A stretch of 64,000 bases of DNA from Variovorax sp. PBL-E5. GTDB lineage: Bacteria; Pseudomonadota; Gammaproteobacteria; Burkholderiales; Burkholderiaceae_C. Under the pieces are notes generated by a model, which made no database searches, was not told where the DNA came from, and worked only from the letters and a program-made list of their open reading frames with translations. The DNA is taken from the NCBI RefSeq assembly GCF_901827185.1, contig NZ_LR594671.1:3658001-3722000 (forward strand). The letters run 5' to 3'. Within the stretch, counting starts at the first letter, position 1; every line of letters starts with the position of its first letter. Positions 1-64,000 of the stretch are shown piece after piece. The position numbers were made by a program, and so were the translations under genes.

Positions 1-1
1 C

Positions 2-562
2 ATCAAGTACATCAAGGAGGAGTTGCTGATCGTGCTGGGCACCTCGTCCTCCGAATCCGTGCTGCCGCGCATGATGGAGAAGATGGAGAACCTGGGGGCG
101 AGGAAGACCTGCGTGGGGCTGGTGATCCCGACGGGCTATTCGTTCAACCTGGACGGCACGTCGATCTACCTGACGATGGCGGCGGTGTTCATCGCGCAGG
201 CGACCAACACGCCGATGACGCTGGTGCAGGAGATCACGCTGCTGGCGGTGCTGGTGCTGACGTCCAAGGGAGCGGCGGGTGTGACGGGCAGCGGCTTCAT
301 CGTGCTGGCGGCGACGCTGTCGGCGGTGGGGCACGTGCCGGTGGCGGGGCTGGCGCTGATCCTGGGGATCGACCGGTTCATGTCGGAGGCGCGCGCGCTG
401 ACGAACCTGATCGGCAACGGGGTGGCCACGATCGTGGTGGCCAAGTGGACCAACGAACTGGACGAGGCGCGGCTGCAGGCGGGGCTCAACAACGAGAGCT
501 GGATCGAGGCCCAGGAGCCCGAGGAAATCGTCAACGCGAAGACCGCGCACGTGGCACGCTGA
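2..562 (+). CDS. dctA: C4-dicarboxylate:cation symporter DctA, C-terminal part
   Basis: The frame is already open at the left edge, so only about the last 186 residues are present. It imports succinate, fumarate and malate with cations across the inner membrane. The visible part holds the family's substrate and ion-binding core: a serine-rich hairpin ([13 protein letters not shown]), then [11 protein letters not shown], the second re-entrant loop ([16 protein letters not shown]) and the last helix with [20 protein letters not shown]. The end [15 protein letters not shown] is typical of DctA rather than GltP. The hydrolase gene follows after 40 bp with its own Shine-Dalgarno. The gene has no evident tie to the flagellar genes. 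Confidence 0.93.
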
Positions 563-602
563 GGTCCGCGACACGATCCCGTCATCACGCAGGAGACATC
601 CA

Positions 603-1961
603 TTGAACACCGTCCTTTTCATCGCCCGCCTCGCCTCTGCACTGTCGCTGGCCATGCTCGCCGCGCACGTTCCGGCACGGCCGATGCAGCCCGCCACTCA
701 GCCGCAAAGCGCGACCTGCCCCGCCACCGTGCCGGCCGACGCGCACTGCTACAACGGCCGCGACCGCGAGGGCGCGTTCTACTGGATCGCGATCCCTGCG
801 CACTGGGATCGTCACGTGCTGGTCATGCATGCGCACGGCGGCCCCGAAGTCGGCGCGCCGACGCTCGAGCGCGGCGCCGAGGACCTGAAGCGCTGGTCCG
901 TGATGGTGAAGGCCGGTTATGCCTGGGCCGGCTCGACCTACCGGCGCGGCGGCTACGGCATCACCATGTCGGGCGAGGACACCGAACGCCTGCGCCGCCT
1001 CTTCGTGCAGCGCTTCGGCCAGCCCGAGCGCACCATCCTGCATGGCCAGAGCTATGGCGGCGGCGTCGCATCCAAGGCGGCCGAAACCTACGGCCCGGTG
1101 CCCGGCGAGCGTCCTGCCTACGACGGCGTGCTGCTGACCAGCGGCGTGCTCGGCGGTGGCGGCAATGCCTACGATTTCCGGCTGGACCTGCGCGTGGTCT
1201 ACCAGTATGTGTGCCACAACCACCCGCGGCCCGACGAGCCGCAGTACCCGCTGTGGCAGGGCCTGCCGCTCGATTCGAAACTCACGCGCGCCGAGCTGGC
1301 GGCGCGCGTCAAGGCATGCACCGGCGTCGGGCTGCCGGCCGCGCAGCGCACGCCCGAACAGCAGGCACATCTGAAGACCATCCTGTCGGTGGTGCGCATT
1401 CCGGAACGCACGCTGGTCTCGCACCTCAACTGGGCCACCTGGCTGTTCCAGGACCTGACGCAGAAGCGCCTCGGCAACCGCAACCCCTTCGGCAATGCGC
1501 ACGTGGTCTACAGCGGGTCGAGCGATGACGCCGCGCTCAACGCCGGCGTGCTGCGCTACCAGGCCGATCCGCAGGCCGTCGGCGCCTTGGCAGCGGACAG
1601 CCGGCCGAGCGGCCGGCTGCGGCTGCCTGTGCTGACGCTGCATGCGATCCACGACCCGACGGCCTTCGTCGAACTCGAAAGCGCCTACCGCCAGATCGTC
1701 GACAGCGCGGGCGCCTCGCAATGGCTGGTGCAGAACTTCGCCGACGAATCCGAGCACAGCTACCTGAGCGATGCCGAATATCCCGCGCTCATGCACGCGC
1801 TGCTCGACTGGGTCGAACGCGGCGACCGGCCGACGCCGCAGAAAGTGGCGCAGCTGTGCACGCAGATGGAGCCCACCTTCGGCAAGGGCTGCCACCTGCG
1901 GCCCGACTACCACCCTGCGCCGCTCGCGACGCGCGTGCCGGCCGCAGGCCGCGACGACTGA
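603..1961 (+). CDS. Secreted alpha/beta hydrolase
   Basis: The protein is 452 residues with a signal peptide (hydrophobic stretch at about residues 5-22, then an AHVPARP-type cleavage area), so it is probably periplasmic or exported. The nucleophile elbow HGQSYGGG (GxSxG, about residue 150) marks the alpha/beta-hydrolase fold. A late Asp (LHAIHDPTAF) and a His near DESEHSYL could complete the triad. The start is TTG at 603, preceded by an AGGAGA ribosome site. The substrate is not evident; the Cys-rich proline segments at both ends resemble large secreted esterase or peptidase-like hydrolases. It converges with the small gene on the other strand, 15 bp downstream. Confidence 0.75.
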   Translation: MNTVLFIARLASALSLAMLAAHVPARPMQPATQPQSATCPATVPADAHCYNGRDREGAFYWIAIPAHWDRHVLVMHAHGGPEVGAPTLERGAEDLKRWSVMVKAGYAWAGSTYRRGGYGITMSGEDTERLRRLFVQRFGQPERTILHGQSYGGGVASKAAETYGPVPGERPAYDGVLLTSGVLGGGGNAYDFRLDLRVVYQYVCHNHPRPDEPQYPLWQGLPLDSKLTRAELAARVKACTGVGLPAAQRTPEQQAHLKTILSVVRIPERTLVSHLNWATWLFQDLTQKRLGNRNPFGNAHVVYSGSSDDAALNAGVLRYQADPQAVGALAADSRPSGRLRLPVLTLHAIHDPTAFVELESAYRQIVDSAGASQWLVQNFADESEHSYLSDAEYPALMHALLDWVERGDRPTPQKVAQLCTQMEPTFGKGCHLRPDYHPAPLATRVPAAGRDD

Positions 1962-1976
1962 GCGCCGCGCAGACGC

Positions 1977-2171
1977 CTAACTTGCCACGTCCTCGTTCCA
2001 CGTCGCCGGGTCGGCCGCCTTGGGCTCGCTCCACAGGCAGGGCCCGCACATGGTGGATCTGTAGACCACCTGACCGGCCTTCGTGCCCGTGACGACGGGC
2101 GTGCCGCCGCAGACTTCGCAGGTCTGGGTGTAATCGGGTTCGTAGCGATCGATCGAGGTGATGGGGTCCAT
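1977..2171 (-). CDS. Small CxxC zinc-ribbon-like protein
   Basis: A 64-residue protein from the ATG at 2171; an upstream in-frame start would give 91 residues but adds non-conserved-looking sequence. It has two cysteine pairs, CEVCGG and CGPC, spaced like a small zinc ribbon or rubredoxin-like fold, with hydrophilic ends. It lies about 100 bp downstream of the response regulator gene on the same strand and could be its last cistron. The function is unknown. Cysteine spacing and normal codon use support it as a real gene, but I do not recognise a named family. Confidence 0.55.
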   Translation of the reverse strand: MDPITSIDRYEPDYTQTCEVCGGTPVVTGTKAGQVVYRSTMCGPCLWSEPKAADPATWNEDVAS

Positions 2172-2267
2172 GGCGGCGATTGTGAAGGACGCAGTGGTCC
2201 GCCACATTACAACAAGCGCGTGTGCCCTGCATGACGCGGGGCACCGCAGCATGCGGCGCGCGGCGCC

Positions 2268-2960
2268 CTAGCTGCCGGGCCTCGCCTCGAACGAGAAACC
2301 GACGCCGTAGACGGAGCGGATCCACTCGTGCCCCGGCGCCGCGGCCGCCAGCTTGCGGCGCAGGTTCTTGACGTGGCTGTCGACCGCGCGCTCGGTCACG
2401 TCCAGCGCATCGTCGTAGGCCAGTTCGAGCAGCTGGCCGCGCGAGAAGATGCGCCCGGGGGATTTCGCCAGCGCCTGCAGCAGCCGGAACTCGCTGCGCG
2501 TGAGCTGCAGCGTGGCGCCTTCGAGCGCGGCGTGCCAGCGCGTCTCGTCCAGCGCCAGCGCGCCGGCCTGCGCGGCGGTCGCCGCCTCGGCGCCGCCGGC
2601 AGCGAAGCGGCGCAGCACCGCGCGCACGCGCGCCACCACCTCGCGCGGCGAGAAGGGCTTGCAGATGTAGTCGTCGGCGCCCAGCTCGAGACCGATCAAC
2701 CGGTCCACTTCTTCGACCCGCGCCGTCAGCATGATGATCGGATGACTCGAATGCGCGCGGGCCTCGCGCAGCACGGCCAGGCCGTCCAGCTGCGGCAGCA
2801 TGACGTCGAGCAGGCTCAGGTCCGGCGGCGCGGCCCGCATGCGCTCGAGCGCCGTGCGGCCATCCATCACGTGCTCGGTCTCGAAGCCCGCATGGCGCAG
2901 GTAATCCTGCAGCACCGAGGCGATGTCCTGCTCGTCCTCCACGATCAGGATGCGCGTCAT
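2268..2960 (-). CDS. OmpR/PhoB-family response regulator (BaeR/CpxR-like)
   Basis: A 230-residue DNA-binding response regulator. The receiver domain (about 1-115) has the acidic pair VEDE, the phospho-acceptor Asp52 in SLLDVMLP, TAR and the conserved Lys in ICKPFSP. The C-terminal winged helix (about 130-228) has LTRSEFRLLQAL, VDSHVKNLRRKL and IRSVYGVGFSFE. Its ATG overlaps the stop of the sensor kinase gene by ATGA, so the pair is translationally coupled. By the kinase and the adjoining envelope proteins this is probably an envelope or metal/solvent stress regulator, which is inference. Confidence 0.9.
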   Translation of the reverse strand: MTRILIVEDEQDIASVLQDYLRHAGFETEHVMDGRTALERMRAAPPDLSLLDVMLPQLDGLAVLREARAHSSHPIIMLTARVEEVDRLIGLELGADDYICKPFSPREVVARVRAVLRRFAAGGAEAATAAQAGALALDETRWHAALEGATLQLTRSEFRLLQALAKSPGRIFSRGQLLELAYDDALDVTERAVDSHVKNLRRKLAAAAPGHEWIRSVYGVGFSFEARPGS

Positions 2961-4486
2961 GCGTGGCCTCCCAGCGGCAGGACCAGGGTGATGCGCAGCC
3001 CGCCCAGCGGCGAGGCCGAGGCTTGGATGCTGCCGCCATGCACCTCCACGATCGTGCGGCAGATCGACAGGCCCAGGCCCGATCCGCCGGAGGCGCGATC
3101 GCGCGAGGCCTCGGCACGGAACAGCCGGTCGAACAGCCGGGGCATGTCCTGCGGCGCGGGACAGGGCGCGCTGTCGTCGAAGTGCAGCACCAGCCGGCGC
3201 CCGTCCGCGGTCTCGGCCACGCTCGCATCGATGCGCAGGCAGCCGCCCGCATCGGTGTAGCTCAGCGTGTTCTCCAGCAGGTTGCCGAACACCTGATGGA
3301 GCTGCCGGCTGTCGCCGTCGACCACCGTCTTCCAGACCGCGCTCGACGGCCCGACGCCGGGCGCCTCGATCGCGATGCCGTGCTGTTCGAAACGCGCGCG
3401 CGTGGCGGCCAGCGCTTCGGCCAGCACCGTGAGCGGAAAGACCGGCGCCCGGACCGGTGCCTGATCCTCCGCCTCGTGCATGCTGCTTCGAAGGTCGTCG
3501 ACCAGCTGTGCGAGACGCATGACCTGCCGGTGCAGGCGCAGGGCGGTCTTGTCGTCGAAGCTGCGCACGCCGTCCTGCAGCGCCTCGATCTCGGCGCGCA
3601 TCGCGGCCAGCGGCGTGCGCAGCTCGTGCGCCGCATTCGCGAGCCAGGTGCGGCGCGAGGCGTCGATGGTGTCCAGGCGCTCGGCCATCGAGTTGAAGGT
3701 CCGGCCCAGCAACGCGAGTTCGTCCGAGCCCCGCACCGGCACGCGCGTGCCGAGCCGCCCGCGCGCCACGCTTTCGGCGCCCTGCATCAGGTCGTCGATC
3801 GGCGCGAACCAGCGCCGCGCCAGCAGCCATGACATCGCCAGCGCGAAGACCAGCCCGGCGACGCCGGTGAGCATCACGAAGCCCGATTGCCGCGCCAGGA
3901 AGGCGCGGTCGGCTTCGCTCTCCAGCCCCTTCAGCGGCGACAGCACGAGATAGCCGATGGTGCGGCCATGCTGGTGCAGCGGCAATCGCGCGGCGTCCGC
4001 CAGATCGCCGGTGGTTCCGGCCACCGGCTTGCCGGCCGCATCGAGCAGACCGAGACGCTGGTAGACCGAGTCGGGCGAATCGGGCAGCTCGCGGGTGCCT
4101 TCGAAGAACCCGGCCATCGGCGGCGGCGGCGGCGGCCAGTTGCCGAAGCCGGGCGGCAGCTGGCGCGCGTACCAGGGCGGCAGCCGGCGATCGGCGGCAT
4201 CGTTCGCCACGCCGTCCGTCACGCTGGCGCCGAGGCCGATGTCGCCCATCTCGATCCGACGCCAGGCCTCGACGTCGCGCAGCCTGTCCCAGTTGCCACG
4301 GCCCGCGTAGTGCACCTGCAGGATCTGCGCCAGCCAGTCCATGCGCCGGATCTCGATCTCGGCCACATAGGGGCCGAGCCCGCGCTTCAGCCCGAAGATG
4401 GAGAAGCCCGCGAAGATCAGCAGCAGGACCACCAGCAAGGTCGCCAGGGCCAGGAAGATCTTTTTCGAGAGTGTCAGAGGATGCAT
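2957..4486 (-). CDS. Sensor histidine kinase, HAMP type (BaeS-like)
   Basis: A 509-residue inner-membrane kinase. TM1 is at about residues 10-32; a periplasmic region to about 200 includes a run of six prolines near residue 120; TM2 is at about 200-222, then a HAMP domain. The phospho-acceptor is His287 in NAAHELRTPLAAM, and the ATP-binding domain follows (N box GNLLENTLSY, then GGSGLGLSICRTIVEVHGG). The first 70 residues resemble BaeS in layout (YAGRGNWDRLR). Start chosen at ATG 4486, where the hydrophobic N-terminus begins. It sits between a degenerate kinase-like gene and its response regulator. Confidence 0.9.
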   Translation of the reverse strand: MHPLTLSKKIFLALATLLVVLLLIFAGFSIFGLKRGLGPYVAEIEIRRMDWLAQILQVHYAGRGNWDRLRDVEAWRRIEMGDIGLGASVTDGVANDAADRRLPPWYARQLPPGFGNWPPPPPPMAGFFEGTRELPDSPDSVYQRLGLLDAAGKPVAGTTGDLADAARLPLHQHGRTIGYLVLSPLKGLESEADRAFLARQSGFVMLTGVAGLVFALAMSWLLARRWFAPIDDLMQGAESVARGRLGTRVPVRGSDELALLGRTFNSMAERLDTIDASRRTWLANAAHELRTPLAAMRAEIEALQDGVRSFDDKTALRLHRQVMRLAQLVDDLRSSMHEAEDQAPVRAPVFPLTVLAEALAATRARFEQHGIAIEAPGVGPSSAVWKTVVDGDSRQLHQVFGNLLENTLSYTDAGGCLRIDASVAETADGRRLVLHFDDSAPCPAPQDMPRLFDRLFRAEASRDRASGGSGLGLSICRTIVEVHGGSIQASASPLGGLRITLVLPLGGHA

Positions 4487-4556
4487 GGTGGCGGGAGCGC
4501 CGACGGCCGAGGCTCGGCGGGAGCCCGGCCGGCGCGGCCCGGATCGATGGTGCACC

Positions 4557-5435
4557 TCAATTGTCGGCCACCCCGGGACCGTCGGCGACGCTGATGCCGG
4601 AGCCTGCGAGTCGCGGCGGCAGGGTCCGCGCCGTGCGACGGTCCGGCTGGGCGGAGACCACGATGGGCAGGGCTGACCGTTCGATGGCCATGATCGGCGC
4701 CAGCGTCGACAGGCTCTCGGGCGCGTTCGCCTCGACACCGCCGCCGTGGTCCTGGCAGGCGGTGACCGAGAAGAGCGCCGCGCAGCCCATGCTGCGCAGC
4801 GCATGCGAGGCCCATGGGGCGGTCGCGCTCCCGCGCGGCGCGTTGGACTTCGGAGGCGCTGCGCCCTGCAGCGGAAGGCGCAGCGTCAGGCCCAGTCCGC
4901 CCAGCACCGACGGCGCCGCGTAGATGCGCCCGCCGTGGCGATGGGCGATCCGCTCGCACGCGAGCGCACTGGCCGACAGGCCACGGTCCTTCGCATCGAG
5001 GAACTGCGCGAGCTGCGGCCGACCCTGGGCCGTGTCCGATTCGATCCAGCGCACCACGGCCTGTGATCCTTCGGCGCACGCGAGCACCCGCAGCGTCGCG
5101 CCCTCGTCCAGCACCTGCGACGCATGCTCGGCGATGCGCACGAACAGCGCATGCATGTCGTCCTCCGCGACGCAGACGATCAAGGCCTCGCGCGGAAGGC
5201 GGATGTCCAGATGGATGCCGCCGCGATGCAGGCTGGGCGCACAGCTGCGCGACATCGCATCCAGCAGCAGGCGCAGGTCTTCGGGCCGGCTTGGCGCGGC
5301 CTGCGGCGCGCGAACGGTGTCGGCCGCGGACGGCATGGCCGAGGCCGAGGCCGCCACGTTGGCTGCGAGCGAGCGCCAGAACGCGACGAGCACGAGAACG
5401 ACGATGAGGGCAAGCCCGATGCTGCCGGTGTCCAT
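4557..5435 (-). CDS. Membrane-anchored degenerate GHKL ATPase-like protein
   Basis: A 292-residue protein with one N-terminal membrane helix (about 5-24), a linker, and a region at about 75-190 whose end (GLSASALACERIAHRHGG then GGLGLTLRLPL) is the last part of a histidine-kinase ATPase domain. No phospho-acceptor His box is visible. The usual N-box asparagine is also absent, the matching place reading LFVRIAEHASQV. About 100 residues of low-complexity tail follow. It starts 9 bp after the lipoprotein gene and lies 70 bp before the intact sensor kinase, so it is probably part of that operon. A non-catalytic partner of the kinase is possible, but that is inference. Confidence 0.6.
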   Translation of the reverse strand: MDTGSIGLALIVVLVLVAFWRSLAANVAASASAMPSAADTVRAPQAAPSRPEDLRLLLDAMSRSCAPSLHRGGIHLDIRLPREALIVCVAEDDMHALFVRIAEHASQVLDEGATLRVLACAEGSQAVVRWIESDTAQGRPQLAQFLDAKDRGLSASALACERIAHRHGGRIYAAPSVLGGLGLTLRLPLQGAAPPKSNAPRGSATAPWASHALRSMGCAALFSVTACQDHGGGVEANAPESLSTLAPIMAIERSALPIVVSAQPDRRTARTLPPRLAGSGISVADGPGVADN

Positions 5436-5444
5436 GTCGAAAGC

Positions 5445-5717
5445 TCACTGATGCGGCGCGGACCTGAACGACAGCGTGTCGTCCGGGTTCCGCGCACAGA
5501 TGCCGTTGACACGCTCGCCGCGCCGCTCGAGCAGCTGCGCGGCCGCGCCCTCCTCCTGGCCATCGCAGGCCTCGCGCATCCCGGGCGGCGGCAGGTTCTC
5601 GCCGAACGCCATCGCCATCGGCGGCGCTGGCGGTGGCGGTGGCGGTGGCGGCACGATGACGCAGCCTTGAAGCAGGGCGGCGCACGCGATCGCGCCGCAG
5701 ATCGATGTCAATTTCAT
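5445..5717 (-). CDS. Small proline-rich lipoprotein
   Basis: A 90-residue protein that starts at the ATG at 5717 after a good AAGGA site. Residues 1-18 form a lipoprotein signal ending in the lipobox LLQGC, so the mature protein would be acylated at Cys18. A run of eight prolines follows (VPPPPPPPPAPP), then a short hydrophilic Cys-containing tail. Longer upstream starts exist but would bury the signal. It is the first gene of the minus-strand operon with the degenerate ATPase and the two-component pair. The sensor kinase also has a polyproline run in its periplasmic part. The exact role is unknown. Confidence 0.65.
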   Translation of the reverse strand: MKLTSICGAIACAALLQGCVIVPPPPPPPPAPPMAMAFGENLPPPGMREACDGQEEGAAAQLLERRGERVNGICARNPDDTLSFRSAPHQ

Positions 5718-5905
5718 GAGAGTCCTTGGTGGTCCAGCACCGAGTGAAGAAGCGAATGATCTCCACCAATCTGGGAGGAACTTGGGCGATGCCGCAAAGC
5801 GCCCGATCCCGCGATCTGCAGGACTTTTGTGCCGCTGATCGACCCATTGCAAGCGGCCGCTGCTTCGTACATTCGGAACCAGACAACTCATTCCGAAGAG
5901 AGGCC

Positions 5906-7102
5906 ATGGCTTTCATCTCACTCAGCGCAGCGCTACGACCGACCTTCCTCGCGAGGGCGTGGTGGCCGTCGGGCAAGGACGCGCTGGCTCGCTTCCACTC
6001 GTCCGGCATCGGCCTGGCCGGCGGCATCGGCGTGCTCGGTGCCGGCGGATGGACCGTGTGGGGCGCGCTCGGCGCCGCAGGCCTGCTCGGCGCCGGCGTG
6101 CTCGCCGATCGCCAGCGGCTGCGGCAGCAGGCCGCCGCACACGGCGCGACCGCCAGCTTCGTCGCCGGCACCGACCGGCTCGGCCGCGACCTGCTGCCGG
6201 TGTGGAGCGCGCACATCGAAAGCTCGCGCGCGCAGATGGAGGATGCCGTGGCCGCGCTCACCCAGCGCTTCGCCGGCATCGTGGACCGGCTGGACCAGGC
6301 GCTCAAGGCATCGATGCAGGGCGGCGACCAGGGCGTGGCCGGCGTCTTCGAGCGCAGCGGCCTCGAACTGCGCGGCGTGCTCGATTCGCTGCGCGCCGCG
6401 ATGGCCAGCAACGGCGCGATGCATGCCGAGGTGCAGAGCCTGGGCCGCTTCGTCGACGAGCTGCAGCAGATGGCGCTCGAGGTCGCGAGCATCGCGGCCC
6501 AGACCAACCTGCTGGCGATCAATGCGCGCATCGAGGCTGCGCATGCGGGCGACAGCGGACGCAGCTTCGGCGTGCTGGCGCAGGAGGTGCGCAAGCTCTC
6601 GGCCATGTCGGCCGAAACCGGCAAGCACATGACCGAGAAAGTGAAGATCATCAGCGCCGCCATCGCCGCGGCGCGCGACAGCGCGCAGGCCTCGGCACGG
6701 CGCGAGGCGGCATCCGCCGTCGCCTCCGAAGCCGCGATCAACGGCGTGCTGGCCCAGTTCCGCAGCGTGACCGAAGTGCTGGAAGCCTCCGCCGACGTGC
6801 TCAAGCAGGAAAGCGTGGGCATCCAGTCCGAGATCGTCGAAGCGCTGGTGCAGCTGCAGTTCCAGGACCGCGTGAGCCAGCGCATGACGCACGTGCGCCA
6901 CAGCATCGAGCGCCTGCCGGTGCTGCTGGCCGACAGCAGCCAGCACTTCGAGCGCGCCGGCACGCTGCAGCCGATCGATGCCGCGGCGCTGCTGTCCGAA
7001 CTCGAGAAGAGCTACGCGATGGCCGACGAGCGCGCCACGCACAGCGGCGACACCGGCGCCGCGACCCCCGCGGCCGCCTCCGGCGATGTCGTCTTCTTCT
7101 GA
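5906..7102 (+). CDS. Short receptor-like chemotaxis protein, first gene of che cluster 1
   Basis: A 398-residue protein from the ATG at 5906 (preceded by GAAGAGAGG). Residues about 30-65 are hydrophobic and Gly-rich and may anchor it; there is no sensor domain and no HAMP. The receptor hairpin tip is recognisable but divergent ([20 protein letters not shown], then [15 protein letters not shown]). The distal part has the [17 protein letters not shown] motif seen in a class of small receptors found with stand-alone CheY genes. It starts the chemosensory operon, with the CheY-like gene 29 bp downstream. It probably contacts the cluster's CheA/CheW. Confidence 0.75.
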
Positions 7103-7131
7103 TCCCCTCCCCGGAGCCCCCAGGAAACATC

Positions 7132-7500
7132 ATGGCCAAGACCATCATGATCGTCGACGATTCCACCTCGCTGCGGCAGGTGGTGAGCATTGCCCTGCGG
7201 GGCGCCGGCTACGACGTGATCGAGGGCTGCGACGGCGTCGATGCGCTGAAGAAGCTCGGCGGCCAGAAGGTGCACCTGATCATCAGCGACGTGAACATGC
7301 CGAACATGGACGGCATCAGCCTGGTGAAGAAGATCAAGGAGCTGCCGGCCTACAAGTTCACGCCGATCGTGATGCTGACCACCGAGTCGCAGGAGGGCAA
7401 GAAGCGCGAAGGCCAGGCCGCCGGCGCCAAGGCCTGGATGCTCAAGCCCTTCAACCCGCCGCAGCTGCTGGCGGTGGTGCAGAAGCTGGTGCTGCCATGA
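7132..7500 (+). CDS. CheY-like single-domain response regulator
   Basis: 122 residues, receiver domain only. It has the acidic pair VDDS, phospho-acceptor Asp53 (IISDVNMPNMDG), the Thr of MLTTES and Lys in MLKPFNP. The Glu-Gly-Lys-Lys stretch after the Thr is common in CheY-type proteins of alternative chemosensory clusters. It should be phosphorylated by the CheA encoded downstream. It is distinct from the flagellar-type CheY at 22.2 kb. Its stop overlaps the ATG of a 26-codon mini-ORF that separates it from the STAS gene. Confidence 0.88.
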   Translation: MAKTIMIVDDSTSLRQVVSIALRGAGYDVIEGCDGVDALKKLGGQKVHLIISDVNMPNMDGISLVKKIKELPAYKFTPIVMLTTESQEGKKREGQAAGAKAWMLKPFNPPQLLAVVQKLVLP

Positions 7501-7577
7501 GCGCCGCGCCGGGCCGCCCCAGGCAAGCTCGCCCCCGCCTGGCGGGAAGGCGCGAAGCGCCAAGGGTGCACCAATGA
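7497..7577 (+). other. Hairpin-rich mini-ORF between cheY-like and STAS genes
   Basis: A 26-codon frame begins in an ATGA overlap with the CheY-like stop (7497) and ends in an ATGA overlap with the STAS start (7574). The peptide starts MSAAPGRPRQARPR and is Arg/Pro/Ala-rich. The DNA has two inverted repeats: CCAGGC (7519-7524) with GCCTGG (7537-7542), and GGCGC-GAA-GCGCC (7549-7561). Its first bases match the 65-bp elements at 15.7 and 33.6 kb. It may serve to couple translation rather than make a working peptide. That it is translated is inference. Confidence 0.45.
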
Positions 7578-7858
7578 GCGTTGCACATGCGATCGAGGGC
7601 GAGATGACGATCTATCGCGCCGCCGAGCTGCGCACCGGCCTGCTGGCCGCGCTGGCCGGCAGCGAGGGCGACATCGCGCTCGACCTGTCGGCCGTCACCG
7701 AGATCGACAGCGCCGGCGTGCAGCTGCTGATCGCTGCCGCGAAGAGCGCATCGGCCGCGCAGCGCGTGCTGCACGTGTGCGCCATCGCGCCGGCCGTGGC
7801 CGAATCCCTGCGCTTCCTCGGCCTCGATGCGAGCGCGCTGCTGCAGGAGCCCGCATGA
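7574..7858 (+). CDS. STAS-domain protein (anti-sigma-factor-antagonist type)
   Basis: 94 residues, a single STAS domain. The core motif [18 protein letters not shown] carries the serine (DSAG) that is phosphorylated in SpoIIAA-like proteins. Small STAS proteins recur directly before cheA in alternative chemosensory clusters, where they may act as an output or scaffold; the partner is not visible here. The start overlaps the upstream mini-ORF, and the stop TGA overlaps the cheA start (ATGA), so the gene is tightly coupled to cheA. Confidence 0.85.
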
Positions 7859-9864
7859 ACTTCGACGACGCGCTGCCGACCTTCTTCGTGGAGGCCCGCG
7901 AACAGCTGCAGGACATGGAGGCCGCGCTGCTGCGCATCGCCGGCGAGGACGACACGACCGAAAGCGTCAACGCGATCTTCCGCGCCGCACACACCATCAA
8001 GGGCTCGGCCGGATTGTTCGGCCTGGATGCGCTGGTGGCCTTTGCCCACGTGGTGGAGAGCCTGCTCGACGAAGTCCGCAGCGGCACCATCCCGCTCGGC
8101 GAGCCGCTGATCGAGCTGCTGCTGGCCTGCGCCGATCACATCGGCCGGCTGGTCGACGCGGCCGAGTCGGGCGGCCGCGCGCTCGCGGCCGAGGACGAGA
8201 AGAACGGCGCCGCGCTGCTGGAGCGGCTGCACGACCACCTCGGCGCCGGCAACCAGGCACCCGCCGCCGGTCCGGTCGTCGCCAGCGCGGACGGCGACAC
8301 CGCCCGCTGGCACATCGCGCTGCGCTTCGGCGACAGTGTGCTGCGCAACGGCATGGACCCGCTGTCCTTCCTGCGCTACCTGGCGACGCTGGGCACGATC
8401 GAGCACATCGTCACGCTGCACGACGGCGTGCCCGTGCTCGAAGCGCTGGACGCGGAATCGTGCGGACTCGGCTTCCGGATCCTGTTCGCCAGCGAGGCCG
8501 GACGGGCGGCCATCGAGAACGTGTTCGAGTTCGTGATCGACGATTGCGAACTGCGTGTCACGCCCGCGCCCGGCATCGAAGCCGCGCCGCAGGCCGCATC
8601 GCCCGCACACCGCGCGACGGCATCGGCACCGGCACCGAAGCCGCCGCGCGACGCCAAGGCGCCGGAAAGCCAGTCGGTGCGCGTCGATGCCGACAAGCTC
8701 GACCGGCTGATCAACCTGGTCGGCGAGCTGATCATCGCCGCGGCCGGCGCCAACCTGATCGCGCGGCGCACGCGCCATGTCGAGCTGCAGGAAAGCCATG
8801 CCACGCTGTCCGAGTTGGTGGAGGAAGTGCGCGACAGCGCATTGCAGCTGCGCATGGTCAAGATCGGCGCCACCTTCGGCCGCTTCAATCGCGTGGTGCA
8901 CGACGTGGCGCGCGAACTCGGCAAGGACATCGCGCTCGGCGTCAGCGGCGAGGACACCGAGCTCGACAAGACCGTGGTCGAGAAGATCGGCGACCCGCTG
9001 ATGCACCTGGTGCGCAATGCCATGGACCACGGCATCGACGCGCCCGAGCTGCGCGCCGCGCGCGGCAAGCCGCCGCAGGGCACGGTAGCGCTCAATGCGT
9101 ACCACGACTCGGGCAGCATCGTGATCCAGGTCAGCGACGACGGCGGCGGCCTCGACCGCGACCGCATCCTGGCCAAGGCCGTCGAGCGCGGCCTGGTCGA
9201 GGCCGGCCGCAGCCTGAGCGACGCCGAGATCTACGCGCTGATCTTCGAGCCCGGCTTCTCCACCGCCGCGCAGGTGACCAACCTGTCGGGCCGCGGCGTC
9301 GGCATGGATGTGGTCAAGCGCAACATCAGCGCGCTGCGCGGCAGCGTCGGCATCGACAGCCGGCCGGGCCAGGGCACCACCGTCACCGTGCGGCTGCCGC
9401 TCACGCTGGCGATCATCAACGGCTTCCAGGTCGGCGTCGGCAAGTCGGTGTTCGTGGTGCCGCTGGACGTGGTGGACGAATGCGTCGAGTTCGCCGCCGA
9501 AGCGGACCACGACTACATCGACCTGCGCGGCCAGGTGCTGCCTTTCATCCGGCTGCGCACGCTGTTCGAGGTCGCGGGCCCGCCCGCCGCACGCCAGAAC
9601 ATCGTCGTGGTCAAGCATGCCGGGCAGAAGTTCGGCCTGGTGGTGGACATGCTGATGGGCGAGGCGCAGACGGTGATCAAGCCGCTGTCGAAGATGTTCG
9701 CCCAGGTGCAGGGCATCAGCGGCTCCAGCATCCTGGGCAGCGGCGATGTCGCGCTGATCCTCGATGTGCCGATGCTAATGCAGCAGGCCACCCGCGTGTT
9801 GGCGGCCACGGGCCATCCGATTTCTTCCCTCTCTTCCTCCGCAGCAGTCGCCGTTCCGGCCTGA
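7855..9864 (+). CDS. cheA: Chemotaxis histidine kinase CheA, cluster 1
   Basis: A 669-residue cytoplasmic kinase. The HPt domain holds His46 in [13 protein letters not shown] divergent middle (P2-like) region lies at about 140-250, then dimerisation helices ([14 protein letters not shown]). The ATPase domain has [12 protein letters not shown] (N box), DDGGGLD and [12 protein letters not shown], and a CheW-like regulatory domain closes the protein. It would phosphorylate the CheY-like protein and the CheB of the same operon. Its ATG overlaps the STAS stop. It differs from the second CheA (26.7 kb) in the P2 region and in having HVELQESH instead of the other's dimer helix sequence. Confidence 0.93.
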
Positions 9865-9896
9865 GGCGGCCTCTCCAGACTCCAGAAAGGACAACC

Positions 9897-11567
<1,671 letters not shown>

Positions 11568-11579
11568 GGAGCCGGCGCG

Positions 11580-12122
11580 ATGAATGCATTGGCTCAGACC
11601 GCCCGGCTCGCCGGCGGCGCGCCGGCCTCCGCAGAGCCGGCCCAGTACCTCACCTTCATGCTGGCCGGCGAGGCCTTCGCGATCGGCATCCTGGCGATCA
11701 AGGAGATCATCGAATACCACAGCCTGACCGAGGTGCCGATGATGCCCGCCAGCGTGCGCGGCGTGATCAACCTGCGCGGCGCGGTGGTGCCGGTGATGGA
11801 CCTGCTGGCGCGCTTCGGCCGCCCTTCGAGCGAGGTCAGCAAGCGCACCTGCATCGTGATCGTCGAAGTCGAGACCGGCGGCGAGCGCCAGGTCATCGGC
11901 GTGATGGTCGATGCGGTCAACGAGGTGCTGGACATCGCACCGGCCGACATCGAGCCGCCGCCGAACTTCGGCGCCCGCATCCGCAGCGACTTCATCCAGG
12001 GCATGGGCAAGGTGAAGGGCCGCTTCGTGATCCTGCTCGACGTCGACCACGTGCTGTCGCTGGACGAGGCGGGCGCGCTCGCCGCGCTCCAGGCCGAAGC
12101 GCAGGACGAGCCGGCCCACTGA
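11580..12122 (+). CDS. cheW: Chemotaxis coupling protein CheW, cluster 1
   Basis: 180 residues, one CheW domain. Typical motifs are YLTFMLAGEAFAIGI, VPMMPASVRGVINLRGAVVP and IGVMVDAVNEV. It links receptors to CheA of the same operon. A Pro/Ala-rich N-terminal stretch of about 20 residues and a 25-residue tail lie outside the domain. It begins 12 bp after the receptor gene and is followed by cheR. The other cheW (62.5 kb) is clearly different in sequence. Confidence 0.93.
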   Translation: MNALAQTARLAGGAPASAEPAQYLTFMLAGEAFAIGILAIKEIIEYHSLTEVPMMPASVRGVINLRGAVVPVMDLLARFGRPSSEVSKRTCIVIVEVETGGERQVIGVMVDAVNEVLDIAPADIEPPPNFGARIRSDFIQGMGKVKGRFVILLDVDHVLSLDEAGALAALQAEAQDEPAH

Positions 12123-12135
12123 GCCGGCGCGCACC

Positions 12136-12942
12136 GTGTTGGACAACACCCTCACCGACATCGAGTTCGGCCGCTTCCAGCGCTTCATCCACGAGGCCGC
12201 GGGCATCACCCTGTCGCCGGCCAAGAAGGCGCTGGTGTGCGGGCGGCTCTTCAAGCGGCTGCAGGCCCATCGGCTGAACAGCTACACCGACTACCTCGCG
12301 CTGCTGGACAGCGGCCGCGCGGCGGCCGAGGTGCAGACCGCGATCGACCTGCTGACCACCAACGAAACCTACTTCTTTCGCGAGCCCAGGCATTTCGAGC
12401 TGCTGCGCACGCTGGCGCTGGCCGCGGCATCGCGCCCGCAGCCGCTGCGCGTCTGGAGCGCGGCCTGCTCGACCGGCGAGGAGTGCTACAGCATCGCGAT
12501 GGTGCTGGCCGACTGCCTGGGCGCCACGGCCTGGGAGGTGGTCGGCACCGACATCAGCAGCCGCGTGCTGCAGCGCGCGCGTGCCGCGCACTATCCGCTG
12601 GAGCGCACGCGGCACGTGCCGCCGGCCTACCTGAAGCGTTTCTGCCTGCGCGGACTGGGCGAACAGGAAGGCACGCTGCTGGTCGAGCGCCCGCTGCGCG
12701 AGCGCGTGCGCTTCGCGCAGGTCAACCTCAACGCCGTGCTGCCGGCCCTGGGCAGCTTCGACATGATCTTCCTGCGCAACGTGATGATCTATTTCAACGG
12801 CGACACCAAGCGCCAGGTGGTGGCGCGCGTGCTCGCGCTGCTCAAGCCCGGCGGACACTTCTGCATCGGACACTCCGAGACCCTGAACGAGATCAGCACC
12901 GCCGTGCAGCAGGTGGCGCCGTCGATCTACCGCAAACCGTGA
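12136..12942 (+). CDS. cheR: Receptor methyltransferase CheR, cluster 1
   Basis: 268 residues. It transfers methyl groups from S-adenosylmethionine to receptor glutamates. The N-terminal helical domain has [17 protein letters not shown]; the SAM-binding domain has [23 protein letters not shown] and FLRNVMIYF. The start is GTG at 12136 (a TTG at 12139 is also possible). It lies 13 bp after cheW and 22 bp before cheB, so adaptation enzymes are supplied with the receptor of the cluster. There is no cheD here, unlike the second system. Confidence 0.93.
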
Positions 12943-12964
12943 ACAGACACGGACGACCCTGCGC

Positions 12965-14035
12965 ATGAATCCGATCAAGGTGATGGTGGTCGACGACTCG
13001 GCCGTGGTGCGGCAGGTGGTCGCCGGACTGCTCGGCGCGGCGGCCGGCATCGAGGTGATCGCCGCGGTGGCCGATCCGCTCCTGGCCATCGAACGGCTCA
13101 GGCAGCAGTGGCCCGACGTGATCGTGCTCGATGTCGAGATGCCGCGCATGGACGGCATCACCTTCCTGCGCCGCATCATGCAGGAGCGGCCGACGCCGGT
13201 GGTGATCTGCTCGACCTTGACCGAGAAAGGCGCCAGGACCACGCTCGAGGCGCTGGCCGCCGGCGCGGTGGCGATCGTCACCAAGCCCCGGCTCGGCCTC
13301 AAGCAGTTCCTGGTCGAGGCCTCGGACGATCTGGTGGCCACGGTGCGCAGCGCGGCGCAGGCCCGGGTGCGGCGCATCACCGCGCGCGAGACGGCGCCGG
13401 CCGTGCCGGTGGCGCGGCACACGGCCGACGTGATCCTCGCGCCGCAGCCGGCGCGCGCGATGGTGCAGACCACCGAGCGCGTGGTCGCCATCGGCACCTC
13501 GACCGGCGGCACGCAGGCGCTGGAGGAAATCCTCACCGCGCTGCCGCGCGTCTCGCCCGGCCTGGTGATCGTGCAGCACATGCCGGAGAAGTTCACCGCC
13601 GCCTTCGCGGCGCGGCTCGACGGCCTCTGCCACATCGCGGTGAAGGAAGCGGAGCACAACGACCGCGTGGTGCCCGGCCGGGCGCTGATCGCGCCGGGCG
13701 GACGGCACCTCGTGCTCCAGCGCAGCGGCGCGCAGTACCGGGTCGAAGTGGTCGACGGGCCGCTGGTCAACCGGCACCGGCCGTCGGTCGACGTGCTGTT
13801 CCGCTCGGTCGCCAAGAGCGCCGGCATGAATGCGCTGGGCGTGATCATGACCGGCATGGGCGATGACGGCGCGGCCGGCCTGCTCGAGATGCGCAACGCC
13901 GGCGCCCGCACGGTCGCGCAGGACGAGGACAGCTGCGTCGTCTACGGCATGCCGCGCGAAGCGATCAAGCGCGGCGGTGTCGAGCGCACGGTGGCGCTGG
14001 GGGCGATGGCGCAGGAGATCCTGAAGCAGCTGTAG
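12965..14035 (+). CDS. cheB: Receptor methylesterase/deamidase CheB, cluster 1
   Basis: 356 residues. The receiver domain has Asp56 ([11 protein letters not shown]). The C-terminal esterase has the catalytic Ser in [10 protein letters not shown], His in [13 protein letters not shown] and Asp in MTGMGDDGA. It removes methyl groups added by CheR and is activated by CheA. It closes the plus-strand operon and converges with fliA, leaving 33 bp between stops. A GC-rich inverted repeat at 14045-14058 (GCGGCC/GGCCGC) lies in that gap, but no T-run follows, so it is not called as a terminator. Confidence 0.94.
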
Positions 14036-14068
14036 AGGCACCCAGCGGCCGAGGCCGCCGGTGCGCCG

Positions 14069-14803
14069 CTACAGCAGATCCTTCAGCTTCGCGCGCAGCC
14101 GGCTGATGGCCTGGCTGTGCAGCTGGCAGACGCGCGACTGGCTCACCTCGAGCACGGCGCCGATCTCGCGCAGGTTCAGCTCTTCCTCGTAGTAGAGGTT
14201 GAGCAGCAGTTGGTCGCGTTCGGGCAGCGAACCGATGGCATCGATCAGCTGATGGCGAAGGCCGCTCTGCAGCAGCTGCTCCAGCGGATCGTCGCTGCTG
14301 CCGCGCGCACTGCGCGCCTCCTGCGCGTTGGCGTCGAGGAAGTTGCTCTCGGATTCGCCCTGCGAGAAGTCCTCGACATACAGCAGCTGGCAGCCCTGCA
14401 CTTCCTGCAGCAGGCCCTGGTAGGCCTCCAGCGTCATCCGGAGTTCCTTGGCAATCTCGCCCTCGTTCGGCGCGCGGCCGAGCCGGTGTTCGAGCGCCTG
14501 GACCGCCTGCTCGACCTTGCGCGCCGAGGCGCGCAGGCCGCGCGAGCCCCAGTCGGTGGCGCGCAGTTCGTCGATCATCGCGCCGCGGATGCGCTGGCTG
14601 ACGAAGGTCTCGAACTGGGCGCCGCGGTTGTCCTCGTAGCGCTTCGATGCATCCAGCAGGCCGATCATGCCGGCCTGGATCAGATCGTCGAGCTCGACGC
14701 TGGCGGGCAGCTTGGCGATCATCTGCAGCGCGATGCGCCGCACCATCGGCTGGTGCTGCTCCAGCAGGTGCGACTTCTCAATGGTTCCCTGTGCGGTGTA
14801 CAC
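14069..14803 (-). CDS. fliA: Flagellar sigma factor FliA (sigma-28)
   Basis: 244 residues. Region 2 has LDDLIQAGMIGLLDASKRYE and FETFVSQRIRGAMIDELR. Region 3 has the short helix-turn segment RAPNEGEIAKEL. Region 4 ends in LREIGAVLEVSQSRVCQLHSQAISRLRAKL. It directs polymerase to late flagellar promoters; matching sites are visible before fliC and before cheW at 63.1 kb. The start is GTG at 14803 with AAGGA upstream. It is the last gene of the flhB-flhA-flhF-flhG-fliA string. Confidence 0.95.
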   Translation of the reverse strand: MYTAQGTIEKSHLLEQHQPMVRRIALQMIAKLPASVELDDLIQAGMIGLLDASKRYEDNRGAQFETFVSQRIRGAMIDELRATDWGSRGLRASARKVEQAVQALEHRLGRAPNEGEIAKELRMTLEAYQGLLQEVQGCQLLYVEDFSQGESESNFLDANAQEARSARGSSDDPLEQLLQSGLRHQLIDAIGSLPERDQLLLNLYYEEELNLREIGAVLEVSQSRVCQLHSQAISRLRAKLKDLL

Positions 14804-14833
14804 GACTGTCCTGTTCCTTCTCCATGCGCCGTC

Positions 14834-15700
14834 TCAGACGGCGGCTGTGTTCGAAGCTTGTGTGTCGCGGGCCGGCGTCGCGCCGGGGCCCCCATGCGTG
14901 CGGCCCGCGGGCGGCGGCCGCAGGGCGGCGGCGCGCCAGGGCCATTGGCCGATGCCGGCCGCGATGCCGCGGAAATCGATGGCCGCCGGACTGGCGGGAA
15001 ATGCCTCCACCACGGTCTGGTGCAGGCGCTGCGCGTCCCGCAGATGCCGGTCGGCGCGGACCCCTCCGGCAGGCTGCAGCGAAACGGCGAGGTAGCGCCG
15101 GCTGGTGTCGACCAGGTTGGTCATCACCTGCGCGGCTTCGTCGCCCGCACCGACACCGTTGACGAGCAGCCGAAGCTGCTTGAGCGCGTGCGCGTAGTGC
15201 AGCCGCTTGATGCCCGCATAGGCCGCGGTGATGGATGCCGGCTGCGGCCGGAAGACGAGCACCAGGTCGTCCGCCTGCCGCGCCAGCATCGACAGGCAGC
15301 CTTCGCCGTCGAGCGCAGCGTCGATCAGGATCGCGCTGCCCTGCCACAGCGTGCGCGGGTCCAGGCCGGCCGGCTGCGCATCGGGGCGTGCGGGCAGCAC
15401 GCCGACACCGCAGTCCGACAGTGCCATGGTTTCTTCGCAAGCCAGGCGGCGTCCGGCGACATCGGCGAGCGTGCCCGATGGCGCGATCGACCACAGCGCG
15501 CAGGCGGATGCCGGTGTCGCGTCGTGCTCGTCCAGCAGCAGCACTTGCTTGCCTTGGTGGACCAGGGCCGCAGCAAGGTTCATCGCGGTGGTGGTGGCGC
15601 CGACGCCGCGGCCCATGCCGGCGACGGCGATCACGCGCGTGGGCGTGCGCGCCAGCAGGCGCCGCAGTCCATCGGCCTGGTCGGTGACCAGTTTGCTCAT
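14834..15700 (-). CDS. flhG: MinD-like flagellar-number ATPase FlhG (FleN)
   Basis: 288 residues of MinD/ParA fold. The deviant Walker A is GMGRGVGATTTAMNLA (about 29-43), followed by LLLDEHD and ILIDAALDG. FlhG restrains flagellar number together with FlhF. The signature Lys of the P-loop is replaced: GRGVGAT where MinD has GKGGVGKT, so ATP binding may be altered. A Pro/Gly-rich tail of about 30 residues ends it. The ATG at 15700 overlaps the stop of the 65-bp repeat's mini-ORF (ATGA), which also supplies a GGAGG site. Confidence 0.85.
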   Translation of the reverse strand: MSKLVTDQADGLRRLLARTPTRVIAVAGMGRGVGATTTAMNLAAALVHQGKQVLLLDEHDATPASACALWSIAPSGTLADVAGRRLACEETMALSDCGVGVLPARPDAQPAGLDPRTLWQGSAILIDAALDGEGCLSMLARQADDLVLVFRPQPASITAAYAGIKRLHYAHALKQLRLLVNGVGAGDEAAQVMTNLVDTSRRYLAVSLQPAGGVRADRHLRDAQRLHQTVVEAFPASPAAIDFRGIAAGIGQWPWRAAALRPPPAGRTHGGPGATPARDTQASNTAAV

Positions 15701-15762
15701 AAGACAACCTCCGCCCTGCGGGCTGCGGTGCGAGCGCCTTCGGGCGGCCGGGCGGCGCTCAT
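15697..15762 (-). repeat. 65-bp dispersed mini-ORF element, copy A (before flhG)
   Basis: On the minus strand this reads a 21-codon frame, starting MSAARPPEGARTAARR and ending AEVVL. Its stop overlaps the flhG start as ATGA, and GGAGG lies 9 bases before that start. Bases 15698-15762 match 33594-33658 with two differences over 65 bp. It contains CGCC-CGAA-GGCG, a small hairpin. flhF ends 30 bp upstream. Conservation of both the frame and the overlap in two unrelated junctions suggests a mobile or copied element that preserves expression of the next gene. That part is inference. Confidence 0.7.
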
Positions 15763-15792
15763 CGGTGCACTCCGGCTTTCATGGCGCGCGCC

Positions 15793-18174
15793 TCACCCAT
15801 GCTGCGCCATCGCCTCGGAGCGGCGGGTCGGTGCGGTGGATTCGGTGCCGAGCGCCTCGAGCAGCAGGAACAGCTTGCCGACGCCCCCGTACAGCGCGTT
15901 GCCGGTGAGCGGCCGGCTGGAGCGCACCGGCCGGCCGGTGAGCTGGTTCAGCAGCATGCGCGTGCGGTCGGCCCATTCGCCCTTCGCGTGCAGCAGGCGC
16001 CACACGGTGGTCGTCACCTGGCCGGCGATCAACAGGCGCTTCATCATGTGCGGATCGCCCGGCTCGCCGATGCCGCCGACCTGCTGCACGCCCTGGCGGA
16101 TCAGGCGAAAGCACGGCTCCGCCTCGGCGGCCCAGGCCTGCCACTGCGCGAGCTGCTGCGCGGCGACGCCGACGACGATGTTGGTGAGCAGATAGCCCTG
16201 CGCGAGGACCTTGCGGCCCTGCGCATCCATCACGCGCGTCACGACGCAGCGCAGCGCGGGCATCGCGGCGTCGCCGGCATCGGCCACGGCCGCGCCACGC
16301 AACACCACTTCGGCCTGCGCCTCGCATTGCCGCGCCGGCTTGCCGCGAAAGACCACCGGATGCGGCGGCGCGAAGTCCCAGTCCATGCGCGCCAGCGTGC
16401 GCGCGGCGCCGGAGCGCGGATCGATCACGCCGGTGGAGCCCGGTGCGCGCGCCAGCCACTGCTGGCCCTGGGCCTGCCACTGCACCATGAAGTCCGCACC
16501 GGGCAGCTTCGACAGCAGGTGCACCAGCGGCTTGCCGAAGTCCTGCCCGCGCAGCCAGGGGATCTGGCGCATGCCGGGCTTGCGCTTCGCGTCCGCGGCG
16601 CTTCCGCCCGCGGTCGCCGCGGTCGAGAGCCACTGGTTCGGCGCGGCCAGCGGCAGGCCGCTGCGATCGGACAGCATCAGGCTGCCCTGGCATTCGTAGG
16701 CATCGACACCTTCGTTGGAGCGCAGCCCGACCTGGCCGCACAGCGCCAGCACATGGGTCTCGCAGCCCGCGGCGATCTCGCTGCGCGCATGCAGCAGCAA
16801 GTCCTGCAGCACAGCCTTGTGGCCGGTGTCCTCGTCGGCCGCCTGCCGCCAGAGGCGGCGCGCCGCCTCGAAGCCGATCTGCGCGCCGGCCAGTGCGCCG
16901 GCGGCGGTCGCGAGTTCCTGCGCGTCGTGCGCCATCGCGCGGATCAGGTTCTGGTATTGCACGCGCAGTCGATCGGTCTCGGCCTGCGCCTGCACCACCT
17001 GCGCCGAGGACGCGGCGCCCGCGGGCTCGTCCTGCAGGTCGATCTCGGCCGGCACGAAGAGCGGGTTGTGGCGCCGCGGCTGGAACACGCTGTCGACCAG
17101 CTGCGCGCGGTCGGCCAGCATCAGGTTCTCGGGCACCTTCTGGCCGCTGGAGATGTAGTGCACCGGCAGGCGGTGACGGATCACCGTGTCGATCAGCGCG
17201 CCCGGATGCGTGGCCTCGTCGACCTTGGTGAAGATGCAGCCGGCCAGCGCATTGCCGCCACCGCCGTTGCGGTAGGCATGCACCACTTCGTTGAGCGTGT
17301 CGCCGTGGCTGGTCGCGTTGAGCAGCAGCAGCCGCTTGACCGGGCGATGGCTGTTGCACAGCATCGCGATCTGGTCGGAGACGGCGCGGTCGCGCTGGCT
17401 CATGCCGACGGTGTCGATCAGCACCATGTGCTTGTCGCGCAGGTCCTGCAGCACCAGGTGCAGGTCGGCCGCGTCCTTCACCGCATACACCGGCACGTCG
17501 AGGATCTGGCCGTAGATGCGCAGCTGCTCGTAGGCGCCGATGCGGTAGCTGTCGGTGGTGACCAGCGCCAGCTTGTCGGCACCGAAGCGCATGACGCAGC
17601 GTGCGGCGAGCTTGGCGGTGGTGGTGGTCTTGCCGACGCCGGTCGGCCCCATCAGCGCGTAGACGCCACCCTGCGCGAGCAGCGCATCCTCGTCCTCGTG
17701 CACCGGCACCGCGCGGATCAGCTCGGCGCGCGCGAAGGCCATGCCCTGCGCATAGCTCTGGCCGGTCGGCAGTCTCTCGAGCATGGCCTTCGACAGGCGC
17801 GCGCTGAAGCCGGCGCCGAGCAGCGTGCGCAAGAGGCGGCCGCGCACCGGGTCGCGGCGCTGCTTGTCGTTCCAGACGACGCTCGCGAGCTGTTCCTCGA
17901 TCATGCCGCGCATCGAATGCAGTTCGTTGAGCACCGTGTCGGCGGGCGCGGGCTGAATCGGCGGCGCGAGTGCCGGCGCGGACGTGGCGCCTTCCAGCGC
18001 TTCGGCCACGTCGCCATGCGCCATGGCCACGATCTCCACGCCGTCGGGCAGCGCACGGTTGGTCAGCACGATGGCTTCCGCGCCCAGGGCCTCGCGCACG
18101 AGGCGCAAGGCCTCGCGGCTGGTGGTCGCGACGAATTTGCGTGCGGCGGTGCGCACGTCGGTCGGGATGCTCAA
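15793..18174 (-). CDS. flhF: Flagellar GTPase FlhF with long C-terminal extension
   Basis: 793 residues, much longer than the roughly 370-480 residues usual for FlhF. The N-terminal region (1-160) opens with a B-domain-like start (ARKFVATTSREALRLVREALG). The SRP-type GTPase lies at about 170-375, with P-loop GPTGVGKTTTTAK (Lys182), LVTTDSYRIGAYEQL, DTVGMSQRD and TKVDEA. About 410 further residues match nothing I can name, yet show normal codon use. FlhF sets the place and number of flagella. The start is TTG at 18174, overlapping the flhA stop (TTGA) after GGAGGA; no ATG fits the position better. Confidence 0.88.
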   Translation of the reverse strand: MSIPTDVRTAARKFVATTSREALRLVREALGAEAIVLTNRALPDGVEIVAMAHGDVAEALEGATSAPALAPPIQPAPADTVLNELHSMRGMIEEQLASVVWNDKQRRDPVRGRLLRTLLGAGFSARLSKAMLERLPTGQSYAQGMAFARAELIRAVPVHEDEDALLAQGGVYALMGPTGVGKTTTTAKLAARCVMRFGADKLALVTTDSYRIGAYEQLRIYGQILDVPVYAVKDAADLHLVLQDLRDKHMVLIDTVGMSQRDRAVSDQIAMLCNSHRPVKRLLLLNATSHGDTLNEVVHAYRNGGGGNALAGCIFTKVDEATHPGALIDTVIRHRLPVHYISSGQKVPENLMLADRAQLVDSVFQPRRHNPLFVPAEIDLQDEPAGAASSAQVVQAQAETDRLRVQYQNLIRAMAHDAQELATAAGALAGAQIGFEAARRLWRQAADEDTGHKAVLQDLLLHARSEIAAGCETHVLALCGQVGLRSNEGVDAYECQGSLMLSDRSGLPLAAPNQWLSTAATAGGSAADAKRKPGMRQIPWLRGQDFGKPLVHLLSKLPGADFMVQWQAQGQQWLARAPGSTGVIDPRSGAARTLARMDWDFAPPHPVVFRGKPARQCEAQAEVVLRGAAVADAGDAAMPALRCVVTRVMDAQGRKVLAQGYLLTNIVVGVAAQQLAQWQAWAAEAEPCFRLIRQGVQQVGGIGEPGDPHMMKRLLIAGQVTTTVWRLLHAKGEWADRTRMLLNQLTGRPVRSSRPLTGNALYGGVGKLFLLLEALGTESTAPTRRSEAMAQHG

Positions 18175-20267
18175 ACTCTTCCTCCAAGGGTGGCGGTGAT
18201 CTTGATGTTGCGGGAGTCAGGGATCTCCGCATGGGACAGAACCTTCAGCTGCGGCAGGCTGCGGCGCAGGAAGCGCGACAGCAGCACGCGCAGCGGATGC
18301 TGGACGACCAGCACCGGCACCAGGCCCATCTGTTCCTGGCGCGCGATCGCGGCCTGCGCCTGCTGCAGCAGGCTGTCGGCAAGGCCCGGCTCGATGCCGC
18401 TGCTGTTGGTCATCGCCTGCTGCAGCACGCCGTCGAGCGAGCCGTCGAGGCCGATCACCTGCAGCTCGGTATCGCCCGGGAACAGCTGCTGCGTGATCGC
18501 GCGGCCGAGGGCCAGGCGCGTCAGCGACGTGAGCTCGGTAGCGTCCTTGACGCTCGGCGCATGCTCGGCCATGACGTCGAGGATGGTGCGCATGTCGCGG
18601 ATCGGCACCTGTTCGTCGAGCAGGTTCTGCAGCACCTTGTGCAGCGTGCTCAACGTGACGATTTTCGGCACCAGGTCTTCGGTCAGCTTCGGCGCCGTCT
18701 TGGCGATCTGGTCGAGCAGCTGCTGCACTTCCTGGCGGCCGAGCAGCTCGGCGGCATGGGTCTGGATCAGGTGGTTCAGGTGCGTGGCCATCACGGTGCA
18801 GGCATCGACCACCGTGTAGCCGTGGATCTGCGCCTGCTGGCGGTGCGTGCCGTCGATCCAGATCGCGGGCAGGCCGAAGGCCGGATCCTTGGTCGGCGTG
18901 CCGGGCAGCGTGCCGTTCACCTGGCCGGGATTGATCGCCATCCACTGGTTCGGGAAAGCCTCGCCGCGGCCGATCTCCACGCCCTTCAGGCTGACGATGT
19001 AGGCGTTGGGACTGATCTCGAGGTTGTCGCGAATGTGGACCACCGGCACCAGGAAGCCGATCTCCTGCGCGACCTTCTTGCGGATGCTCTTGATGCGGCC
19101 GAGCAGCTCGCCGTGCTGCGACTGGTCGACCAGCGGGATCAGGCGGTAGCCGACTTCCATGCCCAGCGGATCGACCAGCGCGACGTCGTCCCAGGTCGCC
19201 TCGGCCGGCTCGGCGGCCGTCGCGGCCGCGGCCTGCACCGCAGCGTCGGCGCGCTCGGCGGCCGCGAGCGGCTTGCGCATCAGGATGCGGCGGCCGAGCC
19301 AGCACAGGCCGCCGGCGATCAGCAGGAAGGCCAGGTTGGGCATGCCCGGGATCAGGCCCATCAGGCCGATGATGCCGGCCGTGAGGAACAGCACCTGCGG
19401 GTTGGAGAACAGCTGGCCGGTCAGCTGGCTGCCGACGTCCTCGTCGGTGGTCACGCGCGACACGATCACGCCGGCGGCGGTCGAGATCACCAGCGCCGGG
19501 ATCTGCGCCACCAGGCCGTCGCCGATGGCCAGCAGCGTGTAGGTCTTGCCGGCGGCCGAGAAGTCGAGGCCGTGCTGCACCACGCCGACCACCAGCCCGC
19601 CGATGATGTTGATGACCATGATCAAAAGGCCCGCCACCGCGTCGCCGCGCACGAACTTGCTGGCGCCGTCCATCGAGCCGTAGAAGTCGGCTTCCTGCGC
19701 GACCTCGGTGCGGCGCTTGCGGGCCACGTCCTCGCCGATCAGGCCGGCGTTGAGGTCGGCGTCGATCGCCATCTGCTTGCCGGGCATGGCGTCGAGCATG
19801 AAGCGCGCGCCGACCTCGGCGATGCGGCCCGCGCCCTTGGTGATCACCATGAAGTTGATCAGCACCAGGATGATGAAGACCATCACGCCGACCGCGAAGT
19901 TGCCGCCGACCAGGAAGTGGCCGAAGGCCTCGATCACCTTGCCGGCGGCGTCGGGCCCGGTGTGGCCGTGCAGCAGCACCACGCGCGTCGACGCCACGTT
20001 GAGCGACAGGCGCAGCAGCGTCGAGAACAGCAGCACCGCGGGGAAGGCCGCGAAGTCCAGCGCCTTCATCGTGTACATGCTGACCAGCAGCACCATCACC
20101 GACATCGCGATGTTGAAGGTGAACAGCAGGTCCAGCAGGAAGGGCGGCAGCGGCAGCACCATCATGCTCAGGATCATGATGATGAGCACCGGGCCGGCCA
20201 GTCCCTTGAACTGGGTGCCGGAGAACATCTGCGTCGGCAGACGCATCAAGTTGGCCATCGCGTTCAT
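18171..20267 (-). CDS. flhA: Flagellar type III export gate protein FlhA
   Basis: 698 residues. The first half is membrane-embedded, with about eight helices (MVLPLPPFLLDLLFTFNIA, VGGNFAVGVMVFIILVLIN). It has the family loops RIAEVGARFMLDAMPGKQMA and IDADLNAGLI, and GDAVAGLLIMVINIIGGL. The second half is the cytosolic substrate-docking ring (IWIDGTHRQQAQIHGYTVVD). FlhA couples ion flow to protein export. Its ATG overlaps the flhB stop (ATGA) and its own stop overlaps the flhF start. Confidence 0.96.
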   Translation of the reverse strand: MNAMANLMRLPTQMFSGTQFKGLAGPVLIIMILSMMVLPLPPFLLDLLFTFNIAMSVMVLLVSMYTMKALDFAAFPAVLLFSTLLRLSLNVASTRVVLLHGHTGPDAAGKVIEAFGHFLVGGNFAVGVMVFIILVLINFMVITKGAGRIAEVGARFMLDAMPGKQMAIDADLNAGLIGEDVARKRRTEVAQEADFYGSMDGASKFVRGDAVAGLLIMVINIIGGLVVGVVQHGLDFSAAGKTYTLLAIGDGLVAQIPALVISTAAGVIVSRVTTDEDVGSQLTGQLFSNPQVLFLTAGIIGLMGLIPGMPNLAFLLIAGGLCWLGRRILMRKPLAAAERADAAVQAAAATAAEPAEATWDDVALVDPLGMEVGYRLIPLVDQSQHGELLGRIKSIRKKVAQEIGFLVPVVHIRDNLEISPNAYIVSLKGVEIGRGEAFPNQWMAINPGQVNGTLPGTPTKDPAFGLPAIWIDGTHRQQAQIHGYTVVDACTVMATHLNHLIQTHAAELLGRQEVQQLLDQIAKTAPKLTEDLVPKIVTLSTLHKVLQNLLDEQVPIRDMRTILDVMAEHAPSVKDATELTSLTRLALGRAITQQLFPGDTELQVIGLDGSLDGVLQQAMTNSSGIEPGLADSLLQQAQAAIARQEQMGLVPVLVVQHPLRVLLSRFLRRSLPQLKVLSHAEIPDSRNIKITATLGGRV

Positions 20268-21406
20268 GCGGTCTTCAAGGAATATTGGAGCGATTCGGGA
20301 ATCGCCAGGTCGGTCGGCGTGCGCGGCGCCTCGCCGCCTTCGCTCTTCCAGCGCTTGAGCTGGTAGACCCAGGCCAGCACCTCGGCCACGGCGGTGTAGA
20401 GGCCGCCCGGGATCTCGTCGCCCAGCCGCGTGTGCTTGTAGAGCGCGCGCGTGAGCGGCGGCGCCTCGAGGATGGCGACGTTGTTCGCCACCGCGATCTC
20501 GCGGATGCGCGCAGCCACCAGGTCGGTGCCCTTGGCCACCACGCGCGGCGCGCGCATGTCGCTGTCGAGGTACTTGAGCGCGACCGCGAAGTGGGTCGGG
20601 TTGGTAACGACGATGTCGGCCTTGGGCACCTCGGCCATCATCCGGCGGCGCGCCATCTGCTGCTGCTGGCGGCGGATCTGCGCCTTGATGTGCGGATCGC
20701 CTTCGCTTTCCTTGTGCTCCTGGCGCAGGTCCTCGCGCGACATGCGCAGCTTGCGGTAGTAGCTCCACAGTTGGTAAGGCACGTCGATCAGCGCCACCAG
20801 CAGCAGCGTGGCCGCGATCAGCGCGCAGTTGCGCGCCACCAGCATCACGGTCTGCGGCAGCGCGGCGCTCACCGGCTGCGCCATCAGCGCCATCACGGCC
20901 TCGAGGTTGCCGACGATCACCTTGTAGGCGACACCGCCGATCAGCATCGACTTGACGAGCGCCTTGACCAGATCGGCCAGCGTCTGCGTGGAAAACATGC
21001 GGCCGATGCCGGCCAGCGGATTGAGCTTGCCGAAATTCGGCGCCACCGACTTGGTCGAGAACAGCCAGCCGCCCAGCATCATCGGCGCGACCACGGCCGC
21101 CACCACCATCATCGCGAACAGCGGCGCCAGCGCCAGCAGCGCCTGCAGCGCCATCAGGCCGGTGCGGGCCAGCATCTGCGAGGGATCGAAGGCCGTGGCG
21201 CGCTCGAACTGCAAGCCGTGGCGCAAGGCGCCGCCGAGGCTGCCGCCGAGCGAGCCGGCGCTGAACCACAGGCCGGCGATGGCGGTGCCCAGCATGACGA
21301 AGGTGGTCAGCTCGCGCGAGCGAGCCACGTTGCCTTCCTCGCGCGCCTTCTCCAGGCGCCGCGCGGAGGCAGGTTCCGTTTTCTCGAGATCGCTTTCCTC
21401 AGCCAT
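20264..21406 (-). CDS. flhB: Flagellar export switch protein FlhB
   Basis: 380 residues: four transmembrane helices, then a cytosolic domain with the self-cleavage motif NPTH (VVTNPTHFAVALKY). The N-terminus has EKTEPASARRLEKAREEGNV, typical of the family. FlhB switches export from hook to filament substrates on a signal from FliK. The ATG at 21406 has GGAG upstream. An overlapping 15-codon frame (21399-21446) ends inside the first codons. cheZ stops 133 bp upstream, with no clear terminator. Confidence 0.96.
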   Translation of the reverse strand: MAEESDLEKTEPASARRLEKAREEGNVARSRELTTFVMLGTAIAGLWFSAGSLGGSLGGALRHGLQFERATAFDPSQMLARTGLMALQALLALAPLFAMMVVAAVVAPMMLGGWLFSTKSVAPNFGKLNPLAGIGRMFSTQTLADLVKALVKSMLIGGVAYKVIVGNLEAVMALMAQPVSAALPQTVMLVARNCALIAATLLLVALIDVPYQLWSYYRKLRMSREDLRQEHKESEGDPHIKAQIRRQQQQMARRRMMAEVPKADIVVTNPTHFAVALKYLDSDMRAPRVVAKGTDLVAARIREIAVANNVAILEAPPLTRALYKHTRLGDEIPGGLYTAVAEVLAWVYQLKRWKSEGGEAPRTPTDLAIPESLQYSLKTA

Positions 21407-21539
21407 TCATGCTCCGAAAGAGCGCCGGCGAAGGACGCCTGCTCATGACTGATTATTGGATTCGGTGCGCCGGAACAATCGACCGATCAGGGCCGGCTTC
21501 GTCCTCCTTCTCGCTCAATCGGCTGCATGTCGCGCGGCC

Positions 21540-22202
21540 TCAGAAACCGAGGCTTTCGAGCAGGTCGTCGACCTGCGCCTGATCGGTCACCGCCTCGGGA
21601 TTGCCGGGGACGATCTGCGGGCCGTTCTGCAAGCTGGTGCTGACGGTGCTGACGGTGCTGACGGCCTCCGGGCGCCTCTCGATCGGCGCGTTGTCGATCA
21701 GCACCTGCAGCAGCTGCGTCTCGACATCGTTGACCACTTCCATCATCTTCTTGATGACCTGGCCTGTCAGGTCCTGGAAGTCCTGCGCCATCAGGATCTC
21801 CATCAGCTGGGTGTTGATGCCGCCGGTCTTCTGCGGCACCTCCTGCAGGTAGCCGCGCGTGTCGCGCACCAGCTCGCGCGCGTCGTTGAGCTCGATCGGG
21901 CTGGCGAACCATTCGTCCCAGCGCTTGCTGAGCGCCTTGGCATCCGCCGCCAGGCCTTCCTGCAACGGCTGCGCGGCATCGACCGCATTGAGCGCGCGGT
22001 GCGCCGCCCGCTCGGTCATGGCAGCGACATAGTTCAGGCGGTCACGCGCATCGGGGATCGCCTGCGCGGCCTTGGCCACCTCCTTGTCGAGCCCCAGCTC
22101 GCGCAGGCCTTCGCGCAACTGGCGCGTCAACTGCCCGATGCGGCCGAGCAACTGTTCGGCGGTGTTCCCCTGCTCCACGGTTTCGAACGCGTCGCGGTTC
22201 AT
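21540..22202 (-). CDS. cheZ: CheY phosphatase CheZ
   Basis: 220 residues, largely helical. The catalytic motif DFQDLTGQVIKKMMEVV carries the Asp/Gln pair of CheZ. The last residues, QVDDLLESLGF, are the CheY-binding tail almost as in enteric CheZ. A low-complexity linker (STVSTVSTS) sits before that tail. It removes phosphate from CheY, ending the tumble signal. It begins 1 bp after the cheY stop, so the two are coupled. Confidence 0.95.
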   Translation of the reverse strand: MNRDAFETVEQGNTAEQLLGRIGQLTRQLREGLRELGLDKEVAKAAQAIPDARDRLNYVAAMTERAAHRALNAVDAAQPLQEGLAADAKALSKRWDEWFASPIELNDARELVRDTRGYLQEVPQKTGGINTQLMEILMAQDFQDLTGQVIKKMMEVVNDVETQLLQVLIDNAPIERRPEAVSTVSTVSTSLQNGPQIVPGNPEAVTDQAQVDDLLESLGF

Positions 22203-22203
22203 G

Positions 22204-22602
22204 TCAGGCCGCCTCTTTGTGGAGCTTCTCGAAGATCTTGGTGATCTTCTCCTCCAGCGTCGCCGCGGTGAAGGGCTTGACCACGTAGCCGTTCGCGCCC
22301 GCTTGCGCGGCGGCGATGATGTTCTCCTTCTTGGCCTCGGCCGTGACCATCAGCACCGGCAGCTTGCCGAGCGCCGGATCGGCGCGGATGGTCTTGAGCA
22401 TGGTCAGCCCGTCCATGTTGGGCATGTTCCAGTCCGAGACCACGAAGCCGAAGTTGCCGCCGCGCAGCTTCTCGATGCCTGCGGCGCCGTCCTCGGCTTC
22501 GTCGACGTTGAGGAACTCCAGCTCCTTCAACAGGTTGCGCACGATGCGGCGCATGGTCGGAAAGTCATCCACGACCAATATCTTGATGCTCTTGTCGATC
22601 AC
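22204..22602 (-). CDS. cheY: Chemotaxis response regulator CheY (flagellar)
   Basis: 132 residues and very close to enteric CheY in pattern: [14 protein letters not shown], Asp57 in [22 protein letters not shown] and [14 protein letters not shown]. Phospho-CheY binds FliM (45.8 kb) and is dephosphorylated by CheZ, encoded just downstream. The start is GTG at 22602 with GGAGAAA before it. Confidence 0.96.
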
Positions 22603-22653
22603 GATTTCTCCAACGGTTCAGTTCACTTCAGTTCGTCGTCCGGTGCGCGCGCG

Positions 22654-23736
22654 TCAGACCCGGTTCGCGCGCGCGCCGAAGGTGCGCAGATGCGCCATCA
22701 CGCGGCGGCACATCTCCGCCAGCGGCGCCACTTCGTCCACGGCGCCGAGCGCGATCGCCTCGCGCGGCATGCCGAAGACGACGCAGCTCGCCTCGTCCTG
22801 CGCCAGCGTGTGCGCGCCGGCCTGCCGCATGCGCAGCAGGCCTTCCGCGCCGTCCCGGCCCATGCCGGTGAGGATCATTCCGATGGCGTTCTTGCCGGCA
22901 TGCCGGGCCACCGAATCGAACAGCACGTCGATCGAGGGGCGGTGGCGGTTCACCGGCGGCGCCTGGTCGACCTGGGCCACGTAGTTGGCGCCGCTGCGGC
23001 CGAGCGACAGGTGATAGCCGCCGGGCGCGATGTACGCATGGCCCGGCAGCACGCGCTCGCCCTGCTCGGCCTCCTTGACGCCGATGCGGCACAGGCCGTC
23101 CAGGCGCTGTGCGAAGGACTTCGTGAAGCCGGCCGGCATGTGCTGCGCGATCAGCACCGCGGGCGAATCCGGCGGCAGCGGCTGCAGCACTTCGCGAATG
23201 GCTTCGGTGCCGCCGGTGGAAGCGCCGATGATGATCAGCTTCTCGGTGCTCAGGAGCGGACTGCGCAGCAAGGCCTCCTGCAGCTCGGGCGCGGCCTTCG
23301 CCGAGATGGCATGGCGCGCCGGCAGCAGCCGCGCGGCGGCGGCGGTGCGGACCTTGCCGGCGATCAGTTCGGTGTAGTTGAGCAGGCCGTCGCGCACGCC
23401 CAGGCGCGGCTTGGTGACGAAGTCGATGGCGCCGAGCTCGAGCGCGCGCAGCGCGATCTCCGAGCCGCGCTCGGTCAGCGAGGACACCATGACCACCGGC
23501 ATCGGCCGCAGCCGCATGAGCTTCTCGAGGAACTCGAGGCCATCCATGCGCGGCATCTCGACGTCGAGCGTGAGCACGTCGGGATGCGTGGCCTTGATGA
23601 GGTCGCGCGCCACCAGCGGGTCCGCGGCCGTGCCGATCACCGTCATGTCGGGCTGGCTGTTGATGATCTCGGTCATCACGCTGCGGATCAGCGCCGAGTC
23701 GTCGACGCACAGCACCTTGATCTTGTTCGGACTCAC
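22654..23736 (-). CDS. cheB: Receptor methylesterase CheB, cluster 2
   Basis: 360 residues. The receiver has Asp58 ([11 protein letters not shown]). The esterase has [27 protein letters not shown] and [19 protein letters not shown]. The start is GTG at 23736, overlapping the cheD stop (GTGA), with GGGGAAG before it. It feeds back on receptor methylation in the flagellar chemosensory system. Confidence 0.96.
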
Positions 23737-24395
23737 CAGCTTCCCCTTCTTCGGGCTGCGAGCAAGACATCGCCGGCCACGGCCCTGTTCTTTTCCGCGC
23801 CGGGAGCAGCGTGCAGTCCCGACAGCTTGCGCAGCAGCTCGCCCTCCTCGCGCTGGATCAGCTGGACGTCGGTCTGCGCGCGCAGCTTGCGCACGACGGC
23901 CTTGCCGGTGATCGGCAGGAAGCACACCCGGCGCGCATGCTGGCCGCGCAGGTCCTGCGCAGCGATCGCGATGCGCTGCGCCTGCAGATAGCGCAGCACG
24001 AAGTCCGCGTTGCGGTCGCCGATGTTGAGCGTGGTCATGTTGGCCAGCACCGCGGCGCCGCCGAACACCTTGGCCGAAAGACGTTCGCGCAGCGCGCCGG
24101 CGCGGACCATCTCGCGGATCAGCACGTCCATCGCATAGGCGCCGTAGCGCATCGCGGCGCCGGCATCGCGGTTCGCGGGCTCGCCGTCCTCGGGCAGCAT
24201 GAAATGGTTCATGCCGGCGACGCCGGCCTCGGCATCCAGCAGGCAGGCCGCCACGCACGAGCCCAGCACCGTGCTCAGCACGGTGCCGGTGGTGGTGACG
24301 TAGTACTCCGACGGCAGCAGCTTGACGGCCATGCGGCCGACATCGCGGTCGAAGTAGTGGAGGCTGGCCACCGAGCCCGGTTCCGCTGCGCTCAT
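23733..24395 (-). CDS. cheD: Receptor glutamine deamidase CheD
   Basis: 220 residues. The catalytic Cys lies in [13 protein letters not shown] and the His in [24 protein letters not shown] and [14 protein letters not shown] are further family motifs. CheD deamidates receptor glutamines. The C-terminus has an Arg-rich extension of about 20 residues. It overlaps cheR by ATGA upstream and cheB by GTGA downstream. Cluster 1 has no cheD. Confidence 0.94.
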
Positions 24396-25279
24396 GAGGT
24401 GCCTGTGTCCGTGCCCGGGACGCGGCCGCGCGCCAGCGCATAGACCGTCTGGCCCAGCGGCTTGAAGTTGGGGTCGACCAGCGATGCGTTCTCGGAGTGG
24501 CCGGCGAACAGCAGTCCGCCCGGCTTGAGCAGCGGCGCGAAGCGACCCAGCACTTTCTTCTGCGTCGGCTTGTCGAAATAGATCATCACGTTGCGGCAGA
24601 AGACGGCGTCCACCGGCTCCTTCACCGACCACGAGGGATCGAGCAGGTTGAGCCGCGCGAACTTGACCATCGCAGCCACTTCGGGGCGGATGCGCACGCG
24701 CCCGGCATTGGCACCCGTGCCCCTGTTGAAGAAGCGCTTCAGGCGCTCGGCCGAAAGCCGGTTGACCTGTTCGAGGCTGAAGACACCGGCCGAGGCCTTG
24801 GCCAGCACGACGGTGTCGATGTCGGTGGCGATGATGCGCGCCGTGCTCGCGCGCTCGCCGAGCGCCTCGATCAGGGTGATGGCGATCGAATACGGCTCCT
24901 CGCCCGTCGATGCGGCCGCGCACCAGACCGTGACAGGCTCTCGTGCCTTGCGCACGTGCTCGGCCAGCGCCGGGAAGTGATGGGCCTCGCGAAAGAACGA
25001 GGTCAGGTTGGTGGTCAGCGAGTTGATGAACGACTGCCATTCGTCGCCGTCGCTGCTGGATTCCAGCAATTGCAGATAGGTCGAGAACTCCGGCAGCCGC
25101 AATTCGCGCAGACGCCGCGAGAGCCGGCTGTAGACCATCTGGCGTTTCTGCTCGCCCAGCGCGATGCCGGCACGGCGATGGATCAGCGTCCGGATCTTCG
25201 CGAAGTCGCTGTCGGTGAAGAGGAATTCGGAGTTCACGGGCGATGTCGATGAGGGCATTTCAATGTACATGGCGGACAT
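24392..25279 (-). CDS. cheR: Receptor methyltransferase CheR, cluster 2
   Basis: About 295 residues, close to enteric CheR in pattern: [63 protein letters not shown]. Starts at 25279, 25270 and 25258 are all possible and none has a strong ribosome site; the domain begins well after all three. It overlaps cheD by ATGA. The HDOD gene lies 57 bp upstream. Confidence 0.93.
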
Positions 25280-25336
25280 CTCGCGCAATGGCCCGATCAA
25301 CGTGACAAAAGCCCGGCAGATCGCGCGACGTCATGC

Positions 25337-26653
25337 TCAGCCCGGTGCCTCGGAGGTGTTCACGCCCTGCGTCCATGCCATCGCCCAGAGGTGCGCCGCA
25401 TTGACCTGTTCGGCACTGAGGAACAAGGCTTCCGACAGGCGCGCCGCATCGCGGGCGTCGCGTTCGCAGGTTTCGGCGAGCGCGAGGAAGGGGCCGTAGA
25501 TGCCGCCGCGCGCGAGGATCGCCTGCTGGACCGATTCGGCGAGCTGCACCTTGGCCAGCACTTCTTCCATCGGCACGCCCAGCAGCTGGTCGATCAGGGA
25601 AAACATGCCGACCACGAAGAGGTTGTCGGCGTCCCCGGCCGCCAGCATGCCCTGCCCCATCAGCTCGACGAAGCGGCCGCGCAGGATGGCCTGCTTCATC
25701 AGGTAGGGCGAGGCGGTCCGCGCATTGCTGGTGGCCAGCAGCAGCGAGAGCCAGCGGAACAGCGGCGAGTAGCCGAGCATGGACACCGCGTGCCGCAGCG
25801 AATGGATCTCGACGCCGACGCCGATGGCGGGCGAGTTGATGTGCCGCAGCAACTGGTAGGTCAGCACCGCATCGTGCTTGAGCGCGGACTCGATCTCGCG
25901 CACGTCGTCGTTGCGCCGGATCATCTGCATCAGCCGCATGATCAGGAGCGACTCCGGCTGCAGGACCTGATCGGTCTTCTTCAGCTGCGGCGGCGCCATG
26001 GCGCCGCCGACGAAGATCTCCAGGCGGCGCGCGGCGCAGGCGGCGAACTCTTCCCAGTTCGCGATCTGCGTCGCGATCAGGCGGACCGGCGCCGTGCCCG
26101 GCACCTGTGCGCCGCGCACCTCGGCGACGATGTCGGCGGCGCCGCTGCCGACATCGAAGTGCGTGACCAGTCCGCGCAACTCCGCTTCGATCGGGAGCGC
26201 CCGGCTGCGGCACAGCATCACGCCGTAGCCCTGCTCGCGAAGGAACAGGAGCGCACCCTGCACGTCCGGCTGCGCGAAGTCTTCCGGCCCCACGCACAGC
26301 ACCACGTTCTCGGGCGGCAGCGATTGCAGTTCGTCCAGCAGCAGCGAGTCGGCATCGATGTCCAGGAACAGCGCCGTGCGGCCCAGTCGCCAGCCGGTCT
26401 TGCGGTCGTTGAGATGCATGGCCACGCAAGCCAGAAGCGCCCGCAGGTGCGCGGCGGTGCCGGCCGCCTCGCCACCCGGCGCCGCGCACCAGGCCAGCCG
26501 ATAGCCGATCGCCTGCTTCTGCGGATCGAGCAGCGGCGTGGCGCTCAGGTAGCCGGCTTGGCCCGGCGCATCGCCGCGGCTGCGCGGCGGCGCGCCCGAT
26601 CCGTCGTGCACCACGGCGCCTTCGGACTGGCGACGAAAGAAGTCGAATCGCAT
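25337..26653 (-). CDS. Degenerate-EAL/HDOD-domain signalling protein
   Basis: 438 residues. The N-terminal half (about 35-230) has the outline of an EAL phosphodiesterase-type domain (GYLSATPLLDPQKQAIGYRL, FLDIDADSLL) but lacks an EAL catalytic motif. The C-terminal half is an HDOD domain (LLIMRLMQMIRRNDDVREI, HDAVLTYQLLRHINSPAIG, LRHAVSMLGYSPLFRWLSLL). Such proteins are non-catalytic regulators in cyclic-di-GMP and motility pathways. It sits between cheA and cheR, where cheW or a receptor often lies, and probably belongs to the chemotaxis operon. Start ATG at 26653 after GGGGATGTG. Confidence 0.85.
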   Translation of the reverse strand: MRFDFFRRQSEGAVVHDGSGAPPRSRGDAPGQAGYLSATPLLDPQKQAIGYRLAWCAAPGGEAAGTAAHLRALLACVAMHLNDRKTGWRLGRTALFLDIDADSLLLDELQSLPPENVVLCVGPEDFAQPDVQGALLFLREQGYGVMLCRSRALPIEAELRGLVTHFDVGSGAADIVAEVRGAQVPGTAPVRLIATQIANWEEFAACAARRLEIFVGGAMAPPQLKKTDQVLQPESLLIMRLMQMIRRNDDVREIESALKHDAVLTYQLLRHINSPAIGVGVEIHSLRHAVSMLGYSPLFRWLSLLLATSNARTASPYLMKQAILRGRFVELMGQGMLAAGDADNLFVVGMFSLIDQLLGVPMEEVLAKVQLAESVQQAILARGGIYGPFLALAETCERDARDAARLSEALFLSAEQVNAAHLWAMAWTQGVNTSEAPG

Positions 26654-26687
26654 CACATCCCCTTGTCGTATCTCGCAACGTGCAGGC

Positions 26688-28712
26688 TCAGGCCGCCACC
26701 GCGTCCATCCGGGCCGCGCCTGCCAGCGCCGCGGCGCCCGCCGCCCGCGCGCGCTGGATGCGCGGCATGGCGCCGACGTCGACGATGAAGGCGACGCTGC
26801 CGTCGCCGAGGATCGTCGCGGCCGAGATGCCGGGCACCTTGCGGTAGTTGGTCTCGAGGTTCTTGACCACGACCTGGTGCTGGCCGAGCAGTTCGTCGAC
26901 CAGGAGCGCGAAGCGCGCATCGTCGGCCTGCACGATCACCAGGATGCCCTGCGTCGGATCCGTCTGCGCGCCGCCGACGTCGAAGACGCGGTGCAGCTCG
27001 ATCAGCGGCAGGTACTCGCCGCGCACCTTGATCACGTGCCCGTCGCTGGTGATCGAGTGCAGATGCTCCGACCGCGGCTGCAGCGATTCGATCACGTAGC
27101 TCAGCGGCAGGATGTAGGCCTCGCGGCCGACCTTGACCGACATGCCGTTGAGGATCGCCAACGTGAGCGGCAGCACGATGCGCGTCGTGGTGCCATGGCC
27201 GCCGCGCGAGATGATCTCCACGTGGCCGCCCATTTCCTGGATGTTGCGCTTGACCACGTCCATGCCGACGCCGCGGCCGGAGATGTCGGTGATCTGCTCG
27301 GCGGTGGAGAAGCCGGGCGCGAAGATCAGCTGCCAGACTTCCTCGTCGGGCATGGCGTCGTTCACCGGCAGGCCTTGCTGCAGGGCCTTGGCAAGGATCT
27401 TCTCGCGGTTGAGGCCGGCGCCGTCGTCGCTGACCTCGATCACGATGTTGCCGCCGTGGTGCTGCGCGGAAAGCAGCAGTTGGCCGGTCGCGTCCTTGCC
27501 CTTGGCCAGGCGCTCCTGCGGCGTCTCGATGCCGTGGTCGAGGCTGTTGCGCACCAGGTGCGTGAGCGGGTCCACGATGCGCTCGATCAGACCCTTGTCG
27601 AGTTCCGTTTCCTTTCCGAAGGTGTCCAGGCGCACCTGCTTGCCGAGCTTGGCGCTGACGTCGCGGATCACGCGCGGGAAGCGGCTGAACACATAGTCCA
27701 TCGGCATCATGCGGATGGACATCACGGACTCCTGCAGATCGCGCGCGTTGCGCTCCAGATGGCCGAGGCCACTGAGGAAGCGCTCGTAGGCCACCGGGTC
27801 GAGCATGGTCGCGGCCTGCGTCAGCATCGACTGCGTGATGACGAGTTCACCGACCAGGTTGATGAGCTGGTCGACCTTCTCGACGTCGACGCGGATCGAG
27901 CTCGATTCCCTGGCGCCGGCGCCTGCGTTCGGTGTCGCGGGCGACGGCGGCGCGGGTCGGGCCGCGGCAGCGACAGCGGAAGCCGCGACCGCCGAGGGCG
28001 CGGCGACAACTGCGGGTTCGGATTCGACGGGCGCTTCGGCAGGTTCCGCCACGACGCCGATGTCGATCTGCGACTCGTCGATCAGGAAGCAGCACACGGC
28101 CGTGATGTCGCCGGGCTCGCAGCTGGTCTGCAGCACGACGGACAACTGGTCGCCGCTGCGCGTGCGCGACAGCACGCGGCCGAGGTTGCCGAGTTCGTCG
28201 GCGAGCAGATCGCATTCGCTGTCGGACAGGCGGGTGAAGCGCACCTGCAGTGCCCTGTCGCCCGCCGGTGCGGGCGCGGCTGCAGGCGCGGCGACGGGCG
28301 CCGGTGCGGGCGCGGCTTGCCGATCGCCGCTCTCGAGCGCGAGTTGTTGCAGCACTGCGCAGATGTGCGCGACTTTCTCAGGCTCGGGTTCTTTGCCAGC
28401 CTGGTAGGCAGTCAGTTGTTCTTGCAAGGCGTCCTTCGTTTCAAGAAATGCATCGATCATCGGAGCGCTCAGGCTCAGCTGGCCGTGGCGTGCCCGATCC
28501 AGGAGGGTTTCCAGCAGGTGCGTGGTGTCGGTCAGCGCGGCGAAGCCGAAGGTGGCGGCGCCGCCCTTGATCGAGTGGGCCGCGCGGAAGATGGCGTTGA
28601 GCTGTTCGCTGTCGGGTGCCTCGACGTCGAGCTCGAGAAGCAATTGCTCCATTTGCGCCAGAAGCTCGATGGCCTCGACGAAGAATGCTTGTGAAAACTG
28701 ACTGAGATCCAT
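26688..28712 (-). CDS. cheA: Chemotaxis histidine kinase CheA, cluster 2 (flagellar)
   Basis: 674 residues. HPt has His46 (FRAAHSIKGGAATFGF). A Pro/Ala linker and a P2 region with FLIDESQID follow. Dimer helices ([15 protein letters not shown]) precede the ATPase domain, with HLVRNSLDHGIET, DDGAGLN and [12 protein letters not shown], and the CheW-like domain ends the protein. It phosphorylates CheY and CheB of this operon. It lies 46 bp downstream of motB. No cheW neighbours it; the likely partner is at 62.5 kb. Confidence 0.95.
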   Translation of the reverse strand: MDLSQFSQAFFVEAIELLAQMEQLLLELDVEAPDSEQLNAIFRAAHSIKGGAATFGFAALTDTTHLLETLLDRARHGQLSLSAPMIDAFLETKDALQEQLTAYQAGKEPEPEKVAHICAVLQQLALESGDRQAAPAPAPVAAPAAAPAPAGDRALQVRFTRLSDSECDLLADELGNLGRVLSRTRSGDQLSVVLQTSCEPGDITAVCCFLIDESQIDIGVVAEPAEAPVESEPAVVAAPSAVAASAVAAAARPAPPSPATPNAGAGARESSSIRVDVEKVDQLINLVGELVITQSMLTQAATMLDPVAYERFLSGLGHLERNARDLQESVMSIRMMPMDYVFSRFPRVIRDVSAKLGKQVRLDTFGKETELDKGLIERIVDPLTHLVRNSLDHGIETPQERLAKGKDATGQLLLSAQHHGGNIVIEVSDDGAGLNREKILAKALQQGLPVNDAMPDEEVWQLIFAPGFSTAEQITDISGRGVGMDVVKRNIQEMGGHVEIISRGGHGTTTRIVLPLTLAILNGMSVKVGREAYILPLSYVIESLQPRSEHLHSITSDGHVIKVRGEYLPLIELHRVFDVGGAQTDPTQGILVIVQADDARFALLVDELLGQHQVVVKNLETNYRKVPGISAATILGDGSVAFIVDVGAMPRIQRARAAGAAALAGAARMDAVAA

Positions 28713-28758
28713 GGGGTGCTCCGAGGCCGGACCTTGATGCCGGTAGGGTGTCTTGCGC

Positions 28759-29703
28759 TCAGTTCGCCCGTGCCGGCGGCTTGAACGAGGTCAGCTTGAC
28801 GTTGTCTCTGGCAGGGTCCGCATTCGTCAATGTGCTGATCCGGGTGGTCTGTGCATCGCCGCTGTTCTCGCGCTCGATGCGTTCCTGCGTGCGGTGGTTG
28901 AGCACGATGACGCTGATGCGCCGGTTGATCGGGTTGCGCGGATTGACCTTGTCGAGGTGCATGCTGTCGGCCAGGCCCATCACGCGAAGCACCTTGTCCT
29001 CGTTCATGCCGCCCATCACCAGTTCGCGCCGCGAGGCGTTGGCCCGGTCGGCGGACAACTCCCAGTTGCCGTAGGACCTGTCGCCGTTGGTGTAGACGAT
29101 CGCGTCGGTGTGGCCCGACAGCGTGATCTTGTTCGGCAGATCGTTGAGCGCGGGCCCGAGTTCGCGCAGGATGGCCTGCATGTGCGGCACCACGCGTGCG
29201 CTGGCCAGGTCGAACATCGGGCGGTTGTCGCTGTCAACGATCTGCAGGCGCAGGCCCTCGGTCGTGATGTCGATCAGGATCTGCGAGCGGAACTGCCTGA
29301 AGACGGGACTCTTCTCGATCAGATCGTCCAGGCGCTTCTTCATGATGGCCAGCCGGTCGGCATCGGCCGCGTCGTCGCTCTGATTCTGGCGGTCGCCGTC
29401 GCTGTCGGCATTCTTGACCTCGCCGTCGGTTTTCACCACGTCGTCGCCGCCGCCCGGAATCATGCTGGTGCTGAGGCTGCTCTTCTCACCGCCGGCCAGC
29501 GCGACGCGCAGCGGCATGCGGAAGTGCTCGGCGATGCCCTCGAGCTGCTTGGGCGAGGAGATCGACAACAGCCACATGACGAGAAAGAACGCCATCATGG
29601 CCGTCATGAAGTCGGCGTAGGCGATCTTCCAGCCGCCGCCGTGACGGCCGCCGCTGCTGGGCGCCACGCGCTTGACGATGATCCGGGCTTTCTCTGCGCT
29701 CAT
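28759..29703 (-). CDS. motB: Flagellar stator protein MotB
   Basis: 314 residues. One membrane helix carries the proton-binding Asp31 (YADFMTAMMAFFLVMWLLS). A periplasmic linker follows, then an OmpA-like peptidoglycan-binding domain (LSGHTDAIVY and NWELSADRANASRREL). It anchors the stator to the wall and forms the ion channel with MotA. Starts 18 bp after motA. The C-terminus is about 40 residues longer than the peptidoglycan-binding domain. Confidence 0.96.
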   Translation of the reverse strand: MSAEKARIIVKRVAPSSGGRHGGGWKIAYADFMTAMMAFFLVMWLLSISSPKQLEGIAEHFRMPLRVALAGGEKSSLSTSMIPGGGDDVVKTDGEVKNADSDGDRQNQSDDAADADRLAIMKKRLDDLIEKSPVFRQFRSQILIDITTEGLRLQIVDSDNRPMFDLASARVVPHMQAILRELGPALNDLPNKITLSGHTDAIVYTNGDRSYGNWELSADRANASRRELVMGGMNEDKVLRVMGLADSMHLDKVNPRNPINRRISVIVLNHRTQERIERENSGDAQTTRISTLTNADPARDNVKLTSFKPPARAN

Positions 29704-29721
29704 GGCCGGGCACCCGTGGAC

Positions 29722-30582
29722 TCAGCGGGCCTTGACTTCCCGAACGTGGTCATCCAGTTCGGTGAAGGAAGGCCGCTCGGTCGAGAACAGCACCTTGCGG
29801 CCGAACTCGACGGCGAGCTGCGGCGCATAGCCATTCAGGCTCGCAAGCAGGGTGACTTTTGCGCACTGGTAGATCTTCATCGCCTCTTCGACCTTCTGGT
29901 CGATCAGCGAGGCCAGCGGCGAGACGAAGCCGTAGGCCAGCAGCACGCCGAGGAAGGTGCCGACCATGGCGTGCGCGATCAGCGCACCCATCTCGGACGG
30001 TGGCAGGTTGGCCGAGCCGAGCGCATGGACCACGCCCATCACGGCTGCCACGATGCCCAGGGCCGGCAATGCATCGCCCACACGGGCCAGGCTGTGCGCG
30101 GGCACTTCGGCTTCATGCCGGATGGTTTCGATTTCGTGGTCCATCAGCGCCTCGATCTCGAAGGCGTCGGTGTTGCCGCTGATCACCAGCCGCAGGTAGT
30201 CGCACAGGAACTCCATCACACCCGCGTCGGCCATGATGCTCGGGTAGCGGCCGAAGATCTCGCTTTGCGAGGGATCGTCGACATCGGCCTCCAGCTTCAT
30301 CATGCCGTCCTTGCGCGCCTTGGCCAGGAGTTCGTACAGCAGCGCCAGCAGGTCCATGTAGAGCTGGCGGTTGTGCCTGGACGAGCGCAGCAGGAGCGGG
30401 AGCTCCTTGATCGTCGCCTTGATGGTCTTGCCGTTGTTGCCTGCCACGAAGGCACCCAGCGCGGAGCCACCGATCATGAGCAGCTCCACGGGCTGGAACA
30501 GAACGCCGAAGTGCCCGCCCATGAGGCCGTAGCCGCCGAAGACGGCGCCCACCACCACGAGATACCCAACCAGAACCAGCAC
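29722..30582 (-). CDS. motA: Flagellar stator protein MotA
   Basis: 286 residues, four transmembrane helices, proton-type. Motifs are VGYLVVVGAVFGGYGLMGG, RPSFTELDDHVRE and the helix pair PALGIVAAVMGVVHALGS and VGTFLGVLLAYGFVSPL. The cytosolic loop contacts FliG. The start is GTG at 30582 with AAGGGGA upstream. flhC ends 63 bp upstream, so motA may be read from the flhDC promoter or a promoter in that gap; I found no clear sigma-28 site there. Confidence 0.96.
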   Translation of the reverse strand: MLVLVGYLVVVGAVFGGYGLMGGHFGVLFQPVELLMIGGSALGAFVAGNNGKTIKATIKELPLLLRSSRHNRQLYMDLLALLYELLAKARKDGMMKLEADVDDPSQSEIFGRYPSIMADAGVMEFLCDYLRLVISGNTDAFEIEALMDHEIETIRHEAEVPAHSLARVGDALPALGIVAAVMGVVHALGSANLPPSEMGALIAHAMVGTFLGVLLAYGFVSPLASLIDQKVEEAMKIYQCAKVTLLASLNGYAPQLAVEFGRKVLFSTERPSFTELDDHVREVKAR

Positions 30583-30645
30583 GTGCGTCCCCTTTTGCCA
30601 TCAGGCGTCAAAAATCAAAACATGGCGCCAGGCACATGGACCACG

Positions 30646-31254
30646 TCAGTGGATCCCTGCGCCAGCCGCCGACGGCTCGGCCGCGAACCCGGCGCCTGCC
30701 GGCGCAAGATCGGCAACCGCTTGCTCCGCGACGCGCTTGGCGCCGCGTGCCTTGCCTGCCCGGGACGGTGGGCGGCAGAGAACACAGACATAACCACTCT
30801 TGTTGTCGTGCGCATGGGCGACGAACAGGCCCTTGCAACGCGTGCAGCCGCTGAGCTGCAGCATGTCGCTGTCGAAGAAACGCACCATCGTGTAGGCGCG
30901 GGTGAAGTCGAGCACCACCTCGCCGCCGGCCGATTCGATCTGCTCGAGGTACAGCCGATAGCTCTTGATCAGGGCCTGAAGCTCGCCCTGGTCCGCCTGA
31001 TCCAGCATGAACCGATAGATGTTGTAGAACATCGACGAGTGGATGTTCGCCATCCAGGTCATGTACCAATCGGTGGAAAACGGCAGCAGTCCCTTGGGCG
31101 GAGAGACACCCTTCAACTCCTTGTAGAGCCGGATCAGGCGCTCACGACTGAGGCCCACTTCGGCTTCCAGGAACTGAAGGCGTGCGCCCAGTTCAATCAG
31201 CTCGATGGCCAACTGAACCTGGCGGACTTCGCCCAGGACGCTCTTGGAGCTCAT
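30646..31254 (-). CDS. flhC: Flagellar master regulator subunit FlhC
   Basis: 202 residues. The zinc-binding C-terminal part has two Cys pairs, CTRCKGLFVAH and YVCVLC. The N-terminal part has RQVQLAIELIELGARLQFLE and LIRLYKELKGVSPPKG. With FlhD it forms the FlhD4C2 activator of early flagellar promoters. The ATG overlaps the flhD stop (ATGA). A C-terminal Ala-rich extension of about 30 residues is typical of betaproteobacterial FlhC. Confidence 0.97.
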   Translation of the reverse strand: MSSKSVLGEVRQVQLAIELIELGARLQFLEAEVGLSRERLIRLYKELKGVSPPKGLLPFSTDWYMTWMANIHSSMFYNIYRFMLDQADQGELQALIKSYRLYLEQIESAGGEVVLDFTRAYTMVRFFDSDMLQLSGCTRCKGLFVAHAHDNKSGYVCVLCRPPSRAGKARGAKRVAEQAVADLAPAGAGFAAEPSAAGAGIH

Positions 31255-31592
31255 GCCAGCGCACCCACACCCTGCATCTGGCGCGCGGCCATGAGGATTG
31301 ACATGTGCGCGTGCTGCAGCGTCGCATCCTTGCCTTCGCCGACCACCGCGAACATCGGATGGTCGTCCAGGCGAAAGCTGCAGAGCAGAAAGTTCGACGC
31401 GGCCAGCTTGACGATCTGCGTCAGCGACATGTTCGCCAGCAGGTCGGCCAGCTCCTTGCCGACGCCCAGGCGGAGCATCGCTGCGGCCCGGTCCTGTTTG
31501 ACGAGTTTTTGCGCAAGCAGCATATAGGCCAAATTGATGTCGCTGATTTCTTTTGAAATCTCGCCATGAATTCCGCTCCTCTCGTTTTCCAT
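31251..31592 (-). CDS. flhD: Flagellar master regulator subunit FlhD
   Basis: 113 residues. The typical pattern is DINLAYMLLAQKLVKQDRAA, MLRLGVGKELADLL and MSLTQIVKLAASNFLLCSFR. The ATG at 31592 has a GGAGTGGAA site; a start six codons earlier has none. It is the first gene of the long minus-strand run flhDC-motAB-che-flh-fliA. The AT-rich region upstream is described separately. Confidence 0.97.
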   Translation of the reverse strand: MENERSGIHGEISKEISDINLAYMLLAQKLVKQDRAAAMLRLGVGKELADLLANMSLTQIVKLAASNFLLCSFRLDDHPMFAVVGEGKDATLQHAHMSILMAARQMQGVGALA

Positions 31593-31971
31593 TTCCACTC
31601 CGCACTCCATTCATCGAAACCGCAGTTTAAACACAAAATTTAACATGTTTAACAAAGGTAACTAAGCCATCTTGGAAAGTGAGACTTATCTGACATCACC
31701 GAGAGAACCTGTCCGACACAACCAACTCGTCGACACTCTGGGTGTAGTCCTAATTCATTCAAAATTCCGCTCACCCAGGTCTCATCAGTTTTTAGAAAAA
31801 AGTATTATTTCAAATTTAGTAACAAAAAGTACTAGTCTTAATTAATCAAGCATTTGCATGACGATTTTATTAAAAGGAAACAAAACGTATCAATTCAAAA
31901 AACAACCGTCAACGCCACGCCCGGAGTCCGCGTCGCACTTTTTTTCTTCTCTCCCGGCTTATATCGGCAGG
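31593..31971 (-). promoter_or_regulatory. AT-rich control region upstream of flhDC
   Basis: This 379-bp stretch has no gene and is strikingly AT-rich compared with everything around it, mainly 31621-31670 and 31740-31910. It holds the palindrome GTTTAAAC (31625-31632), an AACATGTT palindrome (31642-31649), and an imperfect direct repeat TTTAG...AAAAAGTAYTA at 31791-31807 and 31815-31834. It must carry the flhD promoter. I could not pick one -35/-10 pair with confidence. The gene on its far side reads in the same direction and ends at 31972, so any terminator for that operon also lies here. Confidence 0.6.
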
Positions 31972-32271
31972 TCAGTCGAAAACTGTAGGGCTCGCCGAAG
32001 ATTTGGCCGCGGCGTCGAGGCCATGGAGCCAGGCCATGATTTCGGCCACGGCAAGGTACAGCCGGGGCGGGATCTGCTGGTCGAGGTCGACCTGCATCAG
32101 AAGCCGCACCAGATCGGGCGATGCATGAACGTACAGGCCGTTCGCCCGCGCCTCGCGCATGATCGATTCGGCCACCACCCCGTAGCCCTTGGCCACGACC
32201 GTCGGTGCCCCGGCAGGGTCGGGACGAGACAGTGCCACGGCACTTTGGCGATCGTCCATTGCGCTGTTCAT
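31972..32271 (-). CDS. FlhB C-terminal-domain-like protein
   Basis: 99 residues that match only the end of the FlhB cytosolic domain: VVAKGYGVVAESIMREA, then SPDLVRLLMQVDLDQQIPPRLY and LAVAEIMAWLHGLD. There are no membrane helices, and the NPTH cleavage motif is absent (the protein begins just after where it would be). Small FlhB-tail proteins are known in several flagellated bacteria and can stand in for the cleaved FlhB fragment. The start overlaps the preceding FliK-like gene by ATGA. It lies next to that gene, so a joint role in export is likely. Confidence 0.8.
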   Translation of the reverse strand: MNSAMDDRQSAVALSRPDPAGAPTVVAKGYGVVAESIMREARANGLYVHASPDLVRLLMQVDLDQQIPPRLYLAVAEIMAWLHGLDAAAKSSASPTVFD

Positions 32272-33596
32272 GGCCGAGGCATTCCGGTGATCTGGAGATC
32301 CTGCAGTCGAAGACCGATCGTCTCGAGGCGGCGAGCCAGTGCACGGCCCTCCACCCGCAGATCGGCCAGCGTGCCCGGGTCGCTGGCCGCGACCTGCGCC
32401 TGCACCATCGGTTCTGCGAGGCTCAGACGCACATCCACGGCGCCCAGCCTCGGCAAGCTGAGCGAGAGCGTCGTCGTCCACCGGCGCGCGGGCGCTTCGT
32501 CCGTCGCACCGGCATGCCGGCCCGCGGCCTCGTCCTCGTTGTCTTCGCGGATGGACCACGCCATGGGTGCGCCGGGCCATGCCTCGCCGCTCCAGCGGAA
32601 GACGGCCGTGGCCAGAAGATCGAGCTGCTGGTGGACGATCGTCGCCGCCTGGGGATGAATGATGTCGGCAGGCGCCAGCGCCCTGGCCGCCCCGCTCGTC
32701 GCCGACACGCCTTCCGCGCCAGGCGCGGTGTCGGCCAGGCGATGCAGCGCCGCGGTGTCCAGCGCCGTTCCCGTCGCCACGGCATCGGTCTGGCGATAGG
32801 TTGCCTGCACGCGCACCGCATCGGCGCGAAGGGCGCCGGCGGCAGCGTGCGTTTCGGAAGGCGATGCAGCGACGCGTGGCGCGACGGCGCCGCGTTCCTC
32901 GGTCACGCCGGGCGGACGCGCGGCGGCCGGCGACGATGCGGCAGACTCGATGGACGCCGGTGCGTCGGCCGCTTCGGAGAGCAAGCCGGAGATTGCACCG
33001 GGCCCGCCATCGGCGACCGGCCATGCCGGGCTCGCACCCGGCGCCGCGCGCACCGGCGTACCGGCCGTCGTCACCTCAACGCGCGTTGGCATCGGTCGCG
33101 AAGACGCCGCAGCCGGCGCGCCCCAGGCCGCCTGCGGCTCCTGCGCGAGTTGCGCCAGCGTGCGCTGGCCGGCAGCGAACTGGGCCAGATGCGATTCGTA
33201 GAAGAGCCCGCTCACGGACACCGCTCGCGCCAGCGTGGACGCGAGTGCTTCGGCCGACGGCGTACTCGCGGAGGGCCAGACCGGCGCGGCGTCGCGCACC
33301 GGTCCCGCATCCGCCCGGATTTCCGCCAGCAGGACGCCAATCGCGCGTGCCGCCACGGAAAGCTGCGCGGCAGGCGCCGGCGCCATGGCCGGCTGCGACC
33401 CGGCAGGCGCGTCGGCGGCGATCTGCCGATCGAGCGCGGCGTTGGAAAGCAGGCGAGTGTCGTTGTCGACCTTCTGGGCCTGGATCACCGGCCCCGGTCC
33501 CGCGATCTCGACCTCGGACTTGATCGCCAGCACGTCCAGCCGCTGCGAAAGCTTCGCGGCGAGCAGCGTGTCGATCAGTCCGGTCAATCCTGTCAT
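32268..33596 (-). CDS. FliK-like hook-length control family protein
   Basis: 442 residues. A long Ala/Pro-rich middle is followed by a C-terminal part (about 350-435) resembling the FliK C-terminal domain: TTTLSLSLPRLGAVDVRLSL and VEGRALARRLETIGLRLQDL. A second, standard FliK is encoded at 43.7 kb. The ATG at 33596 overlaps a 65-bp mini-ORF element (ATGA). It is coupled to the FlhB-tail gene downstream, which suggests that the two act together in export switching. That is inference. Confidence 0.7.
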   Translation of the reverse strand: MTGLTGLIDTLLAAKLSQRLDVLAIKSEVEIAGPGPVIQAQKVDNDTRLLSNAALDRQIAADAPAGSQPAMAPAPAAQLSVAARAIGVLLAEIRADAGPVRDAAPVWPSASTPSAEALASTLARAVSVSGLFYESHLAQFAAGQRTLAQLAQEPQAAWGAPAAASSRPMPTRVEVTTAGTPVRAAPGASPAWPVADGGPGAISGLLSEAADAPASIESAASSPAAARPPGVTEERGAVAPRVAASPSETHAAAGALRADAVRVQATYRQTDAVATGTALDTAALHRLADTAPGAEGVSATSGAARALAPADIIHPQAATIVHQQLDLLATAVFRWSGEAWPGAPMAWSIREDNEDEAAGRHAGATDEAPARRWTTTLSLSLPRLGAVDVRLSLAEPMVQAQVAASDPGTLADLRVEGRALARRLETIGLRLQDLQITGMPRP

Positions 33597-33658
33597 AAGA
33601 CAACCTCCGCCTTGCGGGCTGCGGTGCGAGCGCCTTCGGGCGGCCGGGCGGCACTCAT
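33593..33658 (-). repeat. 65-bp dispersed mini-ORF element, copy B (before FliK-like gene)
   Basis: Second copy of the element at 15.7 kb. On the minus strand it encodes a 21-codon frame (MSAARPPEGARTAARK, ending AEVVL). The stop overlaps the start of the FliK-like gene as ATGA, with GGAGG just ahead. It differs from copy A at two of 65 bases: one changes Arg to Lys in the frame, the other is silent. fliT ends 16 bp upstream. Confidence 0.7.
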
Positions 33659-33674
33659 GACGCGAGTGCTCTGC

Positions 33675-34007
33675 TCAATGCGGCAGTCCGTAGATCTTGT
33701 CCAGATTCTTCTGCTGCTGCAGGAAGGACATTCTCGCCACCAGCTTTTCCAGTTGCGGCTTGACCAGCTGGCAGACCTCGTCCTGATCGGCATGGATGCG
33801 TTCCATCATCCGCCGCGCTTCCTGCATCTGCTCCGAGTCCAGCAACTCCATGGGTTCGACGACCTTCAGGCGCTCGACGATCTCCGCACATTGGATCTCC
33901 AGTTCGGGAAGCCGGCCCCACTCCTTCGCGCGAGCCAGCTTCACCATGAGTGCAAGGCACGCGGCGAGTTGGCTGTAGCAATGAATGACCTCACTTCGGG
34001 TTGCCAT
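33675..34007 (-). CDS. fliT: Flagellar chaperone FliT
   Basis: 110 residues, all helical with heptad patterns (ACLALMVKLARAKEW, KPQLEKLVARMSFLQQQK). FliT is the FliD export chaperone. Start chosen at ATG 34007 because GGGAGAAAA precedes it; an earlier ATG at 34037 lacks a site. The gene lies 59 bp after fliS and follows the order fliD-fliS-fliT. The identification rests on position and helical pattern, as FliT sequences are variable. Confidence 0.8.
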   Translation of the reverse strand: MATRSEVIHCYSQLAACLALMVKLARAKEWGRLPELEIQCAEIVERLKVVEPMELLDSEQMQEARRMMERIHADQDEVCQLVKPQLEKLVARMSFLQQQKNLDKIYGLPH

Positions 34008-34066
34008 TTTTCTCCCTGTCTGCTGTTCGGCTGTCATGTCGGGCAGCGTTGTCCTGTAGTAGTTGA

Positions 34067-34489
34067 TCAGCGGCCGGGACGGCCGACATCGATTTCACGC
34101 CATGCCGAGGCGACGTTCTCGAGCAGCCGGTCGGCTTCGTCGAGCGCGCCGGCGTCGTTGCGCAGGTTGGCCCGCAGAAGACGCTGGTTGATGTAGTCGT
34201 AGAGCGCCGCCAGGTTGCCGACCAGCTCCGCACCACCGGCGCCCGCTGCCTTGGCATCGAGGCTGGCCTTGAGCCCGCCGTCGATGATGCTGATGGCATG
34301 CGAGATCGCCTTGCCCTTGGCCGGTACATCGCCGTGGGCCATGTGGTGCCGCGCCATCGCGAGCGCCGTCTTGGCGCCGTCGAACAGGAGGCAGATCAGC
34401 TGATGCGGCGATGCGCTCATCGCACCGGTTTCCACGCCGACTTGCGCGTAGGCGCTGGCGCCGGTTCGATAGGTGTGGGGTGTGTACAT
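34067..34489 (-). CDS. fliS: Flagellin export chaperone FliS
   Basis: 140 residues, five-helix pattern. Typical motifs are PHQLICLLFDGAKTALAMAR and LVGNLAALYDYINQRLLRAN. FliS binds the flagellin C-terminus and prevents early polymerisation in the cytosol. It begins 19 bp after fliD. The last residues (DVGRPGR) are basic and follow the domain. Confidence 0.95.
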   Translation of the reverse strand: MYTPHTYRTGASAYAQVGVETGAMSASPHQLICLLFDGAKTALAMARHHMAHGDVPAKGKAISHAISIIDGGLKASLDAKAAGAGGAELVGNLAALYDYINQRLLRANLRNDAGALDEADRLLENVASAWREIDVGRPGR

Positions 34490-34508
34490 CGAGGGCTCCG
34501 GGCGGGTC

Positions 34509-35945
34509 TTACTTGTTCATCGCAGCGAACTGCTGCGTGAGGTAGGTCATGGTGTTGTTCATGCTGCTCATCAGCACGTCGAGCTGATTGAACTGCGCGC
34601 GATAGCGGGCCACCGTGTCGTCGACGCGCGCCGACATGGCCGTGTACTGGTCGTCGAGTTGCTTGAGGGTGGTGTTGATGCCGTCCGTCGCGGTCTTCAG
34701 GGCACCGCCGCTCGAGGTCACATTGGTGACCAGGGCGCTCAGTTGTTTGCCATAGCCGGCCGTGCTGCCGTCCGCGCTGGCGAACAGGTGCGAGACGCCC
34801 TCGAGGTTGTTCGCCAGCGCGGCGTTGAGCTTGTCGGAGTCCACCGCCAGCGTGCCGTCCTTCTGGAAGGAGACGCCGATCTCGGACAGCACCTTCATGT
34901 CGTTCGGACCGCCATCCTGGGGCGTGGTCAAAGTCTGCCGGATGCGCGTCTGGAGGTTGCGCAGCGTCGCGTCGCCGAGCAGCGGAGCCGCCTGTTTGGT
35001 GTCTGCGTTGTAGGCCGTCAGCGTGGCGGCCATGCCTTGCAGGCCGTTGAAGGCCTTCACGAAATCGTTGACCGCCGACGCCACCGATGCGGTGTCCGTG
35101 CTCAGGTTCACGTTGCTGCTGCCGATCTTCGCCACGTTCAGCGTGGTGCCCTGGATCGCCTCCTTGACCGTGTTGCTGGCGCTGGTGATGGCGATGCCGT
35201 TCACCGTGAGCTGCGCATCCTGGCCCTTGAGAGTCTGCTGCATGCTCTGGGCGCCGGCCGGGTCGTTGCCGAGCAGGTTCTGCAGCGTGGCGTCGCCGGT
35301 CACGGAGATCTTCATGCTCGACGCCTGGCCGGTCTGCGTGGAGGTCAGCACCAGGCGGTTGGGCGTGCCGCTGCCGTCGTTGACGATGCTGGCCGTGACG
35401 CCGATCTTGGCCTTGTTGATGGCGTCGCGGATGCCCTCGAGCGTGTCGTTGCTGGCGTCGATCGTGATGGGGGCCGCCGTGCGGGTGGTGTCCGGCGTGA
35501 AGCCGGCACCGGTGTACGTGCCGGTCGCCGCGTCGAAGCTGCCGCCGGTGATGGTGCCGAAGTCGAAGCTGATGGTGCCGTGGCCGATCACCGTCTTCGC
35601 GCTGGCCTGGCCCGTCGCGACCAGCGCCTGCGACTGCGCCATCTGCGTGACGTTGATCGCGTAGCTGCCGGCGACCGCGGTCGTGTCGGTCGTGGCGGAC
35701 AGCACGTCCGACGCGCTGGAGCTCGCCTTGACGCCCTGGAACAGCGAGGGTGCGGACAGCTTGTCGGCCGCGGCCTGCAGCGTGTTGAGCGAGCTCTGCA
35801 ACTGCCCATAGGCCGACAGCTTGGTGGTGTAGCTCGTCTGGCGGCTCTGCAGATCGACCAGCGGCTGGCTTTCCGCCGTCTGGAGCTGCGTGAGCAGGGT
35901 GCTCAGATCGAGACCCGATCCGACGCCGATGCTGCTGATGGTCAT
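34509..35945 (-). CDS. fliD: Filament cap protein FliD
   Basis: 478 residues. The N-terminal MTISSIGVGSGLDLSTLLTQ and the LSAYGQLQSSLNTLQAA segment are typical of the cap. The C-terminal part (QFNQLDVLMSSMNNTMTYL) is the coiled segment that inserts in the filament. The central domain (about 100-370) carries the TISFDFGTITGG and GTLAVDSDKLNAAL motifs. It is exported through the flagellum and caps growing flagellin. The gene is separated from fliC by 208 bp with three hairpins. Confidence 0.95.
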   Translation of the reverse strand: MTISSIGVGSGLDLSTLLTQLQTAESQPLVDLQSRQTSYTTKLSAYGQLQSSLNTLQAAADKLSAPSLFQGVKASSSASDVLSATTDTTAVAGSYAINVTQMAQSQALVATGQASAKTVIGHGTISFDFGTITGGSFDAATGTYTGAGFTPDTTRTAAPITIDASNDTLEGIRDAINKAKIGVTASIVNDGSGTPNRLVLTSTQTGQASSMKISVTGDATLQNLLGNDPAGAQSMQQTLKGQDAQLTVNGIAITSASNTVKEAIQGTTLNVAKIGSSNVNLSTDTASVASAVNDFVKAFNGLQGMAATLTAYNADTKQAAPLLGDATLRNLQTRIRQTLTTPQDGGPNDMKVLSEIGVSFQKDGTLAVDSDKLNAALANNLEGVSHLFASADGSTAGYGKQLSALVTNVTSSGGALKTATDGINTTLKQLDDQYTAMSARVDDTVARYRAQFNQLDVLMSSMNNTMTYLTQQFAAMNK

Positions 35946-36020
35946 GGTGCGATCATTCCTGTCATTGAACGCGTGCCGGCCGCCGGGGCCATGGCGCGCG
36001 ATTGAAAATTCGTTGCGCTT

Positions 36021-36071
36021 CGCTGTCCTCTGCGGTCTCGGCCTTCGAGACCCAGACCGCAGAGGACAGCG
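36021..36071 (-). repeat. 18-bp perfect inverted repeat with alternative inner stem
   Basis: The arms 36021-36038 (CGCTGTCCTCTGCGGTCT) and 36054-36071 are perfect complements separated by 15 bases. An alternative stem, GGTCTCG (36034-36040) with CGAGACC (36046-36052), shares GGTCT with the first and cannot form together with it. It lies between fliC and fliD. No run of T follows on the minus strand, so a classical terminator is not supported. Confidence 0.7.
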
Positions 36072-36104
36072 CAGGCGGCTTCGGGCCGAAACCCGAACGC
36101 CTGC
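36071..36104 (-). repeat. Stem-loop in the fliC-fliD gap
   Basis: GCAGGCG (36071-36077) pairs with CGCCTGC (36098-36104), and inside it TTCGGG pairs with CCCGAA with a 2-base bulge. It directly abuts the 18-bp inverted repeat and the hairpin at 36115. With those two it forms a chain of three stem-loops downstream of the flagellin gene. Confidence 0.6.
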
Positions 36105-36114
36105 ACCCAACCTT

Positions 36115-36136
36115 GCCCTTCCCTTTCGGGAAGGGC
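36115..36136 (-). terminator. Possible fliC terminator or 3' stabilising hairpin
   Basis: GCCCTTCCC and GGGAAGGGC are perfect 9-bp arms around a 4-base loop, GAAA on the transcribed strand, starting about 18 bp after the fliC stop. A T-run does not follow (AAGGTTGGG), so it may act as an RNA 3' end protector or partial terminator rather than a standard one. Confidence 0.45.
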
Positions 36137-36153
36137 CTGACGCGTCTTGCCGT

Positions 36154-37437
36154 TTAACGCAGGAGCGAGAGCACGCCCTGCGTGGTCTGGTTGGCCTGGG
36201 CCAGCACCGAGGTGCCGGCTTGCTGCAGGATCTGCGCGCGGGTCATGTTCGACACTTCCGTTGCGTAGTCGGCGTCCTCGATGCGCGAACGCGAGGAAGA
36301 CAGGTTGGTCACCGTGGTGCCGAGGTTGGAGATCGTCGAGTCGAAACGGTTCTGCACCGCGCCGAGCGAGCTGCGCAGGTCGTCGACCATCTTCAGCGCG
36401 GCGTCGATCGTCTTCATCGGGTCAACCGACGAGGCACCGGCGAACTGGGCGGTCGGGGTGGCCGTGCTCAGTTCGATGGCGGTCGGGGTCGTGTCGGTGG
36501 CAGTGGCGCCGCCGTTGGCGATCGAAGCCGCGGTGATGTCGAAGTTCTTGCCTTGCACCGTCACGTAGCCCGTGGCCGCGCCGGTGGCATCCACGCCGAC
36601 CTTGATGTGCTGGTTGGCGAGCGTCACCGCAGGCGTCACGCCGTTGTCGGTGTCGGTGAAGCCGACTTGCGCGGTGTTGAGCACGACCTTGCCGGTGGTG
36701 TCATCGACCGAAGCGGCATAGAAGTCGCTGCCGGACTGGACGACGAAATTGGCCGTCGCAGCACCGTTCTTGTCGAGCACGTTGTGCAGGCTCAGCGAGC
36801 TGCCGCTGACGCCGAGGTCCGTCGCGACGGCCGACAGGTCGACCGCGGCGGGCGTGCCGCTCAGGTTGGTCTGCGTGATCGCCGCGCTGGTCGGCAGCGC
36901 GTTGTTGGCCACCGAGAAGCCCTTCAGGCCGAGCGTCGAGGTGTCGATCTGCTTGAGGTCGATGTTGATGGTTTCACCGTCGTTGGCACCGACCTGGATG
37001 CTCAGCGGCTTGGCACCGGCCGAGAGAACCTTCACGCCGTTGAAGTCGGTCTGCTGCGAGGTGCGATCGATTTCGGCCAGGCGCTGCGTGATTTCGTCCT
37101 GAATCGACTTCAGGTCGGAGGGCGAGTTGGAACCGTTGGCGGCTTGCACGGCCAGTTCGCGAACGCGCTGCAGGTTGTTGTTGACTTCGGTCAATGCACC
37201 TTCCGTCGTCTGCGCCAGCGAGATGCCGTCGTTGGCATTGCGCTGTGCAACCGTCAGGCCGTTGATGTTGGCCGTGAAGCGGTTGGCGATGGCCTGACCG
37301 GCGGCGTCGTCCTTGGCGCTGTTGATGCGCAAGCCCGACGACAGGCGCTGGATCGCGGTGTTGAGCGATGCCTGCGACTTGTTCAGGTTGTTCTGCGTGA
37401 GCAGGGAAAGTGAATTGGTGTTGATGACTTGCGCCAT
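36154..37437 (-). CDS. fliC: Flagellin FliC
   Basis: 427 residues. The D0/D1 N-terminal part has [40 protein letters not shown] and [16 protein letters not shown]. The C-terminal D0 part has [16 protein letters not shown] and [20 protein letters not shown]. The variable surface part lies in the middle (about 175-330) with a Thr/Ala-rich stretch. It is the filament subunit, secreted after FliS release. A matching sigma-28 promoter lies about 95 bp upstream, so this is a late gene. Confidence 0.97.
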
Positions 37438-37533
37438 TTTCGACTCCTGATTGACAAAGGTTGTGGAAACCGGCACGAGGCCGTAACGCTGGACCCGCTC
37501 TTTGTGGTGAGACTCAAGCCATCGTTGAGTTAG

Positions 37534-37560
37534 TTATCGGCAGGGGTTTCCAAACATTTA
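37534..37560 (-). promoter_or_regulatory. Sigma-28 promoter of fliC
   Basis: On the minus strand TAAA (37557-37560), 15 bases, then GCCGATAA (37534-37541). This fits the FliA consensus exactly. The -10 box ends about 97 bp before the fliC start, which implies a 5' leader of roughly 90 nt. The fliA gene is at 14.1 kb. Confidence 0.9.
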
Positions 37561-37603
37561 GGGGGGCCGTCAAAAAAGCGCGCGCTCACCCTGCGCGGGC
37601 CGG

Positions 37604-37933
37604 TCAGGCTGGCAGGTTCATCACTTCCTGGTAGGCCGCGACCAGGCGATTGCGCACCTGCAGCCCGGTCTGGAAGGCCACGTTGGCCTTCTGCAGGTCG
37701 ACCATCACGTCGTTGAGCGCGACGCCGGGCTTGCCCAGCTCGAAGGCTTCGGCCTGGCCGTAGGCCTGCTGCTGCGCGCCGCTGATGTTGTCGATGGAGC
37801 GCTTGAGCTCGGCGGCGAAGCCACCCGGTTCGGCGCCGGCAGCGGAGGCCGGGCCGTCAGGCGGGGCGAAGCCTGCCTGGAGCGCGGTGGCGCGCATCTG
37901 CTGCAGGACGGACTCGATGGCGGAGATCGACAT
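37604..37933 (-). CDS. fliE: Flagellar basal-body rod adaptor FliE
   Basis: 109 residues. The motifs ELKRSIDNISGAQQQAYGQA and the C-terminal KANVAFQTGLQVRNRLVAAY are typical, the latter being the region joining the MS ring and rod. It is an early export substrate. It is on the opposite strand from fliF, with 285 bp between the starts. Start ATG at 37933. Confidence 0.94.
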   Translation of the reverse strand: MSISAIESVLQQMRATALQAGFAPPDGPASAAGAEPGGFAAELKRSIDNISGAQQQAYGQAEAFELGKPGVALNDVMVDLQKANVAFQTGLQVRNRLVAAYQEVMNLPA

Positions 37934-38218
37934 GGCTGATCTTTTCCTTGTGGCTTTCGGGTTGGCATGGAAGCACCGATGCGCTTCCGGGTGCCGTCAG
38001 CGTAGCAGCGCAAGGCCTTTGGGCATGCCGCCAACTGATGGCAAAAGCCCCGGCTGTTCGACCAATCGAAATCGCACCGGCTGCAGACAATGAACGCCGA
38101 AACGAACAGCCTGCCAGTGACACCACCAGCCCCGCGGCATGACCTCTGAACATCGACGACTCCCCTTCCTCTCCATGACCATGGCCCGCCTGGCACCTGT
38201 CGTCATGGGAGTCCGCGC
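37934..38218. promoter_or_regulatory. Divergent fliE/fliF promoter region
   Basis: 285 bp between two early flagellar genes that point away from each other, so it must hold both promoters. It contains an inverted repeat GGCTGTTCG (38052-38060) and CGAACAGCC (38103-38111), 42 bases apart. FlhDC-bound promoters of this type are expected here, but I could not match the enteric FlhDC box. No sigma-28 site is evident. Confidence 0.5.
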
Positions 38219-39949
38219 ATGAGTTCGACGGCCGCTCTGGACGGGGCCGCGACGCCCGCGCCGCAGCTGCTCGACAAGCTGCGCGCGCAGCCCAGGCTGC
38301 CCTTCATCATCGGCGCGGCGGCGCTGGTGGCGGCGGCTGCCGCCTTCATGCTCTGGAGCCGCGCCCCTGACTACAAGGTGCTCTACACCAACGTGTCGGA
38401 CCGCGACGGCGGCGCGATCATCGCCTCGCTGCAGCAGATGAACGTGCCCTACAAGTTCGCCGAGGGCGGCGGCGCGATCCTGGTGGCGAGCGACAAGGTG
38501 CCCGAGGTGCGCCTGCAGCTCGCCGCGCAGGGCCTGCCCAAGGGCGGCGGCGTCGGCTTCGAACTGATGGACAACCAGAAGTTCGGCACCAGCCAGTTCG
38601 CCGAGCAGGTCAACTACCAGCGCGCGCTCGAAGGCGAGCTCGCGCGCTCCATCGAGTCGATCGGCACCGTCGAATCGGCGCGCGTGCACCTGGCGCTGCC
38701 CAAGCCCTCGCTGTTCGTGCGCGACCAGAAGAAGCCCTCGGCCTCGGTGGTGCTCAACCTGCAGCGCGGCCGCAGCATCGACGAAGGCCAGGTCAGCGCC
38801 ATCGTCCACATGATCTCCAGCAGCGTGCCCGAGCTCGACGCCAAGAGCGTGACCGTGGTCGACCAGCGCGGCAACCTGCTGTCCGCGGCCAACAGCGGCG
38901 CGCGCGGGCTGGACGTGAGCCAGCTCAAGTACACGCAGGAGATCGAGCAGGGCTACGTGCGCCGCATCGAGGCCATCCTGCAGCCCATCCTCGGCGCCGC
39001 CAACGTGCGCGCGCAGGTCGCGGCGGAGATCGACTTCTCGGTGGTCGAGAACACCGACGAGAAATACCGCCCCAACCAGGACCCCGCCTCGATGGCGGTG
39101 CGCAGCCAGCAGTCCAGCGAATCGAGCCAGCATGGCGGCACGCCGCCGGGCGGCATCCCGGGCGCGTTGACGAACCAGCCGCCGACCAATCCGAGCGCGC
39201 CGATCCTCACACCCAAGCCGGCCAACGGCACCGCCGCACCCGTGCCGCCCGGAGCGCCCGGCGTCCCTGCCAGCGCCACGACCACCACCACCACCGCGCC
39301 GGCCGGCCCCGGCAGCACGCGCCGCGACGTGACGACCAACTACGAACTCGACCGCTCGATCCGCCACGTGCAGCAGGGCGCGGGTGCCGTCAAGCGCCTG
39401 TCGGTCGCGGTGGTGGTCAACGACCGCGAAGTCGCCGACGGTTCCGGCAAGAGCACGGCGCGCGCCCTCACGCCCGCCGAGCTCGACCAGATCAGGAACC
39501 TGGCGCGCGAGGCCGTCGGCTTCAGCCAGGAGCGCGGCGATTCGCTCAACGTCGTCAACAGCACCTTCGCCCAGGAAGACAAGGAGCCGCCGGCACCGCA
39601 AGTCCCGTTCTGGCGCGACCGCGAGAACCTCGATCTCGGCAAGTCCATCGCCCCCTACCTGCTGCTCGCCGGCCTGGCCCTGTTCGCCTGGCTTGCCGTG
39701 CTGCGCCCGCTGATGCGCAAGCACCTCGCGCCGCCGCCGCCACCACCACCACCCGCCCCCGTGGCCGCGCCGCCGGCACCGGTCGAGGCGCCGACGCAAG
39801 CGCAGGCGCAGGCGCCGGCGCCCGAAGAAAGCCTGCAGGACCGCGAAGTGAACCGCCAGAAGGCCATCATGGACTACGCACACCAAACCGCCGACCGCGA
39901 TCCGAAGCTGGTCGCCGCGCTGATCCAGCACTGGATGAACACGCCATGA
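38219..39949 (+). CDS. fliF: MS-ring protein FliF
   Basis: 576 residues. Two membrane helices lie near residues 28-47 and 475-497. The periplasmic ring-building part has YKVLYTNVSDRDGGAIIASL, KFGTSQFAEQVNYQRALEGE and GTVESARVHLALPKPSLF. A Pro/Ala/Thr-rich insert at about 300-375 is variable. The C-terminal part, which binds FliG, ends QKAIMDYAHQTADRDPKLVA. It is the first assembled structure of the basal body and the first gene of the fliF-R operon. Confidence 0.97.
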   Translation: MSSTAALDGAATPAPQLLDKLRAQPRLPFIIGAAALVAAAAAFMLWSRAPDYKVLYTNVSDRDGGAIIASLQQMNVPYKFAEGGGAILVASDKVPEVRLQLAAQGLPKGGGVGFELMDNQKFGTSQFAEQVNYQRALEGELARSIESIGTVESARVHLALPKPSLFVRDQKKPSASVVLNLQRGRSIDEGQVSAIVHMISSSVPELDAKSVTVVDQRGNLLSAANSGARGLDVSQLKYTQEIEQGYVRRIEAILQPILGAANVRAQVAAEIDFSVVENTDEKYRPNQDPASMAVRSQQSSESSQHGGTPPGGIPGALTNQPPTNPSAPILTPKPANGTAAPVPPGAPGVPASATTTTTTAPAGPGSTRRDVTTNYELDRSIRHVQQGAGAVKRLSVAVVVNDREVADGSGKSTARALTPAELDQIRNLAREAVGFSQERGDSLNVVNSTFAQEDKEPPAPQVPFWRDRENLDLGKSIAPYLLLAGLALFAWLAVLRPLMRKHLAPPPPPPPPAPVAAPPAPVEAPTQAQAQAPAPEESLQDREVNRQKAIMDYAHQTADRDPKLVAALIQHWMNTP

Positions 39950-40944
39950 GCAGCGAACTGGGAACCCGCAAGAGCGCCATCCTGCTGATGGCCCTGGGCG
40001 AAGACCGCGCCGCGGCGGCGCTGGCGCATCTGCCGACCTCCGAGGTGCAGACGCTGGGCATCGCGATGTCCAAGCTGAGCCAGGTGTCCAAGGACGAGCT
40101 GATGTCGGTGCTCACCGAATTCCGCGAGGAGACCGAGCAGCTGTCGGCCCTGCACCTGGGTTCGAGCAGCTACATCCGCGCGGTGCTGAAGAAGGCACTC
40201 GGCGACGACCGCGCCAGCAACCTGCTGGAAGACATCCTGCAGCCCGAGGAACCGCACGGCGGCATCGAGCGCCTCAACGAACTGGAGGCCGGCGAGGTCG
40301 CCGAGCTGGTGCGCGACGAGCATCCGCAGATCCTCGCCACGCTCCTGATCCACCTCGACCGCATGAAGGCGTCGGAGGTGCTCGAGAAGCTGCCGGCGCG
40401 CCTGCGCCACGACGTGGTCATGCGCATCGCCACCTTCGGCGGCGTGCAGCCGGCGGCGCTGCACGAGCTCACCGACGTGCTGACCGAGATGCTGTCGGGC
40501 CAGGGCCTCAAGCGCAGCCGCCTGGGCGGCGTGCGCACCGCGGCCGAGATCGTGAACCTGATGACCACCGCGCAGGAGGAAGAAGCCATCGCCCACGTGC
40601 GCGAACAGGACGAAGCCCTGGCGCAGCGCATCGTCGACGAGATGTTCGTGTTCGAGAACCTGCTGAGCCTGGAAGACCGCAGCATCCAGCGCCTGCTCAA
40701 GGACATCGAATCCGAGTCGCTCATCATCGCGCTCAAGGGCGCGCCGCAGGAACTGCGCGACAAGTTCCTCAACAACATGTCGCAGCGCGCCGCCGAGACG
40801 CTGCGCGAGGACATGGAGCTGCGCGGCCCGGTGCGCGTGTCGCAGGTCGAGACCGAGCAGAAGGCCATCCTGCAAGTCGCGCGCCGCCTCTCCGAGGCCG
40901 GCGAGATCGTGATCTCCACGCCGGGTACCGATGACTTTGTCTAA
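39946..40944 (+). CDS. fliG: Rotor protein FliG
   Basis: 332 residues. It connects the MS ring to the C ring and meets MotA. Motifs are KSAILLMALGEDRAAAALAH, REEHPQ-like DEHPQILATLLIHLDRMKAS, and the charged torque helix MFVFENLLSLEDRSIQRLLK. The ATG overlaps the fliF stop (ATGA). The stop lies inside fliH, which begins 14 bp earlier. Confidence 0.97.
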   Translation: MSSELGTRKSAILLMALGEDRAAAALAHLPTSEVQTLGIAMSKLSQVSKDELMSVLTEFREETEQLSALHLGSSSYIRAVLKKALGDDRASNLLEDILQPEEPHGGIERLNELEAGEVAELVRDEHPQILATLLIHLDRMKASEVLEKLPARLRHDVVMRIATFGGVQPAALHELTDVLTEMLSGQGLKRSRLGGVRTAAEIVNLMTTAQEEEAIAHVREQDEALAQRIVDEMFVFENLLSLEDRSIQRLLKDIESESLIIALKGAPQELRDKFLNNMSQRAAETLREDMELRGPVRVSQVETEQKAILQVARRLSEAGEIVISTPGTDDFV

Positions 40945-41707
40945 GCAGCCTTCCCCATCGGGCGCGCGTGCGCGCCTGGCCGCTGCCTATGTGCCCGCGC
41001 GCGCGGCCGCCGCGGGCAAGGCCGCGAAGCCCGCCGTCTCCGCCTGGGAGCGCTGGGAGATGGGCACGCTGAACGAACCGGCGGCCGCGCCGCTCCCGCC
41101 CCGCAAGAGCGACGCCACGAGCGTGCCGCTGCCGATCGTCGCCAAGGCATCGGTCGACGAAGCCGAACTGCGCCGCCTGCGCCTGGAAGCGCGTGCCCTC
41201 GGCGAAGCCGAAGGCCGCCAGGACGGCTGGACCCAGGGCCATGCCGAAGGCCACACCGCAGGGCTGGCCACCGGCCTGGCCGCCGCCAGCGCCCATGCCG
41301 AACACCTGCGCGCGCTGGCCGCGACGCTGCCGGCCGCACTGCAGCGCGCGCAGAGCGAGCTGGCCGATGCGATCCTCACGCTGGCCCTCGACGTTGCGCG
41401 CCAGGTGGTGCACCGCACGCTGCGCGCCGAGCCCGAATGGGTGCTGCCGCTGGTGCAGGACCTGCTGCATGCCGAGCCCGCGCTGCAGGGCGAGCCGCGC
41501 CTGCTGCTGCATCCCGACGATGTCGCGCTGGTGAAGAACAGCCTGGGCAACGAACTGCAGATCGCCGGCTGGCAGGTGCGCCCCGACGACACCATGGCGC
41601 GCGGCAGCGTGCGCGTGCAATCGGCCAGCGGCGAGATGGATGCGAGCCTCGAGACGCGCTGGAAAAGCGTGACAGCGGCACTGCACCGCGACGTCGATGC
41701 ATCATGA
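40931..41707 (+). CDS. fliH: Export ATPase regulator FliH
   Basis: 258 residues. A Pro/Ala N-terminal part is followed by a Gly-rich helical repeat area (GEAEGRQDGWTQGHAEGH, GxxxG-type), typical of FliH, and then the FliI-binding domain (DAILTLALDVARQVVHRTL). It dimerises and holds FliI at the export gate. It overlaps fliG by 14 bp. The stop overlaps a mini-ORF before fliI. Confidence 0.92.
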   Translation: MTLSKQPSPSGARARLAAAYVPARAAAAGKAAKPAVSAWERWEMGTLNEPAAAPLPPRKSDATSVPLPIVAKASVDEAELRRLRLEARALGEAEGRQDGWTQGHAEGHTAGLATGLAAASAHAEHLRALAATLPAALQRAQSELADAILTLALDVARQVVHRTLRAEPEWVLPLVQDLLHAEPALQGEPRLLLHPDDVALVKNSLGNELQIAGWQVRPDDTMARGSVRVQSASGEMDASLETRWKSVTAALHRDVDAS

Positions 41708-41841
41708 GACACACCCCCAGGCTTGCCCACTTCGTGGGGCCGCCCACCCCCATGCAGGGGGCAACACCGGCGGCCCGGCCAAGCCGGTTCCGCGGTGTTC
41801 CCCGAAAAGGCCCAGCTTGCGAAGCGCTGCGGAGGCACTGA
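41704..41841 (+). other. Hairpin-rich mini-ORF between fliH and fliI
   Basis: A 45-codon frame starts in an ATGA overlap with the fliH stop and ends 5 bp before the fliI ATG, with GGAGG near its end serving fliI. The peptide opens [16 protein letters not shown] and ends CEALRRH. Hairpins are CCCCC-ATGCA-GGGGG (41747-41761), and AACACCG (41763-41769) with CGGTGTT (41793-41799) enclosing CCGGC-CAA-GCCGG (41775-41787). It resembles a palindromic intergenic element that kept an open frame. A working peptide is not shown. Confidence 0.5.
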
Positions 41842-41845
41842 ACTG

Positions 41846-43255
41846 ATGCCAACCGTCCAGCCCAACCCCCACCTGCAATCCTGGCTCGGCACGCTCGCCC
41901 AGGCACGCAGCGACGTGAGCCGCTGCACCACCACCACGACCTCGGGCCGCCTCACGCGCGCCGTCGGTCTGGTGCTCGAAGCGGTCGGCCTTCAACTGCC
42001 CGTCGGCAGCGACTGCCTGATCGAGCTGCCGCCCGGCTATCCGCTGCGCCATGCCGAAGCCGAAGTGGTCGGCTTTGCCGGCGACCGCCTGTTCCTGATG
42101 CCGCAAAGCGAAGTGGCCGGCCTCCTGCCCGGCGCGCGCGTGTTCGCGCGGCCCGGCCTGATGGAACGCGGCGCGGTCGGCGATGCCCATACCAAGCGGC
42201 TGCCGGTGGGCGAAGGCATGCTGGGCCGCGTGGTCGATGCCGCCGGCCGGCCGCTCGACGGGCTCGGTCCGCTCGACATCAGCCGCAAGGTGCCGCTGTC
42301 CTCCACGCCGATGAATCCGCTGTCGCGCGCGCCGATCGATTCGGTGCTCGATGTCGGCGTGCGCGCCATCAACGCCATGCTCACCGTCGGCCGCGGCCAG
42401 CGCATGGGCCTGTTCGCCGGCTCCGGCGTCGGCAAGAGCGTGCTGCTCGGGATGATGGCGCGCTACACCAGCGCCGACGTGATCGTGGTCGGCCTGATCG
42501 GCGAACGCGGCCGCGAAGTGAAGGACTTCATCGAGAACACGCTCGGCGAGGAAGGCCTGGCGCGCGCCGTCGTGGTCGCCGCGCCGGCCGACAACTCGCC
42601 GCTGCTCAGGCTGCAAGGCGCCGCCTACGCGACCTGCCTGGCCGAGTACTTCCGCGACCAGGGCCGGAACGTGCTCCTGATCATGGATTCGCTCACCCGC
42701 TACGCGATGGCGCAGCGCGAGATCGCATTGGCCGTCGGCGAGCCGCCGGCCACCAAGGGCTATCCGCCCTCGGTGTTCGCCAAGCTGCCCGCGCTGGTCG
42801 AGCGCGCCGGCAACGGCGCGCGCGATGCCGAAGGCCGCGGCGGCTCCATCACGGCCTTCTACACCGTGCTGTCCGAAGGCGACGACCAGCAGGACCCGAT
42901 CGCCGACGCGGCGCGCGCGATCCTCGACGGCCACGTGGTGCTGTCGCGCACGCTGGCCGAAGCGGGCCACTATCCGGCGATCGACATCGAGGCCTCCATC
43001 AGCCGCGCCATGACGGCGCTGATCACGCCCGCGCAGTTCGACACCGTGCGGCGCTTCAAGCAGATGCTGTCGCGCTACCAGCGCAACCGCGACCTGATCA
43101 GCGTCGGCGCCTACGCGCCCGGCCACGATCTGCAACTGGACCAGGCGATCGCGCTCTATCCGCGCATCGAAGCCTTCCTGCAGCAATCGATGACCGAGCG
43201 CACCGACTATGCGGACTCGATCGCGCGCATGGCCAAGCTGTTCGAACCCGCCTGA
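41846..43255 (+). CDS. fliI: Flagellar export ATPase FliI
   Basis: 469 residues. Walker A is [16 protein letters not shown], Walker B is [15 protein letters not shown], and [17 protein letters not shown] is near the end. The family match is the F1 ATPase beta-subunit-like export ATPase. It powers or assists substrate unfolding at the gate and is held by FliH. Start chosen at ATG 41846, just after the mini-ORF stop, rather than a longer frame from 41723 whose extra residues read from the intergenic element. Confidence 0.96.
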
Positions 43256-43275
43256 ACGCACCGCAAGGATTCCGC

Positions 43276-43731
43276 ATGCCCCAGCGACTTCCCCTCGACA
43301 CGCTGACCGACCTGGAACGCACGCAGACCGACGACGCCGCGCGCCGCCTCGGCACGCTGCAGACCGCGCGCATCACCGCCGACCAGAAACTGGCGCTGCT
43401 GCAGCAGTACCGCCGCGATTACTACGACCAGCTGCAGGCGCTGATGATGCAGGGCCTGCCGACGGCGAAGTGGCGCAACTACCAGAACTTCCTCGCCACG
43501 CTCGACGGCGCGATCGACCAGCAGCGCGCCATCGCCGCCCAGGCCGCGAGCCGCGTCGACCACGGGCGCGTCGACTGGCAGGACCACAAGCGCCGGCTCA
43601 ATTCCTTCGACACCCTGGCCGAGCGCGTGCGCCGGCAGGAACTGCTGGCGCAGGCCAAGAACGAACAGCGCGAGAGCGATGAGCGATCGGCGCGCAAGTT
43701 CTTCGACCGCCCCACCCACCCGATCCCCTGA
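43276..43731 (+). CDS. fliJ: Export stalk protein FliJ
   Basis: 151 residues, two long helices. Motifs are AARRLGTLQTARITADQKLA, LLQQYRRDYYDQLQALM and RVRRQELLAQAKNEQRESD. FliJ sits in the FliI ring and links it with FlhA. Starts 20 bp after fliI. The stop overlaps the fliK ATG (TGATG). Confidence 0.92.
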   Translation: MPQRLPLDTLTDLERTQTDDAARRLGTLQTARITADQKLALLQQYRRDYYDQLQALMMQGLPTAKWRNYQNFLATLDGAIDQQRAIAAQAASRVDHGRVDWQDHKRRLNSFDTLAERVRRQELLAQAKNEQRESDERSARKFFDRPTHPIP

Positions 43732-45128
43732 TGCTTTCCGGAGCCGCCATGCCTTCCATGATCCTGCCCGCCGCCCCTGCGAACGTGTCCGGCCCCGCGG
43801 CCTCGCCTTCGGGTGCGCGTGGACGCGCCGCCGATGATTCGCAAGGCGGCAGCTTCGGCGCCGCGCTGGACCGCGTGCGCACCACGGCCGCATCGACGAA
43901 GACGCGCGAAAACGCGTCCGGGCTTCCCGAAGCCGAAGCCGCCGACGCGCACAAGCCGCAGCGGGCGGCCGGCAGAAAGAGCGAGCTGTCCGCGGCCGAC
44001 GTGATGGCGCTGCTCGCGCCGGCGGTGCTGCCTGTGGTGGCGGCCCCGACGCCGGCGCTGCCCGGTGCGGCGACGCCATCGCCGGGCGCAGCGAACGCGA
44101 AGAGTGCCCCGGCCGATGGCGTGCTGCCGCAGGCCGTGCACGCGGCCTCGCAGCAGATGGCTTCGTCGCAGGACGTGGCCACGGCCACGCCGGCGGCCGA
44201 TGCCGATCCGGCATCGAAGTCCGATCCCGCGCCGAAGCCCGACGCCGCGCAGGATGTGGCCAAGGCCGCGCAACCCGGATCGCCGCTCGACGCCGGCCTG
44301 CGCGCCGGACTCGCCAAGACGATGCCGCCATCCGATCCCGGCAAGACGACAAGCGCCGCAACGCCCTCGTCGCCATCGCCCGCCCTGCCCGCTGCGGCGA
44401 ACACGGCGCAGCCGCCGAACGCGAGCGCTGCATCGTCCATCGCCGCAGCACCCTCGACCGCCAATGCCGCCCCGGCCAACGCCGCGAAGACGAATGCGAG
44501 CGCCCCGATCGAGGCCGCCACCGCCAAGCTCGCCGCCGCGCCCGAGGCCTCGGCCGGCGACGGCGCCGATGCCGCCTCGACAACCAGCCCGCAGCCGCTG
44601 CCGCCGCTGCAGGCCCTGGTGCCGACGGCGATCGAACGGCAGACCGTCACCACGAACACCACGCCGGTGCTGACGGTGGCGCCGCCCGTCGGCAGCAGCG
44701 AATGGGGCACGGCGATCGGACACCAGATGATCCGCATGAGCACGAGCGGCCAGCATGTCGCCGAACTCAACCTCAACCCGGCGGGCCTCGGCCCGCTCAA
44801 GGTCACGCTGACGCTCGGCGACAACCAGGCGCAGGCGATGTTCGTCTCGGCCCACGAAAGCGTGCGCCGTGCCGTCGAGGCCGCGCTGCCGCAGTTGCGC
44901 ACCACGCTCGCCGACCAAGGCATCAGCCTGGGTCAGACCTCGGTCGGCGCCGAGGCGCGCCAGCCCGGCCAGGGCAATGCCTTCGAACAGCAGCAGCCCC
45001 GGCCATCGAACACGCCGGACTATCCGGGCACTGCGCGCCGCGATGCCCTCGCCGCATCCGCCGCAGTGCCGGCTGCGCGGCCGAATGCCGCGCACGCATC
45101 GAAGGCCGGCCTCGACACCTTCGCCTGA
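43731..45128 (+). CDS. fliK: Hook-length control protein FliK
   Basis: 465 residues, exported ruler. The middle (about 60-300) is Ala/Pro/Thr-rich, unlike most of the genes around it. The C-terminal domain has QHVAELNLNPAGLGPLKVTL, HESVRRAVEAALPQLRTTLA and QGISLGQTSV. It signals FlhB to switch export after the hook is complete. A second in-frame start exists at 43749. It lies between fliJ and fliL. Confidence 0.94.
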   Translation: MLSGAAMPSMILPAAPANVSGPAASPSGARGRAADDSQGGSFGAALDRVRTTAASTKTRENASGLPEAEAADAHKPQRAAGRKSELSAADVMALLAPAVLPVVAAPTPALPGAATPSPGAANAKSAPADGVLPQAVHAASQQMASSQDVATATPAADADPASKSDPAPKPDAAQDVAKAAQPGSPLDAGLRAGLAKTMPPSDPGKTTSAATPSSPSPALPAAANTAQPPNASAASSIAAAPSTANAAPANAAKTNASAPIEAATAKLAAAPEASAGDGADAASTTSPQPLPPLQALVPTAIERQTVTTNTTPVLTVAPPVGSSEWGTAIGHQMIRMSTSGQHVAELNLNPAGLGPLKVTLTLGDNQAQAMFVSAHESVRRAVEAALPQLRTTLADQGISLGQTSVGAEARQPGQGNAFEQQQPRPSNTPDYPGTARRDALAASAAVPAARPNAAHASKAGLDTFA

Positions 45129-45248
45129 CCACCCGGCGCGCGGCCGCGCGGCAATGACGGGATCTGAAGCGCTTTTCCCCACTTGATCGCCCGTTCGTCC
45201 GCCGGCCTGTTCGCGAAGAATAGACCCGACCCGTTATTCAGCTCCATC

Positions 45249-45731
45249 ATGGCTACCTCTCCTCCCGTCGCACTCGAAGCTCCTCCTGCCCGCTCGCCGA
45301 AACTGCTCATCCTTGCATTGGTGATCACGATCGGACTCCTCGCCGCCGCCGCGGCCGGCTACCTGGTGGTGCTGCCGAAACTCAAGACCGCGGAGGTGGC
45401 CGCGCCGGTGCCCGAGAAGCCGATCTTCATCGCGCTCGAGCCGCTCACCGTCAATCTCCAGGGCGAAGGCCGCCCGCGCTTCCTGCACATCGGCGTCGCG
45501 CTCAAGGTGCACGGCGAGAAGGCCAAGGCGCAGATCATGGAATTCATGCCCGAGCTGCGCAGCCGGCTCCTGATGCTGCTGGCCAACCGCACACCCGACT
45601 CGCTGGTCTCGCCCGAGGACAAGACCCGGCTGGCCGACGAGATCCGCGCCGAGCTGGACCGTCCGCTGGGCGACGACCTGAAGCCGCAGGGCATCGCCGG
45701 CGTTTCCTTCAACACCTTCGTGGTGCAGTGA
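45249..45731 (+). CDS. fliL: Basal-body protein FliL
   Basis: 160 residues. One membrane helix lies at about 21-42. The periplasmic domain has EPLTVNLQGEGRPRFLHIGV and SRLLMLLANRTPDSLVSPE. FliL steadies stators around the rotor. Start chosen at ATG 45249 because the protein then has the normal length; a TTG at 45183 would add 22 residues. A 120-bp gap separates it from fliK. Confidence 0.92.
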   Translation: MATSPPVALEAPPARSPKLLILALVITIGLLAAAAAGYLVVLPKLKTAEVAAPVPEKPIFIALEPLTVNLQGEGRPRFLHIGVALKVHGEKAKAQIMEFMPELRSRLLMLLANRTPDSLVSPEDKTRLADEIRAELDRPLGDDLKPQGIAGVSFNTFVVQ

Positions 45732-45752
45732 CCGCGTCCGGACAAGCGATCC

Positions 45753-46751
45753 ATGGCCTATGAACAGGTCCTCTCGCAGGACGAGGTCGACGCGCTGCTG
45801 CAGGGCGTCACCGGCAGCACCGACCAACCCGCGGCGCCCCCGCCGGTGCGCGATGGCCTGCCGGCCTACGACCTCGGCGCGCCCGACCGCGTCGTGCGCA
45901 GCCGCATGCACACGCTGGAGGTCATCAACGACCGCTTCGCGCGCGGCCTGCGCAGCGCGCTGCTGAACTTCATGCGCCGCAGCCCCGACATCTCGGTCGG
46001 GCCGGTGCAGATCCAGCAGTACGGCGAGTTCGTGCGCCACCTGCCGGTGCCGGCCAACATCAACATGGTGCACATGAAGCCGCTGCGCGGCACGGCACTC
46101 TTCGTGTTCGATCCGAAGCTCGTGTTCCTCGTCGTCGACAACCTGTTCGGCAGCGACGGCCGCTACCACGTGCGGGTCGAGGGCCGCGACTTCACGCGCA
46201 CCGAGCAGCGCATCATCAAGCGCCTGCTGGACCTCTCGCTGCAATGCTACGGCGACGCCTGGCAGCCGGTGTACCCGCTGAACTTCGACTACGTGCGCGC
46301 CGAGATGCACGGCAAGCTGGCCAACATCGTGGCGCCCAACGAGGTGGTGGTGAACACCACGCTGCAGATCGAGTTCGGACCGATCGGCGGCTTCCTGCAC
46401 GTGTGCATTCCCTACTCGATGATCGAGCCGATCCGCGACCTCCTGTCCAACCCGATCCAGGACGAGGTCGAGGTCGACAAGCGCTGGGTCACGCAGATGT
46501 CGCGCCAGATGCAGAGCGCCGACGTCGAGCTGCGCGCCGACTTCGTGACGCTCTCCTCCACCATCGGCGAGGTGCTCAAGCTCCAGGTCGGCGACGTGCT
46601 GCCCATCGAGCTGCCGACCACGGTCACCGCCAAGGTCGACGGCATCCCGGTGATGGAGTGCGGCTTCGGCATCTCGAACGAGCGCTACGCGCTGCGCGTG
46701 CAGCACATGATCACCCACCAAGACAGCGATTCGAAGAACGACCATGACTGA
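45753..46751 (+). CDS. fliM: Flagellar switch protein FliM
   Basis: 332 residues. The N-terminal CheY-P binding peptide is VLSQDEVDALLQGVTG. The middle domain has VHMKPLRGTALFVFDPKLVF and the C-terminal domain is FliN-like (VLKLQVGDVLPIELPTTV). It forms the C ring and reads phospho-CheY. Overlaps fliN by 8 bp. Confidence 0.97.
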   Translation: MAYEQVLSQDEVDALLQGVTGSTDQPAAPPPVRDGLPAYDLGAPDRVVRSRMHTLEVINDRFARGLRSALLNFMRRSPDISVGPVQIQQYGEFVRHLPVPANINMVHMKPLRGTALFVFDPKLVFLVVDNLFGSDGRYHVRVEGRDFTRTEQRIIKRLLDLSLQCYGDAWQPVYPLNFDYVRAEMHGKLANIVAPNEVVVNTTLQIEFGPIGGFLHVCIPYSMIEPIRDLLSNPIQDEVEVDKRWVTQMSRQMQSADVELRADFVTLSSTIGEVLKLQVGDVLPIELPTTVTAKVDGIPVMECGFGISNERYALRVQHMITHQDSDSKNDHD

Positions 46752-47187
46752 CAACACCTCCTCCGCCGGCGACGCGGACGACTGGGCCAGCGCGCTGGCC
46801 GAGCAGACCGCGGCCGCCGCGCCGGCCGCCGCACCCGCACCGGTGGCAGCACCGGCCACCGCGCAGGTCTTCCAGCAGATCCAGGAAGCGGCACCGCCCG
46901 CACCCGGCACGGTGACCTCGCCCGTCGATCTCACGCGCGTGCTGGACGTGCCCGTGCAGCTCACCGCCGAGATCGGCCGCACCCGCATCACCATCAAGAA
47001 CCTGCTGCAGCTCTCGCAGGGTTCGGTGGTGGAACTCGACGGCCTCGCGGGCCAGCCGCTGGACGTGCTGATCAACGGCTACCTGATCGCGCAGGGCGAG
47101 GTGGTGGTGGTGAACGAGAAGTACGGCATCCGGCTGACCGACATCATCACGCCGTCCGAACGCATGCAGAAACTCGCGCGCTCATGA
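46744..47187 (+). CDS. fliN: Flagellar switch protein FliN
   Basis: 147 residues. An Ala/Pro-rich N-terminus of about 60 residues precedes the SpoA domain ([40 protein letters not shown]). It builds the C ring with FliM and docks FliH. The stop overlaps the fliO ATG. Confidence 0.97.
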
Positions 47188-47669
47188 TCCCTGCAAGGCA
47201 CCGGCCGCAGGCACCGCGCGCGCTGGCGTGGATCGCGGCGCTGGCCGCCCTCCCCGCGCAGGCCGCGCTGCCGACCGTGCACACGCCGGTCGCGGAGGCC
47301 GCGCCGGCGGTCGGCGCCTCCGGCATGCTGCAGGCCGGCTTCGGCATGCTGGTCGTGATCGGCCTGATCTTCGCGTGCGCCTGGCTCGCGCGCCGCTTCG
47401 GCCTGCAGCGCTTCGGCGGCGGCCAGCTGGTGAAGGTGCTGTCCAGCTCGATGGTCGGCCAGCGCGAACGCGTGGTGGTGGTCGAGGTCGGCGCGACCTG
47501 GCTGGTGCTGGGCGTGACCGCGAGCCAGATCAACACGCTGCACACGCTGCCGGCCCAGGCCTTGCCGAACGCGCCCGCCGCAGGCGACGCGCCCGCGCGC
47601 ACGCCGATCGACCTGTTCGCGCAGAAGCTGCGCGAGTCGCTCGGCGTCAAGCAGCGTCCGGCCGCATGA
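47184..47669 (+). CDS. fliO: Flagellar export assembly protein FliO
   Basis: 161 residues. A signal-like N-terminus precedes one membrane helix at about 50-70 ([22 protein letters not shown] region), then the cytosolic domain with [20 protein letters not shown]. FliO assists FliP assembly. Overlaps fliN by ATGA at the start and fliP by ATGA at the end. Confidence 0.93.
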
Positions 47670-48487
47670 GCCGACCGGCCGTTCCGAAGGCGAATACCGA
47701 AGCGCTGCTGCGCGAAGGTGCTCCAGTGCCCCGCAACGCCTTCCTGCGCCGCGGCCTGCGCGGTGCGCTCCTGCTGCTCGCGGCCGTGCTGCCGATGGCC
47801 GCCTGGGCGCAGGGCCTGCCCGGCCTGACCAGCACGCCCGGCCCCGGCGGCAGCCAGACCTGGTCGCTCAGCGTGCAGACGCTGGTGCTGCTGACTTCGC
47901 TGTCCTTCCTGCCCGCGCTGCTGCTGAGCATGACCAGCTTCACGCGCATCCTGATCGTGCTGGGCTTGCTGCGCACCGCGATCGGCACGCAATCGTCGCC
48001 GCCCAACCAGATCCTGGTCGGCCTGTCGCTGTTCCTGACCTTCTTCGTGATGTCGCCGGTGTTCGACAAGGTCTACACCGACGCCTACAAGCCGCTCTCG
48101 GAAAACAAGATCAGCGCCGACAAGGCATTGGAGCGCGGCATCGAGCCCTTCAAGACTTTCATGCTGCGCCAGACGCGCGAGAACGATCTCGCGCTGTTCG
48201 CGCGCCTGGCCAAGGTGCCCGACATGCAGGGCCCCGAAGACGTGCCGCTGCGCATCCTGCTGCCCTCCTTCGTCATCAGCGAATTGAAGACCGCGTTCCA
48301 GATCGGCTTCACCATCTTCATTCCCTTCCTCATCATCGACCTCGTGGTGGCCAGCGTGCTGATGTCGATGGGGATGATGATGGTGCCGCCGGCCGGCATC
48401 GCGCTGCCCTTCAAGCTGATGCTCTTCGTGCTGGCCGATGGCTGGCAGCTGCTGATCGGCGCGCTGGCGCAGAGCTTCTACACCTAG
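47666..48487 (+). CDS. fliP: Export gate protein FliP
   Basis: 273 residues with an N-terminal signal peptide ([16 protein letters not shown]). Motifs are [20 protein letters not shown] and [20 protein letters not shown]. It forms the core of the export gate with FliQ and FliR. The ATG overlaps the fliO stop. A non-standard N-terminal extension of about 25 residues lies before the signal. Confidence 0.97.
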
Positions 48488-48503
48488 CCGCGAGGAGCCA
48501 ACG

Positions 48504-48773
48504 ATGACACCCGAAACCATCATGTCCATGGGCTCGCAGGCGATCCAGGTCTCGCTGCTGCTCGGTGCGCCGCTGCTGCTGGTGGCGCTGGTCGTCGGCC
48601 TGGTGATCAGCATCTTCCAGGCCGCCACGCAGATCAACGAGGCCACGCTGTCCTTCATCCCGAAACTGCTGGCCGTGTTCGTCACCCTCGTGATCGCGGG
48701 CCCCTGGATGCTCGGGCAGATGCTCGACTACATCCGCGCGCTGTTCGCGAGCATCCCGCAGCTCGTGGGCTGA
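48504..48773 (+). CDS. fliQ: Export gate protein FliQ
   Basis: 89 residues, two membrane helices: LLLGAPLLLVALVVGLVISI, then KLLAVFVTLVIAGPWMLGQM, separated by FQAATQINEATLSFIPK. It surrounds FliP in the gate. It starts 16 bp after fliP and its stop overlaps the fliR ATG. Confidence 0.97.
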   Translation: MTPETIMSMGSQAIQVSLLLGAPLLLVALVVGLVISIFQAATQINEATLSFIPKLLAVFVTLVIAGPWMLGQMLDYIRALFASIPQLVG

Positions 48774-49567
48774 TGCCGCCGGTCTTCTCGGTCACCTCGG
48801 CCCAGCTGACGGCGTGGCTGGTTGCCTTCCTCTGGCCCTTCGTCCGCATGCTGGCGCTGGTCAGCACCGCGCCGGTCTTCGGCGAGATCTGGGTGCCGCG
48901 GCAGGTCAAGGTCGCGATCGCGGCACTGCTCGCGCTCGTGCTCGCGCCCACGCTCGGGCCGCTGCCCCCGGTACCGGTGGTCTCGGTCGGCGGCATCTGG
49001 ATCCTGGTGCAGCAGGTGCTCATCGGCGTCGCGATGGGCTTCACCATGCGCATGGTCTTCGCCGCCGTGATGGCGGCGGGCGAGTACATCGGCCTGCAGA
49101 TGGGCCTGTCCTTCGCGTCCTTCTTCGATCCGATGAGCGGCGGCTCCACCATGGTCGTGGCGCAACTGCTCAACATGCTCGCGATGCTGATCTTCATCGC
49201 CGTCGATGGTCATCTGCTGCTGGTGTCTGCGCTGGCTGACAGCTTCCAGACACTGCCCATTGCCGACGCGCCGCTGGCCGCGCAGGGATGGATGTTCCTG
49301 GTGCTCGGTGCGAGCCGGATCTTCTCGACCGGGGTGATGCTGTCGCTGCCGCTGGTGACGGCGCTGCTGACGCTCAACCTTGCGATGGGCATCCTCAATC
49401 GGGCTTCGCCGCAGTTCAGTATCTTTGCGGTGGGGTTTCCGCTGACGCTGCTGGCGGGGGTGGGGATGTTGGGGTTGTTGATGCCGCAGTTGGGGGCGTT
49501 TCTGGAGCCGCGGTTTGCGGATGCGCTGGCTTCGCTGCTCGGGTTGACCCAGGCGTTGCATCGCTGA
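48773..49567 (+). CDS. fliR: Export gate protein FliR
   Basis: 264 residues, about six membrane helices. Motifs are LWPFVRMLALVSTAPVFGE, IGVAMGFTMRMVFAAVMAAG and LALADSFQTLPI-like LADSFQTLPI. It completes the FliPQR gate. The last ~150 bp use TTG, GGG, GTT and TTT codons far more than the rest of the gene, where CTG and GGC dominate. Confidence 0.96.
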   Translation: MPPVFSVTSAQLTAWLVAFLWPFVRMLALVSTAPVFGEIWVPRQVKVAIAALLALVLAPTLGPLPPVPVVSVGGIWILVQQVLIGVAMGFTMRMVFAAVMAAGEYIGLQMGLSFASFFDPMSGGSTMVVAQLLNMLAMLIFIAVDGHLLLVSALADSFQTLPIADAPLAAQGWMFLVLGASRIFSTGVMLSLPLVTALLTLNLAMGILNRASPQFSIFAVGFPLTLLAGVGMLGLLMPQLGAFLEPRFADALASLLGLTQALHR

Positions 49568-49628
49568 GTCCTCGGTAGGATGGCGTCATCCCTCATTCGT
49601 TCAGCCGCGCACGCACAAGGTCCTGCTC

Positions 49629-50264
49629 ATGAACTTCGGCATCCTCGTTTTCAATGAAGTCGAAGAACTCGACTTCGTAGGCCCCTGGGAAATGCTCACG
49701 ATGTGGAGCAAGTTCGCAGACGGCCCGGCCCCCTGCCTCATCGTCAGCCAGTCGCCCGGTCCGGTCCGATGCTCGAAGGGCCTGTCGATCAATCCCCACG
49801 TGTCCTTCGCCGATTGCCCGCCGCTCGACCATCTGCTGGTCCCCGGTGGGCAGGGCACGCGCCGCGAAGTCGACAACCCGGTGCTGGTCGACTTCGTCGC
49901 GCAGCAGGCCAGGCATTGCCAGGCCGTGCTGTCGGTCTGCACCGGCGCCTTCGTTCTGCATGCGGCCGGGCTGCTGTCGGGCAAGAAGGCAACCACGCAC
50001 TGGGGTTCGCTCGAACGCCTGCGCGCGCTCGGCGACGTGACGGTCGTGGAAGAGCGCTACGTGCAGGACGGCAAGGTGTGGTCATCGGCGGGCGTGTCCG
50101 CCGGCATCGATCTGATGCTCGCCTTCATCGCCAGCGTCGGCGGCGATGAAGCCGCGGGCAAGGTGCAGTTCGGCGCGGAGTACTACCCGTCGTCCGTGCG
50201 CTACGGCGGCTTCGAGAAACATGCGCAGGCGCCGGCCTATCTCCGGGGAACGAGAGAAGGCTGA
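49629..50264 (+). CDS. DJ-1/PfpI-family protein (isonitrile hydratase-like)
   Basis: 211 residues of the DJ-1/PfpI fold. The nucleophile Cys104 lies in SVCTGAFVLHAAGLLSGKKA, followed by TTHWGS, as in isonitrile hydratases; an acidic residue near the N-terminus (NEVEELDFVGPWEML) fits as well. The true substrate is uncertain because many members share these motifs. It follows fliR by 61 bp but is not a flagellar gene. A weak ribosome site (AAGGTCC) precedes it. Confidence 0.8.
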   Translation: MNFGILVFNEVEELDFVGPWEMLTMWSKFADGPAPCLIVSQSPGPVRCSKGLSINPHVSFADCPPLDHLLVPGGQGTRREVDNPVLVDFVAQQARHCQAVLSVCTGAFVLHAAGLLSGKKATTHWGSLERLRALGDVTVVEERYVQDGKVWSSAGVSAGIDLMLAFIASVGGDEAAGKVQFGAEYYPSSVRYGGFEKHAQAPAYLRGTREG

Positions 50265-50365
50265 GTGGCGCCGGTGTCGGACTCCGCCTACCTTGCGCCC
50301 CGCTGCTTGCCGCTCGCTCTCGGGCTGCATGGATCTAGTGTGGTTCCTCAACCCAAGGAGCCGCG

Positions 50366-50611
50366 ATGAACCCACCCGACAAGGACAAGGACCTGCAAGG
50401 CGAAGGCAACTACGACGCCACGCGCCGCTACGACAAGGCGCAGCGCGAATTCGTCGAGGCCGGCAAGGTCGAGCCGGCCGCGCGCGCGGCCAAGCCCCGT
50501 GACGCGGCCGAGGCCGAAGACATGAAGCGCGCCGAAGAGGCCGGCAAGTCGCACGTCAAGGGCGAGGACCCGGCGCTCAAGGATCCGCGCCTGGTGCCGA
50601 AGCAGCCCTGA
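50366..50611 (+). CDS. Small charged hydrophilic protein
   Basis: 81 residues, with no membrane helix or signal and no Cys. It is full of Lys, Glu, Asp and Ala (GNYDATRRYDKAQREFVEAG, AEAEDMKRAEEAGKS) and is probably partly unfolded. AAGGAG precedes the ATG at 50366. Similar small proteins are common in Burkholderiales; the function is unknown. It stands alone on the plus strand between the PfpI gene and the convergent monooxygenase gene. Confidence 0.7.
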   Translation: MNPPDKDKDLQGEGNYDATRRYDKAQREFVEAGKVEPAARAAKPRDAAEAEDMKRAEEAGKSHVKGEDPALKDPRLVPKQP

Positions 50612-50661
50612 GCGGCGCTCGGCACGCCGCGCACCTCGCCACGACTCGGCGATCGCGTCGT

Positions 50662-52014
50662 TCAGGCCACCTTGCGCGCGCGCTCGGCGAACTGATTGAC
50701 GGGCCGCGCGAGGCCAAGGTTCTCGCGCAGCGTCTTTCCTTCGTACGCAGTGCGGAACAGGCCGCGCCGCTGCAGCTCGGGGATCACGAGGTCGACGAAT
50801 TCTTCGAGCGACTGCGGCAGCACCGGCGGCATCACGTTGAAGCCGTCGGCCGCTTCGTTCTCGAACCATTCCTGCATCTGGTCGGCGATGGTCTGCGGCG
50901 TGCCGACGACCACCCAGTGGCCGCGCGCGCCCGCGAGGTATTCGTAGAGCTGGCGCACCGTGAGCCGGTCGCGCCGCGCCAGTTCGAGCACCACGTGGGC
51001 GCGGCTGTTGCGGCCGGCAGGCGGCTCGGGGATGTAGGGCGGCGGCGCATCGAGATCCCATGTCGACAGGTCCTCGCCCGGCCAGAAGATCTGCAGCGTG
51101 TTCAGGCCCACCGAGGGATGGATCAGTGCCTGCAGCTCGGCCCATTTGGCCTGCGCCTCTTCCTCGGTGCGGCCGATGACCGGCGAGATGCCCGGCAGCA
51201 CCAGCAACTGATCGGGCCCGCGGCCGTATTTGGCCAGCCGGCCCTTCACGTCGCGGTAGAAGGCCTGTGCTTCGGCCAGGCTGGTCCAGGCGGTGAAGAT
51301 GGCCTCGGCCGAGGCCGCGGCGAGTTCGCGCCCGGGCTCCGACGAGCCGGCCTGCACGATCACCGGATAGCCCTGCGGCGGACGTTCGAGGTTGAGCGGA
51401 CCGCTGACCTTGAAGTACTTGCCCGCATGGTTCAGCGCATGCAGCTTCGCCGGATCGAAGTAGCGGCCCGAGGCCGGGTCGCGCGAGAAGGCATCGTCCT
51501 CGAAGCTGTCCCACAGGCCCTTGACCACGTCGATGAACTCGTGCGCCTGCTCGTAGCGCACAGCCGGATCGGGATGCCGGTCCAGGCCGAAATTGCCGTG
51601 CACGTTGTCGGCGCCGGTGGTCACCACGTTCCATGCGGCGCGGCCCTTGCTCAAGTGGTCGAGCGAGGCGAACTTGCGCGCCAGCAGGAAGGGATCCTCG
51701 TAGGTGGTCGATGCGGTGGCGACGAAGCCGATGTGCTTCGTGACCGCGGACAGCGCCGCCCACAGCGTCACCGGCTCGAAGTAGGACACGCGGCCCTGCC
51801 GGCTGAAAGCCTCGCCGTCGCCATGGAAGCCGACGCCCGGGCTGTCGGCCACGAAGACCTGGTCGAACAGGCCGCGCTCGGCGGTCTTCGCGACCTCGAT
51901 GTAGTGGTCGATGTTGACACCCGAGTCGACCTGCGAACCGGGATGGCGCCAGGCGGCGACGTGATGGCCGGTGGCCATGATGAAGGCGCCGAGGCGCAGT
52001 TGGCGTTGCGTCAT
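50662..52014 (-). CDS. FMN-dependent monooxygenase, NtaA/SnaA/DszA family
   Basis: 450 residues, bacterial-luciferase-like fold. Motifs are RLGAFIMATGHHVAAWRHP, AERGLFDQVFVADSP, WNVVTTGADNVHGNFG and YPVIVQAGSSEPGRELAA. It needs reduced FMN from a separate reductase and cleaves C-S, C-N or similar bonds in small organic compounds. The start overlaps the permease stop (ATGA), so it is the last gene of the transporter operon. A role in organosulfur use is likely from the neighbours; the exact substrate is not evident. Confidence 0.85.
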   Translation of the reverse strand: MTQRQLRLGAFIMATGHHVAAWRHPGSQVDSGVNIDHYIEVAKTAERGLFDQVFVADSPGVGFHGDGEAFSRQGRVSYFEPVTLWAALSAVTKHIGFVATASTTYEDPFLLARKFASLDHLSKGRAAWNVVTTGADNVHGNFGLDRHPDPAVRYEQAHEFIDVVKGLWDSFEDDAFSRDPASGRYFDPAKLHALNHAGKYFKVSGPLNLERPPQGYPVIVQAGSSEPGRELAAASAEAIFTAWTSLAEAQAFYRDVKGRLAKYGRGPDQLLVLPGISPVIGRTEEEAQAKWAELQALIHPSVGLNTLQIFWPGEDLSTWDLDAPPPYIPEPPAGRNSRAHVVLELARRDRLTVRQLYEYLAGARGHWVVVGTPQTIADQMQEWFENEAADGFNVMPPVLPQSLEEFVDLVIPELQRRGLFRTAYEGKTLRENLGLARPVNQFAERARKVA

Positions 52015-52856
52015 GGATGTTTCCAGGCGGTGAAATGGTGTTCGAGCCGCTGCAGCAGCCAGTTGAAGACAAGGCCGAGCGAGGTGATGGCGATGATCCC
52101 GAAGTACATCTGCGGGATCTGGAAGTTGTATTGCGAATAGATGATCAGATAGCCCAGCCCCGCCTTCGCGCCCACCATCTCGGAGGCGACCAGCACCAGG
52201 ATGGCCGAGGCGCTCGCCAGCCGGATGCCGACGAAGACCGCGGGCACCGAGGCCGGCAGGATCACCTTGCGGAACAGCTGCATCGGCGTCGCGCCCATGG
52301 TGCGCGCGGATTTGATCAGCAGCGGGTCCACCTGCTGCACCGCCGAGATGGTGTTGAGCAGCAGCGGCCACGAGCACGCGTAGACGACCAGCGCCACCTT
52401 CGACACCTCGCCGATGCCCAGCACCAGGATGAACACCGGCAGCAGCGCCAGCGGCGCGGTGTTGCGCAGGATCTCGATCAGCGGATCCAATCGATCGGCC
52501 AGCCGCCGGTACCAGCCGATGGCCAGGCCCAGCGGGATCGCATAGGCCACCGCGATCAGGAGGCCCGCCAGCGCGCGGAACAGGCTGGCGCCGGTGTGCT
52601 CCGCGAGTTGGCCATTGAGCGCCAGGCTCCATCCCGCGGCGAGAACTTCGGACAACGGCGGCAGGAAGGTCGGATCGGTCAGATCCAGCCGGGGCAGGAC
52701 CTCCCAGAGGACTGCGAGCAGCACGAGGATGGCCGTGCGGTCCAGCGCGCGGGCGAGCCAGCGCACGGGCCGCAGCGCCGTCGCGCGCCATGGCACGGCA
52801 TCGGGCGGTGCGGAAGTCTGCAGCGTGTGGTGCAGGGTCTGTTGGGCACTAGACAT
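52011..52856 (-). CDS. ABC transporter permease (SsuC/TauC type)
   Basis: 281 residues, about six membrane helices. The EAA-type loop is SARTMGATPMQLFRKVILPA followed by SVPAVFVGIRLA. This is the permease of a nitrate/sulfonate/taurine-class importer. The start overlaps the ATPase gene by 8 bp and the stop overlaps the monooxygenase start. Confidence 0.9.
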   Translation of the reverse strand: MSSAQQTLHHTLQTSAPPDAVPWRATALRPVRWLARALDRTAILVLLAVLWEVLPRLDLTDPTFLPPLSEVLAAGWSLALNGQLAEHTGASLFRALAGLLIAVAYAIPLGLAIGWYRRLADRLDPLIEILRNTAPLALLPVFILVLGIGEVSKVALVVYACSWPLLLNTISAVQQVDPLLIKSARTMGATPMQLFRKVILPASVPAVFVGIRLASASAILVLVASEMVGAKAGLGYLIIYSQYNFQIPQMYFGIIAITSLGLVFNWLLQRLEHHFTAWKHP

Positions 52857-53676
52857 GGGCGATCGCCTCTTGGTTGGATGGAATGGAAGAGAGGGACGGC
52901 GCGTCCTGCAGCAGGGTCCAGATCTGGTGCCGCACGCTGCCGAAGAGCGGCAGCGAACGCACGTCCTCCGCCGCCTGCTTGAGCGCCGCGGGAACCTCGA
53001 ACACCTGCCGGATGCGGCCGGGCCGCGCGCTCATCACCGCCACGCGCTGGCCGAGCACGATGGCCTCGTCGATGCCGTGCGTGATGAAGACGATGGTCTT
53101 GCCGGTGGCGCGCCAGATGCGCAACAGCTCGACCTGCAGGTTCTCGCGTGTCTGCGCATCGAGCGCGGCAAAGGGCTCGTCCATCAGCAGCACCTCGGGC
53201 TCGCAGGCCAGGCTGCGCGCGATCGCGACGCGCTGCTTCATGCCGCCCGACAGTTCGTGCGGATGGCGGTTGCCGAAGGCCGAGAGCCCGACGAGGTCGA
53301 GGTAGTGCCGCGCCCGCTCGCGCCGCACGGCGGGCGCAACGCCCGCCACTTCGAGCCCGAATTCGATGTTCTGCAGCGCCGTGCGCCAGGGGAACAGCGC
53401 GTACTGCTGGAACACGATCGCGCGATCGCGGCCCGGCCCGCTGATCGGTTTGCCGTCGAGCAGGATGCGCCCGGAGGTCGGCGAAGTCAGCCCGCCCAGC
53501 AGATCGAGCAAGGTCGACTTGCCGCAGCCGCTCGGGCCCACCAGCGTGAGGAACTCGCCGGCCTCGACCTCGAGCGAGATGTCCTCGAGCGCCGTGAAGC
53601 GTTGCGCCGGGCCGCCGTCGTCCGGGCGGACCACGAACTCCTTGCGCACTTTTTCGAAGGTGATGCGCGAGGTCAT
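52849..53676 (-). CDS. ABC transporter ATP-binding protein (SsuB/TauB type)
   Basis: 275 residues. Walker A is GPSGCGKSTLLDLLGGL, the Q-loop follows, the signature is ELSGGMKQRVAIARSLA and Walker B is EVLLMDEPFAALD with FITHGIDEA. It powers the importer. The start overlaps the stop of the binding-protein gene (ATGA). A C-terminal tail of about 45 residues extends past the domain. Confidence 0.93.
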   Translation of the reverse strand: MTSRITFEKVRKEFVVRPDDGGPAQRFTALEDISLEVEAGEFLTLVGPSGCGKSTLLDLLGGLTSPTSGRILLDGKPISGPGRDRAIVFQQYALFPWRTALQNIEFGLEVAGVAPAVRRERARHYLDLVGLSAFGNRHPHELSGGMKQRVAIARSLACEPEVLLMDEPFAALDAQTRENLQVELLRIWRATGKTIVFITHGIDEAIVLGQRVAVMSARPGRIRQVFEVPAALKQAAEDVRSLPLFGSVRHQIWTLLQDAPSLSSIPSNQEAIAHV

Positions 53677-54674
53677 TTCGCCGCCACGCCCACCGCTTCG
53701 GTGCGGTATGGATTGAATTCGTTGGTGTAGAGCGTGGCCGCGCGCAGCTGGCCGGGTTTGAGCACACCGTCTTTCACCAGCCAGTCGATCCAGACCTGCA
53801 GTTCCTTGTCGGCGATCAGCCCGCCCTTGCCGGCGACGCCGGTGCTCTTCCAGTACTTGATGGTCGAGTTGTCTTCGTTGCGCTTGCGCTGGGCGATGAT
53901 CCTGTCGAAGCGCGCTCGCACTTCCTCGGGCGGCGAATTGCGTGCCCACTCGATGGCGCGCGCGGTGGCCTCGACGAAGCGGCGCGCGGTGGCCGGGTTG
54001 TCCTTGATGAACTTGTCGCGCAGCACGTAAGTCCCCGCGCTGAAGTTGCCGTACAGGTCGAGGTCGGAGAACAGCTTGCGGATGCCGCCGCGTTCCAGCG
54101 CCTTGTCGCGCAGCACGCCGCCCAGCGTCGTCAGTTCGACCTGCCCCTGGCGCAGCGCCTGCTCGCCGCTGACCGGCGGCACCACCACCAGCGTGACCTG
54201 CTGGATCTCGGCCGGCGTCAGGCCGCCGCGCGCGAGGAACTCGCGCAGCATGAACTCGTGGTGCGCGCCGAGCGTGTTGACGGCGACCTTCTTGCCGATC
54301 AGGTCGCGCGCGCTGCGGATCGGGCTGTCGGCGCGCACGAAGTAGCCGTTCCAGGTGGTGTCGTCGACGCCGTAGTAGGCGATCACCGGCTTGATCGGCG
54401 CATGGGCAGCGATCAGCTTGGCCACCGCGCCGTTGAAGGCGCCGCCGAAATCGATGTCGCCGGTCACCACGGTCTGGATGTCCTGCGGACCGCTGATGGT
54501 GTTGCCGATCCACTCGAGCTTGACGGGCGCGAGATAGCCGAGGTCTTCGGCCAGTTCGGGAAAGGTGACCTGGCCGGTCCAGCCCTGGTAGCGCAGTTCG
54601 GTTTGTTCGGCGGCGGCCGAGGCGGCAAGGCCCAGCCACAGCGCGACGAGAAGAAGGGGACGCAAGAATTTCAT
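53673..54674 (-). CDS. ABC transporter substrate-binding protein (SsuA/NrtA type)
   Basis: 333 residues with a Sec signal peptide (LRPLLLVALWLGLAASAAA, from the ATG at 54674). The mature part has LRYQGWTGQVTFPELAEDLG, SGPQDIQTVVTGDIDFGGAF and GKKVAVNTLGAHHEFMLREF, typical of nitrate/sulfonate/taurine-class binding proteins. It captures the substrate in the periplasm. An in-frame start 102 bp upstream would hide the signal. It overlaps the ATPase gene by ATGA. Confidence 0.9.
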   Translation of the reverse strand: MKFLRPLLLVALWLGLAASAAAEQTELRYQGWTGQVTFPELAEDLGYLAPVKLEWIGNTISGPQDIQTVVTGDIDFGGAFNGAVAKLIAAHAPIKPVIAYYGVDDTTWNGYFVRADSPIRSARDLIGKKVAVNTLGAHHEFMLREFLARGGLTPAEIQQVTLVVVPPVSGEQALRQGQVELTTLGGVLRDKALERGGIRKLFSDLDLYGNFSAGTYVLRDKFIKDNPATARRFVEATARAIEWARNSPPEEVRARFDRIIAQRKRNEDNSTIKYWKSTGVAGKGGLIADKELQVWIDWLVKDGVLKPGQLRAATLYTNEFNPYRTEAVGVAAK

Positions 54675-54726
54675 GGAGGGGGTGAACGCGTGGTTCCGGC
54701 GACGAGTGGGTGTGAAGGCGCGACGA

Positions 54727-55683
54727 TCAGGCAGCGCGTGCGAGGTCGGCGCCGAGGCGTCCGTCGTTGACGGCATCGGGGCGCCGGCGCGTTCGGCTGC
54801 GCTGTCCGTCCACCGACACCGCGGGCTCGCCTTCGATCGTGACGCGGCGCACGACGCGCGGCTGGTCGCCGTAGTCGTTGATGGCGTAGTGCTGGGTCGC
54901 GCGGTTGTCCCAGATCACCACGTCGTCCTTCTGCCAGGTCCATCGCACCGTGTTCTCCAGCGCGATCACGCGGCTTTGCAGGATCTCGAAGATGCGCGCG
55001 GACTCCGCGCTCGAGAGTCCCGAGATCTTGCGGATGAAGTGGCCCAGCAGCAGCGCGCGTTCGCCCGACACGGGATGCACGTGCACCAGCGGATGCTCGG
55101 CCTCGTACACGGCGGAGGCGAACACGTCCTGGTAGTGCCGCAGCCGTTCGGGGTCCACCACGTCGCGGCCGCCGGCGTAGTCGTACGCGTTGCTGTGCAC
55201 CGCCCACAGGCCATCGGCGAGCGTGCGGAGTCCGGCCGGCAGTTGCTCGTAGGCGGCCGCGGTGTTGGCCCACACGGTATCGCCGCCATGGACCGGCAGC
55301 GTGACGCCGCGCAGGATCGAGATCTTCGGAAAGGCATCGACGAAGGTGACGTCGGTGTGCCACGAATCGGCACGACCGCCGCCGCGCGAGGCATCGAGCT
55401 CCAGCAGCTTCAGGCCTTCGACCGCGGGCACCGTCGGATGCGGCACGACGCGGCCGAAGCGCGCGCCGAAGGCCTCCTGCTCGCGGTCGCCGAGCTGCGT
55501 CTGTCCGCGGAAGAACAGCACCTTGTGCCGGACAAGCGCCGCATGGATCGAGGCAATCACCTCGCCATCCAGCCGCGCGCTCAGCTTGACGTTGAGGACC
55601 TCGCCGCCGATGCGGCCGGCGACGCGGCGAATATACAAATCGCCGAAAGAGGTATCGATGTTGGTTGCGGTGACAGTGCTCAC
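54727..55683 (-). CDS. TauD/TfdA-family Fe(II)/2-oxoglutarate dioxygenase
   Basis: 318 residues. The iron ligands are His109 and Asp111 in SWHTDVTF, with the distal His265 in NRATQHYAIND, and an Arg after it binds 2-oxoglutarate. Family members release sulfite from taurine or alkyl sulfates or oxidise other small acids; the substrate here is uncertain. It is the first gene of the transporter operon, 52 bp from the binding-protein gene. A TTGC-N5-GCAA palindrome lies upstream. Confidence 0.9.
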   Translation of the reverse strand: MSTVTATNIDTSFGDLYIRRVAGRIGGEVLNVKLSARLDGEVIASIHAALVRHKVLFFRGQTQLGDREQEAFGARFGRVVPHPTVPAVEGLKLLELDASRGGGRADSWHTDVTFVDAFPKISILRGVTLPVHGGDTVWANTAAAYEQLPAGLRTLADGLWAVHSNAYDYAGGRDVVDPERLRHYQDVFASAVYEAEHPLVHVHPVSGERALLLGHFIRKISGLSSAESARIFEILQSRVIALENTVRWTWQKDDVVIWDNRATQHYAINDYGDQPRVVRRVTIEGEPAVSVDGQRSRTRRRPDAVNDGRLGADLARAA

Positions 55684-55748
55684 GGACGGTGCTCCTTGGG
55701 TGGAGCGCCGAAGTCTAGGGAGCCATCACGCAATCACGAACCAATCAA

Positions 55749-55761
55749 TTGCGATATGCAA
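55749..55761 (-). promoter_or_regulatory. Possible LysR-type operator
   Basis: TTGCGATATGCAA is a T-N11-A palindrome (TTGC-N5-GCAA) 66 bp before the dioxygenase start. This spacing fits LysR-family binding sites such as those of CysB/Cbl-type sulfur regulators. No LysR gene is in the window, so it is only a candidate. Confidence 0.3.
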
Positions 55762-55793
55762 AGAGCGCAACTGTCCGAGCCGCGCGCGCCGCG

Positions 55794-57005
55794 CTACAGG
55801 TAGTTCATCAGCGAGATGCTGCTGAGCTTGGCGAAGGTCAGCTGCGTGGCCTGCAGCGAGGTCTGCCGCTGGTAGAACTCGGAGATCGCGCTGGCCGGAT
55901 CCAGGTCCTGGATGGACGAGAGGTAGCTCTTGTCCTGCAGGTCGCGCGTCGCGCCGCTGGTGTTGAGCGCGTCGAGCTCGTTCTGGCGCGAGCCCACCGA
56001 CGACAGGATGGTCAGCACGTTGTCGTGCGCGTTGCTGACCTTGACGTTGGCGGTGCTCAGCGCGTTGAGCAGCTTGGCCTGCGCCGCGTCGCCGCCGCCT
56101 TCGAGCGGCGTGCGCAGCGCGCTGACCAGTTGGCCGATGGCGGCGAAGATGTCGGTGCCGGCGTTCCTGGCCGTCGAGACGTCGAAGCTGTCGCCGTCCG
56201 CCGGCTTGCCGCTGATGCTGATCTGCAGGCCGCCGAAGGCGATCGGCGTGTCGGGTGTGAACGCGCCGGTGGCCGCGACGACCGGCGGCGTGTCCTTGGT
56301 CGTCACCGTGTAGTTGCCGCCGGCGAAGCTGATGGTGAAATCCTTGCCATAGTTGGCCGCGGTCGCATCGGTCACGCCGATCGCGCCGAACACGCCGGAG
56401 CCGGTGTTGCCGGCCGTGCCCGAAGCGACATAGCCCGCGCCGCCCTGCACCGACTGGAAGACGGTGCGGCCGTCGTCCGAGGTCGACATCTGCCGCGCGA
56501 CATCCACCTGCATCAGCCGCTGGCCCTGGTCGCCCACGTACTGCACGCCGCCGCCGGCCGTCGCGGCGAAGGGCGCGTTGGCGCTCTTGAAGCCGCCGAA
56601 CAGGAACTGCCCGTTGCCGTCGTCGGAGTTGGCCACGCCGACCAGCTGGTCGAGGTTGCTCTGGATGGTGGTGGCCAGCGCGTTGCGGTCGGCATCCGAC
56701 AGCGTGCCGTTGCCGGCCTGCACGGTGAGGGTCTTGATGTTCTGGAGGATCGAGGTGACGGAGTCCAGCGCGCCTTCCTCGCGCGACAGCGACAGCATCG
56801 CGTGGTCGCGGCTCGATGCGTACTGCGCCGACTCGGCCAGCGTCTGGCTGACGCCGAGCGAGCGCGCCGCGCCGACCGGGTCGTCGCCGGCCGTGAGGAA
56901 CTTGGAGTTGGTCCCGAGCTGCTGCTGGACCTTGAACAGCTGCTGCTGCTGCTGCCCCATCGCGTTGAGGCTCTGCTCGTAGAAAGACTGGGTGCTGATG
57001 CGCAT
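55794..57005 (-). CDS. flgL: Hook-filament junction protein FlgL
   Basis: 403 residues, longer than the roughly 317 of enteric FlgL. The flagellin-like N-terminus is MRISTQSFYEQSLNAMGQQQ, then KFLTAGDDPVGAARSLGVSQ; the C-terminus has LQATQLTFAKLSSISLMNYL. The extra length lies in the middle, in a module ending FGGLQISISGKPADGDSFDV. It joins the hook to the filament together with FlgK. Starts 32 bp after flgK. Confidence 0.95.
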   Translation of the reverse strand: MRISTQSFYEQSLNAMGQQQQQLFKVQQQLGTNSKFLTAGDDPVGAARSLGVSQTLAESAQYASSRDHAMLSLSREEGALDSVTSILQNIKTLTVQAGNGTLSDADRNALATTIQSNLDQLVGVANSDDGNGQFLFGGFKSANAPFAATAGGGVQYVGDQGQRLMQVDVARQMSTSDDGRTVFQSVQGGAGYVASGTAGNTGSGVFGAIGVTDATAANYGKDFTISFAGGNYTVTTKDTPPVVAATGAFTPDTPIAFGGLQISISGKPADGDSFDVSTARNAGTDIFAAIGQLVSALRTPLEGGGDAAQAKLLNALSTANVKVSNAHDNVLTILSSVGSRQNELDALNTSGATRDLQDKSYLSSIQDLDPASAISEFYQRQTSLQATQLTFAKLSSISLMNYL

Positions 57006-57037
57006 CGCGGCTCCTGGGATCTGGGTGTTGCGGGGGA

Positions 57038-59002
57038 TCAGGCGCTGATGCCGAGGATCGCGTCGAACATGGTCGATGCGGTCTGGATCACCTTCGCATT
57101 GGCCTGGTACATCTGCTGGTACATCAGCAGGTTGGCGGTTTCCTCGTCCTGGTTGACGCCGGAGATGGACTGCTGGCTGGCCTTGATCTGGCTGGTCACG
57201 CTGTCCTGCGTGGCGCCGGCGACCTGGATCTCCATCGCGCGGTTGCCGACCTCGCTGACCAGCTGCGCATAGGCGCCGTTGAAAGTGGTGGTGCCGTTGC
57301 CCATCGTGGCCTTGCGTTGCAGCGCGCCGAGCTGCAGCGCATTGCTGCCGTCGGACACGCCCGAGACGTTCTTGCCGACGGTGAAGGTGTCGCCGTGCGC
57401 GGGCGCGCCGGTCATGCTCACGCTGATGCCGCCGAAACTCATCGCCGCGCCGGCCGTATAGGGCACGGCAGCGCCCGCCGCATAGGTGGTGGCCGTGCCG
57501 TCGGCCAGCGTCACCGTGACCGGGGATGCGGCCGGGAAGCCCGACAGCGTCTGGCTCGCGGCGTCGTAGCCCAGCGTCACCGTGGCGGCCAGCGGCGAGG
57601 CCGGATAGCTCGCATCGACGCTCGCGCTGCCGATTGCGCCGCTGCCCTGGTTGCCGACGGTGTTGCCGGTGGAAAGCGGCGATGCGGCGGCGACCTTGGC
57701 CGGGTCGCGCACCAGCACGTCGAGGTCGCGCGCACCGGTGCGCGTCGGCTGCACGAGGAAGGTGTCGCCGGCCTGCGCCGTGCCGCTGGTCGCGGCGACG
57801 GTGACGCCGTCGAAGCTGATCGGCAGGCTGGTGAAGCTGCCCATCGACTGCTTGTCCGACAGCCGCGTCACCGAATAGTTGAGCGTGCCCGCGACATCGC
57901 GCACTTCCACCGAATAGTCGCTGATCGTGAGCTGCGACGCATCGGTGAGCGTCGCGCCGAGCACGAGGTTGCCGGTGTTGCCTGCATTGGACAGCACGCC
58001 CGGCGTGGCCTGGGTGAAGAAGTCCTGGCCCAGCGCGCCGTTCAGATCGACGCCGAGCTTGTGCTGCGCGTTGACCGCATCCGAGATCGACATCGCGAGC
58101 CGGCCGATGGCGTTCTGCGTCGGGATCAGCGTCTGGCTGCGGAAGGCCATCAGGCCGCCGAGCGAGCCGCCGGTGATGGTCTCGTCGCTGATCTCGCTGG
58201 TGTTGCCCGCGTAGCCGACCAGGGACAGGGCCTCGCGCGTCGGATCGGCCGCGGACGGCCCGGCCACCATCTTCGCTGCCTGGTCGCCCACCACCAGCGA
58301 CTGGCCGGTGGCGATGAAGACGTTGTACTTGCCGTTGTCCTGCTGCAGCACCTTGACGTCGACGATCTGGCCGAGCTGGCTCACCAGCTGGTCGCGCTGG
58401 TCGAGCAGGTCGTTGGGCGGCTGGCCGCCGGCCATGTCGCTGAGCATGCTGATCTGCTTGTTGAGGCTGGCGATCTTGCTGGAGTAGGTGTTGATCTGGT
58501 CGACGCTGCCGCCGATCTGGTCGTTGATCGACGAGTTCAGGTCGCTCAGATACTGGTCGGTGGAGCGGAACTTGCTCGACAGCGACTGCGCCGAACTGAT
58601 GAGCTGCTGGCGCGCGGCCGGATCGGCGGGCGTGTCGGCCACGCCCTGCATGCTGGCGAAGAAGCTCTGCATCAGCGGCGTCAGGCCCGAGGTCTTGTCG
58701 GCCAGCAGCGTATCGACGCGATTGATCTGCGTGCTGTTGGTGCTGAGCGCGGCGGAGGCCGACTGCGCCGCGGCCAGCTGCGCGGTGAGGTAGCGGTCGT
58801 AGCTGCGCGACACGGTGCTCACGTTGGCACCGCTGCCGATGAAGCCCGAGCCGCTCGAGATGGCGCCGGCGCTGGCGATCTCGGCGACCTGCCGGCTGTA
58901 GCCCGGCGTGTACACGTTGGCGGTGTTGTGGGCCGTGGTCACCAACGCGGTTCGGGCCACGCTGAGGCCACTCAGACCCGTGAGGAACAAGCTTCCGGAC
59001 AT
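57038..59002 (-). CDS. flgK: Hook-filament junction protein FlgK
   Basis: 654 residues, about 100 longer than the enteric form. The N-terminal part has MSGSLFLTGLSGLSVARTAL and ATTAHNTANVYTPGYSRQ-type AHNTANVYTPGYSRQVAEI. The C-terminal part has GVNQDEETANLLMYQQMYQA and NAKVIQTASTMFDAIL. Two similar inserts in the middle (AQAGDTFLV and GGISVSMTGAPAHGDTFTVG) account for the extra length. A sigma-28-like element lies upstream. Confidence 0.95.
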   Translation of the reverse strand: MSGSLFLTGLSGLSVARTALVTTAHNTANVYTPGYSRQVAEIASAGAISSGSGFIGSGANVSTVSRSYDRYLTAQLAAAQSASAALSTNSTQINRVDTLLADKTSGLTPLMQSFFASMQGVADTPADPAARQQLISSAQSLSSKFRSTDQYLSDLNSSINDQIGGSVDQINTYSSKIASLNKQISMLSDMAGGQPPNDLLDQRDQLVSQLGQIVDVKVLQQDNGKYNVFIATGQSLVVGDQAAKMVAGPSAADPTREALSLVGYAGNTSEISDETITGGSLGGLMAFRSQTLIPTQNAIGRLAMSISDAVNAQHKLGVDLNGALGQDFFTQATPGVLSNAGNTGNLVLGATLTDASQLTISDYSVEVRDVAGTLNYSVTRLSDKQSMGSFTSLPISFDGVTVAATSGTAQAGDTFLVQPTRTGARDLDVLVRDPAKVAAASPLSTGNTVGNQGSGAIGSASVDASYPASPLAATVTLGYDAASQTLSGFPAASPVTVTLADGTATTYAAGAAVPYTAGAAMSFGGISVSMTGAPAHGDTFTVGKNVSGVSDGSNALQLGALQRKATMGNGTTTFNGAYAQLVSEVGNRAMEIQVAGATQDSVTSQIKASQQSISGVNQDEETANLLMYQQMYQANAKVIQTASTMFDAILGISA

Positions 59003-59066
59003 AAGGCTTTTACCTGTGAGAGTGATCTGGATCGCGGCATCGATCGCATCGATGCCCTGGTCCTGT

Positions 59067-59093
59067 ATATCGGCAACGGCGCCGAAAAATGAA
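59067..59093 (-). promoter_or_regulatory. Probable sigma-28 promoter of flgKL
   Basis: On the minus strand GCCGATAT (59067-59074) resembles the sigma-28 -10 box in 7 of 8 positions. At the right distance upstream stands TTCA rather than TAAA or TCAA, so the -35 box is weak. It lies 65 bp before the flgK start. Enteric flgKL are likewise FliA-controlled. Confidence 0.45.
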
Positions 59094-59108
59094 GGCCGGC
59101 GCAGGCAC

Positions 59109-60689
59109 TCAGGCGGTCCGCAGGCTGAAGACGCCGACCGCCTCGACGAGGCTGCCGGCCTGCTCCTGCAGCGAGGCCGCCGCCGCTGCGGCCTCTTCCA
59201 CCAGCGCCGCGTTCTGCTGCGTGACCTGGTCCATCTGCGTGATCGCCTGGTTGATCTGCTCGATGCCCGAGGTCTGCTCCTGGCTGGCCGCCGTGATCTC
59301 GCCCATGATGTCGGTCACGCGCTTGACGCTGCCGACGATCTCTTGCATCGTGCGGCCCGCCTCGGCCACCTGCTTGCTGCCTTCCTCGACCTTGTCCACC
59401 GAGTCGCCGATCAGGGTCTTGATTTCCTTGGCCGCTGCGGCCGAGCGTTGCGCGAGGTTGCGCACTTCCGAAGCGACGACGGCAAAGCCCCTGCCCTGTT
59501 CGCCGGCACGGGCCGCTTCGACGGCCGCGTTCAATGCCAGGATGTTGGTCTGGAACGCGATGCCGTCGATGACGCCGATGATGTCCACGATCTTGCGCGA
59601 GGACGCATTGATCGAGCCCATGGTGTCGACCACCTGGCTGACGACACTGCCGCCCTTGACTGCGACTTCCGAAGCGGACACGGCGAGCTGGTTGGCCTGG
59701 CGCGCGTTGTCGGCGTTCTGCTTGACGGTGGAGGTGAGCTCTTCCATCGACGCTGCCGTCTGCTGCAGCGAACTCGCCTGCTCTTCGGTGCGCGAAGAAA
59801 GATCCTGGTTGCCGACTGCGATCTGCCCCGAGGCCGTCGCGATCGTGTCGGTCGAAACCCGGATGCGCCCGATCACCTCGGTCAGCTGGTGCTGCATCTG
59901 CTTGATCGAATGCAGCAGGCTGCCGTCCTTCGCCGAGCGCGCCTGCACCTCGTCCGTCAGGTCGCCGCCGGCGATGCGGCCCACCACCGCCGCGGCATAA
60001 CCCGGCTCGCCGCCCAATTGACGCGCCAGCAGACGCGCCACGATCACGCCCAGACCCACGCTGCCGACGATCCCGGCCAGCGCCAGCGCCGCCATCAGCA
60101 GCCGCGAGGTCCGGTAGGTCTCGCCCACATCGTCGACGCTGGCCTTGGCGCGTTGGTCACTGTAGACCACCATCTTCCTCAGCACGTCCTCGAGCACGCG
60201 CGAATCCTTCAGCAGCTTGTCGCTGTCCTCGGTCACCTGGCCATCGAACTGCGAGCTGTCCAGCGACTGCCTGGAAATCAGCGCCACGAAATCCAGCATG
60301 CGCTTCCTGAACGGCGGCATCAGGCTCTCGTACTGCTTGAAGAGCGCCTGTCCCTCGTCGCTGTCCTGGAGCAGCGGCCTGGCTTGCGCGAGCTGCGCTT
60401 CGAGGCCTTCCAGCGCGGACTTCAGCGCCTTCGCGCCGGTGTTGCGGTCGCCGCGCGTGGAGGCCGACAGCAGGCTCATCTGGGCGCGGCTCGCATCGAT
60501 GAGGTCGATGTGGGCCTCCTGCGCAGCCTTCAACGCATGCAGCTCGTTGTCGTAGAGGCTTTCGGTCAATGCATTGATGCGGCCCATGTGGAAGATGCCG
60601 AGCGCACTGATGGCGCCGCCCACCGCCGCGACGACCAGGAAACTGAGGATCAGCCGGACGCTCACGCGAAGCTGTTGGAACCATTGCAT
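59109..60689 (-). CDS. Methyl-accepting chemotaxis protein A
   Basis: 526 residues from the ATG at 60689 (AGGAGA with a 7-base gap). TM1 lies at about 10-30, then a four-helix sensor, TM2 at about 185-208, HAMP and the cytoplasmic hairpin with [20 protein letters not shown] and [17 protein letters not shown]. It ends GVFSLRTA, with no CheR-binding pentapeptide. It reads in tandem with receptor B, cheW and receptor C, probably on the same late transcript. 659 bp of its signalling part are repeated in receptor C. Confidence 0.94.
59155..59813 (-). repeat. 659-bp receptor signalling-domain repeat, copy 1
   Basis: I read this stretch against 63210-63868 base by base and found no difference. The copy in receptor B (60937-61592) differs at scattered bases. 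The block covers the cytoplasmic hairpin of the receptor. Confidence 0.85.
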
Positions 60690-60719
60690 TTTCATTCTCC
60701 TGCGTAGCGTCGTGTCATC

Positions 60720-62441
60720 CTAGAACTCCGTCCAGTCGCCGGCCGCGCCTGCAGCGAGCGCAAGCTGGGGCTGCGATCCCGCGCCCTTTTCGCGTTGCGC
60801 GGGCAAGGCCTTGGCGCGTGCCTTCGCGGGCGTCCGGGGCGCCGCACCGGCGATCGGCACGATGCGGGCAAGCGGCGAGGCGCCATGTGTGCCGGCATCG
60901 AGCTTGAACACACCGACCACGCTCGACAGGCTGGCAGCCTGCTCCTGCAGCGAGGCCGCAGCCGCTGCCGCCTCTTCCACCAGCGCTGCGTTCTGCTGCG
61001 TGACCTGGTCCATCTGCGTGATCGCCTGGTTGATCTGCTCGATGCCCGAGGTCTGCTCCTGGCTGGCCGCCGTGATCTCGCCCATGATGTCGGTCACGCG
61101 CTTGACGCTGCCGACGATCTCTTGCATCGTGCGGCCCGCCTCGGCCACCTGCTTGCTGCCTTCCTCGACCTTGTCCACCGAATCGCCGATCAGGGTCTTG
61201 ATTTCCTTGGCCGCCGCGGCCGAGCGTTGCGCGAGGTTGCGCACTTCCGAAGCGACGACGGCAAAGCCCCTGCCCTGTTCGCCGGCACGGGCGGCTTCGA
61301 CCGCTGCGTTGAGCGCCAGGATGTTGGTCTGGAATGCGATGCCGTCGATCACGCCGATGATGTCCACGATCTTGCGCGAGGACGCATTGATCGAGCCCAT
61401 GGTGTCGACCACCTGGCTGACGACACTGCCGCCCTTGACTGCGACTTCCGAAGCGGACACGGCGAGCTGGTTGGCCTGGCGCGCGTTGTCCGCGTTCTGC
61501 TTGACGGTGGAGGTGAGCTCTTCCATCGACGCTGCCGTCTGCTGCAGCGAACTCGCCTGCTCTTCGGTGCGCGAAGAAAGATCCTGGTTGCCCGAGGCGA
61601 TCTGGCTCGACGCCGTCGCCATGGTGTCGGTGCCCGAGCGCACCTCGCCGACCACCTTCGCCAGGCTCGCATTCATGTGCTTGAGCGCCTGCATCAGCTG
61701 GCCCGTCTCGTCGCGGCTCGCCACTTCGATGTGCGAGCTCAGGTCCCCGCCGGCCACCGTCTCCGCGACCTTGATCGCATGGCCCAGCGGCCGCACGATG
61801 CTGCGCGAGATGAAGAACGCGAAGGCGCCGCCGGCGATCACCGTCAGCAGGGTCAACGCCAGCCTCAGGTTGAAGCTGCGCGCGTTCGCCGCGTCGATGG
61901 CCCGGCTCTGGTCATCGATCGCCTTGCGCTCCATCGCCAGCAGGTCGAGCACCCGCCCTTCGTAGGCCTTCGCGGCCGGCGTGAAGACGTCCTTGAAGAC
62001 CCGCTCCGTCTCTGCCGCGTCGCCGGCCGCCTTGGTCTTGCCGACCAGGTCCTTGGCCGTCTGGTACTTGGCGCGCAGGTCGACGATCGACTGGAAGGTC
62101 GTCTTCTCGACATCGGCCACCAGCAGCGCCTGGACCTTGGCCATGGTCTCGCTGCCTTTCTTCACGCTGTCGGAGATCACGTCGGCGAAGGTGACGGGCA
62201 GCGTCTCGTCGGAGGTCTTGGCGATCATCGAGGTGCGCGCGATGGCCGAGTAGGTCAGCACATACCAGTCGGCGATGAGCCGCTCCTTCGCCAGCGGACC
62301 CTGCATCATGTGGCGGGTGGCTTCCGCGCTGTTGCGGGCGCTGACGAGCGCGAAGGCGGACGAGAGGATGGTCAGGCCGAGGACGATGGCAAAGCCGGTC
62401 GCCAGGCGCGTGCCGATACGGAGGTTGGAAAGAAAGTTCAT
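60720..62441 (-). CDS. Methyl-accepting chemotaxis protein B with CheR/CheB tether
   Basis: 573 residues. TM1 is at about 10-30, then a sensor domain of about 160 residues, TM2 near 190-210, HAMP and the same hairpin as receptors A and C. It ends in GDWTEF, which fits the C-terminal xWxxF pentapeptide that tethers CheR and CheB in enteric Tar and Tsr. It is the only receptor of the three neighbours with this tail. Start chosen at ATG 62441, where the hydrophobic helix begins. Confidence 0.94.
60937..61592 (-). repeat. Receptor signalling-domain repeat, diverged copy 2
   Basis: The same block in receptor B, with a small number of mostly third-position changes compared with copies 1 and 3 (for example GCCGCCGCGGCC for GCCGCTGCGGCC). 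Confidence 0.8.
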
Positions 62442-62478
62442 GGCGCGGATCCGGTGTTCGAGGTGATGGCGGGCAACT

Positions 62479-63000
62479 TCAGGCAATGGCTTCGACGAGG
62501 CCCATCTCGTCGCTGGACATGAGGCGGCCGATGTCGACCAGGATCAGCATCCGCTCATCGACCGTGCCGAGGCCGATCAGGTAGTCGGTGTCCAGCACCG
62601 AGCCCATCTGCGGCGCCGGTTTGATCTGTTCGGGCGTCAGGGTGATCACGTCCGACACGCTGTCCACCACCATCCCCACCACACGGCCGCCGATGTTCAG
62701 CACGATCACCACCGTGAACTGGTCGTAGCTCGGCGTGCCCAGGTTGAACTTCACCCGCATGTCGATGATCGGCACGATGACCCCGCGCAGGTTCACCACC
62801 CCCTTGATGTATTCCGGCGCGTTCGCGATCCGCGTCACCGCGTCGTACCCGCGCAGCTCCTGCACCTTCTGGATGTCGATGCCGTATTCCTCCGCGCCCA
62901 GCGTGAAGGAAAGGAACTCCAGCGGCTTGTCCGCGCGTGCCGTCGCCGGGGCCGCATGCTCCGCGGCCGGCTTCGATGTGTCTGTGGTCTTCATCAGCAT
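62479..63000 (-). CDS. cheW: Chemotaxis coupling protein CheW, late class
   Basis: 173 residues with one CheW domain: [39 protein letters not shown] and [20 protein letters not shown]. The start at 63000 has GGAGG with an 8-base gap. A 35-residue Ala/Pro N-terminal part precedes the domain. It shares a string with receptors A, B and C rather than with the second cheA, and a sigma-28 site lies upstream. It is the best partner for CheA at 26.7 kb. Confidence 0.95.
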
Positions 63001-63127
63001 CTCTTGTGCCTCCGGTTTGAATCTGTTGTCCGTTGTCCGCACCGCGCCGCCTGGTGAGGCTCAGGCTCCGGAGGTTCAGGTCGAACAGGGGCCTTTTCTC
63101 TCCAGGGAAACGGGTGCTGCAGAGGGG

Positions 63128-63154
63128 TTATCGGCAGCTGCGGGCCATTCTTGA
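63128..63154 (-). promoter_or_regulatory. Sigma-28 promoter of the cheW-receptor string
   Basis: On the minus strand TCAA (63151-63154), 15 bases, then GCCGATAA (63128-63135), the same -10 box and spacing as the fliC promoter. It lies between receptor C (ends 63170) and cheW, so it is the likely start of cheW and receptors B and A. It would give a leader of about 120 nt to cheW. Confidence 0.8.
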
Positions 63155-63169
63155 AGGTCGACTCGAAAT

Positions 63170-64000
63170 TCAGTCCAATCGGAACTCGCCCACCACCAGC
63201 GACAGACCACCGGCCTGCTCCTGCAGCGAGGCCGCCGCCGCTGCGGCCTCTTCCACCAGCGCCGCGTTCTGCTGCGTGACCTGGTCCATCTGCGTGATCG
63301 CCTGGTTGATCTGCTCGATGCCCGAGGTCTGCTCCTGGCTGGCCGCCGTGATCTCGCCCATGATGTCGGTCACGCGCTTGACGCTGCCGACGATCTCTTG
63401 CATCGTGCGGCCCGCCTCGGCCACCTGCTTGCTGCCTTCCTCGACCTTGTCCACCGAGTCGCCGATCAGGGTCTTGATTTCCTTGGCCGCTGCGGCCGAG
63501 CGTTGCGCGAGGTTGCGCACTTCCGAAGCGACGACGGCAAAGCCCCTGCCCTGTTCGCCGGCACGGGCCGCTTCGACGGCCGCGTTCAATGCCAGGATGT
63601 TGGTCTGGAACGCGATGCCGTCGATGACGCCGATGATGTCCACGATCTTGCGCGAGGACGCATTGATCGAGCCCATGGTGTCGACCACCTGGCTGACGAC
63701 ACTGCCGCCCTTGACTGCGACTTCCGAAGCGGACACGGCGAGCTGGTTGGCCTGGCGCGCGTTGTCGGCGTTCTGCTTGACGGTGGAGGTGAGCTCTTCC
63801 ATCGACGCTGCCGTCTGCTGCAGCGAACTCGCCTGCTCTTCGGTGCGCGAAGAAAGATCCTGGTTGCCCGAGGCAATCTCCCTCGACGCCACCACGATGG
63901 AATCGGTCGATCCCTTGATGCGCCGCACCAGTTCGGTCAGCGTGTCCTCCATCTCGCCCATGCCGTTCAGCAGCCGGCCGAAATCACCGCCGCGTTCGGT
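63170..64000 (-). CDS. Methyl-accepting chemotaxis protein C, partial
   Basis: The C-terminal 276 residues of a receptor whose start lies past the window edge. The cytoplasmic hairpin ([20 protein letters not shown]) is complete, and the tail reads [13 protein letters not shown] with no pentapeptide. The 659 bp at 63210-63868 read the same as those in receptor A. It is upstream of the cheW string on the same strand. Confidence 0.93.
63210..63868 (-). repeat. 659-bp receptor signalling-domain repeat, copy 3
   Basis: Identical to copy 1 over 659 bp by eye. The flanking sensor and HAMP parts differ, so the identity is confined to the signalling hairpin. Confidence 0.85.

Follow-up and report, generated by a model that had tools for sequence, protein, structure and literature searches.

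A dispersed repeat at the gene joints of Comamonadaceae operons and its probable role as a translational bridge

Copies of the repeat in the window

The window analyzed here, a stretch of 64,000 nucleotides from Variovorax sp. PBL-E5, contains three copies of a short repeat, each with a mini-ORF that ends on the start of the following gene (Table 1). Copies 1 and 2 are 66 nt long and share 64 bases (97% identity). Each carries a 21-codon ORF, a GGAGG motif and an ATGA overlap with the following gene. They differ at two codons: AGC/AGT (Ser) is silent, and AGG/AAG (Arg/Lys) is conservative. Copy 1 is followed by the gene for a MinD/ParA-type ATPase, in the FlhG position, and copy 2 by that for a FliK-like protein with a Flg_hook domain. 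This confirms a preliminary description of the locus, which had placed a 65-bp repeat at two flagellar junctions. Both junctions are real, but the element is dispersed rather than specific to flagellar genes, and a third copy in the window had been missed. This copy 3 is of another subtype. Its left ATGA is the stop of a response-regulator gene and its right ATGA is the start of a STAS-domain gene. Copies 1 and 2, unlike copy 3, do not overlap the upstream stop, and their left ATGA lies some bases 3' of it. The tiny ORF upstream of copy 1 was read from the sequence and set against the empty junctions of congeners. A search with only the 3' 16-mer gave two matches in the window at up to three mismatches, against 0.11 expected; two matches were reached in 2 of 100 shuffles.

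Table 1. Copies of the repeat and adjoining features (positions in the window)
Feature	Position	Strand	Remarks
Copy 3, type C mini-ORF, 81 nt	7497..7577	+	left ATGA is the response-regulator stop, right ATGA the STAS start
STAS-domain gene (Pfam STAS_2)	7574..7858	+	3' of copy 3; coordinates computed
flhG-like gene, MinD/ParA-type ATPase	14837..15700	-	starts within the ATGA at the right end of copy 1
Copy 1, type A mini-ORF, MSAARPPEGARTAARRAEVVL and stop	15697..15762	-	ATG 15762-15760; TGA 15699-15697, overlapping the flhG start
Tiny ORF, MKAGVHR and stop	15759..15782	-	between the flhF end and copy 1; its stop overlaps the mini-ORF start (ATGA)
FliK-like gene, Flg_hook domain	32271..33596	-	start overlaps the copy 2 stop
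Copy 2, type A mini-ORF, MSAARPPEGARTAARKAEVVL and stop	33593..33658	-	64 of 66 bases shared with copy 1

A dispersed family and its empty sites

The suggestion that the element had been copied was borne out by 34 start-coupled copies in its own genome. Neither an absence of further copies nor a frame broken as often as not was observed: 30 of the 34 end in an overlap with the next start (27 of 4 nt and three of 1 nt), two are fused in frame, and two are broken, one lacking its end (L017) and one with a nonsense codon (L031). Read by eye, ten of the 34 have no long upstream frame directly against them, four of these because an insertion sequence (IS) intervenes. Of 91 Variovorax, 82 carry the family core, as do 57 of 141 sampled genera of the bacterial family.

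Copies vary in sequence, length and even orientation. Most are about 60–90 bp in size and run from one NTGA to another: the left is usually the upstream gene's stop, the right the next gene's start. Most subtypes have the 5' part MSAAPGRPKQAR in common, the representatives that were folded contain hairpins, and the Shine–Dalgarno (SD) sequence before the right start is GGAGG, GAAGG, AAGGG or GTGGGGG, depending on the subtype. Among 119 copies from named genomes, 105 are bridging mini-ORFs (17–58 codons), 11 are longer read-throughs or fusions and three are cut or masked; in 13 of the 105 bridging copies the frame after the right start is shorter than 60 codons, and it is often a second mini-ORF in tandem. 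Thirty congener copies, counted by eye, comprise 26 bridging, three fused and one masked. Copies with nested inserts of about 72–87 nt still bridge. The flanking proteins tested matched Pfam families in 10/10 cases downstream and 9/10 upstream, and on a V. paradoxus plasmid the GenBank annotation puts both gene ends at the ends of the element. The core also occurs as intergenic tandem arrays, lacking NTGA ends, in two other genera (G191 and G184). Bridging is therefore not its sole habitat.

Orthologous sites that lack the element are mostly plain start–stop overlaps. Such empty sites were seen at thioesterase (ybgC-type), fliG-type and ftsL-type junctions and at flhF–flhG, ileS–lspA and fkpB–ispH, and one further junction is empty or filled in reciprocal genomes. 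A filled site has an NTGA on both sides of the insert, against the single NTGA of an overlapping empty site; in some copies the N on the left is not the same base as that on the right. The last five bases before the right and left starts agree slightly more often than in shuffles for types E and C (P = 0.046 and 0.004, respectively); type D shows no such excess. In the folded representatives of types A, C, D and E the ends are not paired with each other; in type B they are partly paired.

Reading phase and competing explanations

When the right end was located without using the frame, 135 of 149 copies were in the 4-nt overlap phase, 11 in the fusion phase and three in the third phase; these three are elsewhere read as 4-nt or 1-nt overlaps. 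The copies are not independent trials of phase, because each subtype inherits its length from a founder; independent evidence comes only from different subtypes, indels, spacer compensation and the recurrently hit junction. In type D the lengths of body and spacer compensate, with 32 of 36 copies in phase against 19.1 with shuffled spacers, a value reached in none of 20000 shuffles. Type C also shows compensation. Type E does not (74 of 83 in phase, 74.3 when shuffled). The fkpB–ispH junction carries inserts of five kinds in 7 of 30 Variovorax. In six of them the insert ends in an ATGA overlap and in one it is fused in frame, with none in the third phase; inserts of 12, 20 and 29 codons, like one of a reversed type, are all in phase or fused.

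The preliminary description had proposed selection on the peptide frame or on translational coupling. The coupling geometry is indeed kept across subtypes, lengths and orientations. Selection on the peptide did not hold up: in the mid part of the mini-ORF the ratio of nonsynonymous to synonymous changes lies at the neutral expectation in all four groups. On the sequences compared, what is kept is the reading phase and not the peptide, because the codon changes look neutral. We attribute this conservation of phase, by inference, to translational coupling.

The most probable reading is that a REP/MITE-like dispersed repeat of Comamonadaceae occupies the gene joints of operons and acts there as a translational bridge whose phase is selected. 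The repeat would enter start codons, mostly NTGA start–stop overlaps within operons, and leave an NTGA on both sides. The typical mini-ORF, which carries hairpins and an SD, would open on the upstream stop codon or just after it and close on the downstream start codon. Ribosomes leaving the upstream gene would pass through the mini-ORF, presumably translating it and re-initiating at the next gene, so that insertion would neither uncouple nor polarize the operon. A mobile repeat would most likely be tolerated in operons because it acts as such a bridge. Selection would then keep the 4-nt or 1-nt overlap, or the in-frame fusion, rather than the peptide.

Several other explanations have to be weighed against this one. 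That the window pair arose by duplication within the flagellar cluster has next to no probability: the two copies are near-identical and 18 kb apart, but four further type A copies elsewhere on the chromosome, including one flanked by RNase HII and SpoU-type genes, refute a local event. It is also very improbable that the element is copied as a coding unit for a functional peptide, despite the maintained frame and the 5' part common to most subtypes. The 5' part does show a synonymous excess in two of the four groups when all changes are counted, but in none when each change is counted once, and the 5' set is biased because the copies were found by that very sequence. A deficit of nonsense changes appears in type D only, and only with recurrent changes counted. 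The neutral mid part, together with the unrelated peptides encoded by the subtypes, by D variants with internal frame shifts and by reversed copies, led us to reject a conserved peptide.

An ordinary REP/MITE, in which phase reflects founder effect and target choice without selection for translation, would explain the intergenic arrays in the two other genera, the modal length of each subtype and the lack of compensation in type E; insertion at NTGA by itself fixes the left and right codons. We nevertheless consider it unlikely, since the type D compensation, the inserts of different kinds at fkpB–ispH and the bridging that survives nested inserts all speak against it. Another reading, compatible with the bridge and adding a benefit to it, is a recruited regulatory cassette, in which mini-ORF, SD and hairpin tune the amount of downstream protein and copies are kept for that reason. 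The computed mean SD ΔG is −8.1 for the element, −5.5 for native starts and −2.8 for random positions, and of the 95 copies compared, 64 have an SD stronger than that of the native start. An effect on the level of the downstream protein is therefore plausible; the simpler reading is a mobile repeat that is tolerated. The SD motifs of the subtypes and the repeated hits at fkpB–ispH fit a cassette as well. Against it, the SD is weaker in 25 of the 95 copies, the downstream genes looked at share no common function, and species differ, in a patchy way, in whether a given junction carries the element. We regard the cassette as possible but doubtful. Rather doubtful, too, is a stronger form of the bridge, in which the element would be a transposable translational coupler that targets start–stop overlaps (NTGA at start codons). 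The native SD would then serve the mini-ORF and the new SD the downstream gene, and continuing spread would keep rewiring the protein ratios of operons across Comamonadaceae.

The bridge suggests a way for a dispersed repeat to live in operons without breaking them, as a legal link between genes. One genus would provide a natural collection of operon junctions, some with an inserted coupler and some without. There the rules of termination–reinitiation and the need for tight gene overlap could be inferred from evolution and also put to direct test. The bridge would further account for unannotated gaps of 60–90 nt and for odd N-terminal extensions in gene models of Comamonadaceae.

Candidate movers and known systems

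Two candidate movers are a Y1 (RAYT) transposase gene and an IS110-family IS. A single Y1 gene was detected in 53 of the 56 Variovorax searched, but its presence does not track that of the element: four genomes (G036, G040, G052 and G054) have the gene without a match to the core pattern, and three (G018, G022 and G035; the first two are 88–89% complete) have the core without the gene. At 20 Variovorax Y1 loci, searched about 3 kb to each side with subtypes A–E as the only queries, no copy lies within about 0.8 kb; one locus has a 24-nt partial match at 0.9 kb and three have copies at 2.7–2.9 kb. The IS110-family IS, about 1.47 kb long, lies directly against four copies of this genome, exactly between the upstream ATGA and the NTGA of the element. 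We read it not as the mover but as an IS for which the element serves as target, as described for REPs in PMC1525189. One type E query gave no match in phages.

Six loci searched against Rfam gave no match at the gathering threshold, and no description of the element was found in open-licence PMC papers. The RAYT paper PMC2817692 mentions Variovorax, though in a different context, and a review cites the Polaromonas JS666 genome paper for a MITE.

The element resembles several known systems and departs from each. Like the REPs associated with RAYT transposases, it is short, hairpin-bearing and present in many copies (34 here), in a genus where the Y1 gene is widespread. REPs of the RAYT type carry, at the foot of the hairpin, a conserved GTAG-type tetranucleotide. 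As their name says, REPs lie outside genes; here most copies form a frame that links two adjoining genes, end to start, apart from the intergenic arrays noted above, and in the Variovorax loci searched the copies do not flank the Y1 gene. MITEs with ORFs, such as ERIC and the 107-bp form of Correia (PMC2229807), share its non-autonomous size, ORF fusions and possibly a target duplication of a few bases; the present element sits at start codons and, in the folded representatives, has no clear terminal inverted repeat. The Rickettsia palindromic elements (RPEs) are likewise small dispersed repeats with an open frame in a coding context. According to PMC2229807 and PMC10969869, they insert within genes as well as between them and form in-frame fusions. 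Here the main class lies between genes, usually at a gene–gene joint with its own stop, SD and start, and fewer copies are fused to the gene downstream. The axe-txe locus, where a regulatory minigene is described (PMC8708949), and overlapping-gene coupling offer a parallel for a mini-ORF that may influence the translation of its neighbor; axe-txe is a single locus, whereas the bridge proposed here belongs to a dispersed repeat family.

Copies of the element and their surroundings

The mini-ORF of each 66-nt copy in the window shares its final four bases, ATGA, with the following gene. That gene encodes a MinD/ParA-type ATPase in the FlhG position in one case and a FliK-like protein with a Flg_hook domain in the other. 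Both copies overlap the downstream start codon but do not directly touch the upstream stop. In front of the flhG copy lies a 7-codon ORF (MKAGVHR*) whose end falls on the start of the element. The preliminary description had reported a copied element with a mini-ORF and an ATGA overlap before these two genes, and the minus-strand reading bears this out. The two differences between the copies are, as described there, one silent and one Arg/Lys change.

Element copies in the window
Feature	Position in window	Strand	Remarks
Element copy 1, direct repeat, 66 nt	15697-15762	minus	ATG...TGA frame, 97% identical to copy 2
Element copy 2, direct repeat, 66 nt	33593-33658	minus	ATG...TGA frame, 97% identical to copy 1
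Type C element copy	7497-7577		between response regulator and STAS protein genes

A separate set of three direct repeats, each at least 300 nt long and 95-99% identical, lies near the right end of the window (59127-59448, 60906-61227, and 63182-63503) and has an inverted likeness to a stretch near 11220.

Further copies, for which the preliminary description suggested a search, were found in the PBL-E5 genome and in many genera of the family. Pattern and DNA searches of this genome (7.09 Mb, four contigs) gave at least 34 distinct start-coupled copies of five subtypes (A 6, B 7, E 3, C 10, D 8); the number is summed over listed places and is possibly a lower bound, since 40 first-look candidates were scored per search in part of the searches. 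If at most two mismatches are allowed, the core is present in 82 of the 91 Variovorax genomes (PBL-E5 included) and in none of 59 genomes from other families of the same order. A reversed control pattern gave zero matches in the same search. When the family was sampled evenly, 108 of 399 genomes, representing 57 of 141 genera, had the core; the left TGA is absent in some of these matches. Exact matches cover at least 118 stretches in named genomes; among the matches listed are Variovorax, Rhodoferax, Acidovorax, Hydrogenophaga, Pelomonas, Xenophilus, Pseudorhodoferax, Ramlibacter, and Rubrivivax. The element is real, widespread, and of more interest than was first stated. Two further genera of the family carry the same core as apparently intergenic arrays (L319-L323, L325, L326); these have no NTGA ends, and their spacings are not bound to multiples of three.

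The order of parts is a left NTGA, a head, a hairpin-rich middle, a Shine-Dalgarno-like (SD) run, a spacer, and a right NTGA that is the start of the next gene. The 5' part is mostly common to the subtypes, the head of most of them encoding MSAAPGRPKQAR, and the 3' parts differ. The SD-like run is GGAGG, GAAGG, AAGGG, or GTGGGGG, and the spacer is usually 4-8 bases. Judged by reading frame length and GC3, about 24 of the 34 PBL-E5 copies have a left TGA that ends a long open frame; four of the others adjoin an insertion sequence (IS), and the remaining six lack a long frame at that point. Twenty of the flanking proteins, a selected subset, were put to Pfam, with matches for 9/10 upstream and 10/10 downstream. 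The pairs include IleRS/signal peptidase II, FKBP/LytB-IspH, ZapD/YacG, RNase HII/SpoU, IcmF-type/TagF, and ABC/GDPD. On a public V. paradoxus plasmid, an annotated gene end and gene start coincide exactly with the two ends of an unannotated element.

Reading phase across the junction

Among the 34 PBL-E5 copies, 27 overlap the next start by 4 nt and three by 1 nt; in L005 the overlap comes after an internal frameshift. Two copies (L012, L093) continue into the next gene as in-frame fusions, L031 has a nonsense codon, and L017 has lost its end. A set of 119 distinct copies contains 105 bridging mini-ORFs of 17-58 codons (101 with 4-nt and four with 1-nt overlaps), 11 that continue into or past the next gene, and three that are cut or masked. 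In 13 of the 105, fewer than 60 codons of frame follow the right start, often as a second mini-ORF in tandem. Thirty congener loci, counted by eye, gave 26 bridging, three fused, and one masked.

These counts follow the frame, and therefore the right end was also placed by the SD-like motif with the frame not used. This located it in 149 of 184 distinct copies, the 35 with no recognised right end being left out of the phase count: 135 are in the 4-nt phase, 11 in fusion phase, and three in the third phase. Re-read along the frame, the last three are a 1-nt overlap (L135) and two 4-nt overlaps (L159, L170), and look like motif errors. Some of the 11 fusion calls are also motif errors; L114 is a 4-nt overlap when read in congener loci.

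Body and spacer lengths compensate in type D, where bodies of 81 bases mostly have spacers of 5 or 8 and bodies of 82 mostly 4 or 7. In phase are 32/36 type D copies against 19.1 with shuffled spacers (0/20000 shuffles as high) and 29/30 type C copies against 26.2 (P 0.002), values that are not strict probabilities because related copies are not independent. Type E shows no length compensation (74/83 against 74.3); most of its copies have a 6-base spacer.

Eight copies (L117, L120, L127, L139, L149, L203, L207, L244) form in-frame fusions with the downstream gene. Its protein would gain an N-terminal extension, possibly relevant to Comamonadaceae gene models. Five others (L202, L213, L225, L228, L239) have nested inserts of about 72-87 nt, with a 50-58 codon frame still open to the next start.

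Empty and filled junctions

At flhF-flhG, the insert is absent in 27 of 30 Variovorax loci read by eye (17 GTGA overlaps, nine spaced, one ambiguous), and the PBL-E5 junction is like the spaced group. In genome G008, a variant element measuring 62 nt from one start to the other is placed exactly in the overlap; G052 keeps a 20-nt remnant that is still an in-phase 7-codon ORF. At ileS-lspA, only PBL-E5 is filled among 27 loci with a visible junction (30 fetched), and the empty sites are mostly 1-nt overlaps. A wider comparison gave 57 candidate filled/empty pairs, many of them tandem copies or one junction repeated; the clear cases were chosen by reading. A thioesterase junction is filled in PBL-E5 and empty at L175 and L190, and a second junction is the converse. 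L155 has an insert at the junction that corresponds to the empty fliF-fliG joint of the window, and L196 carries one where L170 has none. From their sequences, and in one case from a Pfam match, we take the genes at these pairs to be fliG, ybgC (the thioesterase), and ftsL (L196/L170).

The fkpB-ispH junction is filled in seven of 30 loci. PBL-E5 has type D here. G013 has a D-like copy that is fused to ispH, G041 and G011 carry a reversed element, G045 carries an E-like copy, and G025 and G031 have 12-codon inserts that differ from each other, which makes five kinds if both D forms are counted as one. Six inserts overlap the ispH start by ATGA, the seventh is the fusion, and none is in the third phase. 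The 23 empty loci have 19 NTGA overlaps and four spaced junctions. The reading phase of the inserts would thus appear to be under selection, and this junction is the strongest evidence, because its inserts differ in sequence and one is in the other orientation.

Eight reversed PBL-E5 copies were read: L396, L400, and L402 bridge, L389 nearly overlaps, L391 and L401 read on, and L403 and L404 have no bridging frame. In reverse orientation the hairpin core gives a different mini-ORF (for example MTPPRSSLRVSLPPEGA...) at gene junctions (L373, L387, L396, L400, L402, L312, L313), and related reversed cores occur in Paraburkholderia and Burkholderia plasmid records.

Filled sites have an NTGA on both sides of the element and empty sites have one, a pattern that would fit a short target duplication or site-specific insertion beside NTGA. 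In the PBL-E5 ispH copy, the new tetranucleotide is the right ATGA, the left GTGA being shared with the closest empty sites; the G008 flhG copy is the converse. Of 56 Variovorax searched, 53 have one copy of a Y1 (RAYT-like) transposase gene, which is conserved in the genus (in PBL-E5 at G000:C1:1157296-1157625). Four genomes have this gene without a core match (G036, G040, G052, G054), three have the core without the gene (G018, G022, G035), and no element copy lies within about 0.8 kb of it in 20 neighbourhoods examined. A 1.47-kb IS110-family IS precedes four PBL-E5 copies (L013, L018, L037, L041; L101-L104), exactly between the upstream ATGA and the element's left NTGA. This IS seems to take the element as its target. 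The sequence at its own end, GGAGGTTGCCTT, is similar to the 3' terminus of type B elements.

Initiation and function

Over 95 of the 149 copies (4-nt phase, a good open frame on each side), computed SD energies average -8.1 upstream of the right start and -5.5 upstream of the left NTGA; where the insertion fell at an overlap, the latter site is the downstream start's native context. In 64 of the 95 the right SD exceeds the left one in strength by over 0.5, and in 25 it is the weaker of the two. From these computed energies, the element seems to pass the native SD to its mini-ORF and to offer its own SD to the next gene. We infer that this shift would alter protein output.

The element probably serves to keep neighbouring genes linked via start, SD, and stop. 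It may also set the level of the downstream protein, which is compatible with such a bridge. A functional mini-ORF product is unlikely. The preliminary description had considered selection on the peptide frame or on translational coupling, and for the peptide the substitutions do not bear it out: mid-part substitutions in four length groups split into synonymous and nonsynonymous as do the same changes placed randomly. Stops are too few in type D only, and only with recurrent changes counted. A 5' synonymous excess appears in two groups with all changes counted and in none with each change counted once, among copies that had been retrieved by that 5' sequence itself.

Full-text searches of open-licence PMC papers gave no description of the element; one may exist elsewhere. 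The nearest known kinds are RPEs (PMC2229807, PMC10969869), MITEs with ORFs, and REPs. Like these, the element is small, repeated, and has an open frame. Unlike them, as described there, it stands at gene junctions, where its start, SD, and stop would keep two neighbours linked.
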